A stretch of DNA of 64,000 nt, taken from assembly GCA_017303805.1 (NCBI GenBank), contig JAFLBQ010000004.1, forward strand, positions 186,001-250,000, in the 5' to 3' direction. The translations under genes were made by a program, and so were the position numbers. Below are positions 1 through 64,000 of the stretch, in pieces. How positions within the stretch are numbered: the stretch's first letter is position 1; each line of letters opens with the position of its first letter. The notes beneath the pieces were generated by a model. That model ran no database searches, had not been told where the DNA came from, and saw only the letters and a program-made list of their open reading frames with translations. This DNA comes from Cytophagales bacterium (GTDB lineage: Bacteria > Bacteroidota > Bacteroidia > Cytophagales > Cyclobacteriaceae).

Positions 1-65
1 AAACTGGTTTGCAGGGCCAGTCCCAATCTGAAAAACCAATTTAACGAGGTACCAATTCATAAAAG

Positions 66-119
66 GTTGCTGGTAACTGGCTACTGGCTTCTGGCAGCTA
101 TAAACCAGTAACCAGCAAC
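66..119 (-). terminator. Heptad-repeat hairpin behind the LiaF-like gene
   Basis: The two 15-base arms 66-80 and 105-119 are reverse complements with one mismatch, around a 24-base loop. On the minus strand the hairpin starts 4 bases after the stop codon at 124 and is followed by CCTTTTAT. The arm is built from CCAGNNN units at a strict 7-base period (four units on the minus strand). Its position suggests a terminator or 3' end stabiliser. Confidence 0.55.
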
Positions 120-123
120 ATTC

Positions 124-849
124 TTAATTATAACTCTTAATCTCTACGCCACCGAACATTACAAAGCCGGTAATTACCAATTTTTTTCCTGAGGAAGGCC
201 CCAGCGGGGTATTCCGTTTGTCGTCAAATCCGCCTAATATGGCTGTAATATCTGATTTGATTTCCCAATTGGCGGGCACTACCATTTTAACACCACCAAA
301 CATTTGTACCACATCAATTACTACCGTGCCCTGTATATCGGCTTGGGTAAGATCTATATCGGTGCCACCAAAGAAACAGGTAGTATCACCGCCTTTAAAA
401 TTTTTAGAGAATACTTTCTTCTTAGCGCCTCCAAAAATGGTGGTAAGGTCAAAGTAATCATCACCACCATCATCAATGTTTATAATGCCGTCTCCGGATA
501 AGGATTTACGCGCTTCCCGCGAAGGACCCCACAGTGCCCGGCCCACAATAAACCCGCCCACCACGATTATGCCGATGGGAAGCGCGAGTCGTCTTAACGA
601 ATAGTCCAGAAAAAATATATCATCAATCAGAAAGAAGGAACCTACTAAGATTAAAGCCAGCCAACCAATACCTTCAAACTTACGGCTAACCCCCAGTACC
701 AAGCCAATGCCAATCAGCAATGTCTTCCACGAAAAGACCCACCGCGGAAAGTACAGCAAATCCATTTTTTTTAGGAGTAACAAACTCCCGATTGCCAACA
801 ACAGACCCCCTACCCAAATACTGCTGCTGAGTTTTTTTGTAGTGCGCAT
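124..849 (-). CDS. LiaF-like membrane protein
   Basis: A 241-residue membrane protein. Roughly residues 10-110 hold four hydrophobic segments of the DUF5668/LiaF transmembrane type. A soluble C-terminal part (about 130-241) carries repeated FGG turns (at TIFGG, CFFGG, MFGG, ILGG, MFGG) like the beta-solenoid of the LiaF C-terminal domain. In Firmicutes LiaF restrains the LiaS kinase in cell-envelope stress sensing. No LiaRS pair is adjacent here, so a role in envelope sensing is only inferred. The gene stands alone and is followed at once by a heptad-repeat hairpin. Confidence 0.75.
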   Translation of the reverse strand: MRTTKKLSSSIWVGGLLLAIGSLLLLKKMDLLYFPRWVFSWKTLLIGIGLVLGVSRKFEGIGWLALILVGSFFLIDDIFFLDYSLRRLALPIGIIVVGGFIVGRALWGPSREARKSLSGDGIINIDDGGDDYFDLTTIFGGAKKKVFSKNFKGGDTTCFFGGTDIDLTQADIQGTVVIDVVQMFGGVKMVVPANWEIKSDITAILGGFDDKRNTPLGPSSGKKLVITGFVMFGGVEIKSYN

Positions 850-985
850 AACTTTGTGTTTTGTTTAAGCGAAATAACGCACCTGGCTGGTTTGTAACGA
901 TGGTCGTTAGGTTACCGGCAGGCAGAAGTCGGTGAAACCGGAGATTAAGAGGGGCGAAACCGGATGGTAACCCGCCCGTGTCCTG

Positions 986-1492
986 CTACTTATCACCAAA
1001 ATCCCGATCCCAGAAAGCTGGCGGCTCCACTCCCAACGCACGCAAATACACATACATCTGGGCGCGGTGGTGAATTTCGTTATCGATAAAATAGAAGATA
1101 GACGACCACACACTGCCTTCGTACTGGCCAAAGGTTACAATACGTTCGTGAAACCGCTGATTTGAAATTTTAGACCATAACGTCATAATCTCCTGATCGG
1201 CCTTATCCCACAATGCTAACGCGTTTGCCTTGCTGCCATTGAAATCAAACTTTTCGTTGAGTGCTTCCGAACCACCTTCCACAATCTGGCGCAAACCGGG
1301 ACCAGCAATCGACAATAACTCCGCGACAAGCGCAGCCGGAGTTCGCATTCCACCAATAGAAAAATTAAAAAAGTCCTTTTCCGGAAATGCCTCTATTACC
1401 CTGCGGGTAAGGTGGCGGTGTCCCATCCAATGCTTTCCCAATTCCGATGAGGAGATAACCTGTGGCAGGTTGGTTTGTGCTGTTGCATTCAT
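986..1492 (-). CDS. DinB family protein
   Basis: A 168-residue protein with the DinB four-helix-bundle pattern: a first conserved His near HLTRRVIEAFPE (about residue 27), the segment EALNEKF, and a late HHRAQMYVYLRALG block (about 141-153) that supplies the usual metal-binding histidines. DinB/YfiT-like proteins are metal-dependent, some being thiol transferases using bacillithiol or similar, but most have no known substrate. It is a single gene facing the same way as its neighbours, with a 93-base gap to the glutathione peroxidase downstream. No regulatory signal is evident. Confidence 0.8.
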   Translation of the reverse strand: MNATAQTNLPQVISSSELGKHWMGHRHLTRRVIEAFPEKDFFNFSIGGMRTPAALVAELLSIAGPGLRQIVEGGSEALNEKFDFNGSKANALALWDKADQEIMTLWSKISNQRFHERIVTFGQYEGSVWSSIFYFIDNEIHHRAQMYVYLRALGVEPPAFWDRDFGDK

Positions 1493-1585
1493 TTCTTTTT
1501 TATGTTGGTTTATAACATAAAATTGAATGCCCCCACTGACAGCCGTGTGTCAGTAGAAAATTTATCTCAAAAAAATTGCAGGTTT

Positions 1586-2134
1586 TTAAAGCTTCTGAAC
1601 AAGCTGATCGTCTAACGGCTCCACGCTGGAACTAAAAAAAGAAACCGTCTCGCCATCTTCGCTTACCAGATACTTCGCAAAATTCCAATCGGGCTTTTTT
1701 CCGGTCTTTGCTTCCAACCATTCGTACAGCGGATGTTGATCGCCACCCTTTACCGAAACCTTCTCAAACATTTGAAATTGTACTCCATAGTTCCGCTCGC
1801 AGAAGGCTGCAATTTCATCGTTACTTCCGGGTTCCTGCCAAAGAAAATTGTTAGCCGGAAAGCCCAGCACGTTTACGCGCTCGCCAAACCGTTCGTGCAA
1901 TTTCTCCAGCCCTGCATACTGTGGGGTCTTACCACATTTGGAGGCTGTGTTTACAATCAGGATTTTCTTGCCCTTGTAGCGGCTAAAATCAATCTCTTTG
2001 CCATCGAGGCTCTTTATTTTGAAGTCGTAGATTGAACCGCTGACTTGCTTGGGTGCAGTCTTGGAAAGTTTATTCAGTAAAAAAGCAGACAGGCCCATGA
2101 GAACTAGTGCAAGAATGAAAAATTTTAAGTTCAT
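1586..2134 (-). CDS. Glutathione peroxidase family protein (copy 2)
   Basis: A 182-residue thiol peroxidase. An N-terminal hydrophobic stretch (residues 4-17) suggests export or membrane anchoring. The thioredoxin-fold core keeps the catalytic Cys in NTASKCGKTPQY, the Gln in the LWQEPGSN segment and the Trp-Asn of WNFAKYL, so the Cys-type catalytic set is complete. Bacterial members usually reduce peroxides with thioredoxin rather than glutathione. The core is about as similar to the next gene upstream as expected for an old tandem duplication. A terminator hairpin sits between the two genes, with its U-tract touching this start codon. Confidence 0.9.
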   Translation of the reverse strand: MNLKFFILALVLMGLSAFLLNKLSKTAPKQVSGSIYDFKIKSLDGKEIDFSRYKGKKILIVNTASKCGKTPQYAGLEKLHERFGERVNVLGFPANNFLWQEPGSNDEIAAFCERNYGVQFQMFEKVSVKGGDQHPLYEWLEAKTGKKPDWNFAKYLVSEDGETVSFFSSSVEPLDDQLVQKL

Positions 2135-2165
2135 TAAAAAAAGGTCAACCAGTACGGTTGACCTT
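2135..2165 (-). terminator. Intrinsic terminator abutting the next start codon
   Basis: Arms 2141-2150 and 2156-2165 form a perfect 10-bp stem with a 5-base loop. On the minus strand it is followed by seven U and then directly by A-ATG of the downstream peroxidase gene (start 2134). It ends the copy-1 transcript and could work as an attenuator for copy 2. Confidence 0.8.
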
Positions 2166-2173
2166 GATTAGTT

Positions 2174-2668
2174 TTAAAGCGCATCTACAATCTGCGGATC
2201 AAGTGGTTTCACTTTCGAGTTGAAGAAGGTAACACTACCATCGGGCTTCACCAGGTATTTGCAGAAATTCCAGCTTGGCTCCTGACCGGTTTTTTCTTTT
2301 AACCAAGCATACAACGGATGTTGATCTTCGCCTTTAACAGAAATTTTTTCGAACATCTGAAAAGTTACACCATAATTGGCTTTGCAGAATTCGGCAATCT
2401 GGAGATTGGTACCCGGCTCCTGACCTCCGAAATTATTGGCCGGAAACCCAAGTATGATAACCTTGTTACCAAATTGCTGATGCAGCTTTTGAAGTTCTTC
2501 ATATTGCGGTGTGTAGCCACACTTCGAAGCGGTGTTTACAATCAGCAAGGTTTTGCCTTTGTAAGCCGAAAAGTCAACCTGTTTTCCATCCAGGCCGTTG
2601 ATTTTAAAATCGTAAAGTGAGGGAGCGCTCATTACTACAGCGAATAAAAGTGTTGCGATTAGTTTCAT
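2174..2668 (-). CDS. Glutathione peroxidase family protein (copy 1)
   Basis: A 164-residue Cys-type glutathione/thioredoxin peroxidase. Residues 1-14 look like a short signal or anchor sequence. The catalytic Cys is in NTASKCGYTPQY, the Gln in FGGQEPGTN and the Trp-Asn in WNFCKYLV, all canonical. This copy is closer to the family consensus than copy 2, which has FLWQEP in place of FGGQEP. It lies just upstream of copy 2 in the same orientation and is separated from it by a strong terminator, so the two are probably expressed at different levels. Confidence 0.92.
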   Translation of the reverse strand: MKLIATLLFAVVMSAPSLYDFKINGLDGKQVDFSAYKGKTLLIVNTASKCGYTPQYEELQKLHQQFGNKVIILGFPANNFGGQEPGTNLQIAEFCKANYGVTFQMFEKISVKGEDQHPLYAWLKEKTGQEPSWNFCKYLVKPDGSVTFFNSKVKPLDPQIVDAL

Positions 2669-2993
2669 AATAAGAGGAGTTTATGCCTAATAAACAAAAA
2701 AGATACCGGGATTGTTCGGGTGGTGAAGTTACACTTTTTCCCGAGCCGCGCCCTAAGGAAAACCTTTGATTTGAAGCCGCAACCCCGTTTCTTTCTTTTA
2801 ACGGCTTTGTTTGGTGGCCGCTACCACTAAAAACGAGCTTGTTACTACTGGCAGCATCCGTAAACGGCAAGGCATAAAAAAGGAGGAGCCTTACGACCAC
2901 TCCTTATATGTGATGGAAACTAACAGTTACTTAATGCCCGGGTGGATTTTTAACTGGAGGGCTTCCGGTAACTGGTGGGTGTCCAAATCCAAG
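2669..2993. other. 325-base intergenic region
   Basis: No convincing gene. It carries the upstream region of the first peroxidase gene and, near 2876-2904, a weak minus-strand hairpin (5-bp stem 2884-2888 with 2900-2904, then CC and a run of U) that may end the argS-GNAT transcript. I see nothing else. Confidence 0.5.
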
Positions 2994-3524
2994 CTATAAA
3001 TACATTTCCTGCCTTACCCTGAAAATATAAACCGGGTTATTGTTATACACGGTTTGTTTGTCGATAGTGAGACCGTTTTTAATAGCCACTTTTTGTGATG
3101 GAAGGTTACTTACACTGATAATGGAGATTAGCGATTCAGCAAAATTATATTCAAACCCATACATTTTACACTGGGTAGCCGCTTCCAGGGCATAGCCTTT
3201 ATTCCAAAATTCAGGGAGGAGCGAATACGCTATCTCTAACTCTTCTACTCCATCCACTTGTTGCACCAATAATCCTGCATGGCCAACTAACTTACCTGTT
3301 GATTTTTCCATCAGGGCATTCATGCCGCCACGATTCTCAACGTAACGTTGCTGCTGCTTTGTGTACCATTTTTTACACTCAACGAATGGAGTATCCCTTT
3401 CCTCAATCCAGTACTGATTGGCACGGGGGTCTTCAAAGAATTTTAACCATTGATCAAAGTCCTTCTCATCCACAGCTTCAAACTGAAGGCGCTCGGTTTG
3501 CTGATGATGAAGCAGGAACCGCAT
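2994..3524 (-). CDS. GNAT family N-acetyltransferase (RimJ/RimL type)
   Basis: A 176-residue acetyltransferase. The segment EIAYSLLPEFWNKGYALEA (about 115-133) is the RimJ/RimL-type acetyl-CoA loop region, with the usual late hydrophobic strand and the NLPSQKVAIKNGL helix that ends such domains. The acceptor is unknown. Its ATG overlaps the argS stop codon (TAATG), so it is translationally coupled to argS and likely cotranscribed with it. Confidence 0.85.
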   Translation of the reverse strand: MRFLLHHQQTERLQFEAVDEKDFDQWLKFFEDPRANQYWIEERDTPFVECKKWYTKQQQRYVENRGGMNALMEKSTGKLVGHAGLLVQQVDGVEELEIAYSLLPEFWNKGYALEAATQCKMYGFEYNFAESLISIISVSNLPSQKVAIKNGLTIDKQTVYNNNPVYIFRVRQEMYL

Positions 3525-5311
3525 TACATTCTTTCGGGCATGCGAATACCCAATAATGCCATTGCTTTTTTAAGCGTAGCGGCTGTAACCTCCGAAAATG
3601 CAATTCTAAACCTGAGTTTTGCCGGGTCACTCTCAATAAAGATTGGAACGGCCTGGTAAAACTGATTGTATTCCTTCGCCAACTCGTACGCATAATTTGC
3701 AACAATTGCCGGTGAATATTCTTTTACCGCCTCCAGAAGTTTGTTCGGGTACTGATTAATCTTAAAAAGTACTTCCCGTTCAGCAACCTCTAAAGCATCT
3801 ACATTTGTAAGTGCAGCCGCATCGGCCACAATATTCATACTGGCCGCTTTGCGCAGTATGGCTTTAATACGGGCATGGGTGTACTGGATAAACGGCCCGG
3901 TGTGTCCTTGCAATTGAATCGACTCTTTCGGGTCGAACATCATCCGCTTTTTCGGATCGACCTTCAGCAAAAAGAATTTTAAGGCGCTTAAGCCGATCAT
4001 CTCAGCAAGATCATCAACCTCCTCTTTGCTCATCTCGTCAATCTTGCCGAGTTCCTGCGTTTGTGCGCGGGCGGCATCTACCATCTCTTGCATTAGGTCA
4101 TCGGCATCTACTACCGTACCTTCCCTGCTCTTCATTTTTCCGGTTGGCAAATCAACCATTCCGTACGAAAGATGGTAGCACTTCTTCGCCCACTCATAGC
4201 CAAGTTTACCAAGAATGAGGAATAATACTTTAAAGTGGTACTCCTGCTCGTTCCCCACCGTGTAAACCTGGCCTTCAATTTTTGGAAAATCGCGGAAGCG
4301 TAAAATGGCCGTACCAATATCCTGCGTCATGTACACCGAAGTGCCATCCGAGCGCAGCAATACTTTTTGATCCAGGCCATCGGGTGTAAGATCAACCCAC
4401 ACGGAGCCATCTTCCTTTTTAAAGAAGATACCTTTCTCTAACCCTTTTAACACCTCATCCTTACCTAACAGATAAGTATCCGATTCGTAATACAATTTTT
4501 CGAAGTCAACGCCCATGCGTTTGTAGGTAACATCAAAACCATTGTACACCCAGCCGTTCATGGTTTTCCAGCGCTGCACGGTTTCAGCATCTTTCGCTTC
4601 CCATTTTTGAAGCATGTCCACCGCGAGTTTCATAATGGGTGCTTGCTTTTCTGCATCGGCCTCGCTTACACCCTTCTCAACCAGTTCCTTTACCTGCGCC
4701 TTGTAGTTTTTATCAAACTCCACATAATATTTGCCAACCAACTTATCGCCTTTCAGTCCACTGCTTTCTGGTGTTTCGCCATTACCAAACAATTTCCAAG
4801 CGGCCATGCTTTTGCAGATGTGAATGCCGCGATCGTTAATGATCTGCACTTTATGCACCGTGTAGCCAGTAGCTTTGTAAAGTTCGGCCACGCTATAGCC
4901 TAAAAAATTATTGCGCAGGTGCCCGAGGTGAAGTGGTTTGTTGGTGTTGGGCGATGAATACTCAACCATAATCTCCTTGCCGTTAGCAGGAAGTACACCA
5001 TACTTTTTGTTTGCATAAATCGAAGCAAACACTTCGGCCCATACTTTATCTGCAATCACCAGGTTTAAAAAACCCTTCACCACATTAAAGCGCGTAACAA
5101 TGTCCGCGTGTTGTACCAGGTAATTACCGATGGCGGTTCCGGTTTCTTCCGGCTTCAGTTTAGAAATTTTCGTAAGCGGGAAGCATACCAGTGTATGCGA
5201 ACCCTCAAACTCGGCATTCGTAGGTTGCAGTTGTAACTGCTCTACGGATTGATTAAACAATGCCGCAACAGCTTTTTGTATTTCGGAACGGAGAAGGGAA
5301 TCTAAATTCAT
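3524..5311 (-). CDS. argS: Arginyl-tRNA synthetase
   Basis: This class I synthetase charges tRNA-Arg in the cytoplasm. The HIGH motif appears as HLGH in the NTNKPLHLGHLRN segment, and the KMSKS-equivalent is KMKSREG, typical of ArgRS. The N-terminal Arg-S additive domain and C-terminal DALR anticodon-binding domain (ending MPERM) are present. I chose the ATG at 5311 (595 residues, starting MNLDSLLRSEI), because the 14 residues before it are encoded by a hairpin repeat and are not family-like. It lies between the deoxyhypusine-synthase-like gene upstream and the acetyltransferase downstream. Confidence 0.97.
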   Translation of the reverse strand: MNLDSLLRSEIQKAVAALFNQSVEQLQLQPTNAEFEGSHTLVCFPLTKISKLKPEETGTAIGNYLVQHADIVTRFNVVKGFLNLVIADKVWAEVFASIYANKKYGVLPANGKEIMVEYSSPNTNKPLHLGHLRNNFLGYSVAELYKATGYTVHKVQIINDRGIHICKSMAAWKLFGNGETPESSGLKGDKLVGKYYVEFDKNYKAQVKELVEKGVSEADAEKQAPIMKLAVDMLQKWEAKDAETVQRWKTMNGWVYNGFDVTYKRMGVDFEKLYYESDTYLLGKDEVLKGLEKGIFFKKEDGSVWVDLTPDGLDQKVLLRSDGTSVYMTQDIGTAILRFRDFPKIEGQVYTVGNEQEYHFKVLFLILGKLGYEWAKKCYHLSYGMVDLPTGKMKSREGTVVDADDLMQEMVDAARAQTQELGKIDEMSKEEVDDLAEMIGLSALKFFLLKVDPKKRMMFDPKESIQLQGHTGPFIQYTHARIKAILRKAASMNIVADAAALTNVDALEVAEREVLFKINQYPNKLLEAVKEYSPAIVANYAYELAKEYNQFYQAVPIFIESDPAKLRFRIAFSEVTAATLKKAMALLGIRMPERM

Positions 5312-5320
5312 AGGGTATTG

Positions 5321-5381
5321 AGTCGTGAGTATTGAGTCTTTAGAGGTATTCACTCAATACTAAAGACTCAATACTCAATAC
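5321..5381 (-). terminator. Heptad-repeat hairpin between the DHS-like gene and argS
   Basis: Perfect 15-bp arms 5329-5343 and 5360-5374, loop 16 bases. On the minus strand it begins about 11 bases after the stop codon at 5386. Both arms and loop are made of 7-base units of the type AGTNNNN / ACTNNNN, many being exactly AGTATTG. The same 7-base period is seen at 66-119 with a different word. No U-tract follows. Confidence 0.5.
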
Positions 5382-5385
5382 TATT

Positions 5386-6363
5386 TTACATATCTAAAAT
5401 GTACGCAAACATCAAAGGCGCCACAATGGTCGCATCGCTCTCCACAATAAATTTCGGAGTTTCAATGCTTAGCTTGCCCCACGTAATTTTTTCGTTGGGC
5501 ACAGCGCCTGAATAAGAACCATACGAAGTGGTACTATCGCTTATCTGGCAGAAGTAACTCCAGAACGGCACCCCATCGCGTTCCAAATCCTGATGCAACA
5601 TGGGCACCACACAAATCGGAAAGTCGCCCGCAATACCACCGCCAATCTGGAAAAACCCGATACCCTCTTTACCCGAATTCTCAGTGTACCAATCGGCAAG
5701 CCATACCATGTATTCAATACCACTCTTCATCGTGCTGGCTTTCAGCTCGCCTGTTAGCACGTACGAAGCAAAGATGTTCCCCATCGTGCTATCCTCCCAG
5801 CCTGGCACCACCATAGGCATGTTGCGTTCTGCTGCGGCAATCATCCAACTGTTTTTTGGATCAATCTCATAATACTGCTTCAACTCACCGCTATTAATCA
5901 TTCGAAACATAAACTCATGCGGGAACAACCGCTCGCCTTTGTCTTCCGCATCTTTCCATACCTTGAATAAGTGCGCCTGCAATCTGCGAAACGCTTCCTC
6001 TTCCGGAATACAGGTATCCGTTACTCGGTTTAAATGATTGCCCAGCAAATCCCACTCATCTTGCGGAGTGAGGTCGCGGTAATTCGGAATTCTTTTATAG
6101 TGCGAGTGCGCTACCAGGTTCATAATGTCTTCTTCCAGATTAGCACCCGTGCACGAAATTATGTGCACTTTGTTTTGACGAATCATCTCGGCAAAGCTGA
6201 TGCCCAGTTCAGCCGTACTCATCGCTCCGGCCAACGAAACCAACATCTTTTTGCCATCGGCAATGTGTTTTTTATAGCCTTTGGCGGCATCCACTAAAGC
6301 GGCTGCGTTAAAATGCAGGAAGTTTTTCTCGATAAAAGCAGAAATGGGTCTGTTTTGGCTCAT
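5386..6363 (-). CDS. Deoxyhypusine-synthase-family protein
   Basis: A 325-residue NAD-dependent deoxyhypusine synthase homologue. The catalytic Lys of the family is kept in ITWGKL (Lys about 297). The NAD-site segments SLAGAMSTAELG (about 43-54), SCTGANLEEDI (about 71-81) and FQIGGGIAGDFP are clear. Eukaryotic and archaeal DHS modifies eIF5A with spermidine, but bacteria have no eIF5A, and some bacterial homologues make homospermidine or other polyamine derivatives. A polyamine role fits the nearby arginine decarboxylase and arginase genes, but that is inference. It probably forms an operon with argS. Confidence 0.88.
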   Translation of the reverse strand: MSQNRPISAFIEKNFLHFNAAALVDAAKGYKKHIADGKKMLVSLAGAMSTAELGISFAEMIRQNKVHIISCTGANLEEDIMNLVAHSHYKRIPNYRDLTPQDEWDLLGNHLNRVTDTCIPEEEAFRRLQAHLFKVWKDAEDKGERLFPHEFMFRMINSGELKQYYEIDPKNSWMIAAAERNMPMVVPGWEDSTMGNIFASYVLTGELKASTMKSGIEYMVWLADWYTENSGKEGIGFFQIGGGIAGDFPICVVPMLHQDLERDGVPFWSYFCQISDSTTSYGSYSGAVPNEKITWGKLSIETPKFIVESDATIVAPLMFAYILDM

Positions 6364-6469
6364 GATTAATTCAAAATTTTGGTGCGAAAATAAGCAAACC
6401 TACCGCAGGTTGACAACCTTTTAGGGCCGTGAAATAAAAAGGATTTCAACTCATGCCGCGAAGTTTTTT

Positions 6470-6553
6470 GGGCGGCCGGGCGGGCTATTCGCTGCAAGTC
6501 CGGCTACGCATATGCCAGCGCGCTTCGGGCTTTCCGCTGCTATCCCTGCCGCA
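6470..6553. repeat. GC-rich dispersed intergenic element, copy A
   Basis: The left end GGGCGGCCGGGCGGGCTATT plus CGCTGCAAG and the right end CTTTCCGCTGC plus TATCCCTGCCGCA recur at 63354-63446 with only a few changes, while the middle is unrelated. Elements with the same flanks are, from memory, scattered between genes in many Bacteroidota genomes. Function unknown. Confidence 0.75.
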
Positions 6554-6604
6554 GAAATAAGTTAATCCTGCAACTGATTCTCTGATTGACACACCTTCAC
6601 TCCC

Positions 6605-6641
6605 AGAAAAAAGCCTTACGCAGAACGCTGCATAAGGCTTT
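6605..6641 (-). terminator. Terminator of the M13 peptidase gene
   Basis: Arms 6610-6623 and 6628-6641 pair over 14 bases with one mismatch and a 4-base loop. On the minus strand the stem is followed by a run of U (TTTTTT then CTGGGA). It sits about 20 bases behind the peptidase stop codon. Confidence 0.88.
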
Positions 6642-6660
6642 CTTATTTCACCAGCGCTAC

Positions 6661-8670
6661 TTACCAAACCACAATCCGCTCGCTTTCGGGTTTAAACATT
6701 TTGTCGCCTTCTTTCACACCAAATGCAGTATAGAATGGTGTAAAGTTCATCAACGGACCATTTACCCGCCACCGGGCTGGTGAGTGTGAGTTGGTATTCA
6801 CATAGTTGCGCATAAACTCATCGGTAGTTTTTACACGCCAAATGCGCGCAATGGAAATAAAGAATCGCTGATCGGGCGTAAAGCCATCCAGCTTCTTGCC
6901 ACTCTTGCCTTGTTCTGTTAGCTTAAATGCATCGTACGCAATGGCAATACCGGCAATGTCCGCTGTATTTTCGCCTACGGTTAAGGGGCCTTTTACATGC
7001 ACCGAATCCAACACCGTAAACTGATTGTACTGGTCTATAACCTGTTGGGTGCGGGCTTTAAACTTTTCGTAGTCTTCTTTTGTCCACCAGTTTTTCACAT
7101 TCCCATCCTTATCGTATTGCGCACCCTGGTCATCGAACGAGTGGGTAATCTCATGCCCAATCACCATTCCAATACCTCCGTAATTCAACGCATCATCAGC
7201 ATACAAATCGAAATACGGTGGCTGAAGAATGCCAGCCGGAAATACAATTTCATTTAAAGGCGGATTGTTGTAAGCTGTTACTGTGGGCGGTGTGGTGTGC
7301 CACTCGGTACGATCAACCGGCTTATTAATTTTAGCTACGCTTTCATCATACTCATTCCGGTTAACCGATAGCCAGTTTTCGAAATAGGTTTGGTTACTCA
7401 CTTGCACGTTAGAATAATCGCGCCATTTATCGGGGTAACCAATCTTTTCAGTAAAGGCATAGAGTTTTTCTTTTGCTTTTGCCTTGGTGGAGTCGCTCAT
7501 CCAATCCAATTTGGTGATGCGCGCTTCAAAGGCTGTTTTTAAATTCTCTACCAAAACCTGCATCCGCTTTTTTGCTTCTTGCGGAAAATATTTTTTTACA
7601 TACAACTGCGCCAACGCATGGCCCAGCGCCCGATCCACGGCTTCAGTCATCTCCTCGCCTCGAGGCTTACGCACAGCTTGCCCACTCAGCACTTTTGAAT
7701 ATTCGAAGGCAGCATTTGAAAAAGGCTTGCTTAGTACGTTAGCATACCGTGTTAGTGTTTTGGCTTTCAGGTAAACCTTCCAATCGGCTAACGAAACCGA
7801 TTTAAGCATCGCATTTAGTTTATCGTAGTAAGCAGGCTGTTGCATATTTAACGAGTCGGTTTGCACGCCCATGTCGGCAAATAAGGTTGGCCAGTTGATG
7901 TTGGGTTGTCTCTTAGCAATTTCGGTTACAGCCAGTTTGTTATAGTTGGCCTGCACATTTCTACGTTCAATGTTGGTCTTGTGGGCTTCTGCAAACTGCC
8001 GCTCGATTTTAAAAACAGTTTCTGAACTTTTAGCGGCTTCAACCGCGTCCGTTCCAATTAATTGAAATAATGTGGTTACATATTTTTTGTAAGCGTCTTG
8101 CACTTTTACCGTAGGCGCATCTTCTTTAAAGTAATAGCCACGTTCGGGCAAGCCAGTGCCGGTTTGCGCCAGCAGCACGATGTTCACCGAGCTTCGTTTC
8201 ATATCGGGACCCACCCTAAATCCAAGTATAGAACTGTTGCCCGTTTGCTCCTGTGCGGCTACAAACTTTAAGAGCGAAGCAACTGAATTAATTGCATCTA
8301 CTTGTGCAAGGATTGGTTTAACAGGATCGTACCCACGTTGATTTATAGTTGCCGTATCCATTCCGGCCCGGTAAAAGTCGGCCACCTTTTGAGCAATACT
8401 TCCGGGGGCATTAGTAGCCACGGCAACACTATCTAAAATTGCCTGCATGCGAATGCGCTGCGGATAGTTTAAAAAAGAATAAGACCCTACCCCGGACTGC
8501 GTACCTGGAATTTTTACAGTATCGTACCAAATACCATTGGCATACATAAAAAAATCATCGCCCGGGTTTTTGGTTGAATCTATTCCGGTTACAACCACAT
8601 GCTTGTCTTCGGCCTGCTTGCAAGCACCGGCCAGCACAAGCATTAAGGAGAGGTATAACAGTTTTTTCAT
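6661..8670 (-). CDS. M13 family zinc metallopeptidase lipoprotein
   Basis: A 669-residue neprilysin/PepO-type peptidase. Residues 1-17 are a lipoprotein signal ending in the lipobox LAGAC (Cys17). The zinc site is HEITH (506-510) with the third ligand in GENTADIAG (Glu 567). The substrate-binding NAF-like region and the C-terminal RVKTTDEF and FKPESERIVVW blocks are family-typical. M13 enzymes cut short peptides outside the cytoplasm. The length matches full members. It is a single gene with its own terminator, divergent from the serine hydrolase gene. Confidence 0.95.
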   Translation of the reverse strand: MKKLLYLSLMLVLAGACKQAEDKHVVVTGIDSTKNPGDDFFMYANGIWYDTVKIPGTQSGVGSYSFLNYPQRIRMQAILDSVAVATNAPGSIAQKVADFYRAGMDTATINQRGYDPVKPILAQVDAINSVASLLKFVAAQEQTGNSSILGFRVGPDMKRSSVNIVLLAQTGTGLPERGYYFKEDAPTVKVQDAYKKYVTTLFQLIGTDAVEAAKSSETVFKIERQFAEAHKTNIERRNVQANYNKLAVTEIAKRQPNINWPTLFADMGVQTDSLNMQQPAYYDKLNAMLKSVSLADWKVYLKAKTLTRYANVLSKPFSNAAFEYSKVLSGQAVRKPRGEEMTEAVDRALGHALAQLYVKKYFPQEAKKRMQVLVENLKTAFEARITKLDWMSDSTKAKAKEKLYAFTEKIGYPDKWRDYSNVQVSNQTYFENWLSVNRNEYDESVAKINKPVDRTEWHTTPPTVTAYNNPPLNEIVFPAGILQPPYFDLYADDALNYGGIGMVIGHEITHSFDDQGAQYDKDGNVKNWWTKEDYEKFKARTQQVIDQYNQFTVLDSVHVKGPLTVGENTADIAGIAIAYDAFKLTEQGKSGKKLDGFTPDQRFFISIARIWRVKTTDEFMRNYVNTNSHSPARWRVNGPLMNFTPFYTAFGVKEGDKMFKPESERIVVW

Positions 8671-8823
8671 TGGTATCAGTTTAGGTTAGTTCATATTGAC
8701 AGAATGCAAAATAAGAATCCAGTTTCATTTTGGTTTGTAGGCAAGGGTTGAGCGGTAAAAATTTGTTGTCTGCGATCTCCCCCAACGCCTTTCGTCAAGG
8801 AATTACTTTGCTATCTTTCCTAC

Positions 8824-10464
8824 ATGAAAAAAGTAACTCTGTACCTATTGTTCTGGGGGTTAATTCCATCAGCACTTGCCCAAACCCCCGACCTGAAGAA
8901 AATAGATCAACTCTTTAGTGCCTGGAACAACGTGACCCCCGGAGTGGCAATTGCGGTTCAGTTGGGCGATCAAATTATTTACAATAAAGCCTTTGGCCTG
9001 GCCGATCTGGAGCACAACATACCCAACACACCCTCAACCGTATTTGAAAGTGGCTCGGTTGCAAAGCAATTTACTGCGATGAGCGCTTTGTTGCTGGCAG
9101 CCGAGGGCAAACTCGCACTCACCGATGACATTCGGAAATATGTGCCCGAAATTCCGAAGTACAGTGCACCCATTACCATTCAAATGTTGCTGAACCATAC
9201 CAGTGGATTGAAAGATTGGGGTAATGTTGGGTCGCTTACCGGCTGGCCGCGTACCACACGGGTTTACACACAAGACCTTGCTTTACAGATTATGAGCAAG
9301 CAAAAATCAACCAACTATCCACCGGGTACCGAATATTCGTACAGCAACTCTAATTATTCATTGCTGGTTACTATCGTGGAGCGGGTCTCAGGCAAATCGT
9401 TGGCAGCCTTTACAGAAGAAAAACTTTTTAAACCTTTGGGTATGACCAACACACAATGGCGCGATAACTTTCGGGAAGTTGTACCCAATCGCGCAATAGC
9501 CTACAGAAAAACAAAAGAGAGCTATGAACAACTGATGCCCTTTGAAAATATTTACGGCCATGGCGGTTTGCTAACCACTACGGGCGATCTGTTAAAATGG
9601 AATGCGCTGCTTGCCACCCACGCAATTGGCGGTGAGCAACTGTATCGTTGGCGTGTGCAAAAGGGCAAACTCGCCAATGGAAAAGAAATTTCGTATGCGG
9701 GTGGTTTGTTTGTAGATCGGTTTTATGGATTTAACGAGATTAGTCATAGCGGTGCCACCGCGGGTTACCGAGCCTGGCTGGCATATTATCCTGAAAAGAA
9801 AATTTCTATTGTAGCATTAAGTAACGATGGCAGTTTTAATCCCACCGGAATTGGCCGGCAGGTTGCTGAAATTATTCTGACTGATCCGAAGGCAGAGCAA
9901 ATTGATTTTGCGCCTGTGGTGTTGGATGAATCCAGTTCTGAGTATGCCCGTAATCCACTCACCCTGGCGGATCCTGATGTAAAAAAGTTTGAGGGTGTTT
10001 GGCGCAGCGTACGCCACATGGATGTACAAACTGTTGAGCGCAAAGACAACGCATTGTTCAATAATAAATCACGCGGTATCGTAATTAGTCGCGATACAAT
10101 TTTCTTCGATAAAAAATGGGTTAGCACCAAGCAGGGCCGTGTAACCGTACTCAACTGGCAAGACACCTTATCGTATTACAAAGTTGCCGCTGCCGATTTA
10201 TCAGCTACCTCTCTAAATTCGTTGGTTGGTACTTATGTAAGTGAAGAAGCGGATGCTACTTACCTGGTGGAAGTAAAAAATAGTATTGTATGGGTTAATA
10301 ACAAACCCTTTCCAGCCTATAAACTTTTACCTTCGTTTAAAGATGGGTTCTTTTCTGCCGATGGCGACCTGTACGAATTCAAGCGCGATAAAAAAGGAAA
10401 GGTGACACAGCTATTGGTAAGCACCGGCCGGGCTACTCATGTTTCATTTAATAAAGTTAAGTAA
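8824..10464 (+). CDS. Serine hydrolase, beta-lactamase / class C PBP-like
   Basis: A 546-residue secreted hydrolase with a signal peptide (1-19). It has the penicillin-recognising triad: SxxK at Ser78-Val-Ala-Lys81, YxN at Tyr173-Ser-Asn175, and His-Ser-Gly at 308-310 in place of KTG. The C-terminal 170 residues form a lipocalin-like beta domain seen in many esterase/peptidase members. Relatives act as D-aminopeptidases, esterases or peptidoglycan hydrolases, and true beta-lactamase activity is not implied. It shares orientation with the START-domain gene 59 bases downstream. Confidence 0.9.
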   Translation: MKKVTLYLLFWGLIPSALAQTPDLKKIDQLFSAWNNVTPGVAIAVQLGDQIIYNKAFGLADLEHNIPNTPSTVFESGSVAKQFTAMSALLLAAEGKLALTDDIRKYVPEIPKYSAPITIQMLLNHTSGLKDWGNVGSLTGWPRTTRVYTQDLALQIMSKQKSTNYPPGTEYSYSNSNYSLLVTIVERVSGKSLAAFTEEKLFKPLGMTNTQWRDNFREVVPNRAIAYRKTKESYEQLMPFENIYGHGGLLTTTGDLLKWNALLATHAIGGEQLYRWRVQKGKLANGKEISYAGGLFVDRFYGFNEISHSGATAGYRAWLAYYPEKKISIVALSNDGSFNPTGIGRQVAEIILTDPKAEQIDFAPVVLDESSSEYARNPLTLADPDVKKFEGVWRSVRHMDVQTVERKDNALFNNKSRGIVISRDTIFFDKKWVSTKQGRVTVLNWQDTLSYYKVAAADLSATSLNSLVGTYVSEEADATYLVEVKNSIVWVNNKPFPAYKLLPSFKDGFFSADGDLYEFKRDKKGKVTQLLVSTGRATHVSFNKVK

Positions 10465-10523
10465 TCACTGAGGGTTAACCACTCCTTAATTGTCTTAGCT
10501 TTACAACATGATTTATTTACGCG

Positions 10524-11153
10524 ATGCGGATTTTGATTTTTGTTTTCTTTAGTACGGTTACCACAGGTATTGCCCAAAATCATGAAACAGTAAAATTCGA
10601 ACTTGTAAAACAGGATTCGCCCATTTTTGTACACGAACGCTGGATCACTTTTCCAGGAAAAGTACCGGCAGTAAAAGCAAGAGAAGTAAAAAGCGAATTT
10701 CTGATTAATGCTTCAATTTACACCATCCTTAAGTTGTTGAGGGATGAATCGAAAATCAAAATCTGGCAAAAGCACGTTTCAGATTTCGAAGTGTATCTGC
10801 AATCAGACACCACTTTTTGGTTTGAGTATTCTTACCATGACATTCCGTGGCCGGTAAGCGATCAGGATCACTTTCTAAAATATGTTTTGACTGAACAAAT
10901 TCCTGGCAAAAAACTTTTCATCACCTTCGAATCAGTAGTAAACGATAAACTTGCCCCTGTAGAAAAAGGAGTTACCCGCATGGAACTAGCCGGCAGTTGG
11001 ACGTTGGAACAGATTAACCCGAGGTATGTAAAAATTACCTACCGTATTTTGTCTATGCCCAGCCACATCCCCCGTATGTTTACTGACCCCGTAATTCGAA
11101 GCAACCTGATGAGTACAGTTAAGGCTTTAACAAAACTGGCGGAAGAGAAGTGA
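10524..11153 (+). CDS. START-domain-like secreted protein
   Basis: A 209-residue protein with a signal peptide ending near GIAQ (18). The remainder resembles the START / SRPBCC helix-grip fold: SIYTILKLLRDESKIKIWQKHVSDFEV, then DIPWPVSDQDHFLKY, a typical START block, and a long C-terminal helix. Such proteins bind lipids or other hydrophobic ligands. In Bacteroidota these are exported with unknown ligands. The gene probably follows the serine hydrolase in a short transcription unit and ends 4 bases from a convergent gene. Confidence 0.75.
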   Translation: MRILIFVFFSTVTTGIAQNHETVKFELVKQDSPIFVHERWITFPGKVPAVKAREVKSEFLINASIYTILKLLRDESKIKIWQKHVSDFEVYLQSDTTFWFEYSYHDIPWPVSDQDHFLKYVLTEQIPGKKLFITFESVVNDKLAPVEKGVTRMELAGSWTLEQINPRYVKITYRILSMPSHIPRMFTDPVIRSNLMSTVKALTKLAEEK

Positions 11154-11157
11154 TAAT

Positions 11158-11847
11158 CTATTTTAGATTCATTGATTCTATTTTGGTTTCGTAGAGTAGC
11201 ATATTATGATGGGGTTTGAAAATATGAATTTCTATTCCATCGCCCACTTCATACTTATTGTAAATTTTTTTCTCCACAAAAACTGATACCGAATCAATTT
11301 CCAGGAAATGAGTATCGGTTTCATCACCATCAATTCGTTTATTGGTTACAATACCGCGTATGACGGTTTTCTTTCCAATGCGAATAAGATTTAAAAATTT
11401 CCTTTGATAATAAACATGAAACCACGCAAAACCTCCAGTAACCAAAATAAAGACAGTGGCTTGCCATAAAAGTTTGTTTTCTAAATCAGAGGTAACTTGT
11501 ATAACGCCAATAACCATTCCATTGATTACCAACGCTCCCAGAATCACCACCCAGATTATAAGCCTTTTATGTTTATAAAGTTGTTCAAGATCATGATCAT
11601 TAAAATCAGCTTCTTGTTCAAGCTTCAAATCCTGACCTTCATTCTTCAATTGATCAATCTTATTCCTGATTTCTTTTTCTTTGGCCGACATTTTCGTTCG
11701 GGTAAGCCAGAATGCCAGCACGCCTACCCCTATTGTAAGACCGAAACTAATAGGATGTTTCATGTCTGAGTTGGGTATTAGCCACTCACTCATAAAAAAG
11801 GTAGCCAGAACACAAACTATGATAAGTAAAAAACGCCTGTCGAGCAT
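11158..11847 (-). CDS. Membrane protein of unknown function
   Basis: A 229-residue protein I do not recognise. It has two hydrophobic hairpins: residues 5-25 and 33-50, then 92-115 and 124-145. A charged coiled segment (about 53-88, rich in Lys/Glu) lies between them. The C-terminal 75 residues are soluble and beta-rich, an arrangement superficially like small OB-type domains, but no motif is decisive. It is a single gene between convergent and same-strand neighbours. Confidence 0.65.
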   Translation of the reverse strand: MLDRRFLLIIVCVLATFFMSEWLIPNSDMKHPISFGLTIGVGVLAFWLTRTKMSAKEKEIRNKIDQLKNEGQDLKLEQEADFNDHDLEQLYKHKRLIIWVVILGALVINGMVIGVIQVTSDLENKLLWQATVFILVTGGFAWFHVYYQRKFLNLIRIGKKTVIRGIVTNKRIDGDETDTHFLEIDSVSVFVEKKIYNKYEVGDGIEIHIFKPHHNMLLYETKIESMNLK

Positions 11848-11897
11848 GGCAATAAAATTTAGTGGTCTAAGATAACAACTAAAAAACGGACGTTAAC

Positions 11898-12860
11898 CTA
11901 CTCGGCCATCACCGGTCTGCCCATAATCGCTTTTGCCGAAGCTTCCATAATCTCAAAAGCACTCTCGGCCATACGGTTCTCCGTATCCAGTGTTGGGTTT
12001 ACCTCCACAATTTCCCAGGCACACACTTTTGCATCTGTGCACAACTCGGCATTCAGAATCTTCGCCTCTTCTACGGTTAGCCCATTGGGCACCGGGGTTC
12101 CCGTTCCCGTTGAAAACCGGCTATCAATACTGTCCACATCAAACGATACGTAGATCAGGTCGCAATGATCCAACATCTGCAATGCTTTGCGTGCTATGGC
12201 GGCCGAACCTGATTTTTTTATTTCTTCTACTTCAATAAAGTTGATGTTAAATTTATTGATCAGGTAATTCTCGGGCTTCTCTAGATCGCGCACCGCTATG
12301 TACACCAGGTCTTCGGGCAAAATCTTTGGCCCTTGCATCCCCACATTTTTAATCTGTTCCCAGTAATCGAGCGTTTCGCCACGCGGGTCGTTCACTTTGC
12401 ACTCCAGGTTATCGATACCGCACGCCATGGCCAGCGGCATTCCATGCATGTTGCCCGATGGCGTTGTAAACGGAGTATGAATATCGGCATGGGCATCTAT
12501 CCAGATTACACCAATGCGCTTTTTAGGATACGCCTTTTTTATTCCCGCTATGGTACCGTAAGCCGTAGAATGGTCGCCCGCCATTATCAACGGGAAGTAA
12601 TCGTCAAAAATCTGCTCGTACACTTCCAGGCACACCCGTTCTTCCATTATCAACACGCCATCAATAAACTTGGCATACGCGTGCTCGGCCCCATCAAACA
12701 ACAACTCGTTTACATTTTCAACCTCAATGGAATCGAACTTGCGAAAGAGATCGGATTTCAAATCAAGGCTGGCGATTTTCATTGCCTCTACACCCAGGCT
12801 GGCTCCGCGCGTACCGGCACCAATTTCAGACTTCACTTCAATGATCTTTATCTCTTTCAC
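11898..12860 (-). CDS. Arginase family protein
   Basis: A 320-residue ureohydrolase that would split arginine to ornithine and urea. The binuclear manganese site is complete: GDHS (95-98), DAHADIH (122-128) and SFDVDSID with Asp241 and Asp243. SGNMHGMP after the second motif and the terminal EVNPTLD block favour arginase over agmatinase, though agmatinase or guanidino-substrate use cannot be excluded. It is divergent from the arginine decarboxylase gene, so the two enzymes compete for, or act sequentially on, arginine-derived compounds. A small hairpin followed by U8 lies about 30 bases upstream. Confidence 0.88.
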   Translation of the reverse strand: MKEIKIIEVKSEIGAGTRGASLGVEAMKIASLDLKSDLFRKFDSIEVENVNELLFDGAEHAYAKFIDGVLIMEERVCLEVYEQIFDDYFPLIMAGDHSTAYGTIAGIKKAYPKKRIGVIWIDAHADIHTPFTTPSGNMHGMPLAMACGIDNLECKVNDPRGETLDYWEQIKNVGMQGPKILPEDLVYIAVRDLEKPENYLINKFNINFIEVEEIKKSGSAAIARKALQMLDHCDLIYVSFDVDSIDSRFSTGTGTPVPNGLTVEEAKILNAELCTDAKVCAWEIVEVNPTLDTENRMAESAFEIMEASAKAIMGRPVMAE

Positions 12861-13166
12861 GGGAACTAAGAATTAAATATTAAGATTTGGTTAATCGAAA
12901 AAAAATAGCCGAAAAGGCTGCATTTCCTGCCCTTAGAAATCGGGCAGCGTACCAAGCCCCGCGGGGACGGGGTTAAAAATGATGCGGGAAATGTGATTAA
13001 CCATGCGGTTTCTGATCTGTTGCAAAGATGGCAAAATTATCTCATTATTGCACCTCTTTAACAGGGTTGTTTGTTGCACGAAGATGGTTGTTAGTCAAGG
13101 AGTTCCAACTACATCAACCACCACCCGGCATCGAATACCCCGGCCACTAACAACCCGTATCCATTA
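12861..13166. other. Divergent intergenic region between arginase and speA
   Basis: 306 bases without a gene. Besides the candidate structured element at 12900-12995 it has a 10-bp inverted repeat (GGTTGTTAGT with ACTAACAACC, within 13085-13155) just before the decarboxylase gene. Promoters for both directions must lie here. None matches a clear TTG / TAnnTTTG pair. Confidence 0.5.
12890..12995. ncRNA. Candidate structured leader RNA (strand unresolved)
   Basis: On the plus strand TGCATTTCCTGC pairs with GCGGGAAATGTG over 12 positions (three G-U), enclosing hairpins with arms CCC/GGG around TTAGAAATC and AGCCCCG/CGGGGTT, giving a three-way junction. On the minus strand the same region ends with hairpin AGCC-TTTTC-GGCT and a U8 run, about 30 bases before the arginase start, like an attenuator. 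G-U pairs favour the plus strand; the U-run favours the minus. I match it to no known family. Confidence 0.35.
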
Positions 13167-14567
13167 ATGAAGAGCTACCGCGAGCTGATTGAGCAAACTT
13201 TCGAATTTCCACAGAAAGAATTTAAAGTGCGCGAAAATGAATTGCTGTTTAACGATGTTCCTCTTACTGACATCATCAAACAGTACGGTACACCCCTCAA
13301 GATTACCTACCTGCCCCGCATCAGCGAAAACATTCGGTTTGCACAGGCAACCTTTAACAATGCCATCGAGCGGTTTAAATACAACGGAACCTACACGTAT
13401 TGCTATTGCACAAAATCTTCGCACTACGATTTTGTGCTGGAAGAAGCCCTTAAAAACGATGTACACATCGAAACCTCTTCGGCTTATGATATCCCGATTG
13501 TGCGCACATTGTACGAACGGGGAAAAATTTCGAAGCAAACCTTCATTATTTGCAACGGCTTTAAAATGCCGCAGTACCGGCAATACATAACCGAACTGCT
13601 GAACGAAGATTTTAATTGCATACCCATACTCGATAACCTGAGCGAAATTGATACCTACGAAAAGTATGTAACCAAACCTTACCAGGTAGGAATTCGCGTA
13701 GCGGCCGATGAAGAACCAAAATTTGAATTCTATACCTCTCGCCTCGGCATCCGCTACAGCGATATTATTCCGCTTTACAAAGAGAAAATACAACCCAGTG
13801 GCAAGGCATCGCTAAAAATGCTGCACTTCTTTATCAACACGGGTATTAAAGACACAGCCTATTACTGGAGCGAGCTAAGCCGCTTCATTTTTAAGTACTG
13901 CGAACTGAAAAAAATCTGCCCCACGCTGGATTCGATCGACATTGGCGGTGGCTTTCCTATTAAAACATCGCTCACCTTTCATTACGACTACAAGTACATG
14001 ATTGAGCAGATCGTAGAAAACATTAAATGGATCTGTGAGAAAAATAATGTACCCGTACCCAACATCTTTACCGAGTTTGGAAGTTTTACCGTAGGCGAAA
14101 GCGGGGCCGTGTTGTATTCAATGGTAGATCAAAAACTACAAAACGACAAAGAGTTGTGGTATATGATCGATGGTTCGTTTATTACGCACTTACCCGATGT
14201 GTGGGGCCTTAATCAAAAGTATATTTTGCTTTCGGTAAATAAGTGGGACGACCCCTACCATAAAGTAAACATTGGCGGCCTTACCTGCGATAGCCACGAC
14301 TACTATAATTCAGAAGCGCATACCGGTGAAGTGTTTTTACCCATGATTACCGATGAAGAACCACTCTACATCGGCTTCTTCCACACCGGTGCCTACCAGG
14401 AATCGCTGGGTGGCTATGGCGGCATACAACATTGCCTGATACCCGCCCCCAAGCACGTACTTATTAACCGCAACGAAGACGGGGAAATTACCACCGAGCT
14501 CTTTGCCCGCGAGCAATCCAGCGAAAGCATGATGAAACTGCTGGGGTACGAAGCTGATCCGGAGTAA
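13167..14567 (+). CDS. speA: Biosynthetic arginine decarboxylase (Bacteroidota type)
   Basis: A 466-residue PLP enzyme of the alanine-racemase-fold decarboxylase class, making agmatine from arginine as the first step to polyamines. The PLP lysine is probably Lys83 in YCYCTKSSHYDF. DIGGGFP (about 257) and FTEFGSFTVGESGA supply phosphate and cofactor contacts. It is shorter than the 630-residue E. coli SpeA, as usual for this phylum. With the arginase and the distant DHS-like gene it suggests polyamine synthesis from arginine. The upstream region is long and structured. Confidence 0.9.
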   Translation: MKSYRELIEQTFEFPQKEFKVRENELLFNDVPLTDIIKQYGTPLKITYLPRISENIRFAQATFNNAIERFKYNGTYTYCYCTKSSHYDFVLEEALKNDVHIETSSAYDIPIVRTLYERGKISKQTFIICNGFKMPQYRQYITELLNEDFNCIPILDNLSEIDTYEKYVTKPYQVGIRVAADEEPKFEFYTSRLGIRYSDIIPLYKEKIQPSGKASLKMLHFFINTGIKDTAYYWSELSRFIFKYCELKKICPTLDSIDIGGGFPIKTSLTFHYDYKYMIEQIVENIKWICEKNNVPVPNIFTEFGSFTVGESGAVLYSMVDQKLQNDKELWYMIDGSFITHLPDVWGLNQKYILLSVNKWDDPYHKVNIGGLTCDSHDYYNSEAHTGEVFLPMITDEEPLYIGFFHTGAYQESLGGYGGIQHCLIPAPKHVLINRNEDGEITTELFAREQSSESMMKLLGYEADPE

Positions 14568-14752
14568 GCCCACCGCAGCAATCGTATTTTTAAAGGAGCG
14601 GAAATAACCTCTGGCAATCCAACCATTACCGGTAAATCTGTATCTTATAAGCAAATACAATTTACCCTATGAAGTGGCCATGGAGTTTTCATTCCAAAAG
14701 ATTACGATTATCCTGGCCATTCCATGTTACATTCAATAAAAATTATAGGCAC

Positions 14753-16117
14753 ATGAAAGTAGTTTGCATTGGCTTTATCTTCATGTTAAGTACAGGTGCC
14801 TTTGCCCAGGAATTGTACACCGCCCGCAGTTTTTGGGAGGAAACCAAAAAAGAAACGTATCGTAAAATTGCCGAGCGCAAACTAAAAGGCGACACGTTAA
14901 CCGATGCTGAAGAAACTTACCTGGTTGACTATGAAAAATACCTGGCCGGCTACTATGAGCGGCTATCCGATGAAGAGAAGCGGAAATACCTGAGCTTGAA
15001 AAACCAATGGGATCTGGAGGTAAGCGCTTCGCAACAAACCACAACTCCCTCCCAGGCAACTTCCACTGCTCAACCCGATTTTGAACTACGCACGCGCGAC
15101 AAACTAATAAACGGGGCTTACGGTGCACTCTATGGCATTATGCTGGTAGGTGGTGCCGAAATAGAAGGTCCCGGGACAGCCGGTTTAATCCCTATTATGG
15201 CTGGTCTGTGGCAATTGGGCCCGGTAATCAACAAAAAAAAGTACGCTAACATTAATGCCACTACCATAAGGGCCGGCAACTCGGGTCGGTTTATCGGGTT
15301 AATGGATGGTGCGTTTTTAGGCCTTGCTCTTGCAGGCGACTCAGAAAGTTCGGGCAACCTGCCGCTATTATTTTCTGTTGCCAGCAGTATCTCGCTGGGC
15401 GAGATTGCCTTTCAAACCCAGAAGCGCAAAAATTTTTCGGAGGGACATATTGAAATGATGCGGCACTACGCGTTTTTGGGTACCGGTGTAAGCGGCTTAG
15501 TTCTGGCCACAAGCGATATAGGCGATGCACAGGCATTGGGAGCCGGTTTGCTTGCAGGCAATATTGCCGGCCTTGCCATTGGGCATAACATGGCCCGCAA
15601 CTACAATTACTCCCAGGGCGATGTGGATGTGATTAGTTCGCTAACCTGGATTGGCGCAGGCCTGGGCTTTGCTTTAGTTGCCGAGGGAATAGATGGCACC
15701 GGAGGGCCCGGATTATTTTTACTTCCGGCTGTTACGTCTGTAGCGGCTTCGCTGCTCGGCCAAAAAGCGGTGAAAGGAATTTATTTTACCAAAGCGCAAG
15801 GCAACATTATTTCATACGCAGCAGGTGGTGCTGCGTTGGTTGGTTTGGGTTTAATGATTGTAGTAGAGGCAGAATCAGGTGCCTTGGCTCTTGGGATTCC
15901 TTCCTTGTTTGCATTAATTGCACATCAGGCCATGTTCCGATCTTATAAAAGAGAAAATCTTTCAGAACTTAAACTCGGCCACAACGAAAAGAAGCGGGTA
16001 CAAGTCTCGATGAAACTTACGCCTGAAAATTATTTAACCAACAGGCAAACCGGGCAAAAAATTATTCAAACCGGCAGCCTGGCAGCACCGCTTGTGCACC
16101 TGCGGCTGCGATTTTAG
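14753..16117 (+). CDS. Exported/membrane protein with repeated hydrophobic hairpins
   Basis: I chose the ATG at 14753, because from there the protein starts with a clear signal peptide (MKVVCIGFIFMLSTGAFA, cut near 18). The upstream ATG at 14669 adds 28 unlikely residues. About 454 residues. An acidic N-terminal part (20-110) is followed by a series of Gly/Ala-rich hydrophobic segments about 45-60 residues apart, like tandem two-helix units. The C-terminus is soluble. No family is recognised. It overlaps the convergent HAD gene by 4 bases. Confidence 0.65.
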   Translation: MKVVCIGFIFMLSTGAFAQELYTARSFWEETKKETYRKIAERKLKGDTLTDAEETYLVDYEKYLAGYYERLSDEEKRKYLSLKNQWDLEVSASQQTTTPSQATSTAQPDFELRTRDKLINGAYGALYGIMLVGGAEIEGPGTAGLIPIMAGLWQLGPVINKKKYANINATTIRAGNSGRFIGLMDGAFLGLALAGDSESSGNLPLLFSVASSISLGEIAFQTQKRKNFSEGHIEMMRHYAFLGTGVSGLVLATSDIGDAQALGAGLLAGNIAGLAIGHNMARNYNYSQGDVDVISSLTWIGAGLGFALVAEGIDGTGGPGLFLLPAVTSVAASLLGQKAVKGIYFTKAQGNIISYAAGGAALVGLGLMIVVEAESGALALGIPSLFALIAHQAMFRSYKRENLSELKLGHNEKKRVQVSMKLTPENYLTNRQTGQKIIQTGSLAAPLVHLRLRF

Positions 16118-16626
16118 TTGGTTATAATCAGGCGGGCTGCCTCCAGCAAGCTGTTTACCTGGTAGTCGCCTTTGTTTTCAACTTCTACCTCATCGCCAAT
16201 CTGAATGGTTTTTATACCCAGCTTGCGGGCGGGTATAAGATCACGGCCCCGGTCGCCCACCATCCACGAACTTGCAATGTCTGTAGAAAACCGGGCCATT
16301 GCTTTTTCGAACATTAATGTGCCCGGCTTCCGCGCAAGCGATTCGGTAACCGAAGGATGGTGCGGGCAAAAATAAAAATGATCAATACTATTGTTGGAAA
16401 CCTGTTGAAAGTAGGCATGGCAGGCATGCATCTGTGCTTCGGTATAAATTCCCTGTGCAATACCCGATTGATTGGTAATTACAATTAACCGAAAGCCGGC
16501 CTGCCGCAACAACCGGGTAGCCTCCACCACCCCAGGCAAAATTTCGAAGGCCCCAACGGTATAGGTGTAGTTAGGGTTATCGCGATTGATTACCCCATCG
16601 CGATCAAGAAAAACGCATTTTGTCAT
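16114..16626 (-). CDS. HAD-IIIA phosphatase, GmhB-like
   Basis: About 170 residues from the ATG at 16626. The HAD motif I is FLDRDGVIN (Asp8, Asp10), motif II is VITNQSG, and the late VGDRGRDL is motif IV. These and the length match D-glycero-D-manno-heptose-1,7-bisphosphate 7-phosphatase, an LPS inner-core heptose enzyme. The zinc site is incomplete: CPHHP is present but the expected CxC before RKPG reads SLA, so the metal may be lost and the substrate may differ. Its 3' end overlaps the convergent gene by 4 bases. Confidence 0.8.
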   Translation of the reverse strand: MTKCVFLDRDGVINRDNPNYTYTVGAFEILPGVVEATRLLRQAGFRLIVITNQSGIAQGIYTEAQMHACHAYFQQVSNNSIDHFYFCPHHPSVTESLARKPGTLMFEKAMARFSTDIASSWMVGDRGRDLIPARKLGIKTIQIGDEVEVENKGDYQVNSLLEAARLIITN

Positions 16627-16787
16627 AGAACCCAAAATCTGTCAACTTCAATGATACGGTATTCCGTCAACTCAAACCAGCTATTGGCCTAATTTACGGG
16701 CCATTTTACAGGAAGTGGATTGTTTGGCAGCCCGATTTATTTAGTTTTGTTAACGGGCTAAAACCGCCCGGTTAAACCAAGGGCATT

Positions 16788-17537
16788 TTGAACAACGCTA
16801 TAGTCATTATACCAACCTATAATGAGATGGAGAATATTACCATGTTAATCGACACGGTATTTTCTCTGCCCAAAGATTTTGACATTCTTATTGTGGATGA
16901 TAACTCGCCCGATGGCACAGCCACGCTGGTTCAACAACTTCAAAGTAACTACAACACCGCCCACGATACCCGCTTGCATCTTTTACAGCGGCCCGGTAAA
17001 CAGGGCCTGGGCACCGCATACATACAAGGTTTTAAGTATGCCTTGCAGCAGGGATACGATTTTATTTTGCAGATGGATGCTGACTTTTCGCACAACCCGA
17101 AAGACCTGGTGCCGCTTTATCTCAACTGCTCGGAATGGGGCAGCGACCTGGCCATCGGTTCGCGCTATGCTACCGGGGTTAACGTGGTAAACTGGCCTAT
17201 GGGCCGCGTGCTTTTGTCTTTCTTTGCCAGTAAGTATGTTCAGGTTGTTACCGGCATACCAGTGCACGATACCACCGCGGGTTTTGTCTGTTATCGCAAA
17301 AAAGTATTGGAAACCATTCCACTGGATGAAGTCCGGTTTGTGGGCTATGCGTTTCAGATCGAAATGAAATTTCTTACCTGGAAATACGGCTTTAAATTAA
17401 CGGAAGTACCCATTGTGTTTACCGATAGAACCCGGGGGCAGAGCAAACTATCTGTAGGAATTTTCAAAGAAGCTTTTTTGGGGGTAATGCAAATGACTAT
17501 TAAAAGCTGGTTCAAAAAATACATTCCGGTCACGTAG
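16788..17537 (+). CDS. Polyprenol-phosphate mannosyltransferase-like GT2
   Basis: A 249-residue GT2 glycosyltransferase of the dolichol-phosphate mannose synthase type. It has IIPTYNE at the start, VDDNSPDGT (nucleotide binding), QMDADFSHNP (metal-binding DAD) and the C-terminal TDRTRGQSKLS block. No C-terminal membrane domain is present, so it is the soluble catalytic form. It would load a sugar on a polyprenyl phosphate for glycoprotein or surface glycan synthesis. The start codon is TTG at 16788 with AAGGG upstream; no in-frame ATG precedes the conserved region. Confidence 0.87.
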   Translation: MNNAIVIIPTYNEMENITMLIDTVFSLPKDFDILIVDDNSPDGTATLVQQLQSNYNTAHDTRLHLLQRPGKQGLGTAYIQGFKYALQQGYDFILQMDADFSHNPKDLVPLYLNCSEWGSDLAIGSRYATGVNVVNWPMGRVLLSFFASKYVQVVTGIPVHDTTAGFVCYRKKVLETIPLDEVRFVGYAFQIEMKFLTWKYGFKLTEVPIVFTDRTRGQSKLSVGIFKEAFLGVMQMTIKSWFKKYIPVT

Positions 17538-17549
17538 CATTTTTTTTAG

Positions 17550-17576
17550 CAATTAGTTGACAAAATCAACTAATTG
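17550..17576. promoter_or_regulatory. Perfect palindrome, candidate MarR operator
   Basis: CAATTAGTTGA (17550-17560) and TCAACTAATTG (17566-17576) form a perfect 11-bp inverted repeat with a 5-base centre. It lies 29 bases before the MarR start. TTGA/TCAA palindromes of this size are typical MarR-family operators, so autoregulation is likely. No U-tract follows, which argues against a terminator. Confidence 0.65.
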
Positions 17577-17605
17577 AGGTAGGTTCGATTTTCTGCTTTG
17601 ATGAA

Positions 17606-18040
17606 ATGAAAGCTACCTCCATTGCACGGGTAAGAGAATTTAACCGGTTTTACACACGCATACTCGGCTTGTTGGATAAGGGTATTCTCCAAAGCCCGTT
17701 TACCTTACCCGAAGCGCGTGTACTGTACGAGTTAAATCACTTACAACCCTGCAGCGCCCGCGAAGTAGCGCTAGCCATCGGCATGGATAAAGGGTACCTG
17801 AGTCGCATTCTTAAGTCCTTTGCGCGCAGGGGGTTTGTTGCTACCTACGCCTCGCAGACAGATGCGCGGGTTAGCCAGCTAACATTAACAGCCAAGGGCA
17901 TGCAGGAATTTAATAAGATCAATATGGCCTCGGTAAATCAGATCCGTCAACTTTTCTCCGCGCTTTCGGAGACGAAAATAGAAGCCACGCTTGCGCACAT
18001 GCAAGCCATCAAAGATATTTTACAATCCATTCCATCATAA
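17606..18040 (+). CDS. MarR family transcriptional regulator
   Basis: A 144-residue winged-helix regulator. The helix-turn-helix lies around AREVALAIGMDKGYLSRILKSF (about 53-74), followed by a wing with DARVSQLTLTAKG (about 86-98), the MarR signature. It is followed 82 bases later by a GNAT acetyltransferase in another frame. The two modules are often a single fused protein of about 310 residues in other bacteria, and 144 plus 167 residues equals that length. A perfect palindrome just upstream is the likely operator. Confidence 0.9.
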   Translation: MKATSIARVREFNRFYTRILGLLDKGILQSPFTLPEARVLYELNHLQPCSAREVALAIGMDKGYLSRILKSFARRGFVATYASQTDARVSQLTLTAKGMQEFNKINMASVNQIRQLFSALSETKIEATLAHMQAIKDILQSIPS

Positions 18041-18122
18041 AATGAGTAACAGAAATGTTAATAAAAGTAGACCGTCTCAAAATTCAATTTCCTTCTGACT
18101 TTAAACACAACAACAGTAACCA

Positions 18123-18626
18123 ATGAAAACTCCCTTGTTGAAAGACATTCACATTCGCACGGAGCTACAACCCGGAGACTTTGGGTACATCACTTACCTG
18201 CACGGCCGCTTGTACAGCGAAGAGTACCAGTTTGGGGTTGCGTTTGAACAGTATGTAGCCGAAGGGTTGCTGGAGTTTTGCCGGCAGTACGACCAAGCCA
18301 CCAACCGTGTTTGGGTTTGCGAACATAATGACAAGATGATTGGCTTTATGTTGTTGATGAATCGTGGAAAGGCAGCGCAACTACGCTATTTTTTGATTGA
18401 ACCGGCCTATCGTGGTATCGGACTTGGCAAAAAACTGATGCACTTCTTTATCGAATTTCTGAAGTCGAGTGGCTATAAAAGTGCTTATTTATGGACCACC
18501 AATGAGTTGCCGGCCGCAGCCTCGCTTTATAAAAGAATGGGATTTACATTAACCGAAGAAAAACCAGGTTCCGCTTTTGGCCGACCTGTAATGGAGCAAC
18601 GCTACGACCTGCCTGCCGTTGGCTGA
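18123..18626 (+). CDS. GNAT family N-acetyltransferase
   Basis: A 167-residue acetyltransferase. The acetyl-CoA binding motif is in IEPAYRGIGLGKKLM (about 92-106, R/Q-x-x-G-x-G/A type), and the C-terminal YKRMGFTLTEEKPG segment is typical. It closely matches the acetyltransferase half of fused MarR-GNAT regulators, whose substrate is mostly unknown. Here it is a separate gene downstream of the MarR gene, probably cotranscribed under the same operator. Confidence 0.88.
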   Translation: MKTPLLKDIHIRTELQPGDFGYITYLHGRLYSEEYQFGVAFEQYVAEGLLEFCRQYDQATNRVWVCEHNDKMIGFMLLMNRGKAAQLRYFLIEPAYRGIGLGKKLMHFFIEFLKSSGYKSAYLWTTNELPAAASLYKRMGFTLTEEKPGSAFGRPVMEQRYDLPAVG

Positions 18627-18668
18627 AAACTTTATCTGTAAGCCAATTTAAGTAGCTACCTTTCGGGT

Positions 18669-21113
18669 ATGCCTAAAGAAGGTTCATTTCTTTCGCCATT
18701 GCGCAACAAAATTCTGGCTGCATTTATTTTAGCAGCCGTTGCTATTGCCTTGGCGGTTGCTACCACCTACGTAGGTTTTAACAGCTTGCTTACTAAGGTA
18801 GATGAGTTAACCATACCCAACGACAAGCTGCGCGCACTCAATCATCTTTTTGAGCAGATAACCAAACTGGATCAACAACAACGAGCCGATGCCATCCGCA
18901 ACCCAACAAAATCATCGCGCACCATTCTATCCGAATCGCGGCAACTTAATGCCACACTGGATTCGCTCGTTAAAATGACGTGGAGCAACCCACGCCAATC
19001 CGAACGCCTGGAGGCCATGAAACGCATTTTGTCTAAGCGCGATTATTTATTGGTAGAATACTTGCGATTGCGTTCTGAATTTATTGCCAACAGCTATGTT
19101 ACCCAGCAATTGGATTCGCTCTCGTACATCTTGGAACTTGCTCAAAAAGACAGCACGGTTTCCACACAACAGAAAAAAACCACCACCACAACCTATATAC
19201 CGGAAGAGCGTAAGTCCAATTTTTTTAACCGGCTCTTTGGCAGTCGCAAGAAAGATACAACCGAGCAGCGCGTTGAAATAAAAGAAGAAATTCTTACGCA
19301 AACCGATACGCTGGCCAAAGGGCGGCAGGCAAAAGCGCGCGATGAGGTGGAGCGCATCATGAAACGGTTGGATGAAGATAAGCGGCTTCAAACTACCGAA
19401 ATGCTGGAGCGGGAGCTCCGCCTTATCAATGCCAATATGGTTTTGATCAATCAACTACTTTCAATACTGCGCGAGGTAGAAACGGAAGAACTGGCTTTGT
19501 TTGAACGTAAAAATGAAGAAGCCGGTGACCTGGTGAATTCAAGCGTAGAACGAATTTCGTACATCCTGATTATTTTCTTTCTGGTAACGGCTGCACTTGT
19601 GTTTTTGATTTTACTGGATCTTGCCCGCAGCAATTATTACCGCCTGCAATTAACACACGCCAAAGAGGAAGCCGAGCGGCTAAGCCAGGTAAAGCAACGC
19701 TTTTTGGCAAACATGAGTCATGAAATCCGCACTCCACTGCAATCCATTTTAGGGTTTGCCGAACAATTGAATCATCAAAAAAATAATGAAGAAGCGTTGA
19801 AGGCCATTCAACGTTCGGCAGAGCACCTCTTACACATAGTAGATGAAGTACTGGATTACAGCAGGATTGAATCGGGGCAGTTGGTATTGCAGCAGCAATC
19901 TTTTTGGCTTGATGAACTGGCCGATGAAGTAGCTACGGTGGTACAAGTACAGGCGCAGAAAAAGAATCTGGAGTTCGCTATTGAAATCAACACTATCGAT
20001 TTTGCGGTAATGGGCGATGCATTTCGGCTAAAGCAAGTGTTGTTTAATCTGTTGGGTAATGCCATTAAATTTACGGCCTCGGGCAAGGTAACGCTTGCCC
20101 TTGAAATAATTTCGCAAACCGATACACAGGCCGTAGTTCAGTTTCTCGTAACTGATACCGGCAAGGGAATTCCCAAAGAAGAGCAACAAAAGATTTTTGA
20201 TCAGTATGATCAGGGTGGTGCTGATATTCATAAACAATATGGTGGCACCGGCCTGGGGTTATCTATTGTAAAACGAATTATTGAAGAGCAGAAAGGATCG
20301 ATAACCGTGGCAAGCGAACCTGGAAAAGGAACCACCTTTTGTGTTACACTAACCTTCGAAAAAACAACTGCCGCCATGCCGGTTGCAACACCCGTGGCAC
20401 AGCACAGTACCTTTAAAGAACATGTGTGGCTGGTGGATGATGACCCGTTGATTTTAAAACTATGCAGTTTGATTTTACATAATCATGGAATTACGCATAC
20501 GGCAATCCAACACCCGGAGCAAATTCTGAAAAAGGAAATTCAACCGGAGGATGCGGTATTCATGGACATCCGCATGCCAGGCGTAAACGGCATTGACTTA
20601 TGCAAACAACTGCGTACCCGGCTACCCCAACTTTACATCGTTGCTTTAACCGCACACATTGTGCCCAGCGAAACCAAATCGCTGCTGGAAAGTGGCTTTA
20701 GCCGAATACTACCCAAGCCATTTCGCGAGCAGGAACTGTTGGAAGCGCTGCATCAAATAGCCCACCGAATCCATGCGCATACCAACCTGAATGAATTGGA
20801 AAGAATTACCCAGGGCGACCAATCGTTGATGAGTTCCATTGTGGAGGAGTTTGTAATTGAAACCCGTAAAAATCTGTTAGACCTTGAAAAGCGCATGCTT
20901 GATAAAGACAGAGCGGGAGTGCGCGAAATTATACACCAGGTAGCCGGGCGGGTAGGGCAATTAGGTGCGCGCCCGCTTATGAAAGAGCTGCAGCGTATTG
21001 AACTGCTGTTGGTTAACGGTACCAGCCCTGGTGAAATAAGAGAGCTGCCGGCTGTAATAGAGCAAGTTCGGGCATTTAAGGTTGAGTTGGCGAAAGAATT
21101 TGAAACTCGTTAA
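18669..21113 (+). CDS. Hybrid histidine kinase with REC and HPt domains
   Basis: An 814-residue membrane sensor kinase. TM helices at about 15-35 and 298-318 bound a 260-residue periplasmic sensor rich in helices. HisKA has His351 in ANMSHEIRTP; HATPase has the N box near 463-468 and G boxes at DTGKGIP and GGTGLGLS (to about 560). A REC domain carries phosphoacceptor Asp633 in FMDIRMPG. A C-terminal HPt has His756 in IHQVAGRVGQLGA. It overlaps the convergent NtrC-type regulator by 4 bases, and the HPt could pass phosphate to that protein. Confidence 0.95.
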   Translation: MPKEGSFLSPLRNKILAAFILAAVAIALAVATTYVGFNSLLTKVDELTIPNDKLRALNHLFEQITKLDQQQRADAIRNPTKSSRTILSESRQLNATLDSLVKMTWSNPRQSERLEAMKRILSKRDYLLVEYLRLRSEFIANSYVTQQLDSLSYILELAQKDSTVSTQQKKTTTTTYIPEERKSNFFNRLFGSRKKDTTEQRVEIKEEILTQTDTLAKGRQAKARDEVERIMKRLDEDKRLQTTEMLERELRLINANMVLINQLLSILREVETEELALFERKNEEAGDLVNSSVERISYILIIFFLVTAALVFLILLDLARSNYYRLQLTHAKEEAERLSQVKQRFLANMSHEIRTPLQSILGFAEQLNHQKNNEEALKAIQRSAEHLLHIVDEVLDYSRIESGQLVLQQQSFWLDELADEVATVVQVQAQKKNLEFAIEINTIDFAVMGDAFRLKQVLFNLLGNAIKFTASGKVTLALEIISQTDTQAVVQFLVTDTGKGIPKEEQQKIFDQYDQGGADIHKQYGGTGLGLSIVKRIIEEQKGSITVASEPGKGTTFCVTLTFEKTTAAMPVATPVAQHSTFKEHVWLVDDDPLILKLCSLILHNHGITHTAIQHPEQILKKEIQPEDAVFMDIRMPGVNGIDLCKQLRTRLPQLYIVALTAHIVPSETKSLLESGFSRILPKPFREQELLEALHQIAHRIHAHTNLNELERITQGDQSLMSSIVEEFVIETRKNLLDLEKRMLDKDRAGVREIIHQVAGRVGQLGARPLMKELQRIELLLVNGTSPGEIRELPAVIEQVRAFKVELAKEFETR

Positions 21114-22459
21114 CCCTGAATGTTGTACTTCTCCATTTTTAGGTAGAGCGTTTTGCGATCGATGTTGAGCATTCGTGCGGCCTTGGATTTGTTGTACCGC
21201 ACTTCTACCAGTGTTTTTGCAATCAGGTCGCGTTCCTGCACTTCTTGTATCGCTTTTAAATCGTACGTGGATGGTTCCGTTAAACTGATGGCGGCCGGTT
21301 TGTTTATTGACTCCATCATTTCGGGGGGCAACGCAGCACTGCTTATTTCTCCAACTCCTGTAATAAGTACTGCGCGCTTTATTACATTTTTCATCTCGCG
21401 CAAATTGCCGGGCCACTCGTACTTTTTAAAAAGCCCGGTAAGTTCCGTACTAAAACCCAAGGTGTTCTTTTCTAATTCGGCATTGGCTTGCAACCTGAAA
21501 AATTCCATAAACTCATCCAAATCATCAGTTCGGTTGCGCAAGGCCGGCACGTGCAATTTAAATTCGTTCAGGCGGTAGTATAAATCTTCCCGAAACACTC
21601 CGCCCTTGGCCTGCTCGTGCAAGTCATCGTTGGTGGCGGTAATAATGCGCACATCCACTTCAATTTGCCTGGTGGTGCCAAGGGGTTGTACAATACGCTC
21701 TTGAATGGCGCGCAAAAGTTTTACCTGTACCTCATACGAAAGATTGCCTACCTCATCTAAAAAAAGTGTGCCTCCGTTGGCCGCCACAAACTGACCTTCT
21801 TTGTCGCGCAAGGCCCCTGTAAAAGCGCCCTTGGCGTAGCCAAACAACTCGCTGGCGGCTAATTCTTTTGATAAGGCCCCGCAATCAACAGCTACAAAAG
21901 GTTTTTGCGCGCGGTTGCTGAGTTGATGTATGGAGCGGGCTACTTGTTCCTTTCCGGTACCGCTTTCGCCTTGAATGATAACCGATAAATTGGTAGGCGC
22001 TACCAATGCAATTTGCTGCTGCAGTTGCAGTGCTACATCGCTGGTGCCGGTAACAAATTTGGGTGCTCCCTGCCGGGCTACGGGTTGTGGAGCGCCCGGG
22101 TTGGCCTTGGTTAAGGCAGACCGGATAAGCATTAAAAGTTCATCGGGGTTTACCGGCTTGGTAATATATTCGAAGGCCCCGGTCTTCATGGCCTTTACCG
22201 CTGCCCGAATATCAGAAAAGCTGGTCATGATAATAACCGGCACTTGCGGATGGCTTTGCTTGATTTGCTCCAGTACCTCCTGGCCGGTGGCATCGGGCAA
22301 TCGGTAATCAAGCAGTACTAACTCAAATAGTTGTTTTGAGAGTACGGCCAATCCTTCTTTTGCGGTAGTGCACGCCACCGTTTCAAATTTATTCTTCGTT
22401 AAAAACCCTTCCAGTATTCGTTGAAAGGTTCTATCATCTTCTATCAGCAATATGGCCAT
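21110..22459 (-). CDS. Sigma-54-dependent response regulator, NtrC family
   Basis: A 449-residue bacterial enhancer-binding protein. The receiver domain has phosphoacceptor Asp51 in LLDYRLPD. The AAA+ domain has Walker A GESGTGKE (about 164-171), the sigma-54 loop GAFTGA (211-216) and Walker B TLFLDEVG. A C-terminal Fis-type HTH is in NKSKAARMLNIDRKTLYLK. It would activate RpoN promoters on phosphorylation. The convergent hybrid kinase is the obvious partner. A terminator of the upstream small gene ends 14 bases before its ATG. Confidence 0.96.
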   Translation of the reverse strand: MAILLIEDDRTFQRILEGFLTKNKFETVACTTAKEGLAVLSKQLFELVLLDYRLPDATGQEVLEQIKQSHPQVPVIIMTSFSDIRAAVKAMKTGAFEYITKPVNPDELLMLIRSALTKANPGAPQPVARQGAPKFVTGTSDVALQLQQQIALVAPTNLSVIIQGESGTGKEQVARSIHQLSNRAQKPFVAVDCGALSKELAASELFGYAKGAFTGALRDKEGQFVAANGGTLFLDEVGNLSYEVQVKLLRAIQERIVQPLGTTRQIEVDVRIITATNDDLHEQAKGGVFREDLYYRLNEFKLHVPALRNRTDDLDEFMEFFRLQANAELEKNTLGFSTELTGLFKKYEWPGNLREMKNVIKRAVLITGVGEISSAALPPEMMESINKPAAISLTEPSTYDLKAIQEVQERDLIAKTLVEVRYNKSKAARMLNIDRKTLYLKMEKYNIQG

Positions 22460-22469
22460 AAGCTAAAGT

Positions 22470-22500
22470 AAAAAAGAAAGCCGGAAACTTCCCGGCCTTC
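22470..22500 (-). terminator. Terminator between the small exported gene and the NtrC-type gene
   Basis: GAAAGCCGG (22476-22484) pairs with CCGGCCTTC (22492-22500), 9 bp with one G-U on the minus strand, loop 7. It is followed on the minus strand by CTTTTTTAC. The next ATG (22459) is 14 bases away. Confidence 0.82.
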
Positions 22501-22527
22501 TTATATAAATGGTACCTGTACCTGAAA

Positions 22528-22821
22528 TTATTTAATCTCTTTTCCGTCTTTTCCGAATTTCAAGGTCTTGCTTTCCGCACCATTCTTCACGCTCAATTCG
22601 TAGTGGTCTTTGGTTTTGTTATAAAACGCTTCTTCTACAGACCAATTCTGATAAGCCGGAGTTGCCAGTGTTTCTTTTACCGGGGCCGGAAGCTCATCGA
22701 TGGTAATCTTTACCAACTCATCGTTTTGGATTTCGGTAGCAATTACTGAATTGCTGGCATAGGAAGTTTGCATAGCACCGACAAACAACACAAGCGAAAG
22801 GATTGCAACTACTTTTTTCAT
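22528..22821 (-). CDS. Small exported protein of unknown function
   Basis: I chose the ATG at 22821, which gives a 97-residue protein with a clean signal peptide (MKKVVAILSLVLFVGAMQTSYA). The mature 75 residues contain VKITIDELPAPVKETLATPAYQNWSVEEAFYNKTKDHYELSVKNG, the PepSY-like pattern of small Bacteroidota periplasmic proteins. Function is unknown. It lies directly upstream of the NtrC-type regulator, separated by a terminator, and a candidate sigma-54 site is found about 45 bases before its start. Confidence 0.75.
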   Translation of the reverse strand: MKKVVAILSLVLFVGAMQTSYASNSVIATEIQNDELVKITIDELPAPVKETLATPAYQNWSVEEAFYNKTKDHYELSVKNGAESKTLKFGKDGKEIK

Positions 22822-22865
22822 GACATTTTGGTTTATGTTGAACAATTAGTTAATGCCATGCTTAG

Positions 22866-22882
22866 TTCTATTCCTGTGCCAA
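22866..22882 (-). promoter_or_regulatory. Candidate sigma-54 promoter of the small exported gene
   Basis: On the minus strand TTGGCAC (22882-22876) is a perfect -24 element. Five bases on, TAGAA (22870-22866) matches the TTGCA-type -12 element at three of five bases and lacks the GC. The distance to the start at 22821 gives a short leader. The adjacent sigma-54 activator makes it plausible but the -12 element is weak. Confidence 0.3.
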
Positions 22883-23036
22883 AACAGATTTATTAAACAG
22901 AGGCCGCTTTTCTAAAGAATTTGCAGCCCGCACCGGGCTGCATCCATTAAGTGATGCAGAACAATTCTACACTGTGTAGTTAGAATGGAACACATGCTTG
23001 GCCAAAAATCATTTCTATGTCAGCTTAAAAAAGAAA

Positions 23037-23062
23037 AACCCACCGGGTTGCCCCGGTGGGTT
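23037..23062 (-). terminator. Terminator of the coiled-coil lipoprotein gene
   Basis: AACCCACCGGG (23037-23047) and CCCGGTGGGTT (23052-23062) form a perfect 11-bp stem with a 4-base loop. On the minus strand it is followed by TTTCTTTTTT. It lies 21 bases after the stop codon at 23083. Confidence 0.92.
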
Positions 23063-23082
23063 GCGGTCGGCCAACCCCACAT

Positions 23083-23832
23083 TTAGCCAACCACTTTCTC
23101 TAACTCGTCAATTTTTGCTTTCGCCTCTTGCTTTCCGAGTGAGTAAGAGAGTTTGTACAACTCGAGTGCCTCACGTTGTGTTTCTTTTTTCTTACGCGGT
23201 GCAAGCTTGGTACGCGATGCTGCGGTTTCCAAAGCTGCCCCCTGTGCATATAGTAAGTCTGCCTGGGTTAGCGTAGATTGGTTCGTGATATCTTTCACCT
23301 TAGTTTCAAGCGCTACGATGTTCGATTCTTTTACTTTGATTACTTCCGCACGGTTATCCAACAGAGAATCTTTTTGCACGATGGATTGAGCCATGGCTGT
23401 ATTCTCTACGCGAAACTTTTCTACTTCGGCCTGCAACAAAGCCACCTGCGTGGTGCTTGCAGCCAAATCGGCTTTTAGTTTTTCAACCATCTTGGCATAA
23501 GCCGAAGCATTGGATTTTGATTTCTTTAAAGAACCTTCAAGCTCGGTTAACTTAACCTGAGTGTCTTTAATGTACCCTTGCAGGTTTTTCATTCTGCCCG
23601 CATAATCGGTATAATTTGTTCCTTCAATTACGCCCTGGCTTAGCAGGGTGCGGTTGGCTTCTATCGAATCCAACATTACGCTTACTTCCTGTAATTGATC
23701 GGCTGCTTTTTGAGTAACCTTCAATTCTTCTTCAAGCGTTACTACGCGTGCTTTCAACTCCTCGTTTTCTTTCACATTGCAACTGAAAAAAAGCGAAGCG
23801 GCAACTACTCCTAAGATAATTTGCTTTTTCAT
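23083..23832 (-). CDS. Coiled-coil lipoprotein
   Basis: From the ATG at 23832 the protein is 249 residues and starts with a lipoprotein signal whose lipobox is FFSC (Cys18). Residues 20-185 are almost continuous heptad coiled coil (VVTLEEELKVTQKAADQL, KLTELEGSLKKSK, LLQAEVEKFRVE, NIVALETKVKDI). The last 60 residues form a helical TPR-like pair (ADLLYAQGAALETAA, ALELYKLSYSLGKQEA). It is probably anchored in the periplasm or outer membrane; function is unknown. It is a monocistronic gene with a strong terminator. Confidence 0.78.
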   Translation of the reverse strand: MKKQIILGVVAASLFFSCNVKENEELKARVVTLEEELKVTQKAADQLQEVSVMLDSIEANRTLLSQGVIEGTNYTDYAGRMKNLQGYIKDTQVKLTELEGSLKKSKSNASAYAKMVEKLKADLAASTTQVALLQAEVEKFRVENTAMAQSIVQKDSLLDNRAEVIKVKESNIVALETKVKDITNQSTLTQADLLYAQGAALETAASRTKLAPRKKKETQREALELYKLSYSLGKQEAKAKIDELEKVVG

Positions 23833-23998
23833 GGCTGGTTCGTTTTGGTTTATGAACTCCACCGATGCAAACCGTTTGACTAATTCATGAGGATGGCACT
23901 CAAAACGCTAATTGCCTGAAAATCAAATAATAAAAAAATTAACGCTGGTACTTACAGCCAAGGTGTGGTGTAGATAAATGCCACACATTGTTGAAAAA

Positions 23999-25396
23999 TT
24001 AATCAAACCGGATAGCCTGAATGGGATTGATACGGGCGATAAAACGGGTTGGAAGCAACAGCACAATTAACACTGTTGCAAATACAATGAGGTTAAGTAG
24101 CACCACGGTGCCCCAACTCCATTGCACCGGCACATACTCCATATAATAATCGTGCGGATTGAGGCGGATCAATTTAAATTGATATTGCAGCCAACACACT
24201 CCGAGCCCCAAAAAATTTCCCCATAAAAGACCACGCACAATCAGATGAGTGCCTGTTTGCAGGAACACATTGCGAATGAATTTATTGGTAGCACCCATTG
24301 CTTTGAGAATGCCCACCATGGGCGTGCGTTCCATTACCATGATCAACAACACAGAAATCATGTTTACGCAAATCACCACCAGAATAATTACTAGCAAGAT
24401 TTTTACCTGCCGCTTAATCAAGTCTAACCACTCAAAAACCTGAATGTATTTGCTGCGCACGGTTTCAAGGTATAAGTCGTAGTCCATCGAATCGCCAATC
24501 TGGCGGGCCGCCACTTCTAATGCTGCGCGGTCATAATCAAATTTATAATTAAGCAGGGCAGTCCAATACGCGAGTTTTTCATTTTCTATTTCCGGGTTAC
24601 TCTCGATGGCCATTTGTACATTTTCGGAGTAGGTGCTGAAATCTTCGCGCAGCAAGGCGAAGTAATTGAAGTGATTAAGATTTAATTGCACCTCCAAACC
24701 ACCTGCCAGGTGGGGGGCCCAGTCGTTGAGCCGCTGCACCAGGCCTATATCGCCTATTATAATTTTGTTATCGAAATACTCTGATAAGTTGGTTTCATAA
24801 ATACCCACTACGGTTAAGCGCCTGAACCGGGGCGGGTTCTGAAAAAAATGAATGGTTAACACATCGCCCACGCGGGCGCTTAACTTATCGGCAATTACCC
24901 GGCTTATTACCACCTCATTCGAATACGTTGAATCTGAGAACTGAATAAACCTACCTTCCTGCAAGGTGGAAGTTAACGCCTGCGTGTTAAAACTTTTGCC
25001 CACGCCTTTAAATACAATACCCAACACTTCGCTTTCAGTTTTCACCAACCCCGCTTTGTGCGAATATTCTTGCACGTGTTGAACAAACGGAAATTGCTGT
25101 GGGTTGGTGTACAGATCAATGCGGTAATCAAAGGGTTGTTCTTCTACCGCGTTGCTCATGGTAAAGCGTGTTACCAACAAGTGGTTGCTAAAACTGTAAA
25201 TCTTATCTTTAACAGCAGACTGAAACCCGTGCATGATTAAAAACGAAACCAGTGCAGCCGCCAGCCCTACAGCAATACTTACTACCGCAATTTTATGAAC
25301 AACGGCAGAAAAGCTGTTGTTGTGGGAGTACCGGATGCGCTGTGCGATAAAACGAGAAAGCAAGGCTAATGCGTTAAAATTTTTTACTTTCGCCAA
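23999..25396 (-). CDS. FtsX-like ABC transporter permease (LolC/LolE type)
   Basis: A 465-residue inner-membrane protein with one N-terminal TM helix (about 33-57), a large MacB-like periplasmic domain (about 60-325) and three C-terminal TM helices (about 332-358, 380-405, 425-450) with the FtsX signature VMERTPMVGILKAMGATNKFIRNVF. Single-gene permeases of this type in Bacteroidota are usually annotated as lipoprotein-releasing system permeases. No ATPase gene is adjacent, so the partner ATPase must be elsewhere. It is divergent from the NamZ gene with 11 bases between starts. Confidence 0.9.
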   Translation of the reverse strand: MAKVKNFNALALLSRFIAQRIRYSHNNSFSAVVHKIAVVSIAVGLAAALVSFLIMHGFQSAVKDKIYSFSNHLLVTRFTMSNAVEEQPFDYRIDLYTNPQQFPFVQHVQEYSHKAGLVKTESEVLGIVFKGVGKSFNTQALTSTLQEGRFIQFSDSTYSNEVVISRVIADKLSARVGDVLTIHFFQNPPRFRRLTVVGIYETNLSEYFDNKIIIGDIGLVQRLNDWAPHLAGGLEVQLNLNHFNYFALLREDFSTYSENVQMAIESNPEIENEKLAYWTALLNYKFDYDRAALEVAARQIGDSMDYDLYLETVRSKYIQVFEWLDLIKRQVKILLVIILVVICVNMISVLLIMVMERTPMVGILKAMGATNKFIRNVFLQTGTHLIVRGLLWGNFLGLGVCWLQYQFKLIRLNPHDYYMEYVPVQWSWGTVVLLNLIVFATVLIVLLLPTRFIARINPIQAIRFD

Positions 25397-25407
25397 AATA
25401 AAAAGAA

Positions 25408-26574
25408 ATGGTCAGGTTATTTGTATTCGGTTGTGTTTTGTTGGGTGTTGTTGCGTGCAAAGCACAGCCGCCAAAAGAAAAGCCAAGTGCGGCCCTCGCT
25501 ACCGGGGCCGATCAACTTCCGCTCTTGCTTCCAAAACTTGCCAATAAGCGTGTGGCCCTTACGGTGAATCACACATCACTAATTGGTAAAACCCACCTGG
25601 CCGATTCGCTGAAAAATCTGGGCGTTCACATCGTAAAAATTTTCGGGCCCGAGCATGGCTTTCGCGGAAACGCAGCCGATGGCGAATTGGTGAATGACAG
25701 CGTGGATCTTAAAACCGGCATTCCGCTGGTTTCGCTTTATGGAAAAAACAAAAAACCAACGGCCGCACAACTGGCCGATGTAGATGTAGTAGTGTTTGAC
25801 ATACAAGACGTAGGCACGCGGTTTTATACCTACATCGGCACCATGCATTACGTAATGGAAGCATGTGCAGAATCTGATAAAAAGATGATTATTCTGGATC
25901 GGCCCAACCCCAACGATTTTGTGGATGGCCCAGTTAACGACAAACCGTTGAAATCTTTTGTGGCCATGCATACTATTCCCATTGCGCATGGTTTAACCGT
26001 AGGCGAACTGGCGCAAATGATAAATGGCGAAGGGTGGTTACTTAACAAAGTAAAATGCAACATTGAAATTGTACCGGTAAAAAACTGGAAACATGGCGAG
26101 CCTTATTTGTTACCCGTTGGCCCCTCGCCTAACCTGCCCAACAACCAGGCAATACAACTTTATCCGTCCATCTGTTTGTTTGAAGGCACCGTGGTGAGTG
26201 TAGGGCGTGGCACACCGTTCCCCTTTCAGGTTTTAGGAAACCCCGAACTGAAACAACTGCCCTTTACTTTTACACCGGTAGCCATTAAAGGGGTTGCCGT
26301 TAAACCGCCACACGAAAACAAACTGTGCTATGGAATTGATTTGCGCAACGCAACACCGGCACGAAAGATCGATCTTTCCTATCTTTTAAAAATGTATTCG
26401 CTCTATCCCGACAAGGAAAAATTTTTTACGTCTTACATCGATTTACTTGCCGGAACCAGTGCCCTGAAAGAACAAGTTAAGGCCGGGCTAACCGAAGATC
26501 AAATACGCGCCAGTTGGCAGGAAGACCTGAACGCATTTAAAAACAAGCGCAAGAAATATTTGTTGTATCCCTGA
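25408..26574 (+). CDS. namZ: NamZ-type exo-beta-N-acetylmuramidase (DUF1343)
   Basis: A 388-residue lipoprotein: the signal ends in the lipobox GVVAC (Cys17). The DUF1343 core has NHTSLIG, FGPEHGFRG (His in EHG), FDIQDVGTRFYTYI and LDRPNPN, all hallmark segments. Characterised NamZ of Tannerella and Bacillus releases terminal N-acetylmuramic acid from peptidoglycan fragments, here presumably in the periplasm for cell-wall recycling. The gene is divergent from the FtsX permease, with 11 bases between the two start codons, so promoters overlap the coding ends. Confidence 0.9.
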   Translation: MVRLFVFGCVLLGVVACKAQPPKEKPSAALATGADQLPLLLPKLANKRVALTVNHTSLIGKTHLADSLKNLGVHIVKIFGPEHGFRGNAADGELVNDSVDLKTGIPLVSLYGKNKKPTAAQLADVDVVVFDIQDVGTRFYTYIGTMHYVMEACAESDKKMIILDRPNPNDFVDGPVNDKPLKSFVAMHTIPIAHGLTVGELAQMINGEGWLLNKVKCNIEIVPVKNWKHGEPYLLPVGPSPNLPNNQAIQLYPSICLFEGTVVSVGRGTPFPFQVLGNPELKQLPFTFTPVAIKGVAVKPPHENKLCYGIDLRNATPARKIDLSYLLKMYSLYPDKEKFFTSYIDLLAGTSALKEQVKAGLTEDQIRASWQEDLNAFKNKRKKYLLYP

Positions 26575-26628
26575 TTTTACGGTGCCACCAAAAAAATAAA
26601 TGGTGTGCCTGCACTCACCTTGTTACCG

Positions 26629-27267
26629 ATGACAAAAGCTGATAAAGTAACGGACATTCTCAAGACGTTGGATAAGTTGTATCCGCATCCGGCCGTGCCG
26701 CTGGATCATCAAGACGCTTACACGCTTTTGATTGCCGTGTTGCTTTCCGCACAGTGTACCGATGTGCGGGTAAATAAAACCACCCCTTATCTTTTTAAGC
26801 TGGCCGACAATCCGTTTGACATGATTAAGCTTTCGGTTGAAGAAATCCGGGAGATCATTAAGCCGTGTGGCCTCTCGCCCATGAAATCGAAAGGCATTTA
26901 CGGGCTTTCAAAAATTCTTGTAGAAAAATATAACGGTGCCGTGCCGGCTACTTTTGAGGAGCTCGAAGCTTTGCCGGCTGTAGGCCATAAGACTGCATCG
27001 GTGGTAATGACCCAGTGGTTTGGCCAACCTGCCTTTCCGGTCGATACGCACATTCACCGGCTGGCATACCGGTGGGGGTTAAGTACCGGCAAAAGTGTGG
27101 AACAAACCGAGCGGGATTTAAAGCGGCTTATTCCCGAAACAAAATGGAATAAAGCCCACCTGCAGATTATTTACTTTGGAAGGGAGTATTGCCCTGCCCG
27201 CAGCCATAATTGGCAGGCTTGCCCTATTTGCAAGAAATATCTCCGAAAGGAACTTCGAAAAAATTAA
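26629..27267 (+). CDS. nth: Endonuclease III
   Basis: A DNA glycosylase/AP lyase for oxidised pyrimidines. I chose ATG 26629 (212 residues) over the in-frame GTG at 26605. The helix-hairpin-helix with catalytic Lys is LPAVGHKTASV, and the catalytic Asp is in FPVDTHIHRL. The C-terminal iron-sulphur motif is unusual: three Cys in the order C-x9-C-x2-C instead of C-x6-C-x2-C-x5-C, so a standard 4Fe-4S cluster is doubtful. It starts a run of same-strand housekeeping genes (fmt, folA). Confidence 0.92.
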   Translation: MTKADKVTDILKTLDKLYPHPAVPLDHQDAYTLLIAVLLSAQCTDVRVNKTTPYLFKLADNPFDMIKLSVEEIREIIKPCGLSPMKSKGIYGLSKILVEKYNGAVPATFEELEALPAVGHKTASVVMTQWFGQPAFPVDTHIHRLAYRWGLSTGKSVEQTERDLKRLIPETKWNKAHLQIIYFGREYCPARSHNWQACPICKKYLRKELRKN

Positions 27268-27357
27268 TGTGTAGTGCGAAGCATTAATTTCCTACACGTG
27301 AAAGCCTGACTTACTAATTTGCAGTGGATTGTTTTACCTGGTAAATAGATTATACAA

Positions 27358-28269
27358 ATGAACCCTTTGCGGATTGTATTTATGGGTACACCTGAGTTTG
27401 CCGTACCCAGCCTAGAACTACTAATTAAAAATAACTGGAACGTGGTGGCTGTACTAACTGCACCCGATAAACCTCAGGGCCGTGGTCAAAAGTTAATACC
27501 CTCGCCTGTAAAAGAAGCTGCACTGCAACACAACATTCCGGTGTTGCAGCCCACCAACCTAAAAGCGCCTGCATTTATTGAGGAGCTGAAAAGTTATAAT
27601 GCCAACCTGCAAATTGTTGTAGCCTTTAGAATGTTGCCTGAAGTAGTGTGGGCTATGCCGGCATTCGGTACCTTTAATTTACATGCCTCGTTGTTGCCAA
27701 ACTACCGGGGCGCAGCACCTATTAACTGGGCAATCATCAATGGCGAAACTGAAACCGGAGTTACTACCTTTTTTTTACAACATGAAATTGATACAGGTAG
27801 CATAATCTTTCAGGAAAAGGAACCGATTTATGAAAGTGATACCGTTGGCAGTTTGTACGAGCGTTTGATGCACAAAGGCGCCAACCTGGTATTAAAAACG
27901 GTCGAGGCCATTCAATCGGGCAAATACCCTTCGGAGCCACAGCCAACCGTTCTCAAACTTCAACATGCTCCAAAAATTTTTAAAGAAACCTGCGAGATCA
28001 ACTGGACGATGTCAGCGAAAAAAGTGGTTGATTTCGTGAGGGGTTTAAGTCCGTACCCCGGAGCCTGGACGGTGCTGAACGGCAAGCTCTTTAAAATCTT
28101 TTTGTGCCGGCACACTGGAGAAAACACTCCGGCACCAGCCGGGCAGTGGATAATTGATAAAGAATTAAAGGTGAAAGCTGCCGATGGGTGGATTAGCATT
28201 CTTGAGTTTCAGCCGGAAGGAAAAAAAAGAATGGCTGTATCCGAATTTTTACGTGGCAATACCATTTGA
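27358..28269 (+). CDS. fmt: Methionyl-tRNA formyltransferase
   Basis: A 303-residue enzyme that formylates initiator Met-tRNA using 10-formyl-THF. The N-terminal formyltransferase fold has FMGTPEFAVPSL, and the SLLPNYRGAAPINWAIINGE signature carries the active-site region with Asn-His-type partners (NLHASLLP). The C-terminal OB-like domain covers about 205-303. Its position next to folA, also in one-carbon metabolism, is typical chance or loose clustering. The length is normal for the family. Confidence 0.97.
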   Translation: MNPLRIVFMGTPEFAVPSLELLIKNNWNVVAVLTAPDKPQGRGQKLIPSPVKEAALQHNIPVLQPTNLKAPAFIEELKSYNANLQIVVAFRMLPEVVWAMPAFGTFNLHASLLPNYRGAAPINWAIINGETETGVTTFFLQHEIDTGSIIFQEKEPIYESDTVGSLYERLMHKGANLVLKTVEAIQSGKYPSEPQPTVLKLQHAPKIFKETCEINWTMSAKKVVDFVRGLSPYPGAWTVLNGKLFKIFLCRHTGENTPAPAGQWIIDKELKVKAADGWISILEFQPEGKKRMAVSEFLRGNTI

Positions 28270-28344
28270 TTTTCTCACCTTTCTCCACGATTTGTTCTGG
28301 TGCTTACTCTTTTCGTTGGCGTATAAATTTCCAAATTTCGTTGA

Positions 28345-28845
28345 ATGATTATTTCGTTGATAGCGGCCCTTACTGAAAACCGGGTGATTGGTAAAGACAA
28401 TGATTTGCCGTGGCGATTGCCCGATGACATGAAGTACTTTATGGAAACCACCAAAGGGCACTATGTAATTATGGGAAGAAAAAACTACCAATCGCTTCCG
28501 CCAAAATTCCGGCCCTTACCCCACCGCACCAACATTGTAGTTACCCGCTCGCCTCATTTTGAGGCCCCCGGTTGCCAGGTGGTGCACACACCGGCCGATG
28601 CCTTGCAAGTTGCCCGCGCAGCTAACCAACAAGAACTATTTGTAATTGGCGGTGCCGAAATCTACGCCCAGTTTTTGCCACACGCCAACCGACTTTACCT
28701 TACTGAAATAAAAACAACCCTTGCCGGAGACACGTACTTTCCTCAAATTAACAGCAACGAGTGGAAAGAGCTTTCGCGCAAGCACCATGCCCCAGACTAC
28801 AAGCATCTTTTTGCCTTTGATTTCGTTGTGTACGAAAGAATTTAA
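28345..28845 (+). CDS. folA: Dihydrofolate reductase
   Basis: A 166-residue NADPH-dependent reductase making tetrahydrofolate. It has the start [22 protein letters not shown], the acidic active-site residue in LPDDMKYF, the cofactor segment [12 protein letters not shown] and [13 protein letters not shown]. The length and order match chromosomal DHFR. It is followed 12 bases later by a small membrane protein gene. Confidence 0.97.
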
Positions 28846-28857
28846 ATTGCCAACACT

Positions 28858-29229
28858 ATGGAAAATCACAATCGGGTTTTAGGTTTTATCTACATCATTA
28901 CAGGCGCTTTTCAAATTATGGGAATGGTAATTTTATATGCACTCTTCGATACGCTTATGCCTTATTTGGCGGAGCAGGCCGGGCCCGATGGCGGCTGGGT
29001 TTTTGAGTGGCTCGTACCCTTTATAGGCACGTTGGCGCTGGGTGTCATTATTATCTTTTCAATTCCTTCGCTTATTGCAGGCATCGGGTTGTTAAACCAG
29101 CAAAGGTGGGCCCTCACGCTGGCGTTAATCCTGGGCATCTTCAAATTATTTTCATTTCCCATCGGCACAGCCATTGGTGTTTATACCATTTGGGTGTATG
29201 CCGAAACTACAAAAGCAAAACCCGCATGA
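28858..29229 (+). CDS. Small four-helix membrane protein
   Basis: A 123-residue protein with hydrophobic segments at about 8-30, 47-75 (long, possibly two), 82-100 and 103-117. It resembles widespread small Bacteroidota membrane proteins without known function. Its stop codon overlaps the start of the SDR gene (ATGA), so the two are translationally coupled. Confidence 0.75.
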   Translation: MENHNRVLGFIYIITGAFQIMGMVILYALFDTLMPYLAEQAGPDGGWVFEWLVPFIGTLALGVIIIFSIPSLIAGIGLLNQQRWALTLALILGIFKLFSFPIGTAIGVYTIWVYAETTKAKPA

Positions 29230-30035
29230 AGTACTTCTCAACTAAAGTGGTATGGATAACCGGGGCCTCATCCGGCATAGGCGAAGCTTTAACTTATGAA
29301 CTGGCAAACCAGGGCGCGCGGCTTATTCTTTCGGCCCGAAGGAAAGAAGAGTTGGAACGGGTAAAAGGCAATTGCCCGATTGCCACACAAACCAATATTA
29401 AAATTTTGCCGCTTGATCTAAGTGAATCGGCCACGCTAAAGCTTAGTGCCGAAGCAGCCGTGCAGTTGTTTGGGCAGGTGGATATCCTAATCAACAACGG
29501 GGGTATAAGCCAGCGCAGCCTTGCTAAAGAAACGCTTTTGGAAGTTGACCGCAAGGTGATGGAAGTGGATTACTTTGGTACAGTAGCGCTTACAAAATAT
29601 TTGCTACCCCATTTACTATTGCGCAAAGCGGGCCACATTGTAACCATCTCCAGCGTAATGGGTAAAATCGGTACCCCTTATCGCTCGGGCTATGCAGCCG
29701 CCAAGCACGCGCTGCATGGCTTCTTCGATTCGTTGCGTGCCGAATTGTGGAAAGAGAGCCCCCACCTTTACGTAACCCTTATTTGCCCCGGTTGGATTAA
29801 AACCAACATAACGTTGCATGCCGTAACCGGAGACGGTACCGCATTAAATGAGATGGATGGCAGCACAAGCACCGGAATGCCAGCCGCCCGGTTTGCGCGC
29901 AAGGCGCTGCATGCGGTGGCTCGCAAAAAGAACGAAGTGTACATTGGTGGCGTAAAAGAGAAATTTGCTGTTTACCTTAAAAGATTTTTGCCGGGCACTT
30001 TTGCAAGCATGGTGCGTACTGCCAAGGTACGGTAG
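29226..30035 (+). CDS. SDR family oxidoreductase
   Basis: A 269-residue short-chain dehydrogenase. The NAD(P)-binding TGASSGIG (about 11-18) and NNGGI (about 91-95) motifs are clear. The catalytic Ser is in ISSVMG and the Tyr-x3-Lys is YAAAKH. The Arg residues after the first strand (SARRKEEL) suggest NADP. It resembles the DHRS7-like subgroup. I chose the ATG at 29226, which overlaps the preceding stop as ATGA; longer upstream starts would overlap that gene heavily and are rejected. Confidence 0.93.
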   Translation: MKYFSTKVVWITGASSGIGEALTYELANQGARLILSARRKEELERVKGNCPIATQTNIKILPLDLSESATLKLSAEAAVQLFGQVDILINNGGISQRSLAKETLLEVDRKVMEVDYFGTVALTKYLLPHLLLRKAGHIVTISSVMGKIGTPYRSGYAAAKHALHGFFDSLRAELWKESPHLYVTLICPGWIKTNITLHAVTGDGTALNEMDGSTSTGMPAARFARKALHAVARKKNEVYIGGVKEKFAVYLKRFLPGTFASMVRTAKVR

Positions 30036-30095
30036 CTAAAGTTTTTTCTTTCGGCTGCATTTTGCCGTGGGCAAAATTGTTAAGTTTACTTAGCT

Positions 30096-31424
30096 ATGCT
30101 GCCCCCTGGTTCCCTTCGTACAATAATTCTTGGTAAGAGAAACTTCATCCTGTCGCACTCGGAATATAAGCGGGCATTGTTAACAGGCCAGTTGTGCATC
30201 ATCGCGTTCTCGGTATGTTTCGGCTATTTTCTTTTTGATTTTTATAACGGTGTACCGCACGGCCTGGCCTATGAACTGGGTGGCGCTTTTCTGGCGCTGG
30301 CTTGCTTCTTTCTTAACCGGGCTACCTATTACACGGTGGCCAAAATTGTTTTAGGTGTAGTTGTAAACTCTATGGTGCTTTTGTTTTCGCAAGTGGAACC
30401 GGAAAGCACAGGCCTGCACATGTACTACATACCTTGTGCACTGGGGGCCATAGCTGCTTTTGGGTATGAAGAGCGCATCAAAAGCCTGTTCATGTTGCTT
30501 TTGCCCGTTACATTTTTTATCATCAGCCAAACTACCCACTTTACTATAATCGAAAAAACGCACCACTACAGCGAGTACGACAAGGCTAACCTTATTATCA
30601 ATTTTGCAGGAGTACTTACAGCCTCGGTTTTAATTATTTACTACCTGATAAGCGTAAACTACCGGTCGGAAAAATCGTTGCGTGAAAATGAAAAGCAAAT
30701 CCGGGATAAAAATACAGAGCTAACCCGCCTCAATACAGAGTTAGACCAGTTTGTTTACAGTACCGCCCACGACCTGATGGCTCCGTTAAGTTCGGTGCGC
30801 GGGCTTATTAATCTGAGCAGGGTTACCACCGATGCGGCAGAAGTGCGGCAATTGATTGAACTGATGGATGGTCGCGTGGACGACCTGCAGAAATTTATTC
30901 GTGATATTACCGACTACTCCCGCAATACCCGGCTGGAGGTTCAAAAGAAAAAAGTAATGGTGAGTAAGCTTATCCGCACCATACTCGAAATTTTACGAGC
31001 GCACCCGCATTCAGAAAAAGTAAAAGTAGATTTAGATGTTCCTGCAGACCTGGTAATTTATTCAGACCCTTCGCGGTTGCAGATTGTGTTGAGCAACCTG
31101 ATTGCCAACGCTATTAAATACATGGATCCGGGCAAATCTGCACCCGTTTTAAAAGTAAGTGCTACGCTGCGCGAAAGCCACATCAAGTTTATCATACAGG
31201 ATAACGGATTGGGAATTCCGCCCGACCACATTCAAAGAATCTGGGATATGTTTTACCAGGCAAACGAAAAATCTGAAGGCTCGGGCCTTGGTCTCTACAT
31301 AGTAAGGCAAACCGTAGAAAAACTGCGCGGTACCATTCTGGTTGCCTCTGAAATGGGATTAGGTTCTACTTTTACCGTAATTATTCCGGTGTACAATGCA
31401 CCGGATACCATACAGAATAATTAA
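30096..31424 (+). CDS. Sensor histidine kinase with 6-helix membrane domain
   Basis: A 442-residue kinase. The N-terminal 190 residues carry about six TM helices (about 29-50, 56-73, 78-96, 106-124, 130-148, 167-187). A short coiled coil (193-215) leads to HisKA with the phosphoacceptor His in FVYSTAHDLMAPLSS (about 228). The HATPase domain has the N box LSNLIANAIKY, the DNGLGIP G1 box and SEGSGLGLYI. No response regulator is adjacent. A short inverted repeat (ATTTTGCC / GGCAAAAT, 30059-30077) precedes the gene. Confidence 0.92.
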   Translation: MLPPGSLRTIILGKRNFILSHSEYKRALLTGQLCIIAFSVCFGYFLFDFYNGVPHGLAYELGGAFLALACFFLNRATYYTVAKIVLGVVVNSMVLLFSQVEPESTGLHMYYIPCALGAIAAFGYEERIKSLFMLLLPVTFFIISQTTHFTIIEKTHHYSEYDKANLIINFAGVLTASVLIIYYLISVNYRSEKSLRENEKQIRDKNTELTRLNTELDQFVYSTAHDLMAPLSSVRGLINLSRVTTDAAEVRQLIELMDGRVDDLQKFIRDITDYSRNTRLEVQKKKVMVSKLIRTILEILRAHPHSEKVKVDLDVPADLVIYSDPSRLQIVLSNLIANAIKYMDPGKSAPVLKVSATLRESHIKFIIQDNGLGIPPDHIQRIWDMFYQANEKSEGSGLGLYIVRQTVEKLRGTILVASEMGLGSTFTVIIPVYNAPDTIQNN

Positions 31425-31517
31425 ACTTACTTTGTGTTGATAAAATGGCCCCTGTTGCTTTCTACACGAAAAGGATACTTGGGCCACTCCATGTGACCTA
31501 AACCAAAATTAAAACAC

Positions 31518-32975
31518 ATGAAACATCTGTTCATTCCTTTGCTGGCCATTATAATTTTCGGTTGCAGTACACAAAACCCAACTACCATGGAACGCTACCG
31601 GCCCCAGGTGCACTTTACGCCACATCATAATTGGACAAACGATCCGAATGGACTGGTTTACCTGGATGGTGAGTACCATTTATTTTTTCAATACAATCCT
31701 TACGGTACTACGTGGGGGCATATGAGCTGGGGCCATGCCATAAGCACCGATTTGATTACCTGGAAAGAACTGCCGGTTGCATTGGAAGAATACACTGATG
31801 CGCAAACCGGTGACAGCACGATGATTTTTTCGGGCACTGCTGTTGTTGATTTTAATAATTCGTTTGTTGACTGCGACACACCCGATTGCCTAGTGGCCAT
31901 TTACACTTCGCATGTGCACCGCAACAACGAAGGCCTGCGGCAACATCAAAGCCTGGCTTACAGCAGCAACAAGGGCAGAAGCTGGAACCGGTATTCTAAA
32001 AATCCGGTATTGGACATTGAGCGCAAAGATTTTCGCGACCCCAAAGTATTCTGGTATGCCCCGCACCAAAAATGGATTATGGTATTGGTAGTACCCGATC
32101 TTTTTAAAGTTCAGTTGTACGAGTCGAAGAATTTAACCGCATGGACTTTGTTGAGTGAGTTTGGAAATGCAGGCGATACCTTGCGCATTTGGGAATGTCC
32201 TGATCTGTATGAACTCCCCGTGCACGATCAACCCGGCAAAAGCAAATGGGTGCTTTCACTTTCGGGTAGCCACCCCGCAGGCGATACCTTTGTAGGAATG
32301 CAATATTTTGTAGGCGAGTTTGACGGCACAACATTTACCACCGCGCAAACACAGCCCCTCTATGTTGATTTTGGAAAAGACTTTTATGCCGGTATTGTAT
32401 TTAACAATGTACCCAACCGCACGATTATGTTGGGCTGGGTAAACAACTGGACCTACGCCAACCAAATTCCAACCGGAAGTTGGCGGGGCATGTTTTCGAT
32501 ACCACGTGAGTTAGGGCTAAAGGAAACAACCCACGGCTTTAGATTAACCCAGCATCCCGTAAAGGAATGGGGCGGTGCCCGAATTCAAAAACTCAACTCG
32601 ATTGCGGACCTGGCCACACAATCTTTTGAATTGGAAGTTGAACTGGAAGAAGGCGGGGCTATAAACCTATTTAAATCCGGTACCGAAAAAACAACCGTAG
32701 GCTTACGCGAAGGCAAATTGTTTTTAGACCGAACCCAATCGGGCCTTGTGGATTTTCAAAAAGACTTTGCCAGTGTGGAATCAGTTGCCATTGAACCGGC
32801 ACCAGAAAAAATTACGCTGCAGATCATTGCCGATCAATCGGTAATAGAAGTATTTACTACGGATGGTTTATACACACTAACCGACCAAGTATTTCCAACC
32901 CACAGCAAACCAGGTGTGGAGGTAGTGGGTAATGCTGTGGTAAAAAATGTATGGTCAGTCGGGTTGCGAAATTGA
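31518..32975 (+). CDS. GH32 family fructan/sucrose hydrolase lipoprotein
   Basis: A 485-residue GH32 enzyme. The lipoprotein signal ends in IFGC (Cys16). The five-blade propeller has the nucleophile Asp42 in NWTNDPNG, the transition-state RDP motif at 173-175, and the acid/base Glu226 in WECPDLY. A C-terminal beta-sandwich covers about 355-485. It would split levan, inulin or sucrose at the cell surface or in the periplasm. No SusC/D or sugar transporter is adjacent, so it is an isolated gene. Its 3' end overlaps the convergent VOC gene by 21 bases. Confidence 0.94.
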   Translation: MKHLFIPLLAIIIFGCSTQNPTTMERYRPQVHFTPHHNWTNDPNGLVYLDGEYHLFFQYNPYGTTWGHMSWGHAISTDLITWKELPVALEEYTDAQTGDSTMIFSGTAVVDFNNSFVDCDTPDCLVAIYTSHVHRNNEGLRQHQSLAYSSNKGRSWNRYSKNPVLDIERKDFRDPKVFWYAPHQKWIMVLVVPDLFKVQLYESKNLTAWTLLSEFGNAGDTLRIWECPDLYELPVHDQPGKSKWVLSLSGSHPAGDTFVGMQYFVGEFDGTTFTTAQTQPLYVDFGKDFYAGIVFNNVPNRTIMLGWVNNWTYANQIPTGSWRGMFSIPRELGLKETTHGFRLTQHPVKEWGGARIQKLNSIADLATQSFELEVELEEGGAINLFKSGTEKTTVGLREGKLFLDRTQSGLVDFQKDFASVESVAIEPAPEKITLQIIADQSVIEVFTTDGLYTLTDQVFPTHSKPGVEVVGNAVVKNVWSVGLRN

Positions 32976-33335
32976 CCCGGGCAACTGAAACTCTGGATTA
33001 AAAATTATACCGATCACATTACCCCACGGATCGCGCACGGTGGCCGTTACAATATCTCCACCAACATTGGTGGGATTTTCGTGTGCGGTGGCACCTATTG
33101 CCATAAGTCGGTTAAATTCTGATTCTATATCTTCTACTCCCCAATAAGAGAGTATGTTGCTGGTCTTTTGAGTATCGCCTTCTTCGGGCAATAATCCCAG
33201 TTCATAGCCTTTTACATTAAACCCCACATAGAATGGCTGATCAAAATAAGGTTGCACCTGAAATGCTTTTGCATACCACGCCCTTGCTGCCGCGAGGTCG
33301 GGTACTTTATAAATAGTTGTGCGTAGTCCTAGCAT
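32955..33335 (-). CDS. VOC family (glyoxalase-like) protein
   Basis: A 126-residue single-domain VOC protein with two beta-alpha-beta-beta-beta units: KVPDLAAARAWYAKAF at the start, EFNRLMAIGATAHENP in the second unit, and VTATVRDPWGNVIGIIFNPEF at the end. Members bind metals and act as lyases, dioxygenases or resistance proteins, and nothing here fixes the substrate. It lies 13 bases downstream of... the CHAT gene stop lies downstream of it on the same strand, so it heads that pair. Confidence 0.85.
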   Translation of the reverse strand: MLGLRTTIYKVPDLAAARAWYAKAFQVQPYFDQPFYVGFNVKGYELGLLPEEGDTQKTSNILSYWGVEDIESEFNRLMAIGATAHENPTNVGGDIVTATVRDPWGNVIGIIFNPEFQLPGSISQPD

Positions 33336-33348
33336 GCTTCAAATTAGT

Positions 33349-36132
33349 TTAACTGCCCATCATTACAAAAGCGCCCCAAAAGTAAGGATCTTTGTATTTG
33401 TTCATTAACTGGAGTTGTGCTTGTTTAAAAGCTTTCTGTTTGTTGCCGGTCTTGCTCCAGTTCGTATAAAAGTTTGTCATCAATTCCTGGGTGGCTGTAT
33501 CGTCCACCTTCCATAAACTCATAACCAGTGCGTTGGCACCGGCCACCAAAAATGCGCGTTGCAAACCGTACACGCCTTCGCCTGCACGCACATCGCCCAG
33601 CCCGGTCTCGCACGCACTCAAAATTATCAAATCAGTTCCTTCCAAAGAAAGATTCATTGCCTCGTAGGCAGTAAGCACTCCGTTATCATTGCTCTGTAAG
33701 TCCACGGAGGTATTGTTGGAAGTTTGCGCCCCGGCTAAAATTAAACCCGAGCGTAGCAACGGGTTGTTGCGTGCATTCTCTGCATCAATGCCCATGGCAT
33801 CGTTACCTTTCAGGTCCGCATCGGCTAAAAAATATCCATGCGTAGCAATGTGGATAATTGTGGGGGCCTTCAGGGCTTTTACCGAAGCCTCATTGGCTTC
33901 GCGTTGTTCGCGCCTGGTAACCTGGTAGCCGCTGCCTGCCAGTATTTTGTTAATCGCTTCGATTTCTGTTTTGGTTCCCGGCAACGGTACCGCAGTGCCC
34001 CCGTAATCGGGGAAGCCCAAAACAAATGCATCCTTCTTTTGATTGGATTTCTTGAACTCCTTTAAGCCAGCTACATCTTTGGCATTGCCTACTACCACTA
34101 CATCGTATTGATTTAGTAAATAACTACCATCGGGCTTTTTTAAGGTGTTGATGTTGATTTGATTGTAAACTCCGTCCGGTGAGAGGTAGAGAGTTTTGCG
34201 GGAGTTAACGAGCGGCTCGATGCGTTGCCAAAATTGCGCATAGGAATGCGTGTCGGCTATGCGTTGTTGGATTGCATTTTTATAAAATCGGGCATACCGT
34301 GTTTCCAGTTCGTTTCCATTTTCTAATAAAGCCATCCGGGGTGTGGAGATACCGGGATATAATGTGAGCACGAGGTACCGCGCCTGTTCCGTAAAATCTT
34401 TTTCGAATGTGGTTACGCGGATTATTTCTACCAGGGCCTCGGCATCGGTTAGTTTTGATAGTAACGCACTCCAGGTAATGTTGCCGGTTTCGTAGGCCCG
34501 CGCAAAATCAGAAGAACGTTCCGAAAGTGAGCGTTCCAATTTATTTGCTTCTTTCTCTAAAGCAACGAGGTCTATCTTCTGGGTTTTTAGTTCTTCTTTG
34601 GAGAGGCTGTAGTAGCGAGCCAGGTTTTCCTTCTGCCCTACCCAGGCTATGTAGTCTTTGATAAGACTTTCGTTACCGCTGGCTAACAAGGCTTTTTTTA
34701 CTTTGTTGGTTGAGTTAAGTAAGAGCGCTTTGGTGGCGATCTGGTAGTTAAAAACATCGCCCCATACTTCGGGGTTGGTTTGCCCGGCATCTATAGCAAA
34801 GTTGTAAAAGCGTTGAAACCGCGGCCGCAACACATCCCAAAACTTACTTTTTTCGGTCTCGCTCATAGGCGCAAAATATTGCTGGATAAACTCCAGCGAC
34901 TTATCGCAGGCTTGCTTCAGGTGCGGATAGGCTTTTGCAATCTCTTGCTTCTTCCAATACACAATGCCTACTGCCTCCAGCGACTTTACATAGTCGGGGT
35001 GGTTTTCGCCCAGCGTACGTTGCCTGATCTCCATTGCCTGCACCTGATTACGCTCGGCATCGGCCAGTCTGTCTTGTAACCGATAATAGTTTCCGAGGTC
35101 AGAAATTGCTTTCGCATAAGCCGGATGCTCGGTAGTGTATTTCTTTTTATACACTTCAATAGCTTTCAGCAACATGGGCTCTACCTTCTCTGGTTTGTTC
35201 ATTTGAATGTAGAGCAAGGCCAATTGATTTAGCAGGTTGGCATACTCCGGATTATTCTTTTGACCACGGCTTTCAAACACTTTCTGTATAGCTACAAATT
35301 CTGTTTCGGCTTGCGCGAGGTTGCCCGATAGTTGATAAAGCAGCGCGAGGTTGGAATTAAACTTTCGGGTGTCAAACGATTTTTTTGATTGCAGATTGCG
35401 CTTGTTGGAAGCCTCCACCGCAACCAGCGCCTGTTTCATTGCTTCAATAGCATCTGCATAGCGGCCGACTACCTGATTAAGCATTGCTTTGTTATTTAAC
35501 ACAATGGCATACTGCATGCTGTTGCTTCCCACTTTTGCTTCCAGAGCCACCAAGGCCTCGGCAAAAAGTTTTTCGGCCTCATTGTAATGACCCAGCGCTT
35601 GCAACAGTTTTGCTTTCGTATTGAGATTGGCTGCATAGGCCATACTTGTTTTTCCTATTCGCTCGCCTTCATTCAACGCATAGTTAATAAACTCTTCGGC
35701 TTCCAGCGTGCGGCCCTGGGCCAGGTACATTACTGCCATATTGGAAATACACCGTACATAGCTGATGTCTTGCGTAAGCCCGTAAGCCTCCATAAAATTT
35801 TTGGCTGTAATAAATGAGAGTTCAGCAATTTTATACCACCGCATGTTATAGTAATCAACGGCCAGGTTTAACGTATCGCTTGCTATTTCAGAGAGTGTAC
35901 GTTGGCCCTTGGGCTTCATATTATAAAAACCCTTCGTCCAGCCTTCGCCTTTCTGTTGCACATCCATAAAACTGGAGTTGTCGCTCACGGACATGGCAAA
36001 TTGAAAATCGAGTGAATCTAATTGGGCCTTTTTTTCGGCACCCGTTTCGGCTAAAGCCTGGGTAAGCCAATTGTTGTTTTGGGCAAACGCGGTGCCTGTA
36101 CCAAGCAAAAATAAAATCAAGAGGTTTTTCAT
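33349..36132 (-). CDS. Secreted TPR-CHAT domain protein
   Basis: A 927-residue protein from the ATG at 36132, which starts with a signal peptide (MKNLLILFLLGTGTAFA). About residues 100-430 are TPR repeats (for example LNNKAMLNQVVGRYADAIEAM and LNQLALLYIQMNKPEKVEPML). The C-terminal third is a CHAT caspase-like domain with catalytic His in HIATHG (about 765) and Cys in LSACETG (about 841). CHAT proteases partner with TPR modules in several bacterial systems. Export makes this one a periplasmic or surface protease candidate; its target is unknown. Confidence 0.9.
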   Translation of the reverse strand: MKNLLILFLLGTGTAFAQNNNWLTQALAETGAEKKAQLDSLDFQFAMSVSDNSSFMDVQQKGEGWTKGFYNMKPKGQRTLSEIASDTLNLAVDYYNMRWYKIAELSFITAKNFMEAYGLTQDISYVRCISNMAVMYLAQGRTLEAEEFINYALNEGERIGKTSMAYAANLNTKAKLLQALGHYNEAEKLFAEALVALEAKVGSNSMQYAIVLNNKAMLNQVVGRYADAIEAMKQALVAVEASNKRNLQSKKSFDTRKFNSNLALLYQLSGNLAQAETEFVAIQKVFESRGQKNNPEYANLLNQLALLYIQMNKPEKVEPMLLKAIEVYKKKYTTEHPAYAKAISDLGNYYRLQDRLADAERNQVQAMEIRQRTLGENHPDYVKSLEAVGIVYWKKQEIAKAYPHLKQACDKSLEFIQQYFAPMSETEKSKFWDVLRPRFQRFYNFAIDAGQTNPEVWGDVFNYQIATKALLLNSTNKVKKALLASGNESLIKDYIAWVGQKENLARYYSLSKEELKTQKIDLVALEKEANKLERSLSERSSDFARAYETGNITWSALLSKLTDAEALVEIIRVTTFEKDFTEQARYLVLTLYPGISTPRMALLENGNELETRYARFYKNAIQQRIADTHSYAQFWQRIEPLVNSRKTLYLSPDGVYNQININTLKKPDGSYLLNQYDVVVVGNAKDVAGLKEFKKSNQKKDAFVLGFPDYGGTAVPLPGTKTEIEAINKILAGSGYQVTRREQREANEASVKALKAPTIIHIATHGYFLADADLKGNDAMGIDAENARNNPLLRSGLILAGAQTSNNTSVDLQSNDNGVLTAYEAMNLSLEGTDLIILSACETGLGDVRAGEGVYGLQRAFLVAGANALVMSLWKVDDTATQELMTNFYTNWSKTGNKQKAFKQAQLQLMNKYKDPYFWGAFVMMGS

Positions 36133-36227
36133 AGCTAAAGAGTTGGGGTAAGCCAACGGCCATCAAAGTTTAAGCCGAACGTTTATTCGACAGAGCGAAT
36201 ATCGCAATTTTTTAAGAAGCGGAAATT

Positions 36228-37685
36228 TTACTCGGTTGCAATTTGCACGAGGCCGCGGCTGCCCTGAATGTCGGGTGCAGCTATTTCAACTTCCAAAAGC
36301 GAGTTGTGCGAAGCGTAATTGAATTTCTTCAAAATAAGCGGGCCTGCCGCTGTTACTGAAACCGGCCTGGGGCAGTAGATTTTTACAACCTGACTTCCAT
36401 ACACTTCTACATCTACCATAATACAGCCGGGTTTACTTTCCAACTTATAGATGTTGCCCGTGCCATCGTGTTGCACAAATACGGCAGGTGGTGTGCTTTC
36501 AATCGAATAAGTAAGTTGGTACACCTCGGCTTGCAGGGTGTTGAGGTATAAGAAACACCACGGCTGCTGGTAAAAATATGCCGGTATGGCATTTCCGTTT
36601 AGGAACGCATGTACAAATTGCCCCGGCTGAATTCTAAGTTTCACTACCAAATTGCCTAAAAGATCTCTTTGATACGATTGATCGGGCATCGCTCGGTTAT
36701 CTATTTCAACGCGGCCGGCACTTAGCTCCTGCAGGTGAGTAAATTTTTTGTATAACCATTGCGAGTGTAACTGGCGGGTATTTTTTGCCACGTACCGATC
36801 TGTAAGTTGCTGTACCTGGTTGTAGTAAGCAACCCACTTTGCAGTTACCGCTTCCTGCAGGAAATCATCTTGCGCAAGCCAGTTGGGCCAATGACTTTCT
36901 ATTACATCGGTTTGCTGCTCGGGTAGCGGTGTGGTGGGCAAACTATCTAATTGATACCACGGGTTGCCATAGTTAATTCTATTGATAACGTGTACCCCAA
37001 AATCGAAGTCGCCACCATTTACCTCCGGTGGCGGATTTAATTCCGGTATCTGGCTAAAATCGGTGTTGGCATACTTAACACCGGCTTCGGCCAACAACTT
37101 TCCTAAACTGTAGGCCCCGGTCGGGTTCCAGTAGTAGCTGTAGGCACAGGGTACAAAACTTTGCGGAAACGAATGCCCTTCGGCTGGCGATAATCCATAC
37201 TGCGCCAAAATTTCTTTGAAGGCTAAAATATGCCCCTGTAGTTCGTCTTCGGGCCACGGGTGCTTATCTATTAAGTTATACCATTCGGCCCTCCGTTGCG
37301 GTAGTCCTGCGGCCCAGTATTCATGGCCGGTTCCGTGCAATCCAAACTCGATAAAGGCGGCTTGCGCTTTAACATACTCCATGATGGCTAGCTGGTGCGA
37401 ATTTACCCGGTGCGTGTTGTTCCACTTTTCGCGTTGATGTGTGGTAGTGGGATACTTTGCCAGCACATTTGCACGATCCATCTCGCTAAGAATAAATAAA
37501 CATTGAATTCTTACACCGGCTGCTTTTCCTACAGCCACCATGGCTTGATAGTCTTGCAAATCAAAATTACGTTTTACGCCTGCCCGGTGCGGGCCACCAT
37601 GGGGTGTGATGGACAAATCGCTGCCTTCGTTCCAACCAAGATCATCAACTGCAAAAGCAAACGGACGGGGAAAGAGTAAGGCCAT
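36228..37685 (-). CDS. NodB-like deacetylase family protein of the aminosugar locus
   Basis: A 485-residue protein with no signal peptide. Its N-terminal half has polysaccharide-deacetylase metal-site features: AFAVDDLG (Asp14-Asp15) and GLHGTGHEYW with His116 and His120 in an HxxxH arrangement, plus GHSFP near 169-172. The C-terminal part (about 290-485) is beta-rich. The closest idea is a DUF2334/CE4-like deacetylase acting on a GalNAc- or GlcNAc-derived sugar. It is the last gene of the AgaS-PfkB-aldolase operon, 3 bases after the aldolase, and no AgaA/NagA-type deacetylase is present here. Confidence 0.6.
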   Translation of the reverse strand: MALLFPRPFAFAVDDLGWNEGSDLSITPHGGPHRAGVKRNFDLQDYQAMVAVGKAAGVRIQCLFILSEMDRANVLAKYPTTTHQREKWNNTHRVNSHQLAIMEYVKAQAAFIEFGLHGTGHEYWAAGLPQRRAEWYNLIDKHPWPEDELQGHILAFKEILAQYGLSPAEGHSFPQSFVPCAYSYYWNPTGAYSLGKLLAEAGVKYANTDFSQIPELNPPPEVNGGDFDFGVHVINRINYGNPWYQLDSLPTTPLPEQQTDVIESHWPNWLAQDDFLQEAVTAKWVAYYNQVQQLTDRYVAKNTRQLHSQWLYKKFTHLQELSAGRVEIDNRAMPDQSYQRDLLGNLVVKLRIQPGQFVHAFLNGNAIPAYFYQQPWCFLYLNTLQAEVYQLTYSIESTPPAVFVQHDGTGNIYKLESKPGCIMVDVEVYGSQVVKIYCPRPVSVTAAGPLILKKFNYASHNSLLEVEIAAPDIQGSRGLVQIATE

Positions 37686-37688
37686 ACC

Positions 37689-38513
37689 TTAGCAAACTTG
37701 TGGCGCAATAACGGACAATTTATTTTCGATGAGCGAAGTTACCGAGGCGGTTGCAACCGGAAATACCTTCCGAAGATCAATCTCATCAGTATCTTTCAAA
37801 ACCCGTTGAAGCGTTTTCATAAAAATATTTTTTGTCTCGGTAGCTAAATTGATTTTACAAATACCGCGGCTAATAGCTTGCACCAGTTGATCGTCTGGAA
37901 TGCCGGAACTACCGTGTAAAACAAGTGCTGCCGGTGTGGCATTATGAATTTGGCTAAGCAGTTCCAATTGCAACTTTGGAGGTTCTTTGTAAAAACCATG
38001 TGCCGATCCAATGGCAATGGCAAGTGCGTGCACTCCGGTTGCTTCAACAAACTGCGCAGCCTCGGCAGGTTGCGTGTAGCTACCTTGCTGTTGCTGACCC
38101 AATTTTGCCACATAGCCTAATTCTGCTTCCACATTAGCCCGATAAGATTCCGCAATTTTTACCGCCTCTTTGCTGATTCTTACATTTTCGGCAAATGGTT
38201 TTTCGCTGGCATCAATCATTACGGAATCAAATCCTGCATCAAGGCAGCGCTTCACCATTTCCAACGAGCTTCCATGGTCCAGATGAATCCACCCCTCGAC
38301 ACCCGTTTCTTTTAGTGCGGTGCGGGCCATCGCTACTGCAACTTCGGCTGTCAGGTACTGGATAGAACTTTCTGATAGTTGAAGAATAATTGGAAGGCGT
38401 TTGTTCTTTGCCGCCTTCAAAATTCCAAGCAGCGTTTCGAAATTATAAAAGTTAGTGGCCAGCAAGGCTGCCTTGTTGGTTCTGCATTCAGCTAATTTTT
38501 CTTGCAATCGCAT
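37689..38513 (-). CDS. Class II aldolase, tagatose-1,6-bisphosphate type
   Basis: A 274-residue zinc-dependent aldolase. HLDHGSS carries the catalytic and metal-binding residues, VEAELGYV and IGSAHGFYK give more metal ligands, and LHGSSGI and KINLATE bind phosphate. It belongs to the GatY/KbaY/fructose-bisphosphate aldolase family. The AgaS-like and PfkB neighbours point to tagatose-1,6-bisphosphate as substrate, giving DHAP and glyceraldehyde-3-phosphate. It is 2 bases after the PfkB gene and 3 before the deacetylase-like gene. Confidence 0.87.
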   Translation of the reverse strand: MRLQEKLAECRTNKAALLATNFYNFETLLGILKAAKNKRLPIILQLSESSIQYLTAEVAVAMARTALKETGVEGWIHLDHGSSLEMVKRCLDAGFDSVMIDASEKPFAENVRISKEAVKIAESYRANVEAELGYVAKLGQQQQGSYTQPAEAAQFVEATGVHALAIAIGSAHGFYKEPPKLQLELLSQIHNATPAALVLHGSSGIPDDQLVQAISRGICKINLATETKNIFMKTLQRVLKDTDEIDLRKVFPVATASVTSLIENKLSVIAPQVC

Positions 38514-38515
38514 TC

Positions 38516-39457
38516 CTAAAATGTATAGTTAAAAGTTGTTCGGGCTATTTCTTTTACGATTTCCAAATTGCCAAACGCCCCGGTACCACCGGGCCGCGTG
38601 GTATTAATGGCACCCGTAAGTGCTCCAAACTCAAGACACTCCGGCAACGAGCCTCCGGTTAAAAATTTATGTACAAAGCCTGCATCGAAACTATCGCCAG
38701 CGCCAATGCTATCTACCACGTGGGTATTCAAAAACGGAGCCTGATGAAGCAATTGCTGATTATGCCAGAGATAGGCGCCTGCATCACCGGCTTTAACCAC
38801 CACACACGGTGCGCTCAATTGTGTGGCTAATGCTTCGTGCAGGCTGCGGGTTTTAGTTAGTGCCAAGAGCTCCGTAACGTTAGGAAGAAAAAAATCTACA
38901 TGCGGCAACAGGTGTTGCAAGGGTAAATCCCATTGCTCAGCCGGATCCCACTGCGGATCGATTGAAGTTGAAAGCCCCAGCGCCTTCGCTCTCTTAAAAA
39001 GAGAAACCAAATTTGATCTGATACCGGTTTGAAGAAAAACAGAACTTACATGCAAATGCCGCGACTGCAGTAATAACTCTTCGGACACATCTTGTTCAAC
39101 CAGATGGCGCATGGCACCCGGGTAGGTTACCATGGCCCGATCCTGATCGAAATTAAGCACAATGGTAGCGCCCGTACTGTGCTGTGTGGACTGCCTGATA
39201 AATTGGGTAGCTACTCCTTTTGATTTTAAACTTGCAATCACCAGGTCGCCAAAGCTGTCTGCTCCTACTCTGCCCACAAAGGCTACGTTACTTCCTAAGG
39301 TGCTGGCATTGCTGGCAAAAATGGCTGAGCTGCTGCCCAGCGTAAGCGCCATGTCTTCGGCAAGTACTTCTTTTCCAACCTCTGGTGTTCTTTCAATTCG
39401 ATTTAGAATCAAATCAACATTCAACTCGCCAACAACCAGAATATCAAATTTCTTCAT
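38516..39457 (-). CDS. PfkB family carbohydrate kinase
   Basis: A 313-residue ribokinase-fold sugar kinase. It has the N-terminal GELNVDLI, substrate-loop GSSSAIFASNASTLG, and the catalytic ATP-binding signature DSIGAGDSFDAGF with its Asp general base. In the AgaS/KbaY setting the expected job is phosphorylation of tagatose-6-phosphate, but a GalNAc kinase or 2-keto-sugar kinase is equally compatible with the sequence. It is second in the operon after the AgaS-like gene (48-base gap). Confidence 0.88.
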   Translation of the reverse strand: MKKFDILVVGELNVDLILNRIERTPEVGKEVLAEDMALTLGSSSAIFASNASTLGSNVAFVGRVGADSFGDLVIASLKSKGVATQFIRQSTQHSTGATIVLNFDQDRAMVTYPGAMRHLVEQDVSEELLLQSRHLHVSSVFLQTGIRSNLVSLFKRAKALGLSTSIDPQWDPAEQWDLPLQHLLPHVDFFLPNVTELLALTKTRSLHEALATQLSAPCVVVKAGDAGAYLWHNQQLLHQAPFLNTHVVDSIGAGDSFDAGFVHKFLTGGSLPECLEFGALTGAINTTRPGGTGAFGNLEIVKEIARTTFNYTF

Positions 39458-39505
39458 GCCTTAGCAATATACTATTCAATGTTTTCTAATCTGCTGGTAA
39501 TTTGT

Positions 39506-40660
39506 TTACAAAATAGAATAGATGTTAACTCCTTCCACCACCCGTGTTATGGCACCAGTAGCCGAAGGTGTATCTGGCTTAAGGCCTAATTGCAGCGATT
39601 TATAAAAAGCCAGCATCTGAAAGGGCACGATGCTACTCACTGCAAGAAATCCCTCGTCAACAGCAGGTCCGTTTTCGGAATAGGTAAATACATGATCAAG
39701 TGCAATATCAGGTAGTTTAGATTCACCAACCCCAATTTCGAGCAATGGCGTACTACCCTTGTGCATGGTACGCACCAGGTCGCGTTCGTACTTTAAGGCG
39801 TGTTGATTATTTGAAAAGATGTAAGCCACCAGCGTGGTTGAGTCAACTACCGCTTTGGGGCCGTGCCTGAAACCAAGAAAGGAATCATTCTTACAGATTA
39901 CCTGCCCATCGGTAAGTTCTTGCAATTTTAAATGCGCCTCGGTTGCTGTTCCGTAAAAAGGACCCGACCCTAAGAATACCGCTCTTTTAAAATTAACATT
40001 TGCGAGTTGCTGCAACTCGGCTGCATAGTACTGCACCGATTTTTCTGCATACTTACACAGTAAGTCCACTTGCGGCAGCACTACATTTAATGCATTGCAA
40101 TGTGCAACTAACTTACCGGCCAGCAACATGCCTGTATAGCTGCTCGTCATTGCCAGACTTTGATCGTTTGCTTCGGCCGGAAGCACAATAACATACTTAC
40201 CGCCTTTTACTGCCTGGCGAGCCAAAAGTCCTTCCGGATTGCAGGTAATAATAAGATGAGCGCAAGCATCGCAAATTGTATCGGCCAGCGCAACGGCAGC
40301 CGCACTTTCGGGGCTATTACCCGACCGTGCAAAAGAAACCAGTAAGGTAGGCTCCTTCCGGAGCAGGTAATCGTGCGGATGCGATACAATATCGGTGGTA
40401 GAGATGGCATCGGTTACAATGCCAAATTGATTTTGAAAGATGCCCCGCAACGAAAGCCCAATAAATGCGCTGGTGCCGGCACCCGTTAGAATAATGCGTG
40501 CAGGCTTACTTGCTGAAATAAAATCAGAAATGCTTTTCTGTTGAAGTACAAGTGCTGCAGCTATTTTGGCCCACAATTCGGGCTGTTGCGCAATTTCGCG
40601 CGCGGTATGAATTGCGCCCTTTGCCTCCAGCTCAGAGCGGCTAATACCCAAATGGCTCAT
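39506..40660 (-). CDS. agaS: AgaS-like SIS-domain galactosamine-6-phosphate deaminase/isomerase
   Basis: A 384-residue protein, the same length as E. coli AgaS. Two SIS domains are visible: the first with LTGAGTSAFIG (about 58-68) and SFARSGNSPES (about 109-119), the second with FLGSGPFYG (about 234) and FRHGPKAVV. AgaS converts galactosamine-6-phosphate to tagatose-6-phosphate and ammonia. TAREIAQQPELW at the start matches AgaS rather than GlmS. It is the first gene of a four-gene operon and is divergent from a DeoR-family repressor. Confidence 0.88.
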   Translation of the reverse strand: MSHLGISRSELEAKGAIHTAREIAQQPELWAKIAAALVLQQKSISDFISASKPARIILTGAGTSAFIGLSLRGIFQNQFGIVTDAISTTDIVSHPHDYLLRKEPTLLVSFARSGNSPESAAAVALADTICDACAHLIITCNPEGLLARQAVKGGKYVIVLPAEANDQSLAMTSSYTGMLLAGKLVAHCNALNVVLPQVDLLCKYAEKSVQYYAAELQQLANVNFKRAVFLGSGPFYGTATEAHLKLQELTDGQVICKNDSFLGFRHGPKAVVDSTTLVAYIFSNNQHALKYERDLVRTMHKGSTPLLEIGVGESKLPDIALDHVFTYSENGPAVDEGFLAVSSIVPFQMLAFYKSLQLGLKPDTPSATGAITRVVEGVNIYSIL

Positions 40661-40680
40661 TAGGATTAGAATTAACTTAT

Positions 40681-40697
40681 CAAAAATAACAAAAATA
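40681..40697 (-). promoter_or_regulatory. Tandem TAnnTTTG -7 elements before agaS
   Basis: On the minus strand TATTTTTG occurs twice, at 40697-40690 and 40688-40681, just before the agaS start. TAnnTTTG is the -7 consensus of the Bacteroidota housekeeping sigma factor. No clear -33 TTG accompanies either copy. Confidence 0.4.
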
Positions 40698-40707
40698 AAT
40701 CATTATA

Positions 40708-40760
40708 CTTTCGTTTTATTTCTAAATAAATGAATTAATCCTTCCTTTTATTTCCAAATA
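40708..40760. promoter_or_regulatory. Direct repeats, candidate DeoR/AgaR-type operator
   Basis: TTTTATTTCTAAATA (40714-40728) and TTTTATTTCCAAATA (40746-40760) match at 14 of 15 bases, 32 bases (about three helical turns) apart, each preceded by a CTTTCG/CCTTCC-like box. The layout recalls the T-rich TTTC-containing sites I remember for E. coli AgaR. They lie between agaS and the DeoR-type gene. Confidence 0.5.
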
Positions 40761-40860
40761 GACTTAAAATTGTAATAGAAGCATAAAATTGGCGTCAACC
40801 ACTTATCTTTTCCTTATTTTACTAATGTTTTAACTTTCGTAAGATCAATTTAAGCCCCAA

Positions 40861-41640
40861 ATGTCGCGCAATCAAGATTCTACCGTAACCAGAAGAAAAG
40901 AAATACTGGAGCTAATTGCCGAAAAGGGGGAAGTGTTTGTGGAGGTATTGAGCCGCAAATTTGGCGTAAGCGAGGTAACCATCCGGAACGACCTGGACCA
41001 ACTGGAGCAAAAAAATATGCTGATCCGCGCGCGGGGCGGGGCGATAAAACTAGAAACCGGGGTGGGGATAGATCAGCGGTTAGCCGACAAAAACAAAATC
41101 AATTTTCAGGAGAAATCGCGCATTGGTAAAAAAGCAACCGAGTTGATTACCGAATCGGACACTATTATAATAGACTCGGGCAGCACCACAGCCGAAATGG
41201 TGCGGAATCTGCCCGACTTCCAGGACTTAACCATTATTACCAACGCAATGAACATTGCCAATCAGTTGGTAACACGCCCAAATGTAAATGTGATTATTCC
41301 CGGTGGCTACTTGCGAAAAAATTCATTATCGCTGGTAGGCCCGCAAGCCGAAAAGAGTTTGCGCAACTTCAATGTGGATAAAGCATTTTTGGGAGTGGAT
41401 GGTTTTGATACCCGCCAGGGACTTTATACCCCCAACGTAGAAGAAGCCCGGCTTAACGAAATTATGATTGAAATTTCAAAAGAGGTGATTTTGCTAACCG
41501 ACTCGACCAAATTCAGCAAACGGAGTTTTGCATTTATTTGTAGTGTAAGGGAGATTGATAAGGTAATAACCGATGGTGGCGTAAAAGATGACGACCGCAA
41601 GCGGCTGGAGGATGCCGGAGTGGAATTGATAATTGTTTAG
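40861..41640 (+). CDS. DeoR/GlpR (AgaR-like) transcriptional regulator
   Basis: A 259-residue repressor. The N-terminal HTH is VEVLSRKFGVSEVTIRNDLDQLE (about 26-48), the DeoR signature, followed by RGGAI. The effector domain (about 75-255) has DSGSTTAEM, ITNAMNIA, PGGYLRKNSLSLVGP and FLGVDGFD, typical phosphosugar-binding segments. It most likely senses a phosphorylated intermediate such as galactosamine-6-phosphate or tagatose-6-phosphate and controls both arms of the locus. It is divergent from agaS and convergent with the NagX-like gene, 2 bases apart. Confidence 0.92.
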   Translation: MSRNQDSTVTRRKEILELIAEKGEVFVEVLSRKFGVSEVTIRNDLDQLEQKNMLIRARGGAIKLETGVGIDQRLADKNKINFQEKSRIGKKATELITESDTIIIDSGSTTAEMVRNLPDFQDLTIITNAMNIANQLVTRPNVNVIIPGGYLRKNSLSLVGPQAEKSLRNFNVDKAFLGVDGFDTRQGLYTPNVEEARLNEIMIEISKEVILLTDSTKFSKRSFAFICSVREIDKVITDGGVKDDDRKRLEDAGVELIIV

Positions 41641-41642
41641 AG

Positions 41643-42737
41643 CTACAGTTTAAAAAAGATTTTCTTCTTGTAAAGGAAAAAACACAAGCCCCACTCCAAC
41701 GCAAAAATTACTACCGACCCAAGCAGTGCAGCCCCTGCTGTAGGAAAATGAATTAACTCAGCTACGCCCTCAACAATTTGCAGCACATATTCATTAAACC
41801 AGCGGGCGCCTACTATTTCAAAAAACAAATAGATAAAAATTGAGTTCATACCTACAATGGCAAAGAAGGCAATATGGGTGTGCTGTTTCAGATCAACCCA
41901 CCAATAAAACAAAGCCATTAACAACAAACACCAGCCACCGGAAACGAGTACGAAGGTAGTGGTGCTTATTCGTTTAATGATGGGAATGCCTGCTGCATTC
42001 AAACTATAGCCCACCAGCAATAAAATAAACCCGGCTACCAACAGGTATTTTAGTTTGAGTTTACCATCCAGATTCTGCAATAGTAACTTACCTACCAGCG
42101 CTCCCCAAATGGTGTGTGCAGCAGTTGGCAGACAATTAATTGCTACCCATCCATCTGAATTAATTTTGTTCATCAGCAGCAGGTCTATGTAATTACCAAA
42201 ATTATGTTGGTCGGTAAACGGCTGGTCAAAACCCGGGATGTTAGTAAACCGGTATAAAAGTTCGGTTACTAGAAGTAGCCCCACGCTCACGCCCAGTTGG
42301 GCCCCAACGCTCCAATTAAAAATCAAAAAAGCAATTAGTAATGTAACCGAAAGTTGTGTCAGCACATTCCACAACTCAAAAGAGAGTCCATCTGCGCGCA
42401 CCGCGTAGTTTAACACGCCCCAAAAAAACAACCACCCCGAGCGCGTTAGCATTTTAATAAACGATTGGTGCCAGGAAGTACCCAGGTGCTGTTGCCGGTG
42501 TACCGAGTAGGCCATGCTTACCCCGGCAATAAACATAAATGCAGGCTGCACCAAATCCCAAAACCGAAGGCCACTCCAGGGGTGATGGAAAAACTGTTCG
42601 ATCAGAAAATTAGCTGGAAATAATTCTGCCAAATGGTCGTAGAGGCGTGCACCCTCCAGCATTAAAAGCACCATAATTAAACCCCGGTAGAAATCGAGCG
42701 AACGCAGCCGGGTTTCAATTATGGATGCTGTTACCAT
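41643..42737 (-). CDS. NagX-like DUF5009 membrane protein
   Basis: A 364-residue protein with about ten TM helices, starting RLRSLDFYRGLIMVLLMLEG, the DUF5009/heparan-glucosaminide N-acetyltransferase signature. Relatives in aminosugar loci (NagX) are suspected of moving or acetylating GlcNAc-type sugars at the inner membrane. Here the neighbours suggest GalNAc or galactosamine as substrate. It follows SusD by 2 bases and is the last gene of the outer-membrane operon. No other sugar transporter is present in the locus, so this is the best inner-membrane uptake candidate. Confidence 0.8.
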   Translation of the reverse strand: MVTASIIETRLRSLDFYRGLIMVLLMLEGARLYDHLAELFPANFLIEQFFHHPWSGLRFWDLVQPAFMFIAGVSMAYSVHRQQHLGTSWHQSFIKMLTRSGWLFFWGVLNYAVRADGLSFELWNVLTQLSVTLLIAFLIFNWSVGAQLGVSVGLLLVTELLYRFTNIPGFDQPFTDQHNFGNYIDLLLMNKINSDGWVAINCLPTAAHTIWGALVGKLLLQNLDGKLKLKYLLVAGFILLLVGYSLNAAGIPIIKRISTTTFVLVSGGWCLLLMALFYWWVDLKQHTHIAFFAIVGMNSIFIYLFFEIVGARWFNEYVLQIVEGVAELIHFPTAGAALLGSVVIFALEWGLCFFLYKKKIFFKL

Positions 42738-42739
42738 TG

Positions 42740-44197
42740 TTAGTTATTCTGAGCGCAGATCGTGTTAACGATTACTTCGTCTTGTGGAATGTAATAAATA
42801 TTTCGCGGGTCTTCCCAGCTTACCACCACCTTGGGTTGCACACCCGGAAATGTTCTGTCTAAATTAAGTTTATTCCGATACACATCAATGGCCCGATGAC
42901 CCTCGTATGCGAGTTCCAACCTGCGCTCCTGCAACACGGCATTGAGCACCGAGCTTGCACCCTGCAGGTTACCGGCACTGTACAGCGAAGTAGCCAATCC
43001 GGCCCGGGTACGAATTACATTTATATCAGCAAGGGCATTGGGCGTGTCTCCTTTTTTTGCGTACGCTTCGGCCCGGTTAAGGTACATTTCGGCAAGTCTT
43101 ATAACATGAGGCGAACTTAAAGTAACAATGCCATCCTGGTAGGAGAACTTGGTAATAAAATATTTTGGAACTCCATTGCGGGTAACCACGGTTACGCCAT
43201 CGTTGGCCAGTTGGGGTTTTATTAACTCGTTTCGAACATCTTCGGGATGCTGCTGCATAAGGTTGCGCAGTGACTCTGAAATATATACTTCGCCCCAACC
43301 CAACCCATCTGTTAAATACATGGAGCCAATCGATGCCAGTACCTTATCGTCTTGCAGCAAGTGTTTAATTACAAAAATGGATTCGGATGAGGCAGGTGAA
43401 TTGTGAAAAAGATCTAAGTAGGAACCGGTTGGCTGCAACTGAAACCGGGGCGACTGTATAACCCGCGTTGCAAAATCAATGGCTTCATCGTGCTGTTCCT
43501 TATAAAGGTACAGGCGCGAGAGCAGCGCCCAGGCAGCCTCCTTTGATGCAAACTCTACCCCCCGGCTTTGGCCGGTGGCCATTAGCGTAGCAGCCTTTAG
43601 CAAATCTGCTTCTACCTGTGCATAGCACTGGCCAACGGTAGCGCGCGCCAGTTTATCGGGTGTTGCCGATTGCAACCGCAGTGGAACTCCGGGGTTATTG
43701 GCTCCATGCGAAAATGGGCGCGCATACAACCGCAACAAATCGAAGTAAGCCATTGCCCGCATAAAATAATTTTCGCCTAACAGAAAATCATTCGCCTGGT
43801 TTTGACCTTCGGTAACGGACTCGATATTTTGGTTGGCAAGGTTTACTATTTTGTAGGCTACATACCAAATGTAGGTGGCATTTTCCATAGCCGGAAAATG
43901 TTCGCGCGTAGCCGCAAAAAACAGGGGATCGGTTGTGGTGCCACTCAACGTTACATTATCACCGGCATACTCCAGCATTTGATGGAGGTTGCGCGCATAG
44001 GTGCTTCTGAAATCCAGCCGGCCTTTGTACTCCAGCATGTCTTTCATTAATGCGTACGTACCGTTGGTAGCGTAGGTAAGCGCATTGGGTACGCTAGCAA
44101 GATTTTCGCGGGTAATTCCATCGAAAGGTTCAATCTCGAGATTGCAGGCTGTGGTAAGTGTTACCAACAATGCAAGTAGGGATAGTTTGATTTTCAT
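42740..44197 (-). CDS. susD: RagB/SusD family glycan-binding lipoprotein
   Basis: About 485 residues from the ATG at 44197 (an in-frame GTG lies 6 bases earlier). The lipoprotein signal ends near LTTAC (Cys18). The SusD TPR scaffold includes NYFMRAMAYFDLLRLYARPF, AWALLSRLYLYKEQHDEAID and EMYLNRAEAYAKKGDTPNALADINVIRTRAGL, with a C-terminal ELAYEGHRAIDVYR block, all hallmark segments. It caps the SusC transporter and binds the glycan at the surface. It is 11 bases downstream of susC. Confidence 0.96.
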   Translation of the reverse strand: MKIKLSLLALLVTLTTACNLEIEPFDGITRENLASVPNALTYATNGTYALMKDMLEYKGRLDFRSTYARNLHQMLEYAGDNVTLSGTTTDPLFFAATREHFPAMENATYIWYVAYKIVNLANQNIESVTEGQNQANDFLLGENYFMRAMAYFDLLRLYARPFSHGANNPGVPLRLQSATPDKLARATVGQCYAQVEADLLKAATLMATGQSRGVEFASKEAAWALLSRLYLYKEQHDEAIDFATRVIQSPRFQLQPTGSYLDLFHNSPASSESIFVIKHLLQDDKVLASIGSMYLTDGLGWGEVYISESLRNLMQQHPEDVRNELIKPQLANDGVTVVTRNGVPKYFITKFSYQDGIVTLSSPHVIRLAEMYLNRAEAYAKKGDTPNALADINVIRTRAGLATSLYSAGNLQGASSVLNAVLQERRLELAYEGHRAIDVYRNKLNLDRTFPGVQPKVVVSWEDPRNIYYIPQDEVIVNTICAQNN

Positions 44198-44208
44198 ACA
44201 CACGTAGA

Positions 44209-47200
44209 TTAAAAGGTTACTTGTAAACCGGCCAGGTATTGTTTGCTTATAGGATATTTGAAATCGGACATTCCATAAATTCCGGAAAACGGAATCTCCG
44301 GATCCATTCCTGAAAATTTCGTGAACGTAAAGAGGTTATCGCCCGATAGAAACACGTTGGCTCTTGAAAGTTTAAGTCTGTTTAAGATAGAAGTTGGGAT
44401 TGCATAGGTAAGCATGATGTTACGAATGCGCCAGAAGCTCCCATCTTCCAGGTACCGCGAAGAGGGCTTGTTGGATTGCAGGTTGCCTCCGTAAACAGGT
44501 TTAGGATGTGTGGCTACATCGCCCGGTGCGCGCCACCGCGACCACCCATCGGCCAGGCTCATCATGTTAAAATTAAAGTTGGCGCCATCGGCATCCAAAA
44601 ACTCCCGAGTGCGGTGGTACACCAGGTTGCCATACTGAAATGCAGACGCAACACTTAAAGTGAACCGCTGATACGATAAGGAGGTACTAAGGCCACCGTA
44701 AAATTTAGGCGTAGCGGAACCTACTGCCTGCAAACTGGTTGATGCCGAGGCCTGCGCATACTGGTTGGTTAGTTGATAACCCGTAACATTACCCGAAGCA
44801 TCGGTAACGGCATACTCCCACTGCGGTTCGCCATTGGCGCTGTTCACACCCATCCACTTGGGCAAGTACCAGGTATTTACATCATGCCCTACTAATACGG
44901 CCTGCTTTACTCCATCGTAATCGCGGGTAAGTAACGATACCCCGTCTGCTAATTCTTTTACTTCATTCTGCGCACTGCCAATGTTGAATCCGATGTTCCA
45001 GGTAAATGATCCTTTCTGCATTACATCTCCGCTAATGCCGAGCTCAATACCCTGAGTTACCAGGCGGCCTGCATTACGCAATACCCGGGCAATACCTTGC
45101 GAGGGAGCCAGCGGAACATAAAACAAAAGTTGATCGGTGTTCTTATTAAAAGCATCCAGCGTAATATCAATCTTTTTAAAGAGTTGCGCATCAATACCCA
45201 CGTTGGCGGCTTTGGTTTGTTCCCACCCTAGGTCGGGGTTAGGCAATGTTTCGGGGTAGCCGGCTGAGCCGCCATTGTATTGGGTAGTGAAATTGTACTT
45301 AGCCAGATATTGAAACGGACTGATGGCATCGTTACCTAAAATACCATAGCTGGTGCGCACCTTAAAAAAAGTAATACTCTTCACGCTACTTATAAAATTT
45401 TCTTTGCTTACGATCCACGAAGCCGAAACGGCTCCGAAATTACCCCAGCGTTTGTTCGCTCCAAATTTTGAGCTCCCATCACGCCTGTACGAAACCGAAG
45501 CAAAATATTTCTCATTGAAGTTATAATTCACTTCTGTTAAAACAGAGATGGCATTCTCTTCGCTTTTGCCACCCGAAATAGATTGGGGTGAGGCAATGCC
45601 TCCGGGGATTTTAATTCCTGAAACAATTCCATAGCCACCGGCACCTGCTGTTTCGCTGCCGCTCTTCTGACCTTCAATACCCACAAAGCCACCAAGCTGG
45701 TGCAAGCCAAAATCTTTACTGGCCCGCAACATGTTTGTAGAAACAAGACCGTACCCCTCCGAAACACCAAATGAAAGAATTCCCTTGTTGGCGGCACCTT
45801 CAATCGTTTTCGAATCTTCATAGCTATCGCTGCGGTAGGTAGCGAAGGCAATCCGGTTACGGGATTGTGCAGTGAGCCAAGGGGTGATGTTGATGGTAAG
45901 AATGGCATCGCCATTCAGGCTAAGCCCTTTATTTTTATAATCGTTGTACTGCGCACTGTGTAAAATGTTGTTCTTATCGCGTGTTAGAAATCCGGAGGTG
46001 GTGGCATCCACATACCGGATGTTGCCATCGGCTCCGTAAGGTGTATCGTAAGGAAGGTACAAGAAAGGCTGGTACGGCCACCGCCAATGGTACGAATTGG
46101 TCATGTCGCGGGTAATGTTCAAATTAGTTGTTAGTTGAACATCTTTTGAAAGCGCAAAGTCGAGGTTGGTGCGGAAGTTATAACGTTCGTAGCCGGTTGT
46201 CAGCAACGTGCCCTCTTCATTGTAGTAATCGCCCGCAATAAAATAAGCTACCTTACCGGATTTGCCGCGGGCCGACAGGTTATGATTTTGAATAACACCT
46301 TGCTTGTACGCTAACCCGAGCCAATCGGTGTTGGTGTTGAGCAGCGATGCCGGACGAAACGTTTGAAATTGTGCCGAGCTGGCAAACATGGCCCGTTCTG
46401 TATCGTACAACTCTTGCGAATCCATAACCTTAAATTTTCCGGACGTAACATTGCGCACCCCCACGCTGGTGCTATAAGCAATCTCTGCCTGTTCGCTCTT
46501 TCCCTTCTTGGTTGTAACCACAATCACACCCTGGTTAGCTCTTGAACCGTACAGTGCAACCGCTCCCGCATCTTTTAGCACGGTGATACTCTCCACATCA
46601 TTCGGGTTAAACGCGCCCCCCACAATACCATCTACTACATAGAGCGGGCCGTTATCACCACCAATAGAAGAGTTTCCGCGAATGCGGATTTCGGATGGCG
46701 CACCCGGAGCACCGGTAGAGGATGTAACCTGAACACCAGCTACTTTGCCCTGCAACTGATACGCAAGGTTGGAACCGGTAACACCTTTTAGTTTCTCGGC
46801 TGACACATTAACTACTGCTCCCGTAATTTCGGATTTTCTTTTTTCAGAATACCCTACCACAATTACTTCTTCTAGTTGCGCAGTAGAAGGCTCCAGTTGC
46901 AGGTCTATTACCGATCGGCCATTAACAGCCACTTCTTGTGTAACGTAGCCAATAAAAGAAAACACCAGCACATCGCTGCTACCGGTTAGCTCAAGGGTGT
47001 ACCTGCCGGATGCATCGGTAGTGGTTCCTTTTGTGGTTCCTTTCAGAAGTACGTTAACTCCCGGCATGGTGCTTTGATCGGCCTGGTCGGTTACGCGCCC
47101 CGAAACGGACTGAGCCAATGCAGGTAGTGCACAGAAACTAAACAGCCCGGTTATTCCAACCGCTAACCAGGCTACTTTCAATTTCCTCTTCATGTTACTG

Positions 47201-47226
47201 GGGTAAGGGTTGTACTTGTTTTTCAT
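44209..47226 (-). CDS. susC: SusC/RagA family TonB-dependent transporter
   Basis: About 1005 residues. I chose ATG 47226; the TTG at 47250 would overlap the previous gene and adds little. A signal peptide ends near LPALAQ, followed by a carboxypeptidase-like regulatory domain (VSGRVTDQADQSTMPGVNVLLKG), the TonB-box-like EEVIVVGYSEKRKSEITGAV, the plug with the SusC marker GSRANQGVIVVTTKKG, and a long beta-barrel ending LAGLQVTF. It imports oligosaccharides with SusD using TonB energy. It is 20 bases downstream of the DUF4874 gene in the operon. Confidence 0.96.
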   Translation of the reverse strand: MKNKYNPYPSNMKRKLKVAWLAVGITGLFSFCALPALAQSVSGRVTDQADQSTMPGVNVLLKGTTKGTTTDASGRYTLELTGSSDVLVFSFIGYVTQEVAVNGRSVIDLQLEPSTAQLEEVIVVGYSEKRKSEITGAVVNVSAEKLKGVTGSNLAYQLQGKVAGVQVTSSTGAPGAPSEIRIRGNSSIGGDNGPLYVVDGIVGGAFNPNDVESITVLKDAGAVALYGSRANQGVIVVTTKKGKSEQAEIAYSTSVGVRNVTSGKFKVMDSQELYDTERAMFASSAQFQTFRPASLLNTNTDWLGLAYKQGVIQNHNLSARGKSGKVAYFIAGDYYNEEGTLLTTGYERYNFRTNLDFALSKDVQLTTNLNITRDMTNSYHWRWPYQPFLYLPYDTPYGADGNIRYVDATTSGFLTRDKNNILHSAQYNDYKNKGLSLNGDAILTINITPWLTAQSRNRIAFATYRSDSYEDSKTIEGAANKGILSFGVSEGYGLVSTNMLRASKDFGLHQLGGFVGIEGQKSGSETAGAGGYGIVSGIKIPGGIASPQSISGGKSEENAISVLTEVNYNFNEKYFASVSYRRDGSSKFGANKRWGNFGAVSASWIVSKENFISSVKSITFFKVRTSYGILGNDAISPFQYLAKYNFTTQYNGGSAGYPETLPNPDLGWEQTKAANVGIDAQLFKKIDITLDAFNKNTDQLLFYVPLAPSQGIARVLRNAGRLVTQGIELGISGDVMQKGSFTWNIGFNIGSAQNEVKELADGVSLLTRDYDGVKQAVLVGHDVNTWYLPKWMGVNSANGEPQWEYAVTDASGNVTGYQLTNQYAQASASTSLQAVGSATPKFYGGLSTSLSYQRFTLSVASAFQYGNLVYHRTREFLDADGANFNFNMMSLADGWSRWRAPGDVATHPKPVYGGNLQSNKPSSRYLEDGSFWRIRNIMLTYAIPTSILNRLKLSRANVFLSGDNLFTFTKFSGMDPEIPFSGIYGMSDFKYPISKQYLAGLQVTF

Positions 47227-47246
47227 GAGGTTTATTGATTGGGTTT

Positions 47247-49952
47247 TCAAAATTTATATAACAAATGATGCTCGGCACCGGTAGTTGATTCTACCACCAA
47301 AATATAATTTCCACGCGCCAAAGGTGTAAGCGAATAGGTAATTTCATTTTCTGTTTCGGTAATCCGAACCAATTCCAATTTGCGACCACAAAGATCAACA
47401 GCGCGTACGCGTGTAATCTGCTGCGGCTGCTTGGTAACTACCAGGTACTCCTGGGCGGGGTTCGGAAAAATTTTACTGATTTTTTCTTTCGTGCCCGTAA
47501 CCAACGAAGCCTTGCCACTTACCACAGGCGTATAAGTAGAAAGCCCGTTGGAATTGTAGGCGGCCGCTCGGTAATAGTACACCTTGTCGGTTTCGACTGT
47601 TTTATCGTAATAAATAAAAGTAGCGCGCGGAAGTACGCTCAATAATTCAAATCCAGCATCGGGAGTGGTAGAACGTTCAAGCCAATACCCCGTACAAGCG
47701 GTGCACGCTGCCCACGAAATAATAAGTTCCGAAAGCGGTGTAACCGTTGAAGTGTTCACCGCAAATGAAGCCAGCATAATTGGTGGCATCATCCGTACAA
47801 AGTTGATCGGCTTTTCACCTGCGGCCGGTAAATCGATTTGCTGAGTGGCGGCCGTTGCTTTGAAAGCAACCGGAATAAGAAGATTAGAACCAAGGCCCGG
47901 CAGGTCTGTAAGCGATACCCCAAGTTCGGCATTTCCACCCGCTGCAACTGTTTTTATTTTCTTCTCAAAGCGCCAACCCGATTGAAATGAGAAAACAGAA
48001 TCGTCTTTAATAAGAGCATCGAACCCGGCCCCGGGCCATTCTGAAAATGTTTTGCCGGTGGCCATGTTGTTATCAAGATCGAGGTAAATGGACCAACTGC
48101 TCAAGTTGCCCTCTGCATATGCATATAAACTATCGCGGTCGGTACTTAATCTGAAAGTGGTAGTGGTAGTTGTATAATTCGAAGCAAGGGGTTGCGTTGC
48201 TTCCCATTCCGTTACGTTGCTATCTACTTTATATTGATAGAAGCTGGGCACTGAGGGTTTACCTGCAATGGAAATTGATTCTGACAAACCAGACAGGGCC
48301 GTTTCGTTTACCAGATAGCTGCGATAGTGATAGGGCGTGCCAGCTGTGGGCAGCGGATCGACAATTGAAATTGCTTGTGGCGGTACCATGGCAATGCTTG
48401 TATAGGCACCGCTACCTGTTGCACGCTCAATAACCCGATGCGCTTGAGTTGGTGTGGCCCCCCAATACAAAATTACATTTGTACCCGATGCAGTTGCCAA
48501 CAACGGAGACGGAGCCGCCAATGAATTTTCTTTTTCTGTTGCAGCAAAGTAAACCGTACCCGAATAATCCGGCACAGCAAGTGTGGCGTCAACAAGTAGT
48601 TCGTGCTGAAGAAAATTATACCCGGTGGCAGGTTCCCACACGTTGCTGTTAGCCATTCGAATAGCATACAGCGGGTTTGCAGATAAGGTTAATTCCGGAT
48701 CGGGCATACTGAACAATACTTCGTACACGCCCGGTGCAATCGATGCGGGCAATCCGGCAGTAAAATTAATTTTAATGGTATCCGCTAGCGTCCACTTACG
48801 GGGTTCTTCTGCGGTTGCAACTTTAAAAGTTTTACCGGTAGTTTTATTTCGTAAAATAATTTCAGCTTTTCGTGGATTAAATACATTTGCCCAACCCTCG
48901 TTTACCAGTGCAATAGAAAACTGAACGCCCCCATTTGGTTTAGCGGTAGTTGGAAGCTTGCTCCTTGTAAGTCTGTAGCGGTATCCTAATTTCTTTTGGG
49001 TGTCATCGTAGCAGCCAGCAGTTTTCCAACTGTTTAAAACCGTTTGATGGTAATCGCTGTTCAGGTAAGACCAATGGAAGCGTTGCATTTCGGCCAGCGC
49101 ATTGGGGCACTCTGAAAGTGGAACATATACCCCGCAAGTTTCGCCACCCATAGGCAAGTAAACGGTCTCCGCTTCCAGGTAGGCTTTCTCTTCTGTTACG
49201 TTTCCGTAGGTTCCCACATCGCTGGGGGAAGCAAGAAAGCAATCATTATGATGACCCAGCCTCGCCTTAAATGTTCCGGTTAAAGCTTCTGCTTCAGTAA
49301 GGGGTGGTGTGGATTCAACCATCTTACGTTTTATGTTAGGGGTGCGCATTTGTACTGCCCGCGTTGAAGGTAGGGCATTGGTTAAGGCCAGCACCACCGC
49401 TCTTCGGTTGGCCCAATCTGCCTCTGTGGGACTGGTTATGGATTGCGCAAAGTGATCGGTATAGTACCACTCGCCCCAGGCACCCACAAAACCTGCCTGC
49501 ACTACAGCAATTACATCGCTGTGTTGTTGCAACAAAGGTTTAAGTTGTTCAATGTGTTGCAAAACCCGACCAGGCCGGGCATCACCATACGGTGGTGTAG
49601 AGCGGGTGGTGTAGGCAAATCGTACAATTACTTTTAGACCAGCCTTGCGCACGGTGTTAAAATCCTGTTGCATGTTGGCGAGGTAGGCTACGGAGATCGG
49701 AGTTTCAACAAAACCATCGAGGTAAAAAACGCGCAAGATGAGGCTAATGCCCTGATTGCGATAGTTGGAGATGGTGGTTTGATTTAAAAATGAATATGTA
49801 CCCGAGCGGGTTTCGGTATGTTTATAAAATCCACGTTCGGGGTTAGCAAAATTTGATTCGTCCGCTACATAGGTTCTTTCTGTAAAAGTCTGGGCTATTC
49901 CAAACTCAACTACCCCACTCACTGCAATCAGGCACAACAACAATCTCTTCAT
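47247..49952 (-). CDS. Secreted DUF4874/DUF4832 protein with CBM9-like and T9SS domains
   Basis: A 901-residue multidomain protein. Signal peptide 1-20; DUF4874 then DUF4832 to about 450, a probable TIM barrel with GFVGAWGE (Glu161) and MGGETC (Glu271); a FnIII-like segment (about 465-560); a CBM9-like domain (about 565-715) similar to that of the PKD lipoprotein; a second FnIII (about 725-815); and a T9SS type A sorting domain from IFPNPAQEYL to the end. It is thus exported through type IX secretion. Its start overlaps the GH109 stop as TGATG. Role: unknown; glycan backbone cleavage is my inference. Confidence 0.85.
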   Translation of the reverse strand: MKRLLLCLIAVSGVVEFGIAQTFTERTYVADESNFANPERGFYKHTETRSGTYSFLNQTTISNYRNQGISLILRVFYLDGFVETPISVAYLANMQQDFNTVRKAGLKVIVRFAYTTRSTPPYGDARPGRVLQHIEQLKPLLQQHSDVIAVVQAGFVGAWGEWYYTDHFAQSITSPTEADWANRRAVVLALTNALPSTRAVQMRTPNIKRKMVESTPPLTEAEALTGTFKARLGHHNDCFLASPSDVGTYGNVTEEKAYLEAETVYLPMGGETCGVYVPLSECPNALAEMQRFHWSYLNSDYHQTVLNSWKTAGCYDDTQKKLGYRYRLTRSKLPTTAKPNGGVQFSIALVNEGWANVFNPRKAEIILRNKTTGKTFKVATAEEPRKWTLADTIKINFTAGLPASIAPGVYEVLFSMPDPELTLSANPLYAIRMANSNVWEPATGYNFLQHELLVDATLAVPDYSGTVYFAATEKENSLAAPSPLLATASGTNVILYWGATPTQAHRVIERATGSGAYTSIAMVPPQAISIVDPLPTAGTPYHYRSYLVNETALSGLSESISIAGKPSVPSFYQYKVDSNVTEWEATQPLASNYTTTTTTFRLSTDRDSLYAYAEGNLSSWSIYLDLDNNMATGKTFSEWPGAGFDALIKDDSVFSFQSGWRFEKKIKTVAAGGNAELGVSLTDLPGLGSNLLIPVAFKATAATQQIDLPAAGEKPINFVRMMPPIMLASFAVNTSTVTPLSELIISWAACTACTGYWLERSTTPDAGFELLSVLPRATFIYYDKTVETDKVYYYRAAAYNSNGLSTYTPVVSGKASLVTGTKEKISKIFPNPAQEYLVVTKQPQQITRVRAVDLCGRKLELVRITETENEITYSLTPLARGNYILVVESTTGAEHHLLYKF

Positions 49953-51301
49953 CAGAATTCGTTTGTGGTAGCAAAATCATTCTTGCGTTGCATCCACTTT
50001 CCCTGGGTAAAATCCGGAAACGCAATGGTTTCACCGCCCAATTGAATAGAGGTTTCGGAAAGCGGTGTAATGGCACTCCAGGTAACGGCATCGTACACAT
50101 CTTGTGGGGTATTGCTCTTCCGTTTTACGGATTCGATAAAGGCATGCAGTACAAACCAATCCATACCCCCGTGCCCGGCACCGGCCGCATCGTTGCCATA
50201 CCGTTTCCACAGCGGATGATCATACTGATCTAACCAGGCTTGCGCACCATCCCACGTATGGGGTTTGCTTTTTCCTTCTACATAAATCGAATTATTAACA
50301 TCCATCCATAAACCGTTTGTACCCTGCACTCTAAACCCTAACGAGTAGGGCCGGGGCAAATTGGTATCGTGTTGCAGCAAGATGGTTTCTCCATTAGCGC
50401 ATTTCAGCATGGTGGTAACAATGTCGCCCAGTTTAAATTCTACTTTCGCGTTTGGATGCGACTCGCCCGCCTTTTTTACAATGTAATCGTGCAAGCCTCT
50501 TGCTTTGGAAGCGTAAGAAACCAGCTCGGTTATCCGGTTGCCCCGATTTATATCGATCATCATCGCAACCGGCCCAATACCATGCGTAGGGTATAAATCG
50601 CCATTGCGCATTACGGAATGTTGGGTTCGCCACTGGGCTTCCGAAAATCCTTTCTCTCCAAATTCAACACCACCACCATAGGGGTCTTTGCCGTTATTGA
50701 ATTTTACTTCGCGTAAATCGTGTTGGTAGCCGCCTTGCACGTGCACGATTTCGCCAAATACTTTTTGGCGTACCATGTTGAGCACAGCCATTACATCGCG
50801 CCTGTAGCAAACGTTCTCCAGCATCATTAACGGCATACCGGTGCGCTCGCTCGTGTAAACCAATTGCCAGCACTCTTCAACCGACATGCCGGTAATCACT
50901 TCACATCCTACATACTTGCCCGCATTCATCGCATCCAGGCACATTACCGTGTGCCACTCCCACGGAGTAGAAATAATTACTGCTTCAATTTCTTTATTCT
51001 CGAGCAACTTCCGGTAGCCGTAAGGCCCCTCGTTGATGATCTGCGGCATGGGCTTACCTGATTTTTTAATCAGGCTCTTGCTCATCTCTATCATTCGCGC
51101 TTGCACATCGCAAATAGCCACTACGTCAACATCGCTCCTATTTAATAGTAAATCCAAATGCCCCTGGCCGCGCAGCCCTACGCCAATAAAACCAACACGT
51201 ACGTTTTTAGGTTTTTGGTCGGCCCATGAAGCTAAGGGTAGCATGGAAAATCCTAACCCTGCAGCCGAAGCGGCACGAATAAAATCTCTTCTTGTAGTCA
51301 T
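49952..51301 (-). CDS. GH109 family alpha-N-acetylgalactosaminidase (Gfo/Idh/MocA fold)
   Basis: About 449 residues from the ATG at 51301. It begins with a twin-arginine-type signal (TTRRDFIRAASAAG) and then the NAD-binding GFIGVGLRGQGH. The segments RNGDLYPTHGIGPVA and GHGGMDWF match GH109, an NAD-dependent retaining alpha-N-acetylgalactosaminidase family. Other Gfo/Idh/MocA oxidoreductases remain possible, but these blocks are specific. Tat export of a cofactor-bound enzyme to the periplasm fits. Its ATG lies 4 bases after the U-tract of a terminator hairpin. Confidence 0.88.
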   Translation of the reverse strand: MTTRRDFIRAASAAGLGFSMLPLASWADQKPKNVRVGFIGVGLRGQGHLDLLLNRSDVDVVAICDVQARMIEMSKSLIKKSGKPMPQIINEGPYGYRKLLENKEIEAVIISTPWEWHTVMCLDAMNAGKYVGCEVITGMSVEECWQLVYTSERTGMPLMMLENVCYRRDVMAVLNMVRQKVFGEIVHVQGGYQHDLREVKFNNGKDPYGGGVEFGEKGFSEAQWRTQHSVMRNGDLYPTHGIGPVAMMIDINRGNRITELVSYASKARGLHDYIVKKAGESHPNAKVEFKLGDIVTTMLKCANGETILLQHDTNLPRPYSLGFRVQGTNGLWMDVNNSIYVEGKSKPHTWDGAQAWLDQYDHPLWKRYGNDAAGAGHGGMDWFVLHAFIESVKRKSNTPQDVYDAVTWSAITPLSETSIQLGGETIAFPDFTQGKWMQRKNDFATTNEF

Positions 51302-51305
51302 AGCT

Positions 51306-51340
51306 AAAAAAAGTAAAGGCACTCCACAGAGTGCCTTTAC
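51306..51340 (-). terminator. Intrinsic terminator between the PKD gene and the GH109 gene
   Basis: GTAAAGGCACT (51313-51323) and AGTGCCTTTAC (51330-51340) form a perfect 11-bp stem with a 6-base loop. On the minus strand it is followed by U7 and, 4 bases later, the GH109 ATG at 51301. It should leave the PKD lipoprotein mRNA much more abundant than the downstream genes. Confidence 0.9.
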
Positions 51341-51353
51341 AACACGTTAAACC

Positions 51354-52268
51354 CTATTTTGTGAGATCTACCTGAATTAGTTTACCGGTAGCTGTATTGT
51401 CTGTGGGGAATGCACCCAATGTAGCCCAGGTTTCTGTAATAGGCCGCGACTTGGAACCATCTTCGAAATAATAATTGCCATCTACATCTACCAAGGCAAA
51501 GTTAAACTTGGTAGCCAGGTTGGTGAAGGCTGCTCTTGAAATTGAAAACTCCAACGCCTTGCCTGTGCCCACGGTTACTACCGCAGAGCTTTTAACTGCA
51601 TTTGATCCTACTGCGGATGCAACTGTCCAATCCCAAACATCAACGGGGCCATCCACATCGCGGAAAATGTCAGCGTCTTTAACAATCGCCAAATCTCCTT
51701 CCATCAGGTAGTCGGCTCCAAAACCTTCGGGATACCAACCACTGAAATATCCGGTTGCCGGGTTATTATCGGTATCGAGATACAAATCCATAAACCCGCT
51801 GAAGTTACCAGTACCTTCTACGTAGAAATAAATTTTCAACGCATCATAATCAACCTTCACTTTGGTAATCGTGCCAGATTTTTCGGGTGCAATTACTTCT
51901 GGAATAGAAGCCCATTCTGAAAAATTGCCATCAATCACTACAGCCGAAGATTTTGCCAGGGTAAGTTCATCGGGCAACGAAGTTGCTGAACCGCCTGAGC
52001 CGGTTACCGATAAGGTTACGGTATAATTCCCAAACGATGCATAGGTATGTGTTGGGTTTTGCTCAGTGGAAGTACTTCCATCGCCAAACGTCCAATTAAA
52101 AGAACTTGCATTCTTAGAAGTGCTGGTAAACTGAACCTCGCGGCCGTTTGCAACATACGTAAAGGAGGCCGTAGGTGGTTCCGGATCGTCACTGCAACCG
52201 GCCAAAAACAACACGCTGGCAACTACTGCCATACCCGCTAACAAAGTGAAAAATCGATACATTTTCAT
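51354..52268 (-). CDS. PKD-domain surface glycan-binding lipoprotein
   Basis: A 304-residue lipoprotein: lipobox LAGC (Cys25). A PKD domain (about 33-105) has FNWTFGDGSTSTEQNPTHTY. Residues about 108-304 form a CBM9-like domain (IDGNFSEWA, LYLDTDNNPATGYFSGW) homologous to the one in the DUF4874 protein. As the first gene of the operon it probably binds the target glycan on the outer surface, like SusE/SusF-type proteins. A terminator directly behind it suggests high expression relative to the enzymes downstream. Confidence 0.85.
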   Translation of the reverse strand: MKMYRFFTLLAGMAVVASVLFLAGCSDDPEPPTASFTYVANGREVQFTSTSKNASSFNWTFGDGSTSTEQNPTHTYASFGNYTVTLSVTGSGGSATSLPDELTLAKSSAVVIDGNFSEWASIPEVIAPEKSGTITKVKVDYDALKIYFYVEGTGNFSGFMDLYLDTDNNPATGYFSGWYPEGFGADYLMEGDLAIVKDADIFRDVDGPVDVWDWTVASAVGSNAVKSSAVVTVGTGKALEFSISRAAFTNLATKFNFALVDVDGNYYFEDGSKSRPITETWATLGAFPTDNTATGKLIQVDLTK

Positions 52269-52420
52269 AGTAGTAAAATTTGGTTCTTTAATTTTCGAAA
52301 GGTTTTATAAGTAACATAACAACGATATAAAAGTATAAAAACAATTAAATAAAAGAAATAATATTACTTTTAATTTCCATTTTTACAGTAAAAAAAAGGA
52401 TTTGTAAGAATTTACCGAAT
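52269..52420. promoter_or_regulatory. Divergent AT-rich promoter region of the two DUF4832-linked operons
   Basis: 152 bases, very AT-rich. It contains T-rich words on both strands (minus ATTTCTTTTATTT within 52347-52360; plus CTTTTAATTTCC, 52367-52378) resembling the direct repeats before agaS, and a minus-strand TACTTTTA -7-like sequence. These may be shared DeoR-type operator half-sites. No perfect palindrome is visible. Confidence 0.35.
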
Positions 52421-53944
52421 ATGCTTCCGATAAAACCATTTAAACCAGCCTTACTAATCATTTTTGGGCTTTTGGCCGCCTTTCGGTGTTCCGAGAACGC
52501 ACCTACACCCTTACCGCCCGAAACTATTGTTTACGAGGAGTCCTTCGAAGACTTCCCTAACCCCGAACGGGGCTTTTACCATTATTCGGAAACCCGCGCC
52601 AGCAGCTACTCGCCCCTAAACGCAACCACGGTGGCAAACTACCGCAGCCCGAGGCAGGTTTCGGGCGCTAATTACCAGGTTGTTAGTACCCTTGTGTTCC
52701 GGTACTTCATCTTAGACTCTTTTAAAAATTCAGAACTAAGCGCCAGCTTTCTTTCTAATGTGGCTCAGGACTTCAACACCGCGCGCACGGCAGGCGCCAA
52801 AATAATTGTTCGCTTTACTTATACCGTTACGGCCACTGCCGGCAGTTGTGCCGAAGGCTTTATTTGCCCACCCTATGGCGATGCGTCCAAGGCTATTGTA
52901 CTCCAACACATTCAACAGCTTGCACCGGTGCTTACCCAACATGCTGATGTAATTGCCTGTGTGCAAATGGGATTTATTGGCACCTGGGGCGAGCAATACT
53001 ATACCGACTATTTTGGGGATGCCTCGCAAAACGACCAGGGGAAGTTACTGGACGCCAACTGGCAAGATCGATTTGAGGTATTGAAAGCATTGCTGGATGG
53101 CACGCCTAAAAGCATGATGGTACAGGTGCGTTACCCGCAATTAAAACAACGCTTTATTTATGGTGTTACTGCTCCGGTAACTTCAGCCGCCCTAACCGAG
53201 GCCGAAGCACTTTCGGGATCGGACAAAGCACGGATTGGTTTTCACAACGATTGCTTTTTGGCCAGCTTTGATGACTTTGGCACCTACGAAGACTATGGGA
53301 ACTCAACCTCGCCTCGCACCACTGCCAACTTTACCCTACGAAGTTATTTTAGTGCCGATAGCAAATACGTAGTAGTGGGTGGTGAAACATGCAGCGATGG
53401 CTACAGCCCTCAAAATGATTGCGAACCAGCCGGCAAAGCCATTAAAGAAATGAGCGACATGCACTACACTTATCTTAACACCAACTACAACAACCAGGTA
53501 AACAACGATTGGCAAACGGGAGGCTGCATGGATGAGATTAAGCGGAGGTTAGGTTACCGCCTGGTATTGCGAAAAGCTACCCTGCCCTCGCAAGCCAAAA
53601 CTGTTGCCCCGTTGCCTGTTTCTATTGAAATAGAAAATGTTGGCTTTGCTGCGCCCTATACGAGCCGGCCTGTGGAATTAGTTCTTATAAACCAAACTAC
53701 CGGAGTTGTTTCCAAACAAACCTTTACTACCGAGCCAAGACTTTGGCAACCCGGATCAATAGTTTTAACTGAAACTCTTGTTGCTCCTGCTAACCCCGGT
53801 GAATGGGACTATTACCTGAACCTGCCCGATAACAACACCGCATTGGCAACACGGACCGAGTACAGCATCAGATTGGGCAATGAAAACGTGTGGCAGCCAA
53901 CTTCCGGCTTTAACAAACTAAACCACACACTTAAAGTGGAGTAG
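52421..53944 (+). CDS. DUF4874/DUF4832 protein (second copy)
   Basis: A 507-residue exported protein; the N-terminus is a signal whose Cys23 (AFRCS) could be lipidated, though Arg before Cys is atypical. DUF4874 covers about 40-200 and DUF4832 about 205-505. Blocks shared with the 901-residue paralogue are NPERGFY, QDFNT, PPYGDA, GFIGTWGE (Glu191), HNDCFLAS and VGGETC (Glu322). They space like a (beta/alpha)8 barrel with acids on strands 4 and 7. It is divergent from the SusCD operon and lacks the CBM9, FnIII and T9SS parts. Confidence 0.83.
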   Translation: MLPIKPFKPALLIIFGLLAAFRCSENAPTPLPPETIVYEESFEDFPNPERGFYHYSETRASSYSPLNATTVANYRSPRQVSGANYQVVSTLVFRYFILDSFKNSELSASFLSNVAQDFNTARTAGAKIIVRFTYTVTATAGSCAEGFICPPYGDASKAIVLQHIQQLAPVLTQHADVIACVQMGFIGTWGEQYYTDYFGDASQNDQGKLLDANWQDRFEVLKALLDGTPKSMMVQVRYPQLKQRFIYGVTAPVTSAALTEAEALSGSDKARIGFHNDCFLASFDDFGTYEDYGNSTSPRTTANFTLRSYFSADSKYVVVGGETCSDGYSPQNDCEPAGKAIKEMSDMHYTYLNTNYNNQVNNDWQTGGCMDEIKRRLGYRLVLRKATLPSQAKTVAPLPVSIEIENVGFAAPYTSRPVELVLINQTTGVVSKQTFTTEPRLWQPGSIVLTETLVAPANPGEWDYYLNLPDNNTALATRTEYSIRLGNENVWQPTSGFNKLNHTLKVE

Positions 53945-53986
53945 CTACCTTATGGAGGGTTAGTGCTTTCATACATGACAGCTTTT

Positions 53987-54691
53987 TCATTTTTTGCTGA
54001 TCATTGTAATAAAATTTTGTTTGTACACACGGCCCACTGGAATTTCGCGGGCACCAATATGTGCCGCTTCGCTTGTAAACTTGCTTATTTTATGTAATGC
54101 AACAATAAACGATTTATGGATTCGTACAAATTGTGCATTCGGTAGTTTCTCTTCCATGTAACCAAGGCGGTCGTATGCAATGTACATTTTAGATTGAGTA
54201 TGCACTTTTATATAGTCTTTCAATCCCTCAATGTACTCGATGTCTTTTAAAAATACTTTCACCTGCTCCTTCCCTACTTTTAAAAACATATAGCTTTGCT
54301 CAAATGGCGAAACCTGCAATGCACCGGTTGGTTTTTCTGAATAGGCATGAAATTTTGAAATGGATTTCAGAAAGCGGTCGCGCGAAATAGGTTTTAACAG
54401 ATAGTCGATCACATCCAGATCGAATGCTTCGAGTGCATGCTCGCGAAAAGCGGTAGTTATAATAACTTTAGGCATGTATTTAAGTGACCGAAGTAACTCA
54501 AGGCCTGTCATACGTGGCATTTGAATATCCAGAAACATCAGATCTACGGTCTGGTTCTGGAGGTATGTAAACCCCACCAGTGCATTATCGAACATACCGG
54601 CCACTTCAAAACCAGGAATTTGCTCAATGTACATTTGCAACAACTCCCGCGCGGGTTGCTCATCATCAATAAGAATACACCGGTACTTCAT
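53987..54691 (-). CDS. LytTR family response regulator
   Basis: A 234-residue regulator. The receiver domain (1-120) has the acidic IDDEQ start and phosphoacceptor Asp in MFLDIQMPRMTG (about 55). The C-terminal LytTR DNA-binding domain (about 135-234) contains EYIEGLKDYIKVHT and FVRIHKSFIVAL. It is overlapped by its kinase gene (ATGA) and forms a two-gene operon with it. Its location next to the aminosugar locus suggests a sensory role there or at the outer-membrane gene beyond, but no target site is identified. Confidence 0.94.
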   Translation of the reverse strand: MKYRCILIDDEQPARELLQMYIEQIPGFEVAGMFDNALVGFTYLQNQTVDLMFLDIQMPRMTGLELLRSLKYMPKVIITTAFREHALEAFDLDVIDYLLKPISRDRFLKSISKFHAYSEKPTGALQVSPFEQSYMFLKVGKEQVKVFLKDIEYIEGLKDYIKVHTQSKMYIAYDRLGYMEEKLPNAQFVRIHKSFIVALHKISKFTSEAAHIGAREIPVGRVYKQNFITMISKK

Positions 54692-55719
54692 TCTAGTTTC
54701 AGTTTCAGTACTACCAGATAGGTATTTGTTTCGCTTAGAATTTTAAACTCGTGTTTGTGAGGGTATAGTAATTCCAATCGCTTCTTTACATTTGCAACGC
54801 CCAGGCCCGATCGCCCGTTTACAGGTGCTGCGGTCGCTGAAGATTCCCGACTGTTCTCAATTTTTATTGTAACATCCTTGTCACTACGGGCAATGTCAAG
54901 GTGTATCCAGGCTGCTTCCACGGTAGAATCGGCACCGTATTTAAAGCTATTTTCGATAAGGGGCAGCAAAAGCAACGGTGCAAGATACAGTCCTTCCAGC
55001 GATTGATGTACTTGAATAGACACATCAACCCGGCTGCCATATCGCAATTGTTGTAACGTAATGTAGCTGCGAATGTATTCTATCTCCTCTGTTAACGGAA
55101 CTGAATTTTGGCGTGCGTTATACAGGTTATAATCCAGAAATGAAGCGAGTTTGAGAAGGTAGTTGGCCGTATCGGGACTTTTCTTAACCGTAACAGCGTA
55201 AATGTTATTTAATGTATTAAAGATAAAATGCGGATGCACCTGCATTTTTAAAAGTTCCAATTCGGCCTTGGTTTTTTCCTGCTTTAATTCCTGCATGGTT
55301 CGCTGTTGCTCAGTCCACTTCCGCATTCCGTACAACATCGCATACAGCGAAACAAATAAGTAAAGATTCACAAACTCAATAATTAACTTAGGCGGAAATA
55401 GCAGGGGCTGTGTAACCGTTGCTTCAGGGTAATACAGCGGATACGTATAAAAATAATTAAACGATCGCCTGAATAATACAAGAAGTACTGCAACCAAAAT
55501 CTGGCCTACCCAAAATATTTTTTTGTTGCTGTAGTAGTACTTAGGTAATAAATGTACACTTAGGTAAGAGGCTACAAATGCGGTGGGGATAACCATGCAG
55601 GCATTTATAAAATAGCGCCAGTATTCATCATCCAATACTCCGTTGCCCAGCCACTCGTAAAGAAAATAAAGCAACCAGAACACTAAACTAAACCCGTAAT
55701 TTTTTACTAAAGCTTTCAC
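54688..55719 (-). CDS. LytS/YehU-type sensor histidine kinase
   Basis: A 343-residue kinase with four TM helices (about 10-28, 40-60, 72-90, 116-136). The His_kinase domain has the phosphoacceptor in QVHPHFIFNTLNNIYAV (about 177-193). A HATPase domain follows with LLLPLIENSFKYG (N box) and GRSGLGVANVKKRL (G box). It has no separate sensor domain, so input is probably through the membrane helices. It pairs with the LytTR regulator downstream, overlapping by 4 bases. Confidence 0.93.
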   Translation of the reverse strand: MKALVKNYGFSLVFWLLYFLYEWLGNGVLDDEYWRYFINACMVIPTAFVASYLSVHLLPKYYYSNKKIFWVGQILVAVLLVLFRRSFNYFYTYPLYYPEATVTQPLLFPPKLIIEFVNLYLFVSLYAMLYGMRKWTEQQRTMQELKQEKTKAELELLKMQVHPHFIFNTLNNIYAVTVKKSPDTANYLLKLASFLDYNLYNARQNSVPLTEEIEYIRSYITLQQLRYGSRVDVSIQVHQSLEGLYLAPLLLLPLIENSFKYGADSTVEAAWIHLDIARSDKDVTIKIENSRESSATAAPVNGRSGLGVANVKKRLELLYPHKHEFKILSETNTYLVVLKLKLE

Positions 55720-55939
55720 GTCTTTAATTTACAAGAACCACCGCAAAACTGTAAATACAAGGGTATAAATACTACAGCCTTGGCACCGCATTTCGGGTTG
55801 TTAGACCAACTGCGCGGTCTGCCCACCAACGGCATTGGGGTATGTATAGATACGGTTATCTAAAACGGTGGCACGATGGGCTAATAAATTCATACCCCGT
55901 TTTCAATCGCACTATGTTTGAACCCATAACCACTTCATC

Positions 55940-58129
55940 ATGCGTTGGATACTACTTACATTTCTTACCACTTCGGCACTCGCTCAAAGTACAACACCCC
56001 TGATAGTGGAACCCACATTTGAAGAAATTAAAATAGATGGACACCTAAGCGAAAGTGTGTGGCAGCAGGAGCCCGCTATTCATACATTTCTTCGCAATTT
56101 TCCAGATAATGATTCGATTGCCGCATTCCGAACTGAAGTTTGGATATCGTATAATGAATTTAACTTATACGTGGCGGCTAAAATGTATCGCAATGAGCGG
56201 GCTACGTATTCCATTTCTTCGTTGCAGCGCGATTTTACAGTATTGGATAACGATGTTTTTGGTATTATACTCGATCCGTTTCAGGATAAAACCACAGGCT
56301 ATGGGTTTTATGTAAACGCTGCCGGTGCATGGCGCGATGAACAAATTGCACAAGGTACCGTTGCCAATGCCACATGGGATACCAAATGGAATGCCGAGGT
56401 AACACAAACACCCGAATACTGGATTGCTGAGTTTGAAATTCCATTCCGGTATTTTCGTAACAAGGGCGGCTCAGAATGGAACATTAACTTTATCCGCAAT
56501 GACAAAGGCGCCAATGAGCGTAGCGCCTATACTCGGGTACCTATCAACTTTTTGCTGCATAACTTGGCTTTTACAACCCCCATTGCATGGAGTACGCCCA
56601 TCCGCGAACAGAAAAAAAACGTGGCCCTTATTCCAAGTCTTACTACACGCATTAGCCGGCAATCGGGTAAGACAACCGAGGCATCGTTGCAACCTTCGTT
56701 AGATGCAAAGGTGGCATTGTCTTCGGCTGTAAACCTGGACATAACTCTTAATCCGGATTTTTCGCAAACCAGTGCCGATGCATTTCAATTAAACCTTACG
56801 CGCTTTGAGTTAGTTTATCCTGAAAACCGATTTTTCTTTATCGAAAACAGTGATTTATTTGCAGGCTTTGGCGATGAGTCGTGGGGCAACCCGGTTATCA
56901 GGCCTTTTTACAGCAGACGCATTGGCCTCACCTACGATGCTGCCTCTGGCAATTTTTTACCATCGCGCATATTAGGGGGCGGAAGAATTTCCGGTAAAGG
57001 CACAAACACCTTACGCTTTGGCGCCATGTCCATGTTTACACAAACCGGGAAAGCACCGGTTGACTCGCTCGGGTACATACCTGCCCAAAACTATTCGGTA
57101 GTGGCAGTACAACAAAAGGTTTTTTCACGATCCAACTTTTCGGCCATGGTTGTAAACCGGCAGGCATTTGGAAACACGCAAAGCAAAGAGTTTCGGTTTA
57201 ACCCAAACGATTATAACCGCATGACCGCCCTCGAATATAATTTTGCCACACCCAACGACAAAATTTCGGGTAAAGCCTACTATCATTTGGAAATAAAAGA
57301 TCAACACCGGCCCACAGAATATGCCCGTGCATTTTTATTGAATCACAATACCCGGCATTGGCGCAATAACTTTCATTTCACACAAGTTAGCGACAACTAT
57401 AATCCGGATGTAGGCCTCATCTCGCGCAACAATGTACAGGATATTAATGTCCATCTGGCCTACAGTTTCTATCCTAAAAAGGGTTTCATAAACCAATTTG
57501 AAATTCTATCCAACCAGCAAAGTTTCTGGAATAATCAAAATCAATACACCGATTACTTTAACATAAGCGGTATTCATACCATTCATAAAAATACTACAGA
57601 GTTTTGGCTGGTGTACATCTGGGAAAAAAACACATTGCGCGAACCGTTCGATCCATCATTTAAAAATATTCTGAAGCTGGACTCCGGCTTTGCAGGCAGG
57701 TTTGGGTATTGGCGGTTTTATTATCAGGGCGATACCCGAAAGGAATTTTACTGGCAGGTATCGGGCGATTTTGGAACCTATTACCAGGGCACACAAACCA
57801 AGTTTGATGGAGTGGTGCGGTACCGCATACAACCCTACGTTAATGTAGGTCTGAATTGGAATTATGTTAATTATAACATGTCCGAACCCTATAATCAGGT
57901 GGACATTGTGTACCTGGGGCCACGCGCTGATATAACTTTTCATCGCAATTTGTACTGGACTACCATGGTGCAATACAACACCATGTTCGAAAACCTGAAC
58001 TTATTTAGTCGCTTGCAGTGGCGATTCAGACCATTGAGCGACCTTTTTATAATCTATGCAAATAATACCAATACGGCAGAAAGACATTACAATCAAAACC
58101 TAAGTATTAAAGTGAGTGTGTGGCTTTAA
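55940..58129 (+). CDS. DUF5916 outer-membrane protein with CBM9-like N-terminus
   Basis: A 729-residue protein with a signal peptide (1-15). Residues about 18-205 form a CBM9-like beta-sandwich (IKIDGHLSESVWQQ, TGYGFYVNAAGAWRDEQI, WIAEFEIPFRYFR), followed by a long beta-barrel region with alternating aromatic strands ending IKVSVWL, typical of outer-membrane proteins. DUF5916 function is unknown. It is divergent from the LytS/LytTR pair, which could control it. An inferred role in binding or passing glycans is only suggested by the CBM9-like domain. Confidence 0.88.
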   Translation: MRWILLTFLTTSALAQSTTPLIVEPTFEEIKIDGHLSESVWQQEPAIHTFLRNFPDNDSIAAFRTEVWISYNEFNLYVAAKMYRNERATYSISSLQRDFTVLDNDVFGIILDPFQDKTTGYGFYVNAAGAWRDEQIAQGTVANATWDTKWNAEVTQTPEYWIAEFEIPFRYFRNKGGSEWNINFIRNDKGANERSAYTRVPINFLLHNLAFTTPIAWSTPIREQKKNVALIPSLTTRISRQSGKTTEASLQPSLDAKVALSSAVNLDITLNPDFSQTSADAFQLNLTRFELVYPENRFFFIENSDLFAGFGDESWGNPVIRPFYSRRIGLTYDAASGNFLPSRILGGGRISGKGTNTLRFGAMSMFTQTGKAPVDSLGYIPAQNYSVVAVQQKVFSRSNFSAMVVNRQAFGNTQSKEFRFNPNDYNRMTALEYNFATPNDKISGKAYYHLEIKDQHRPTEYARAFLLNHNTRHWRNNFHFTQVSDNYNPDVGLISRNNVQDINVHLAYSFYPKKGFINQFEILSNQQSFWNNQNQYTDYFNISGIHTIHKNTTEFWLVYIWEKNTLREPFDPSFKNILKLDSGFAGRFGYWRFYYQGDTRKEFYWQVSGDFGTYYQGTQTKFDGVVRYRIQPYVNVGLNWNYVNYNMSEPYNQVDIVYLGPRADITFHRNLYWTTMVQYNTMFENLNLFSRLQWRFRPLSDLFIIYANNTNTAERHYNQNLSIKVSVWL

Positions 58130-58188
58130 TTATATTGTCAAGTCATTTTTTAAATTGTAGTACAAATTATTCGCTTAAACATTATCTT

Positions 58189-58614
58189 ATGAAACCTCAA
58201 TTTATCGTAGCACTATTATTGTTCATTGGCTTTACTGCCTTTAGCCAGGCAAAGCAATCCGGTAAAGTCAAAAAGGTAACTTCTGCTGCAACCGAAAAGG
58301 GATTGATTAAAATTTCGGTTCTATACCCGTACGCGGAAGACAAGACTTTTAATATGGAGTATTATGAAGCGAAACACATGCCCATGGTTGCCGGGTATTT
58401 AGGAGATAACCTGGTAAAATACACGATTGAGAAGGGCATGGCGAGCGGCATACCCAACACCCCGCTGCCCTTTATGGCTATTGGTACATTCTATGTGAAA
58501 AACCTTAGCGAATACCAGGCTGCCATTGCCCCCAACAGAGAAGCCATTCGGGCAGATTTTCCGAATTACACCAATGCGAGTCCGATAATTTTTATAAGCG
58601 AAGTGGTTCGCTGA
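58189..58614 (+). CDS. EthD domain protein, exported
   Basis: About 141 residues from the ATG at 58189, where a signal peptide begins (cut near AFSQA, about 18). An EthD/dimeric alpha-beta barrel domain follows: KISVLYPYAEDKTFNMEYYEAKHMPMV, then a second strand set with MAIGTFYVKNLSEYQAAIA. EthD-family proteins bind or break down small hydrophobic compounds; function here is unknown. Longer starts add an unlikely N-terminus. It follows the DUF5916 gene after 59 bases. Confidence 0.85.
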   Translation: MKPQFIVALLLFIGFTAFSQAKQSGKVKKVTSAATEKGLIKISVLYPYAEDKTFNMEYYEAKHMPMVAGYLGDNLVKYTIEKGMASGIPNTPLPFMAIGTFYVKNLSEYQAAIAPNREAIRADFPNYTNASPIIFISEVVR

Positions 58615-58706
58615 TGGCGGCATGCCTTTGTTTTTGATCGGAAGGTAAATTGTACTTTGTTTCACCTTATACTCTCGTGATTACTCAATAAGAAATTTAC
58701 GTTACT

Positions 58707-58904
58707 ATGGATCAGGCAGAAGGGGGAAACAATCCAAAACAACGACTTGCATTGTTGAAACATGAAATTAGTGAGTTGCTAAGTAAAGTTGGGAAGCGAA
58801 CAGACTACTATGCCAAAGATGAATGGTTAAACTGGGGGCACGTGGGCAGTTTGGAGTATGTAAAGAAAGAACTAATGCGAATTATTAAGTTTCTCAATCC
58901 ATAA
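58707..58904 (+). CDS. Small protein of unknown function
   Basis: A 65-residue, mostly helical protein (NPKQRLALLKHEISELLSKVG, EYVKKELMRIIKFL). No domain is recognised. It is soluble and charged, without a signal peptide. It sits at the start of a region that seems rearranged, so whether it is a free-standing gene or a leftover is unclear. Confidence 0.45.
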   Translation: MDQAEGGNNPKQRLALLKHEISELLSKVGKRTDYYAKDEWLNWGHVGSLEYVKKELMRIIKFLNP

Positions 58905-58985
58905 ATGGATTTAAAAATTACAGCGACCCGTGTGCATCTTAAGGGCAAGGCTCCTGTAGATTCAATCGGTGCTTACAAAATAAAA

Positions 58986-59020
58986 GCGGACAGAAGGGAG
59001 AACTGTCCGCTTCTGTCCGC
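58986..59020. repeat. Inverted repeat with GTCCGC words
   Basis: GCGGACAGAAG (58986-58996) and CTTCTGTCCGC (59010-59020) form a perfect 11-bp inverted repeat; the loop has a third CTGTCCG word. It lies in a small unlikely reading frame (58905-59108). Function unknown. Confidence 0.5.
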
Positions 59021-59192
59021 CTCAGTAGACCTAGCCGACAGATTGTCGAACCCACTGAAACAACTCTATACTGTAAGCCAGCAAGTTATGCGAGAAGTGG
59101 GCATGTAACTATGTTCGAGGATTCCGACAGGGTCTTTTTCGGTGGCATTCCTGAAGCTAAGGTGCCCCCCGCATAATTAGTTCAGGTGCACT

Positions 59193-59609
59193 TTATTGAA
59201 ATCGGTAAAGGATTTCTTCTGTAATCTTTTTTGATATCCCACTGAGAAAAAGCCCAACAACAATGCAAATGATACTCATTATCATGAGTTGCAGTGGCGT
59301 ATAATCGATCAGCAGACTGTTCTTGATAAACATATACGCAATTGGAACAGCGCCCATTATCGTGTCTGAGTCGACCTTTGTTCCAAATAAGTAAAAGTAA
59401 AATCCCTGGCCAAGAAGTGATAGAATAATGATGTCCCAAACTACATATATCCCTAGCGCAACGACAATACCGAAGACCTTACCGAGAAAAGTCGCCTCGG
59501 GAAACAGGAGTTTCCAAGTGAACAATATGAGAATCACTTCTATGTAGATAGAATGGGGACTATTGAAGTCGACTTGGAGAACTTCATTAGACGGTTTGAG
59601 ATCATACAC
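59193..59609 (-). CDS. Small membrane protein of unknown function
   Basis: A 138-residue protein with four hydrophobic segments (about 22-36, 42-70, 86-100, 105-127) and short loops. No family is recognised. The N-terminal 20 residues overlap an open plus-strand frame that also looks protein-like (40 residues, 59554-59676), so one of the two is probably an artefact or a remnant. The region is part of a probable decayed island. Confidence 0.55.
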   Translation of the reverse strand: MYDLKPSNEVLQVDFNSPHSIYIEVILILFTWKLLFPEATFLGKVFGIVVALGIYVVWDIIILSLLGQGFYFYLFGTKVDSDTIMGAVPIAYMFIKNSLLIDYTPLQLMIMSIICIVVGLFLSGISKKITEEILYRFQ

Positions 59610-59913
59610 GACAAACTCGAATCAACGGCCTGGCATTTTTACGAGGCACTGGGAGTTGAAGGAGAGTCGGAATAGAAGCGCCACATCGTCAACAATAATC
59701 ACACCCAACCATTTTTTCCGTCAAGCCACCAGTTGCGCATGTTGCTGGTTCTTTGTCAAGGGTGTCGATTCCATGAAAAATAAAACACGATCGACACTCG
59801 ACATGGCCCTTGACAAAGGTTCCGCAACAGGCCTACCTTTGGCTTGGCGGTGAAATGGTCTCACTATTTTTTCAGATCAGCATTTCGCTTAAGGTTTCAA
59901 AAATCATCCTGAC
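59610..59913. other. 304-base intergenic region with palindromic element
   Basis: No convincing gene. It contains the 133-bp imperfect palindrome at 59718-59850. The frame at 59563-59853 runs through the palindrome and is not credible. Confidence 0.5.
59718..59850. mobile_element. 133-bp foldback element, MITE-like
   Basis: CCGTCAAGCCA at 59718-59728 pairs with TGGCTTGGCGG at 59840-59850, and CTTTGTCAAGGG (59751-59762) with CCCTTGACAAAG (59807-59818), with GTTGC/GCAAC and TGTCGA/TCGACA between. The arms pair with interruptions over about 50 bases, symmetric about one centre. No target duplication is obvious. Confidence 0.45.
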
Positions 59914-60408
59914 CTACTTAGCCAGTTGATCGCCCAAGTTTTTCATATACTTTTTCAGGGTGGTATCATGTCCAAAGATAAACCTGGACATAAACCGATA
60001 GAGTGGGTTGTACACTTCACCATTCTCAGTAATGGTTAATTCGGTGTCCTCACCTGAGGGCTTTAACTCAAACGTCCAGGAACCACCAAACGGCAAATCT
60101 TTGGTCATGATTCTGGTCATGAATACCTCCGCTTCTTTGACTACTTGCCCCTCGTAGTCTATCACATCACCATGTTCTGACGTCTCCTTCCAATGCATGC
60201 TATCCACAACTTCAAGATTTTTCAGGTCAGTTCTCCAATTGGTATAATCCTTCGCGGTTGTAATGGCTTGCCAGATACGGCCCGGAGTCACACCCTTGAA
60301 GGTTTCTTTAACGATGGCTTGATGTTTTGCTGGCATGAAATAGCCAATCAGGAAAACGATGGCAATAAGCGCCACCAGCGCCACCAGAATAATGATAATC
60401 CACTTCAT
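59914..60408 (-). CDS. SRPBCC family protein with N-terminal membrane anchor
   Basis: A 164-residue protein. One TM helix (about 4-25) anchors a helix-grip domain: ETFKGVTPGRIWQAITTAKDYTNWRTDL at the start and TTLKKYMKNLGDQLA as the C-terminal helix, with SWTFELKPSGEDTELTITE between. It resembles polyketide-cyclase/dehydrase-type ligand-binding proteins. It overlaps the MarR gene by 4 bases and is surely cotranscribed with it, so it may bind or modify the MarR ligand. Confidence 0.83.
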   Translation of the reverse strand: MKWIIIILVALVALIAIVFLIGYFMPAKHQAIVKETFKGVTPGRIWQAITTAKDYTNWRTDLKNLEVVDSMHWKETSEHGDVIDYEGQVVKEAEVFMTRIMTKDLPFGGSWTFELKPSGEDTELTITENGEVYNPLYRFMSRFIFGHDTTLKKYMKNLGDQLAK

Positions 60409-60908
60409 AACTTATTTTGATTTGTTTTTTTGTCACTTCGTTTTGCCCAGGCTTTTTCAAAGCTCTTGCTCTTCATTTCCATTTCGGCTGCCGATGCCAA
60501 GAGGCCAAGCCCATTGATTGCGGCTGTGCGCTCCTCCTTGCTTAGCCGTGAAAGTACCGATTCAACCAATTTGGGATCAAGTACTGACTTGCTTCTCTTG
60601 ACTTTCAATCCCTGTGCAGTCAAAACCAGCCGCACTTTTCTGGAGTCAGTTTTATCTTTCTCACGCTTCACATATCCAAGTTTCGCCAGCCGGTCAATGG
60701 TAATTGACATTGTCGAGGGTGTTACGCCTAGATGCAAAGCCAGTTCTTGCAGGGACAGCGGCTCATCTCCATCCAAATGATCGAGCACACTACCCTGATG
60801 GGCAGTAAGTTTCACCCCCTTCACCGGATCGTTTACATGCCGGGTATGACAGGCAAAGTAGATCTTCGGATAAAAGGACATCAAAAGGCTTACCTCATCA
60901 ATTGACAT
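60405..60908 (-). CDS. MarR family transcriptional regulator
   Basis: A 167-residue winged-helix regulator. The HTH is SLQELALHLGVTPSTMSITIDRLAKLGYV (about 53-81) followed by the wing KDKTDSRKVRLVLTAQG, a clear MarR signature. A basic C-terminal tail (KRSDKKTNQNK) is present. It is first in a two-gene unit with the SRPBCC gene. Its start is only 4 bases from the divergent recombinase remnant, which leaves almost no promoter space and hints that the junction is a rearrangement. Confidence 0.88.
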   Translation of the reverse strand: MSIDEVSLLMSFYPKIYFACHTRHVNDPVKGVKLTAHQGSVLDHLDGDEPLSLQELALHLGVTPSTMSITIDRLAKLGYVKREKDKTDSRKVRLVLTAQGLKVKRSKSVLDPKLVESVLSRLSKEERTAAINGLGLLASAAEMEMKSKSFEKAWAKRSDKKTNQNKL

Positions 60909-60912
60909 CGCG

Positions 60913-61330
60913 ATGGAACAAATGTATATTATTTGTTTTGACGAATCAAAGTATTTATGGAAAAGAATGCAAGGTGAAATTGTCTCAATAATTGATGCAG
61001 AGGACTACAGATCAATCAAAAGTCGCTATGAAAAAGAAAATCAAAAGTTGATGCGCGACAAAGTGATGCTTCAGGATATAGGGGGCAATGGAAAATACCT
61101 AAAGGGATGCGTAGCGTATTTGAAAGACCTTGATAATATCTATTTGAAAGCTACAATGCCATTAAAGAAGCTCATGGTTAGTTCGATTTTTGAAGGAAAA
61201 CTCGTGTATGGAGAAAATGGTTTTCGAACTCCGAAGTACACACCAGTGGTGGAGTATATTACACTGAAAAACAATGACTTAGAGAACGATGAAACCGGAA
61301 TGCCGAAAAAAAACCTCCAACATTACGGTA
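60913..61330 (+). pseudogene. C-terminal remnant of a serine recombinase
   Basis: The reading frame 60913-61482 encodes RYEKENQKLMRDKVM, then AYLKDLDNIYLKATMPLKKLMVSSIFEGKLVYGENGFRTPKYTPVVEYI, the typical C-terminal part of large serine recombinases of Bacteroidota. The catalytic and recombinase domains are missing. From about 61331 the frame reads antisense through tRNA-Arg, giving the false VPAGIEPAS tail, so the natural stop is lost. The remnant ends exactly at the tRNA, suggesting an old integration there. Confidence 0.7.
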
Positions 61331-61405
61331 TGGTAGTCCCGGCAGGAATCGAACCTGCATCTTCAGAATCGGAATCTGAAATACTATCCATTGTACTACG
61401 GAACC
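61331..61405 (-). tRNA. tRNA-Arg(CCG)
   Basis: 75 bases on the minus strand. Acceptor stem GGTTCCG (61405-61399) pairs with CGGGACT with two G-U; D stem GTAC/GTAT; anticodon stem TCAGA/TCTGA with loop TTCCGAT, anticodon CCG, reading CGG; T arm GCAGG-TTCGATT-CCTGC; discriminator A and encoded CCA (61333-61331). A recombinase remnant abuts the 3' end. Confidence 0.95.
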
Positions 61406-61621
61406 ATTCAAAAAACAATGCACAGCCGGCTGTAAAGAACTTTGCTGCTTGCGTTAAGCAGCGCAAAGGTAATGGAAAGTAAACTACCTCAAAACATGTA
61501 GTACACCTTTACATAACCTTCACTCTCAGCACATAAGAAAAAAATTTGCCTCCACCTTTGCGAAATCGATTGGTTGCATCTATATTTGCAACCGAACGGT
61601 TTCTTAAATTACTATACTAAA

Positions 61622-61942
61622 ATGAGACGCGATATTTTTCAAGCAATTGCAGACCCCAGCCGCAGGGCCATCATTGCCCTGATTGCGCTGCAGGCAATGA
61701 CGCCCAACGCCCTGGCCGCGCATTTTGATACCACCCGCCAGGCGGTTTCAAAACACCTGCGCATTCTTACCGAATGCGAACTGATAAAACCAGAACAACG
61801 CGGCCGCGAAATCTACTATCAATTAGAAATCAACAAAATGAAAGAGATAGATAAATGGCTGGAGCAATTCCGCAAAATCTGGGAAAAACGCTTCGACCAA
61901 CTGGATACTTTATTGACCACTTTAAAAAAACCAAAAAAATGA
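61622..61942 (+). CDS. ArsR family regulator
   Basis: About 106 residues from the ATG at 61622; the longer start has an unlikely 16-residue extension. The winged helix is [48 protein letters not shown], the ArsR signature without metal-binding Cys pairs, so the effector is not a metal. The tail is charged. Its stop overlaps the AHSA1 start (ATGA). ArsR-AHSA1 pairs are common in Bacteroidota, and the SRPBCC partner probably binds the effector. Confidence 0.9.
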
Positions 61943-62442
61943 ACCCAAACCTGCTATTTGATTTTACCGTAAACAAAGAGACCAACACCATTTATGTAAA
62001 GCGCGAGTTTGCCGCCACGCCTGGCCTGGTGTGGAAAGCCTGGACTACCGCAGAATTGCTGGACCAATGGTGGGCACCACTCCCCTATCAAAACAAAACC
62101 AAAACACTCGACTTCCGTGCCGGTGGGCGCTGGCATTATTCAATGATTAGTCCCGAAAACCAGGTACACTGGTGTTGCTTCGACTATGAGAAGATTGAAA
62201 CCGAAAAAAGCTACTCGGGCCTTGATGCTTTTTGCGATGAAGCCGGAACCCTCAACCCCGATTTCGCGCGCATGCATTGGCATACGGCCTTTAGCACCAG
62301 CTCGCATGGAACGGTAGTAACCATTACCATTACCGTGGACACCCTGGAAACGCTCGAAAAAATAATTGAAATGGGCTTCAAAGAAGGATTTACTATGGGC
62401 TTAAATCAACTCGAAAATTTGCTTACCACTTTAAAAAAATAA
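61939..62442 (+). CDS. SRPBCC / AHSA1-domain protein
   Basis: A 167-residue protein starting at 61939 ([14 protein letters not shown]). The helix-grip fold has [37 protein letters not shown] and the C-terminal helix [19 protein letters not shown], typical of AHSA1/CalC-like proteins. It is unlike the membrane-anchored SRPBCC protein at 59914. It is translationally coupled to the ArsR gene and followed 5 bases later by the DUF1801 gene. Confidence 0.92.
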
Positions 62443-62446
62443 ACGA

Positions 62447-62851
62447 ATGACCATCAAGATTGCCCAGCCCATAATAGAATACAATGCCGCGCAGCATTTG
62501 GAAGACAAGGTAATTTGCGAAACCCTGGCGAACGAAATTACCAAAAACCTGCCCGAGGCTGAAAATAAAATCTGGCACCGCCACCCGGTTTGGTTCTTAG
62601 ATGGAAACCCCATAGCTGGTTACCATAAGCTAAAGGCCGGAGTGCGCCTTATGTTTTGGAGTGGGGCCGATTTTGATGAAGATGCATTAAGCGAACGCGG
62701 TAAAAAATTTAAAGATGCTTCTATTACCTACACTTCCGCTCAGGAAATCAGCCTGAAAGATTTAAAGCGCTGGCTTACAAAAGCAAGAGAGATACAGTGG
62801 GATTACAAAAACATTGTAAAGCGAAAAGGAAAGCTGGTTCGGTTAAAATAA
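62447..62851 (+). CDS. DUF1801 domain protein
   Basis: A 134-residue protein matching DUF1801/YdhG-like proteins: HRHPVWFLDGNPIAGYHKLKAGVRLMFWSGADFDE in the middle and ISLKDLKRWLTKAREIQWDY at the end. The family has a TATA-box-like/SRPBCC-like small fold of unknown function and often lies next to ArsR or AHSA1 genes, as here. It is third in the operon, and is followed by a bidirectional terminator. Confidence 0.88.
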   Translation: MTIKIAQPIIEYNAAQHLEDKVICETLANEITKNLPEAENKIWHRHPVWFLDGNPIAGYHKLKAGVRLMFWSGADFDEDALSERGKKFKDASITYTSAQEISLKDLKRWLTKAREIQWDYKNIVKRKGKLVRLK

Positions 62852-62874
62852 AAAATTACCTGATGCGTAAAACA

Positions 62875-62905
62875 AAGCCCCAGCGCATAAGTGTGCCGGG
62901 GCTTT
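62875..62905. terminator. Bidirectional terminator (DUF1801 operon and ssrA)
   Basis: AAAGCCCCAGC (62875-62885) pairs with GCCGGGGCTTT (62895-62905), 11 positions with one mismatch. It is flanked by T-rich runs on the plus side and by GTTTTACGC on the minus side. It lies between the end of the DUF1801 gene and the 3' end of tmRNA, so it serves both. Confidence 0.88.
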
Positions 62906-62915
62906 TAAATTTAAG

Positions 62916-63308
62916 TGGAGCTGCAGGGAATCGAACCCTGGTCCAGAGAAGATGAACGTGTACGTTCTACATGCTTAGTTGCACTTTGATTGTCAGGAAG
63001 AGCAAGGCAGGCAACGGCCAAACACTTCCGTAGTTACTGTTGTCTTAATGGGGTTACGTAACCATAACCGCATCCAGTTTGTGCTATCGACACCGCTAAT
63101 CCGGCACCGCAAAACAGAGCACCGGGCGATGATGGCCTCCACCGATCTTATCAGCGGATAAGCAAATCTAACCTTGGGTCAGATTAAGCAGCCATGGCGT
63201 AGTTATTCTCGCCACTTAAATTGGTAGGACTATCTTTCAAGGCTCTCATCCCACGAGCCTGCATGCTGGCATACACCCCCACACATCCTGTCAAAACCGG
63301 TCAGCCCC
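62916..63308 (-). ncRNA. ssrA: Transfer-messenger RNA
   Basis: Minus-strand tmRNA, about 393 bases. The 5' GGGGCTG (63308-63302) pairs with the 3' CAGCTCC; the T arm reads CAGGG-TTCGATT-CCCTG; the discriminator A is 62916 and CCA is not encoded. The tag reads GENNYAMAA (resume GGC at about 63212, stop TAA), giving AGENNYAMAA with the charged Ala. It rescues stalled ribosomes and marks proteins for proteolysis. A GC-rich dispersed element lies just upstream. Confidence 0.95.
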
Positions 63309-63353
63309 AGATAAATTCCGAATTCGGAATTTTAAATTTTGAATCGATTTGTT

Positions 63354-63446
63354 GGGCGGCCGAGCGGGCTATCCGCTACAAGCTCCCTCTCGCCAACGCT
63401 ATCCCGAGCGCAGCGAGGGAGGCTTTTCGCTTCTATCCCTGCCGCA
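63354..63446. repeat. GC-rich dispersed intergenic element, copy B
   Basis: Left end GGGCGGCCGAGCGGGCTATC plus CGCTACAAG and right end CTTTTCGCTTC plus TATCCCTGCCGCA match copy A at 6470-6553. The middle holds a hairpin of its own (CTCCCTCTCGC with GCGAGGGAG). It sits between tmRNA and the last gene. Confidence 0.75.
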
Positions 63447-63547
63447 AATTCTGTTTCAAAGAACAATTGGGTTACAAATGTAATCCAAAAATAGTTCTTA
63501 CCGAGCGCTGATTTTGATACCTTTAAGCAACCTAACCGCCAAGCTAA

Positions 63548-64000
63548 ATGAAAAAATTATTCATACTCCCGGCCTTACTCGTGCTTATTCAATGCAGCCC
63601 TACCCCGGTACAGCAAGACCTCATTAACTATATAAATGTCGAAATGCCAAAAGTGGCTACGTTGGAGAGCGAGGCTTTAGAAGCCTACGAAAGTATTAGT
63701 GGTGCCAACTACCAAAACGACTCGACTATGTACTACACCATTACCGAAACGGTGTTGCCGAAATACGAAGAGTTTTACGCCCTCTTAAAAGATATAAAGC
63801 CGGCCACAGAAGATGTAAACCAACTACACGCCAAATACCTGCAGGCTGCGGAAGACCAACTGCAGGCATTTAAGCTAATATTGGATGCTATTGAAAAACA
63901 AGACCCTCAAATAATTATTGCGGCCAATAAAGATCTTGCCGAAGGCCGCGCCTTGCTAACCACGTGGCGTGCTAGCCTCGACTCGGCCTGCGCAAAACAC
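63548..64000 (+). CDS. Lipoprotein of unknown function (cut by window end)
   Basis: The ATG at 63548 opens a frame with no stop up to 64000 (151 codons). The N-terminus is a lipoprotein signal with lipobox LIQC (Cys16). The rest is acidic and helical (QLHAKYLQAAEDQLQAFKLIL, ALEAYESISG) with possible coiled coils. No family is recognised; the C-terminus lies outside the window. Confidence 0.75.
   Translation, partial: MKKLFILPALLVLIQCSPTPVQQDLINYINVEMPKVATLESEALEAYESISGANYQNDSTMYYTITETVLPKYEEFYALLKDIKPATEDVNQLHAKYLQAAEDQLQAFKLILDAIEKQDPQIIIAANKDLAEGRALLTTWRASLDSACAKH

Follow-up and report, generated by a model that had tools for sequence, protein, structure and literature searches.

A candidate SusCD locus of a Cytophagales bacterium for the degradation and use of a galactosamine polymer

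Widespread bacteria and fungi build biofilms with the polymers Pel and galactosaminogalactan, and enzymes that cut these polymers are already known; no locus for their uptake and utilization was among the matches listed from the open-licence literature. We asked whether 12 genes at positions 36228-53944 of a 64,000-nucleotide stretch of Cytophagales DNA (the window) might form such a locus. By ORF list and family profiles, they look like a nearly complete gene set for the degradation and use of a galactosamine polymer (Table 1). A preliminary description had read the region as a locus for an alpha-GalNAc or galactosamine glycan, a reading that the gene families, the DUF4832 neighbourhoods and the co-location of AgaS genes support. 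The parts it named are all intact ORFs of the families given, as judged from profile and PDB matches, while its gene list omitted P0001, the NagX-like gene and an operator-like site that lie inside its own coordinates. The locus offers a testable enzyme set, a repressor whose operator-like site has been mapped, an acetyltransferase of HGSNAT-like type placed within a defined pathway and P0001, a conserved, unnamed protein family.

Table 1. Features of the candidate locus (positions in the window).
Feature	Position	Strand	Evidence and remarks
P0001, unnamed 485-aa family	36228..37685	-	w/o signal peptide here; candidate cytoplasmic deacetylase for GalNAc or its 6-phosphate
Class II ketose-bisphosphate (tagatose-bisphosphate-type) aldolase	37689..38513	-	PF01116 279 bits; 34% identity to E. 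coli KbaY
Kinase of the PfkB family; by its context, presumably acts on tagatose-6-phosphate	38516..39457	-	PF00294 168.3 bits
AgaS-type galactosamine-6-phosphate deaminase/isomerase	39506..40660	-	TIGR02815 356.1 bits; PDB 3odp 284 bits; 36% identity to E. coli AgaS
AgaR-operator-like site TTTCGTTTTATTTC	40709..40722	+	sole exact pattern match in window; imperfect second copy 40741-40754
AgaR repressor	40861..41640	+	NF040755 285.9 bits, cut-off 260; 41% identity to E. coli AgaR
NagX/HGSNAT-type transmembrane N-acetyltransferase (P0002)	41643..42737	-	NF046061 119.7 bits, cut-off 480; profile match to HGSNAT
SusD-like lipoprotein	42740..44203	-	PF07980 + PF14322
SusC-like TonB-dependent transporter	44209..47250	-	TIGR04056 738.9 bits, cut-off 368
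DUF4874-DUF4832 protein (P0003), 901 aa, CBM9-like region, Por secretion tail	47247..49952	-	Pfam; proposed secreted endo-hydrolase
GH109 alpha-N-acetylgalactosaminidase	49952..51322	-	PF21252 309.7 bits; PDB 2ixa 543.8 bits; Tat-like leader by eye
PKD surface lipoprotein with CBM9-like region	51354..52268	-	Pfam; region common to first DUF4832 protein
Second DUF4874-DUF4832 protein, divergent	52421..53944	+	Pfam; lipoprotein-type leader by eye; 42% identity to first

The susC and susD genes are adjacent and accompanied by glycan-degrading genes, as expected of a SusCD polysaccharide utilization locus. Four other Cytophagales genomes have the same gene order with insertions and losses; the first DUF4832 gene is missing from two of them and the NagX-like gene is present in only one (G038). 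Relatives carrying the locus include Dawidia soli and Parachryseolinea silvisoli. Since the order recurs in these four genomes, the grouping is not due to chance.

We propose, with a probability of roughly 0.65 for the pathway as a whole, that the locus serves a partly de-N-acetylated, alpha-linked GalN/GalNAc polymer of the Pel or galactosaminogalactan type. The two exported DUF4874-DUF4832 proteins would act as endo-hydrolases on a Pel-type alpha-GalN/GalNAc polymer, and the fragments would be captured by the PKD lipoprotein and SusD and imported by SusC. Terminal GalN would be re-acetylated by the NagX-like protein, in a step probably resembling that of human lysosomes, and GalNAc would then be released by GH109, enter via an unlinked NagP-like carrier, be phosphorylated by a presumed kinase and be deacetylated, with P0001 as the candidate deacetylase. 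AgaS, PfkB and the aldolase would convert GalN-6-P to tagatose-6-P, tagatose-1,6-bisphosphate and trioses, with the agaS operon predicted to be repressed by AgaR from an operator like that of E. coli.

Both DUF4874-DUF4832 proteins carry the two domains above Pfam gathering scores, and the only further Pfam match was the Por tail. This sets them apart from PelA, Sph3, Ega3 and the GH114/GH191 enzymes, which are described as endo-acting on alpha-1,4 GalNAc/GalN polymers, the mode of action we propose for the window's proteins. E161, D237 and E271 (P0003 numbering) are kept in 30/30 aligned sequences, and a region that we labelled CBM9-like is common to the 901-aa protein and the PKD protein (E 7e-7). 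The preliminary description correctly counted two such proteins and called their activity unknown; that is not wholly so, because purified SIR_1591, a DUF4832 protein of Streptococcus intermedius, is reported to disperse aggregates of the GalNAc-rich polymer Pel (PMC12345266). Against our reading, deletion of SIR_1591 left both Pel and aggregation unchanged. The likeness to SIR_1591 is one of family name only, and its gene adjoins a Pel synthesis operon, whereas the window's DUF4832 genes sit in an uptake locus. The occurrence of DUF4832 in unrelated settings counts against our reading. A DUF4874-DUF4832-dockerin protein is listed for a rumen Ruminococcus fed lignocellulose (PMC7480376), a capsule cluster of Klebsiella includes a DUF4832 gene (PMC6258164), and the neighbours of a Spirosoma DUF4832 gene are a family-43 glycosylhydrolase and further sugar genes.

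Fetched stretches of at most 20 kb around 19 DUF4832 loci outside the window were scored for AgaS, NahK-like, GH109 and NagX-like genes. At least one of these was present at 9/19 loci, although at L031, L038 and L047, three of these loci, the GH109 match is only 31-33% identical; all four were missing from the other 10, which also counts against our reading. When SusC was present (E 1e-10, n=9), eight of the nine loci carried one of the four. Because 9/19 loci carry GalNAc-type genes, DUF4832 is not consistently tied to non-aminosugar loci, the finding that the preliminary description had named as speaking against its reading. The co-occurrence with AgaS that it suggested searching for was found: DUF4832 and AgaS are both present in five of 395 Bacteroidota genomes, and in all five one DUF4832-AgaS copy lies within 32 kb. 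Three DUF4832 loci have an APH kinase and GalE in place of AgaS, families of a different GalNAc route; the APH kinase BT4240 of Bacteroides thetaiotaomicron is GalNAc-specific (PMC11992087).

Two DUF4832 loci (L036 and L149) contain extra GH31 enzymes that match GH31 alpha-galactosidases at 641 and 684 bits, respectively. Some polymers of relatives may contain galactose, since these enzymes look like alpha-galactosidases, and the idea that they are alpha-GalNAc-ases was dropped because of those PDB matches. The GH36-like protein of another locus (L051) matches alpha-galactosidase 8x1b and alpha-galactosaminidase 9awt nearly equally. Such enzymes favour a variant of our explanation in which the locus targets a polymer containing both galactose and galactosamine, for example fungal galactosaminogalactan, and not a homopolymer of GalN/GalNAc; we regard this variant as rather unlikely for the window, where the locus lacks GH31 and GH36-like genes alike.

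The proposed re-acetylation step draws on the resemblance of P0002 to HGSNAT. The human HGSNAT structure 8vkj was matched by a profile of relatives at E 8.7e-21; in that alignment, counted by hand, H51 of P0002 falls on H297 of HGSNAT, the catalytic histidine (PMC9007349). H51 is conserved in 19/19 sequences, and P0002 thus keeps the catalytic histidine of the HGSNAT/NagX superfamily, although it falls below the curated cut-off of the NagX equivalog NF046061 and has no Pfam match at E 0.001. NagX-like proteins of at least 250 bits, a threshold of our own choice, occur in 17 genomes, and only five of these, the window's included, have DUF4832. Most close relatives are located elsewhere than in DUF4832 settings, a further point against our reading; in an oral Prevotella a NagX-like gene adjoins DUF4832 and SusCD. 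The GH109 protein has the Pfam GH109 C-terminal domain and a full-length match to a characterised member (residues 34-455 aligned with PDB 2ixa). By analogy, the two proteins would follow the logic of lysosomal HGSNAT and NAGLU, in which a terminal amino sugar is re-acetylated across a membrane and then cut by an N-acetyl-specific exo-enzyme, but with a galacto rather than a gluco sugar, at a bacterial inner membrane and with GH109 as the exo-enzyme.

Downstream of these steps, AgaR scores above its curated NCBIfam cut-off, and the operator-like site located before agaS is identical at 14/14 bases to the E. coli K-12 14-mer upstream of agaS, with the imperfect copy forming a direct repeat 32 nt away. 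At most one mismatch to an AgaR-type site was found in 11/15 agaS upstream gaps, which we picked ourselves, and the E. coli aga region has seven AgaR-type sites against 0.2 expected. The core of the E. coli AgaR consensus matches the E. coli aga region. The site in the agaS promoter fits membership in an AgaR regulon. The family assignments of AgaS, PfkB and the aldolase in the preliminary description stand, with these corrections: AgaS lies below the TIGR02815 cut-off (529.2 bits), which none of the 395 Bacteroidota genomes passed, and among NCBIfam models the PfkB protein passed none and the aldolase only the broad cbbA. Also counting against our reading, the locus has no second sugar kinase and the genome no GatZ; three ROK proteins are encoded elsewhere in the genome. 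The E. coli aga/kba region likewise has AgaR, AgaS, a class II aldolase and an operator-like site, but it includes PTS components, KbaZ and AgaA (a pseudogene in K-12), whereas the locus here has SusCD and hydrolases and lacks PTS genes, and the genome lacks GatZ/KbaZ.

AgaS operons with a nearby GH109 gene also occur in genomes lacking DUF4832 (L071, L072, L075, L076, L077 and L078), and the mucin GalNAc locus BT4240-50 of B. thetaiotaomicron likewise combines a SusCD-type locus, GH109 and GalNAc catabolism (PMC11992087). The locus might, like BT4240-50, serve the GalNAc of mucin-type O-glycans or blood-group-A-like glycoconjugates, with the DUF4832 proteins binding or trimming glycoproteins. 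We find this improbable, given that protease, fucosidase, sialidase and beta-galactosidase families are absent among the 12 locus proteins, that the two exported DUF4832 proteins belong to a family with a Pel-dispersing member and that mucin GalNAc, being fully acetylated, would give an N-acetyltransferase nothing obvious to do. BT4240-50 has an M60-like protease, and its GalNAc kinase is of the APH family; the window instead has AgaS/PfkB/aldolase, the HGSNAT-like protein and DUF4874-DUF4832. Although a DUF4832 gene adjoins pelDEADAFG in streptococci and clostridia (PMC7112168), self-dispersal of the host's own exopolysaccharide is highly improbable, since a locus that unites SusCD, AgaR and a catabolic operon suggests that the polymer is taken up and used, and since Pfam scans of 30 window proteins recognised nothing pel-like.

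The galactosamine-polymer pathway proposed here includes a deacetylation step, and the preliminary description was right that a standard deacetylase is missing: no NagA above the curated cut-off was found genome-wide. A P0001 homologue lies downstream of the aldolase in 6/7 fetched relatives, and an eight-sequence alignment gave the invariant residues D14 D15, E113-F-G-L-H117-x3-H121 and E263-x-H265. These motifs look NodB-like and make P0001, as a motif-based guess, a candidate GalNAc or GalNAc-6-phosphate deacetylase. Foldseek matched a model built with the eight sequences to GH29 (1.7e-5), GH57 (6.7e-5) and the glycoside hydrolase/deacetylase 3lm3 (3.3e-3), all three with TM-scores <0.4, a weak suggestion of a GH29/GH57/deacetylase-like fold. 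P0001 had no Pfam or NCBIfam match at E 0.001, and a standard NodB deacetylase was rejected because PF01522 was matched in 0/8 members even at E 10, where only unrelated chance-level Pfam matches appeared (best 0.0089). Compared with 24 PF01522 proteins, the P0001 profile reached a probability of 0.2% (controls: DUF4832 0.5%, NagX-like 0.1%), and this failed homology test counts against our reading. A PDB sequence search gave no useful match for P0001 or P0004, and P0001 was found neither in the viral-contig scan nor in plasmids.

A bolder extension, which we offer tentatively and with the odds leaning against it, is that DUF4874-DUF4832 would be a new endo-alpha-galactosaminide hydrolase family, that the HGSNAT-type protein would prepare GalN for GH109 by re-acetylation, a bacterial counterpart of the way lysosomes break down heparan sulfate, that relatives would use a GH36-like alpha-galactosaminidase instead and that P0001 would be a new GalNAc deacetylase family replacing NagA/AgaA, together allowing cationic galactosamine exopolysaccharides to be scavenged. 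In four loci (L051-L054) a P0001 homologue is accompanied by a GH36-like protein, recalling the GalNAc deacetylase FpGalNAcDeAc and alpha-galactosaminidase FpGalNase of Flavonifractor; the L051 GH36-like protein, the only one of the four compared, matches the FpGalNase-type 9awt, and P0001 is set beside FpGalNAcDeAc by description only. Unlike the Flavonifractor pair, the window lacks a GH36-like gene. A strict either-or between NagX-like and GH36-like genes was rejected; their alternation is at most a tendency, because G252 carries both and L044 neither, while many relatives have one or the other.

The open reading frames at 36228-53944 are uninterrupted by ORF calling in the window, and Pfam and NCBIfam scans bore out the gene families that the preliminary description had named there. 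Sequence comparison with the PDB matched the GH109 protein to the solved alpha-N-acetylgalactosaminidase 2ixa (543.8 bits, residues 34-455). The locus is of an ordinary kind, a polysaccharide utilization locus; its class of target is unusual and fairly well supported, and two or three of its proteins would have new roles, if confirmed.

Features of the locus and neighboring genes in the window
Feature	Position	Strand	Spacing or context
PKD lipoprotein, GH109, DUF4874-DUF4832 (P0003), SusC, SusD, NagX-like (P0002)	52268 to 41643	-	gaps of at most 31 bases or small overlaps
agaS, pfkB, aldolase, P0001	40660 to 36228	-	gaps of at most 48 bases
agaR	starts 40861	+	
Second DUF4874-DUF4832 gene	starts 52421	+	
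AgaR-type pattern TTTCGTTTTATTTC	40709		sole exact match in the window
LytTR response regulator and histidine kinase	53987-55719		adjoin second DUF4832 gene
TPR-CHAT protein, 935 aa	33349-36156		adjoins locus
NamZ exo-beta-N-acetylmuramidase	25408-26574		
Deoxyhypusine synthase-like protein, bacterial	5386-6363		

The order DUF4832, PKD, GH109, SusC, SusD, AgaR, AgaS, PfkB, aldolase and P0001 recurs, with extra genes inserted, in genome G038, Cesiribacter, Parachryseolinea and Dawidia; the first DUF4832 gene is missing from the Parachryseolinea and Dawidia loci, and G038 alone of the four keeps a NagX-like gene there. Next to the G038 locus lies a gene for a 1790-aa protein that includes a DUF4832 region (L057, 7885-13257).

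Across a phylum sample of 395 Bacteroidota genomes, DUF4832 was found in 18 and AgaS in 21 at our chosen cut-off of at least 150 bits (39 at E 0.001), with both present in 5 at either AgaS cut-off. Excluding the window's genome, 4 co-occurrences were observed versus 0.86 expected (hypergeometric, 0.0075), and each of these 4 genomes carries one DUF4832 copy 2.4-32 kb from AgaS on the same contig; G154 and G313 each carry another copy at a separate place. The product for chance proximity, 8e-10, assumes independence and one copy per genome and is hence too small by some factor. We then compared 19 DUF4832 loci, drawn from 16 of the other 17 positive genomes; G523 and a weak second match in G347 were left out, and some stretches were cut short by contig ends. 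At E 1e-10, 9/19 loci contained AgaS, NahK-like, GH109 or NagX-like genes, 10/19 contained none of the four, and the GH109 matches in L031, L038 and L047 reached only 31-33% identity. SusC (E 1e-10) was present in 9 loci, 8 of them positive for these GalNAc genes; the ninth, L043, has NAGLU and GH31. Its distant DUF4832 gene (23%) lies beside NAGLU, glutaminase, GH16 and GH31 (9232-15589), and its target is perhaps an alpha-GlcNAc polymer.

Three DUF4832 loci lacking AgaS (L030, L035 and L036) instead carry a kinase of the APH family together with a GalE-like gene, the latter over the GalE cut-off in L036. No NCBIfam model names these kinases. The Bacteroides thetaiotaomicron APH kinase BT4240 is described as GalNAc-specific (PMC11992087). 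That two unrelated GalNAc routes occur with a single hydrolase family is the strongest argument that the substrate yields GalNAc.

Published excerpts connect DUF4832 with Pel, which is described as chiefly an alpha-1,4-linked GalN-GalNAc repeat (PMC9135694). In streptococci and clostridia, a DUF4832 gene lies next to pelDEADAFG (PMC7112168), and the passages on Streptococcus intermedius SIR_1591, a TIM-barrel protein that contains a DUF4832 domain, report that the purified protein broke up aggregates like PelAh, while its deletion left Pel and aggregation unchanged (PMC12345266). The family is nonetheless wider than Pel, since other settings point elsewhere: a DUF4874-DUF4832-dockerin protein in rumen Ruminococcus (PMC7480376) and a Klebsiella capsule cluster (PMC6258164), both as excerpted, and a Spirosoma plasmid gene adjoining GH43 and other sugar genes. 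As in the window, this plasmid (L147) encodes a histidine kinase and a LytTR protein near its DUF4832 gene, at a distance of ~8 kb. When the two window proteins were aligned with 28 from fetched loci, E161, D237 and E271 (P0003 numbering) were present in 30/30 sequences, as were ~30 other invariant residues; E161 and E271 are candidates for the catalytic pair. A DUF4832 protein of an actinomycete (Nonomuraea L148, 7524-9275) is 50% identical to the window's, and the three of its neighbours that were scanned showed nothing for amino sugars.

The expected absence of a standard deacetylase was confirmed, with no NagA over cut-off in the window's genome, which also lacks GatZ/KbaZ. Three ROK proteins are encoded away from the locus. 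A carrier at C3:51504 shares 60% identity with the L049 MFS protein, and the relative of the latter in L036 reaches 377.5 bits against NagP, short of the cut-off of 625. Some related AgaS operons include a second PfkB or a GatZ-like gene, but neither lies next to agaS in the window, L052 or L053. In AgaS operons such as L075 and L071, a pair of PfkB kinases is accompanied by an Amidohydro_2 protein that could be another GalNAc-6-phosphate deacetylase.

Because allowing one mismatch gave 5 AgaR-type matches in the window versus 1.57 expected, only the exact match counts. In E. coli K-12 these 14 bases occur unchanged ahead of agaS, as one of 7 matches versus 0.2 expected. When one mismatch was tolerated, 11 of 15 agaS upstream gaps that we chose contained the pattern (all except L029, L044, L054 and L090), and 0 to 12 of 300 shuffles equalled it per gap.

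P0001, the candidate deacetylase, has relatives in 3/146 related genomes, counting the window's own, and at 7 loci of the genome collection: two MAGs (the window's two congeners among the 146), Cesiribacter, Parachryseolinea, Dawidia, a Bacteroidales MAG and a Neomarinimicrobiota MAG. The agaS-pfkB-aldolase genes precede it in 6/7; none was found in the 21 kb examined of L055. All 7 genomes had a DUF4832 match, 6 over cut-off (9 handles, 8 over cut-off, with two pairs identical in place and score counted once each), compared with 18/395 in the phylum sample. DUF4832 was also found in 11/146 relatives (8 over cut-off), including all 3 P0001 genomes. The two genes are close in 5/7, counting L054 with its sub-cut-off match; the L049 assembly is too fragmented to judge, and the flank examined in L055 held no DUF4832. 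Eight aligned sequences share D14 D15, H117-x3-H121 and H265, which we take to resemble NodB motifs. The structure model (pLDDT 76, pTM 0.81) appears weakly GH29/GH57/deacetylase-like, profile comparison against PF01522 proteins gave no match, and in a viral library the best match was unnamed (1.7e-7), with a virus polysaccharide deacetylase eighth (0.019). Since signal sequences were seen, by hydrophobicity and eye, in L054 and L055 only and not in the other six, the Cytophagales proteins should be cytoplasmic.

The acetyltransferase P0002 was not assigned as NagX itself, scoring 119.7 bits (cut-off, 480) with no Pfam match. A profile of 11 relatives found human HGSNAT at 8.7e-21, aligning H51, kept in 19/19 sequences, with H297, named as catalytic in a passage of PMC9007349. 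HGSNAT is described as letting an N-acetyl-specific exo-enzyme work on a de-acetylated end; P0002 and the adjoining GH109 fit this acetylate-then-cleave logic, and by analogy the NagX-like protein would re-acetylate the end of Pel before GH109 acts. Of the 17 genomes whose NagX-like protein reaches at least 250 bits (our cut-off), DUF4832 is present in only 5, counting the window's own; neither of the two closest homologues (64%) comes from these 5. This low overlap argues against a tight bond. Among 12 loci picked for absence of DUF4832 from their genomes (L073, L079-L089), most had no other gene of the window's locus; GH109-like and GH36-like genes lie nearby in L073, and SusC/SusD matches in L082, L086 and L088. 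NagX-like genes do lie beside DUF4832 in L030, L035 and L036 (51-53%) and in L031 and L038 (28%).

Other hydrolases occur in the relatives. In L051-L054, P0001 is preceded by a GH36-like protein whose leader is of the lipoprotein type; the L051 protein, the only one compared, matched alpha-galactosidase 8x1b (257 bits) and galactosaminidase 9awt (253 bits) about equally. FpGalNase works with a GalNAc deacetylase, as excerpted from PMC11762096. In L036 and L149, the GH31 enzymes have alpha-galactosidases as their matches. Given these GH36-like and GH31 matches, the relatives' polymers may contain galactose, or GalN may be removed directly. Oral streptococci have been reported as Pel makers. In the oral Prevotella locus L149 (NC_022111.1, 3039-14163), a minimal version of the locus in a mouth bacterium, consecutive genes encode SusC, SusD, DUF4832, a NagX-like protein (28%), a protein of 587 aa and GH31.
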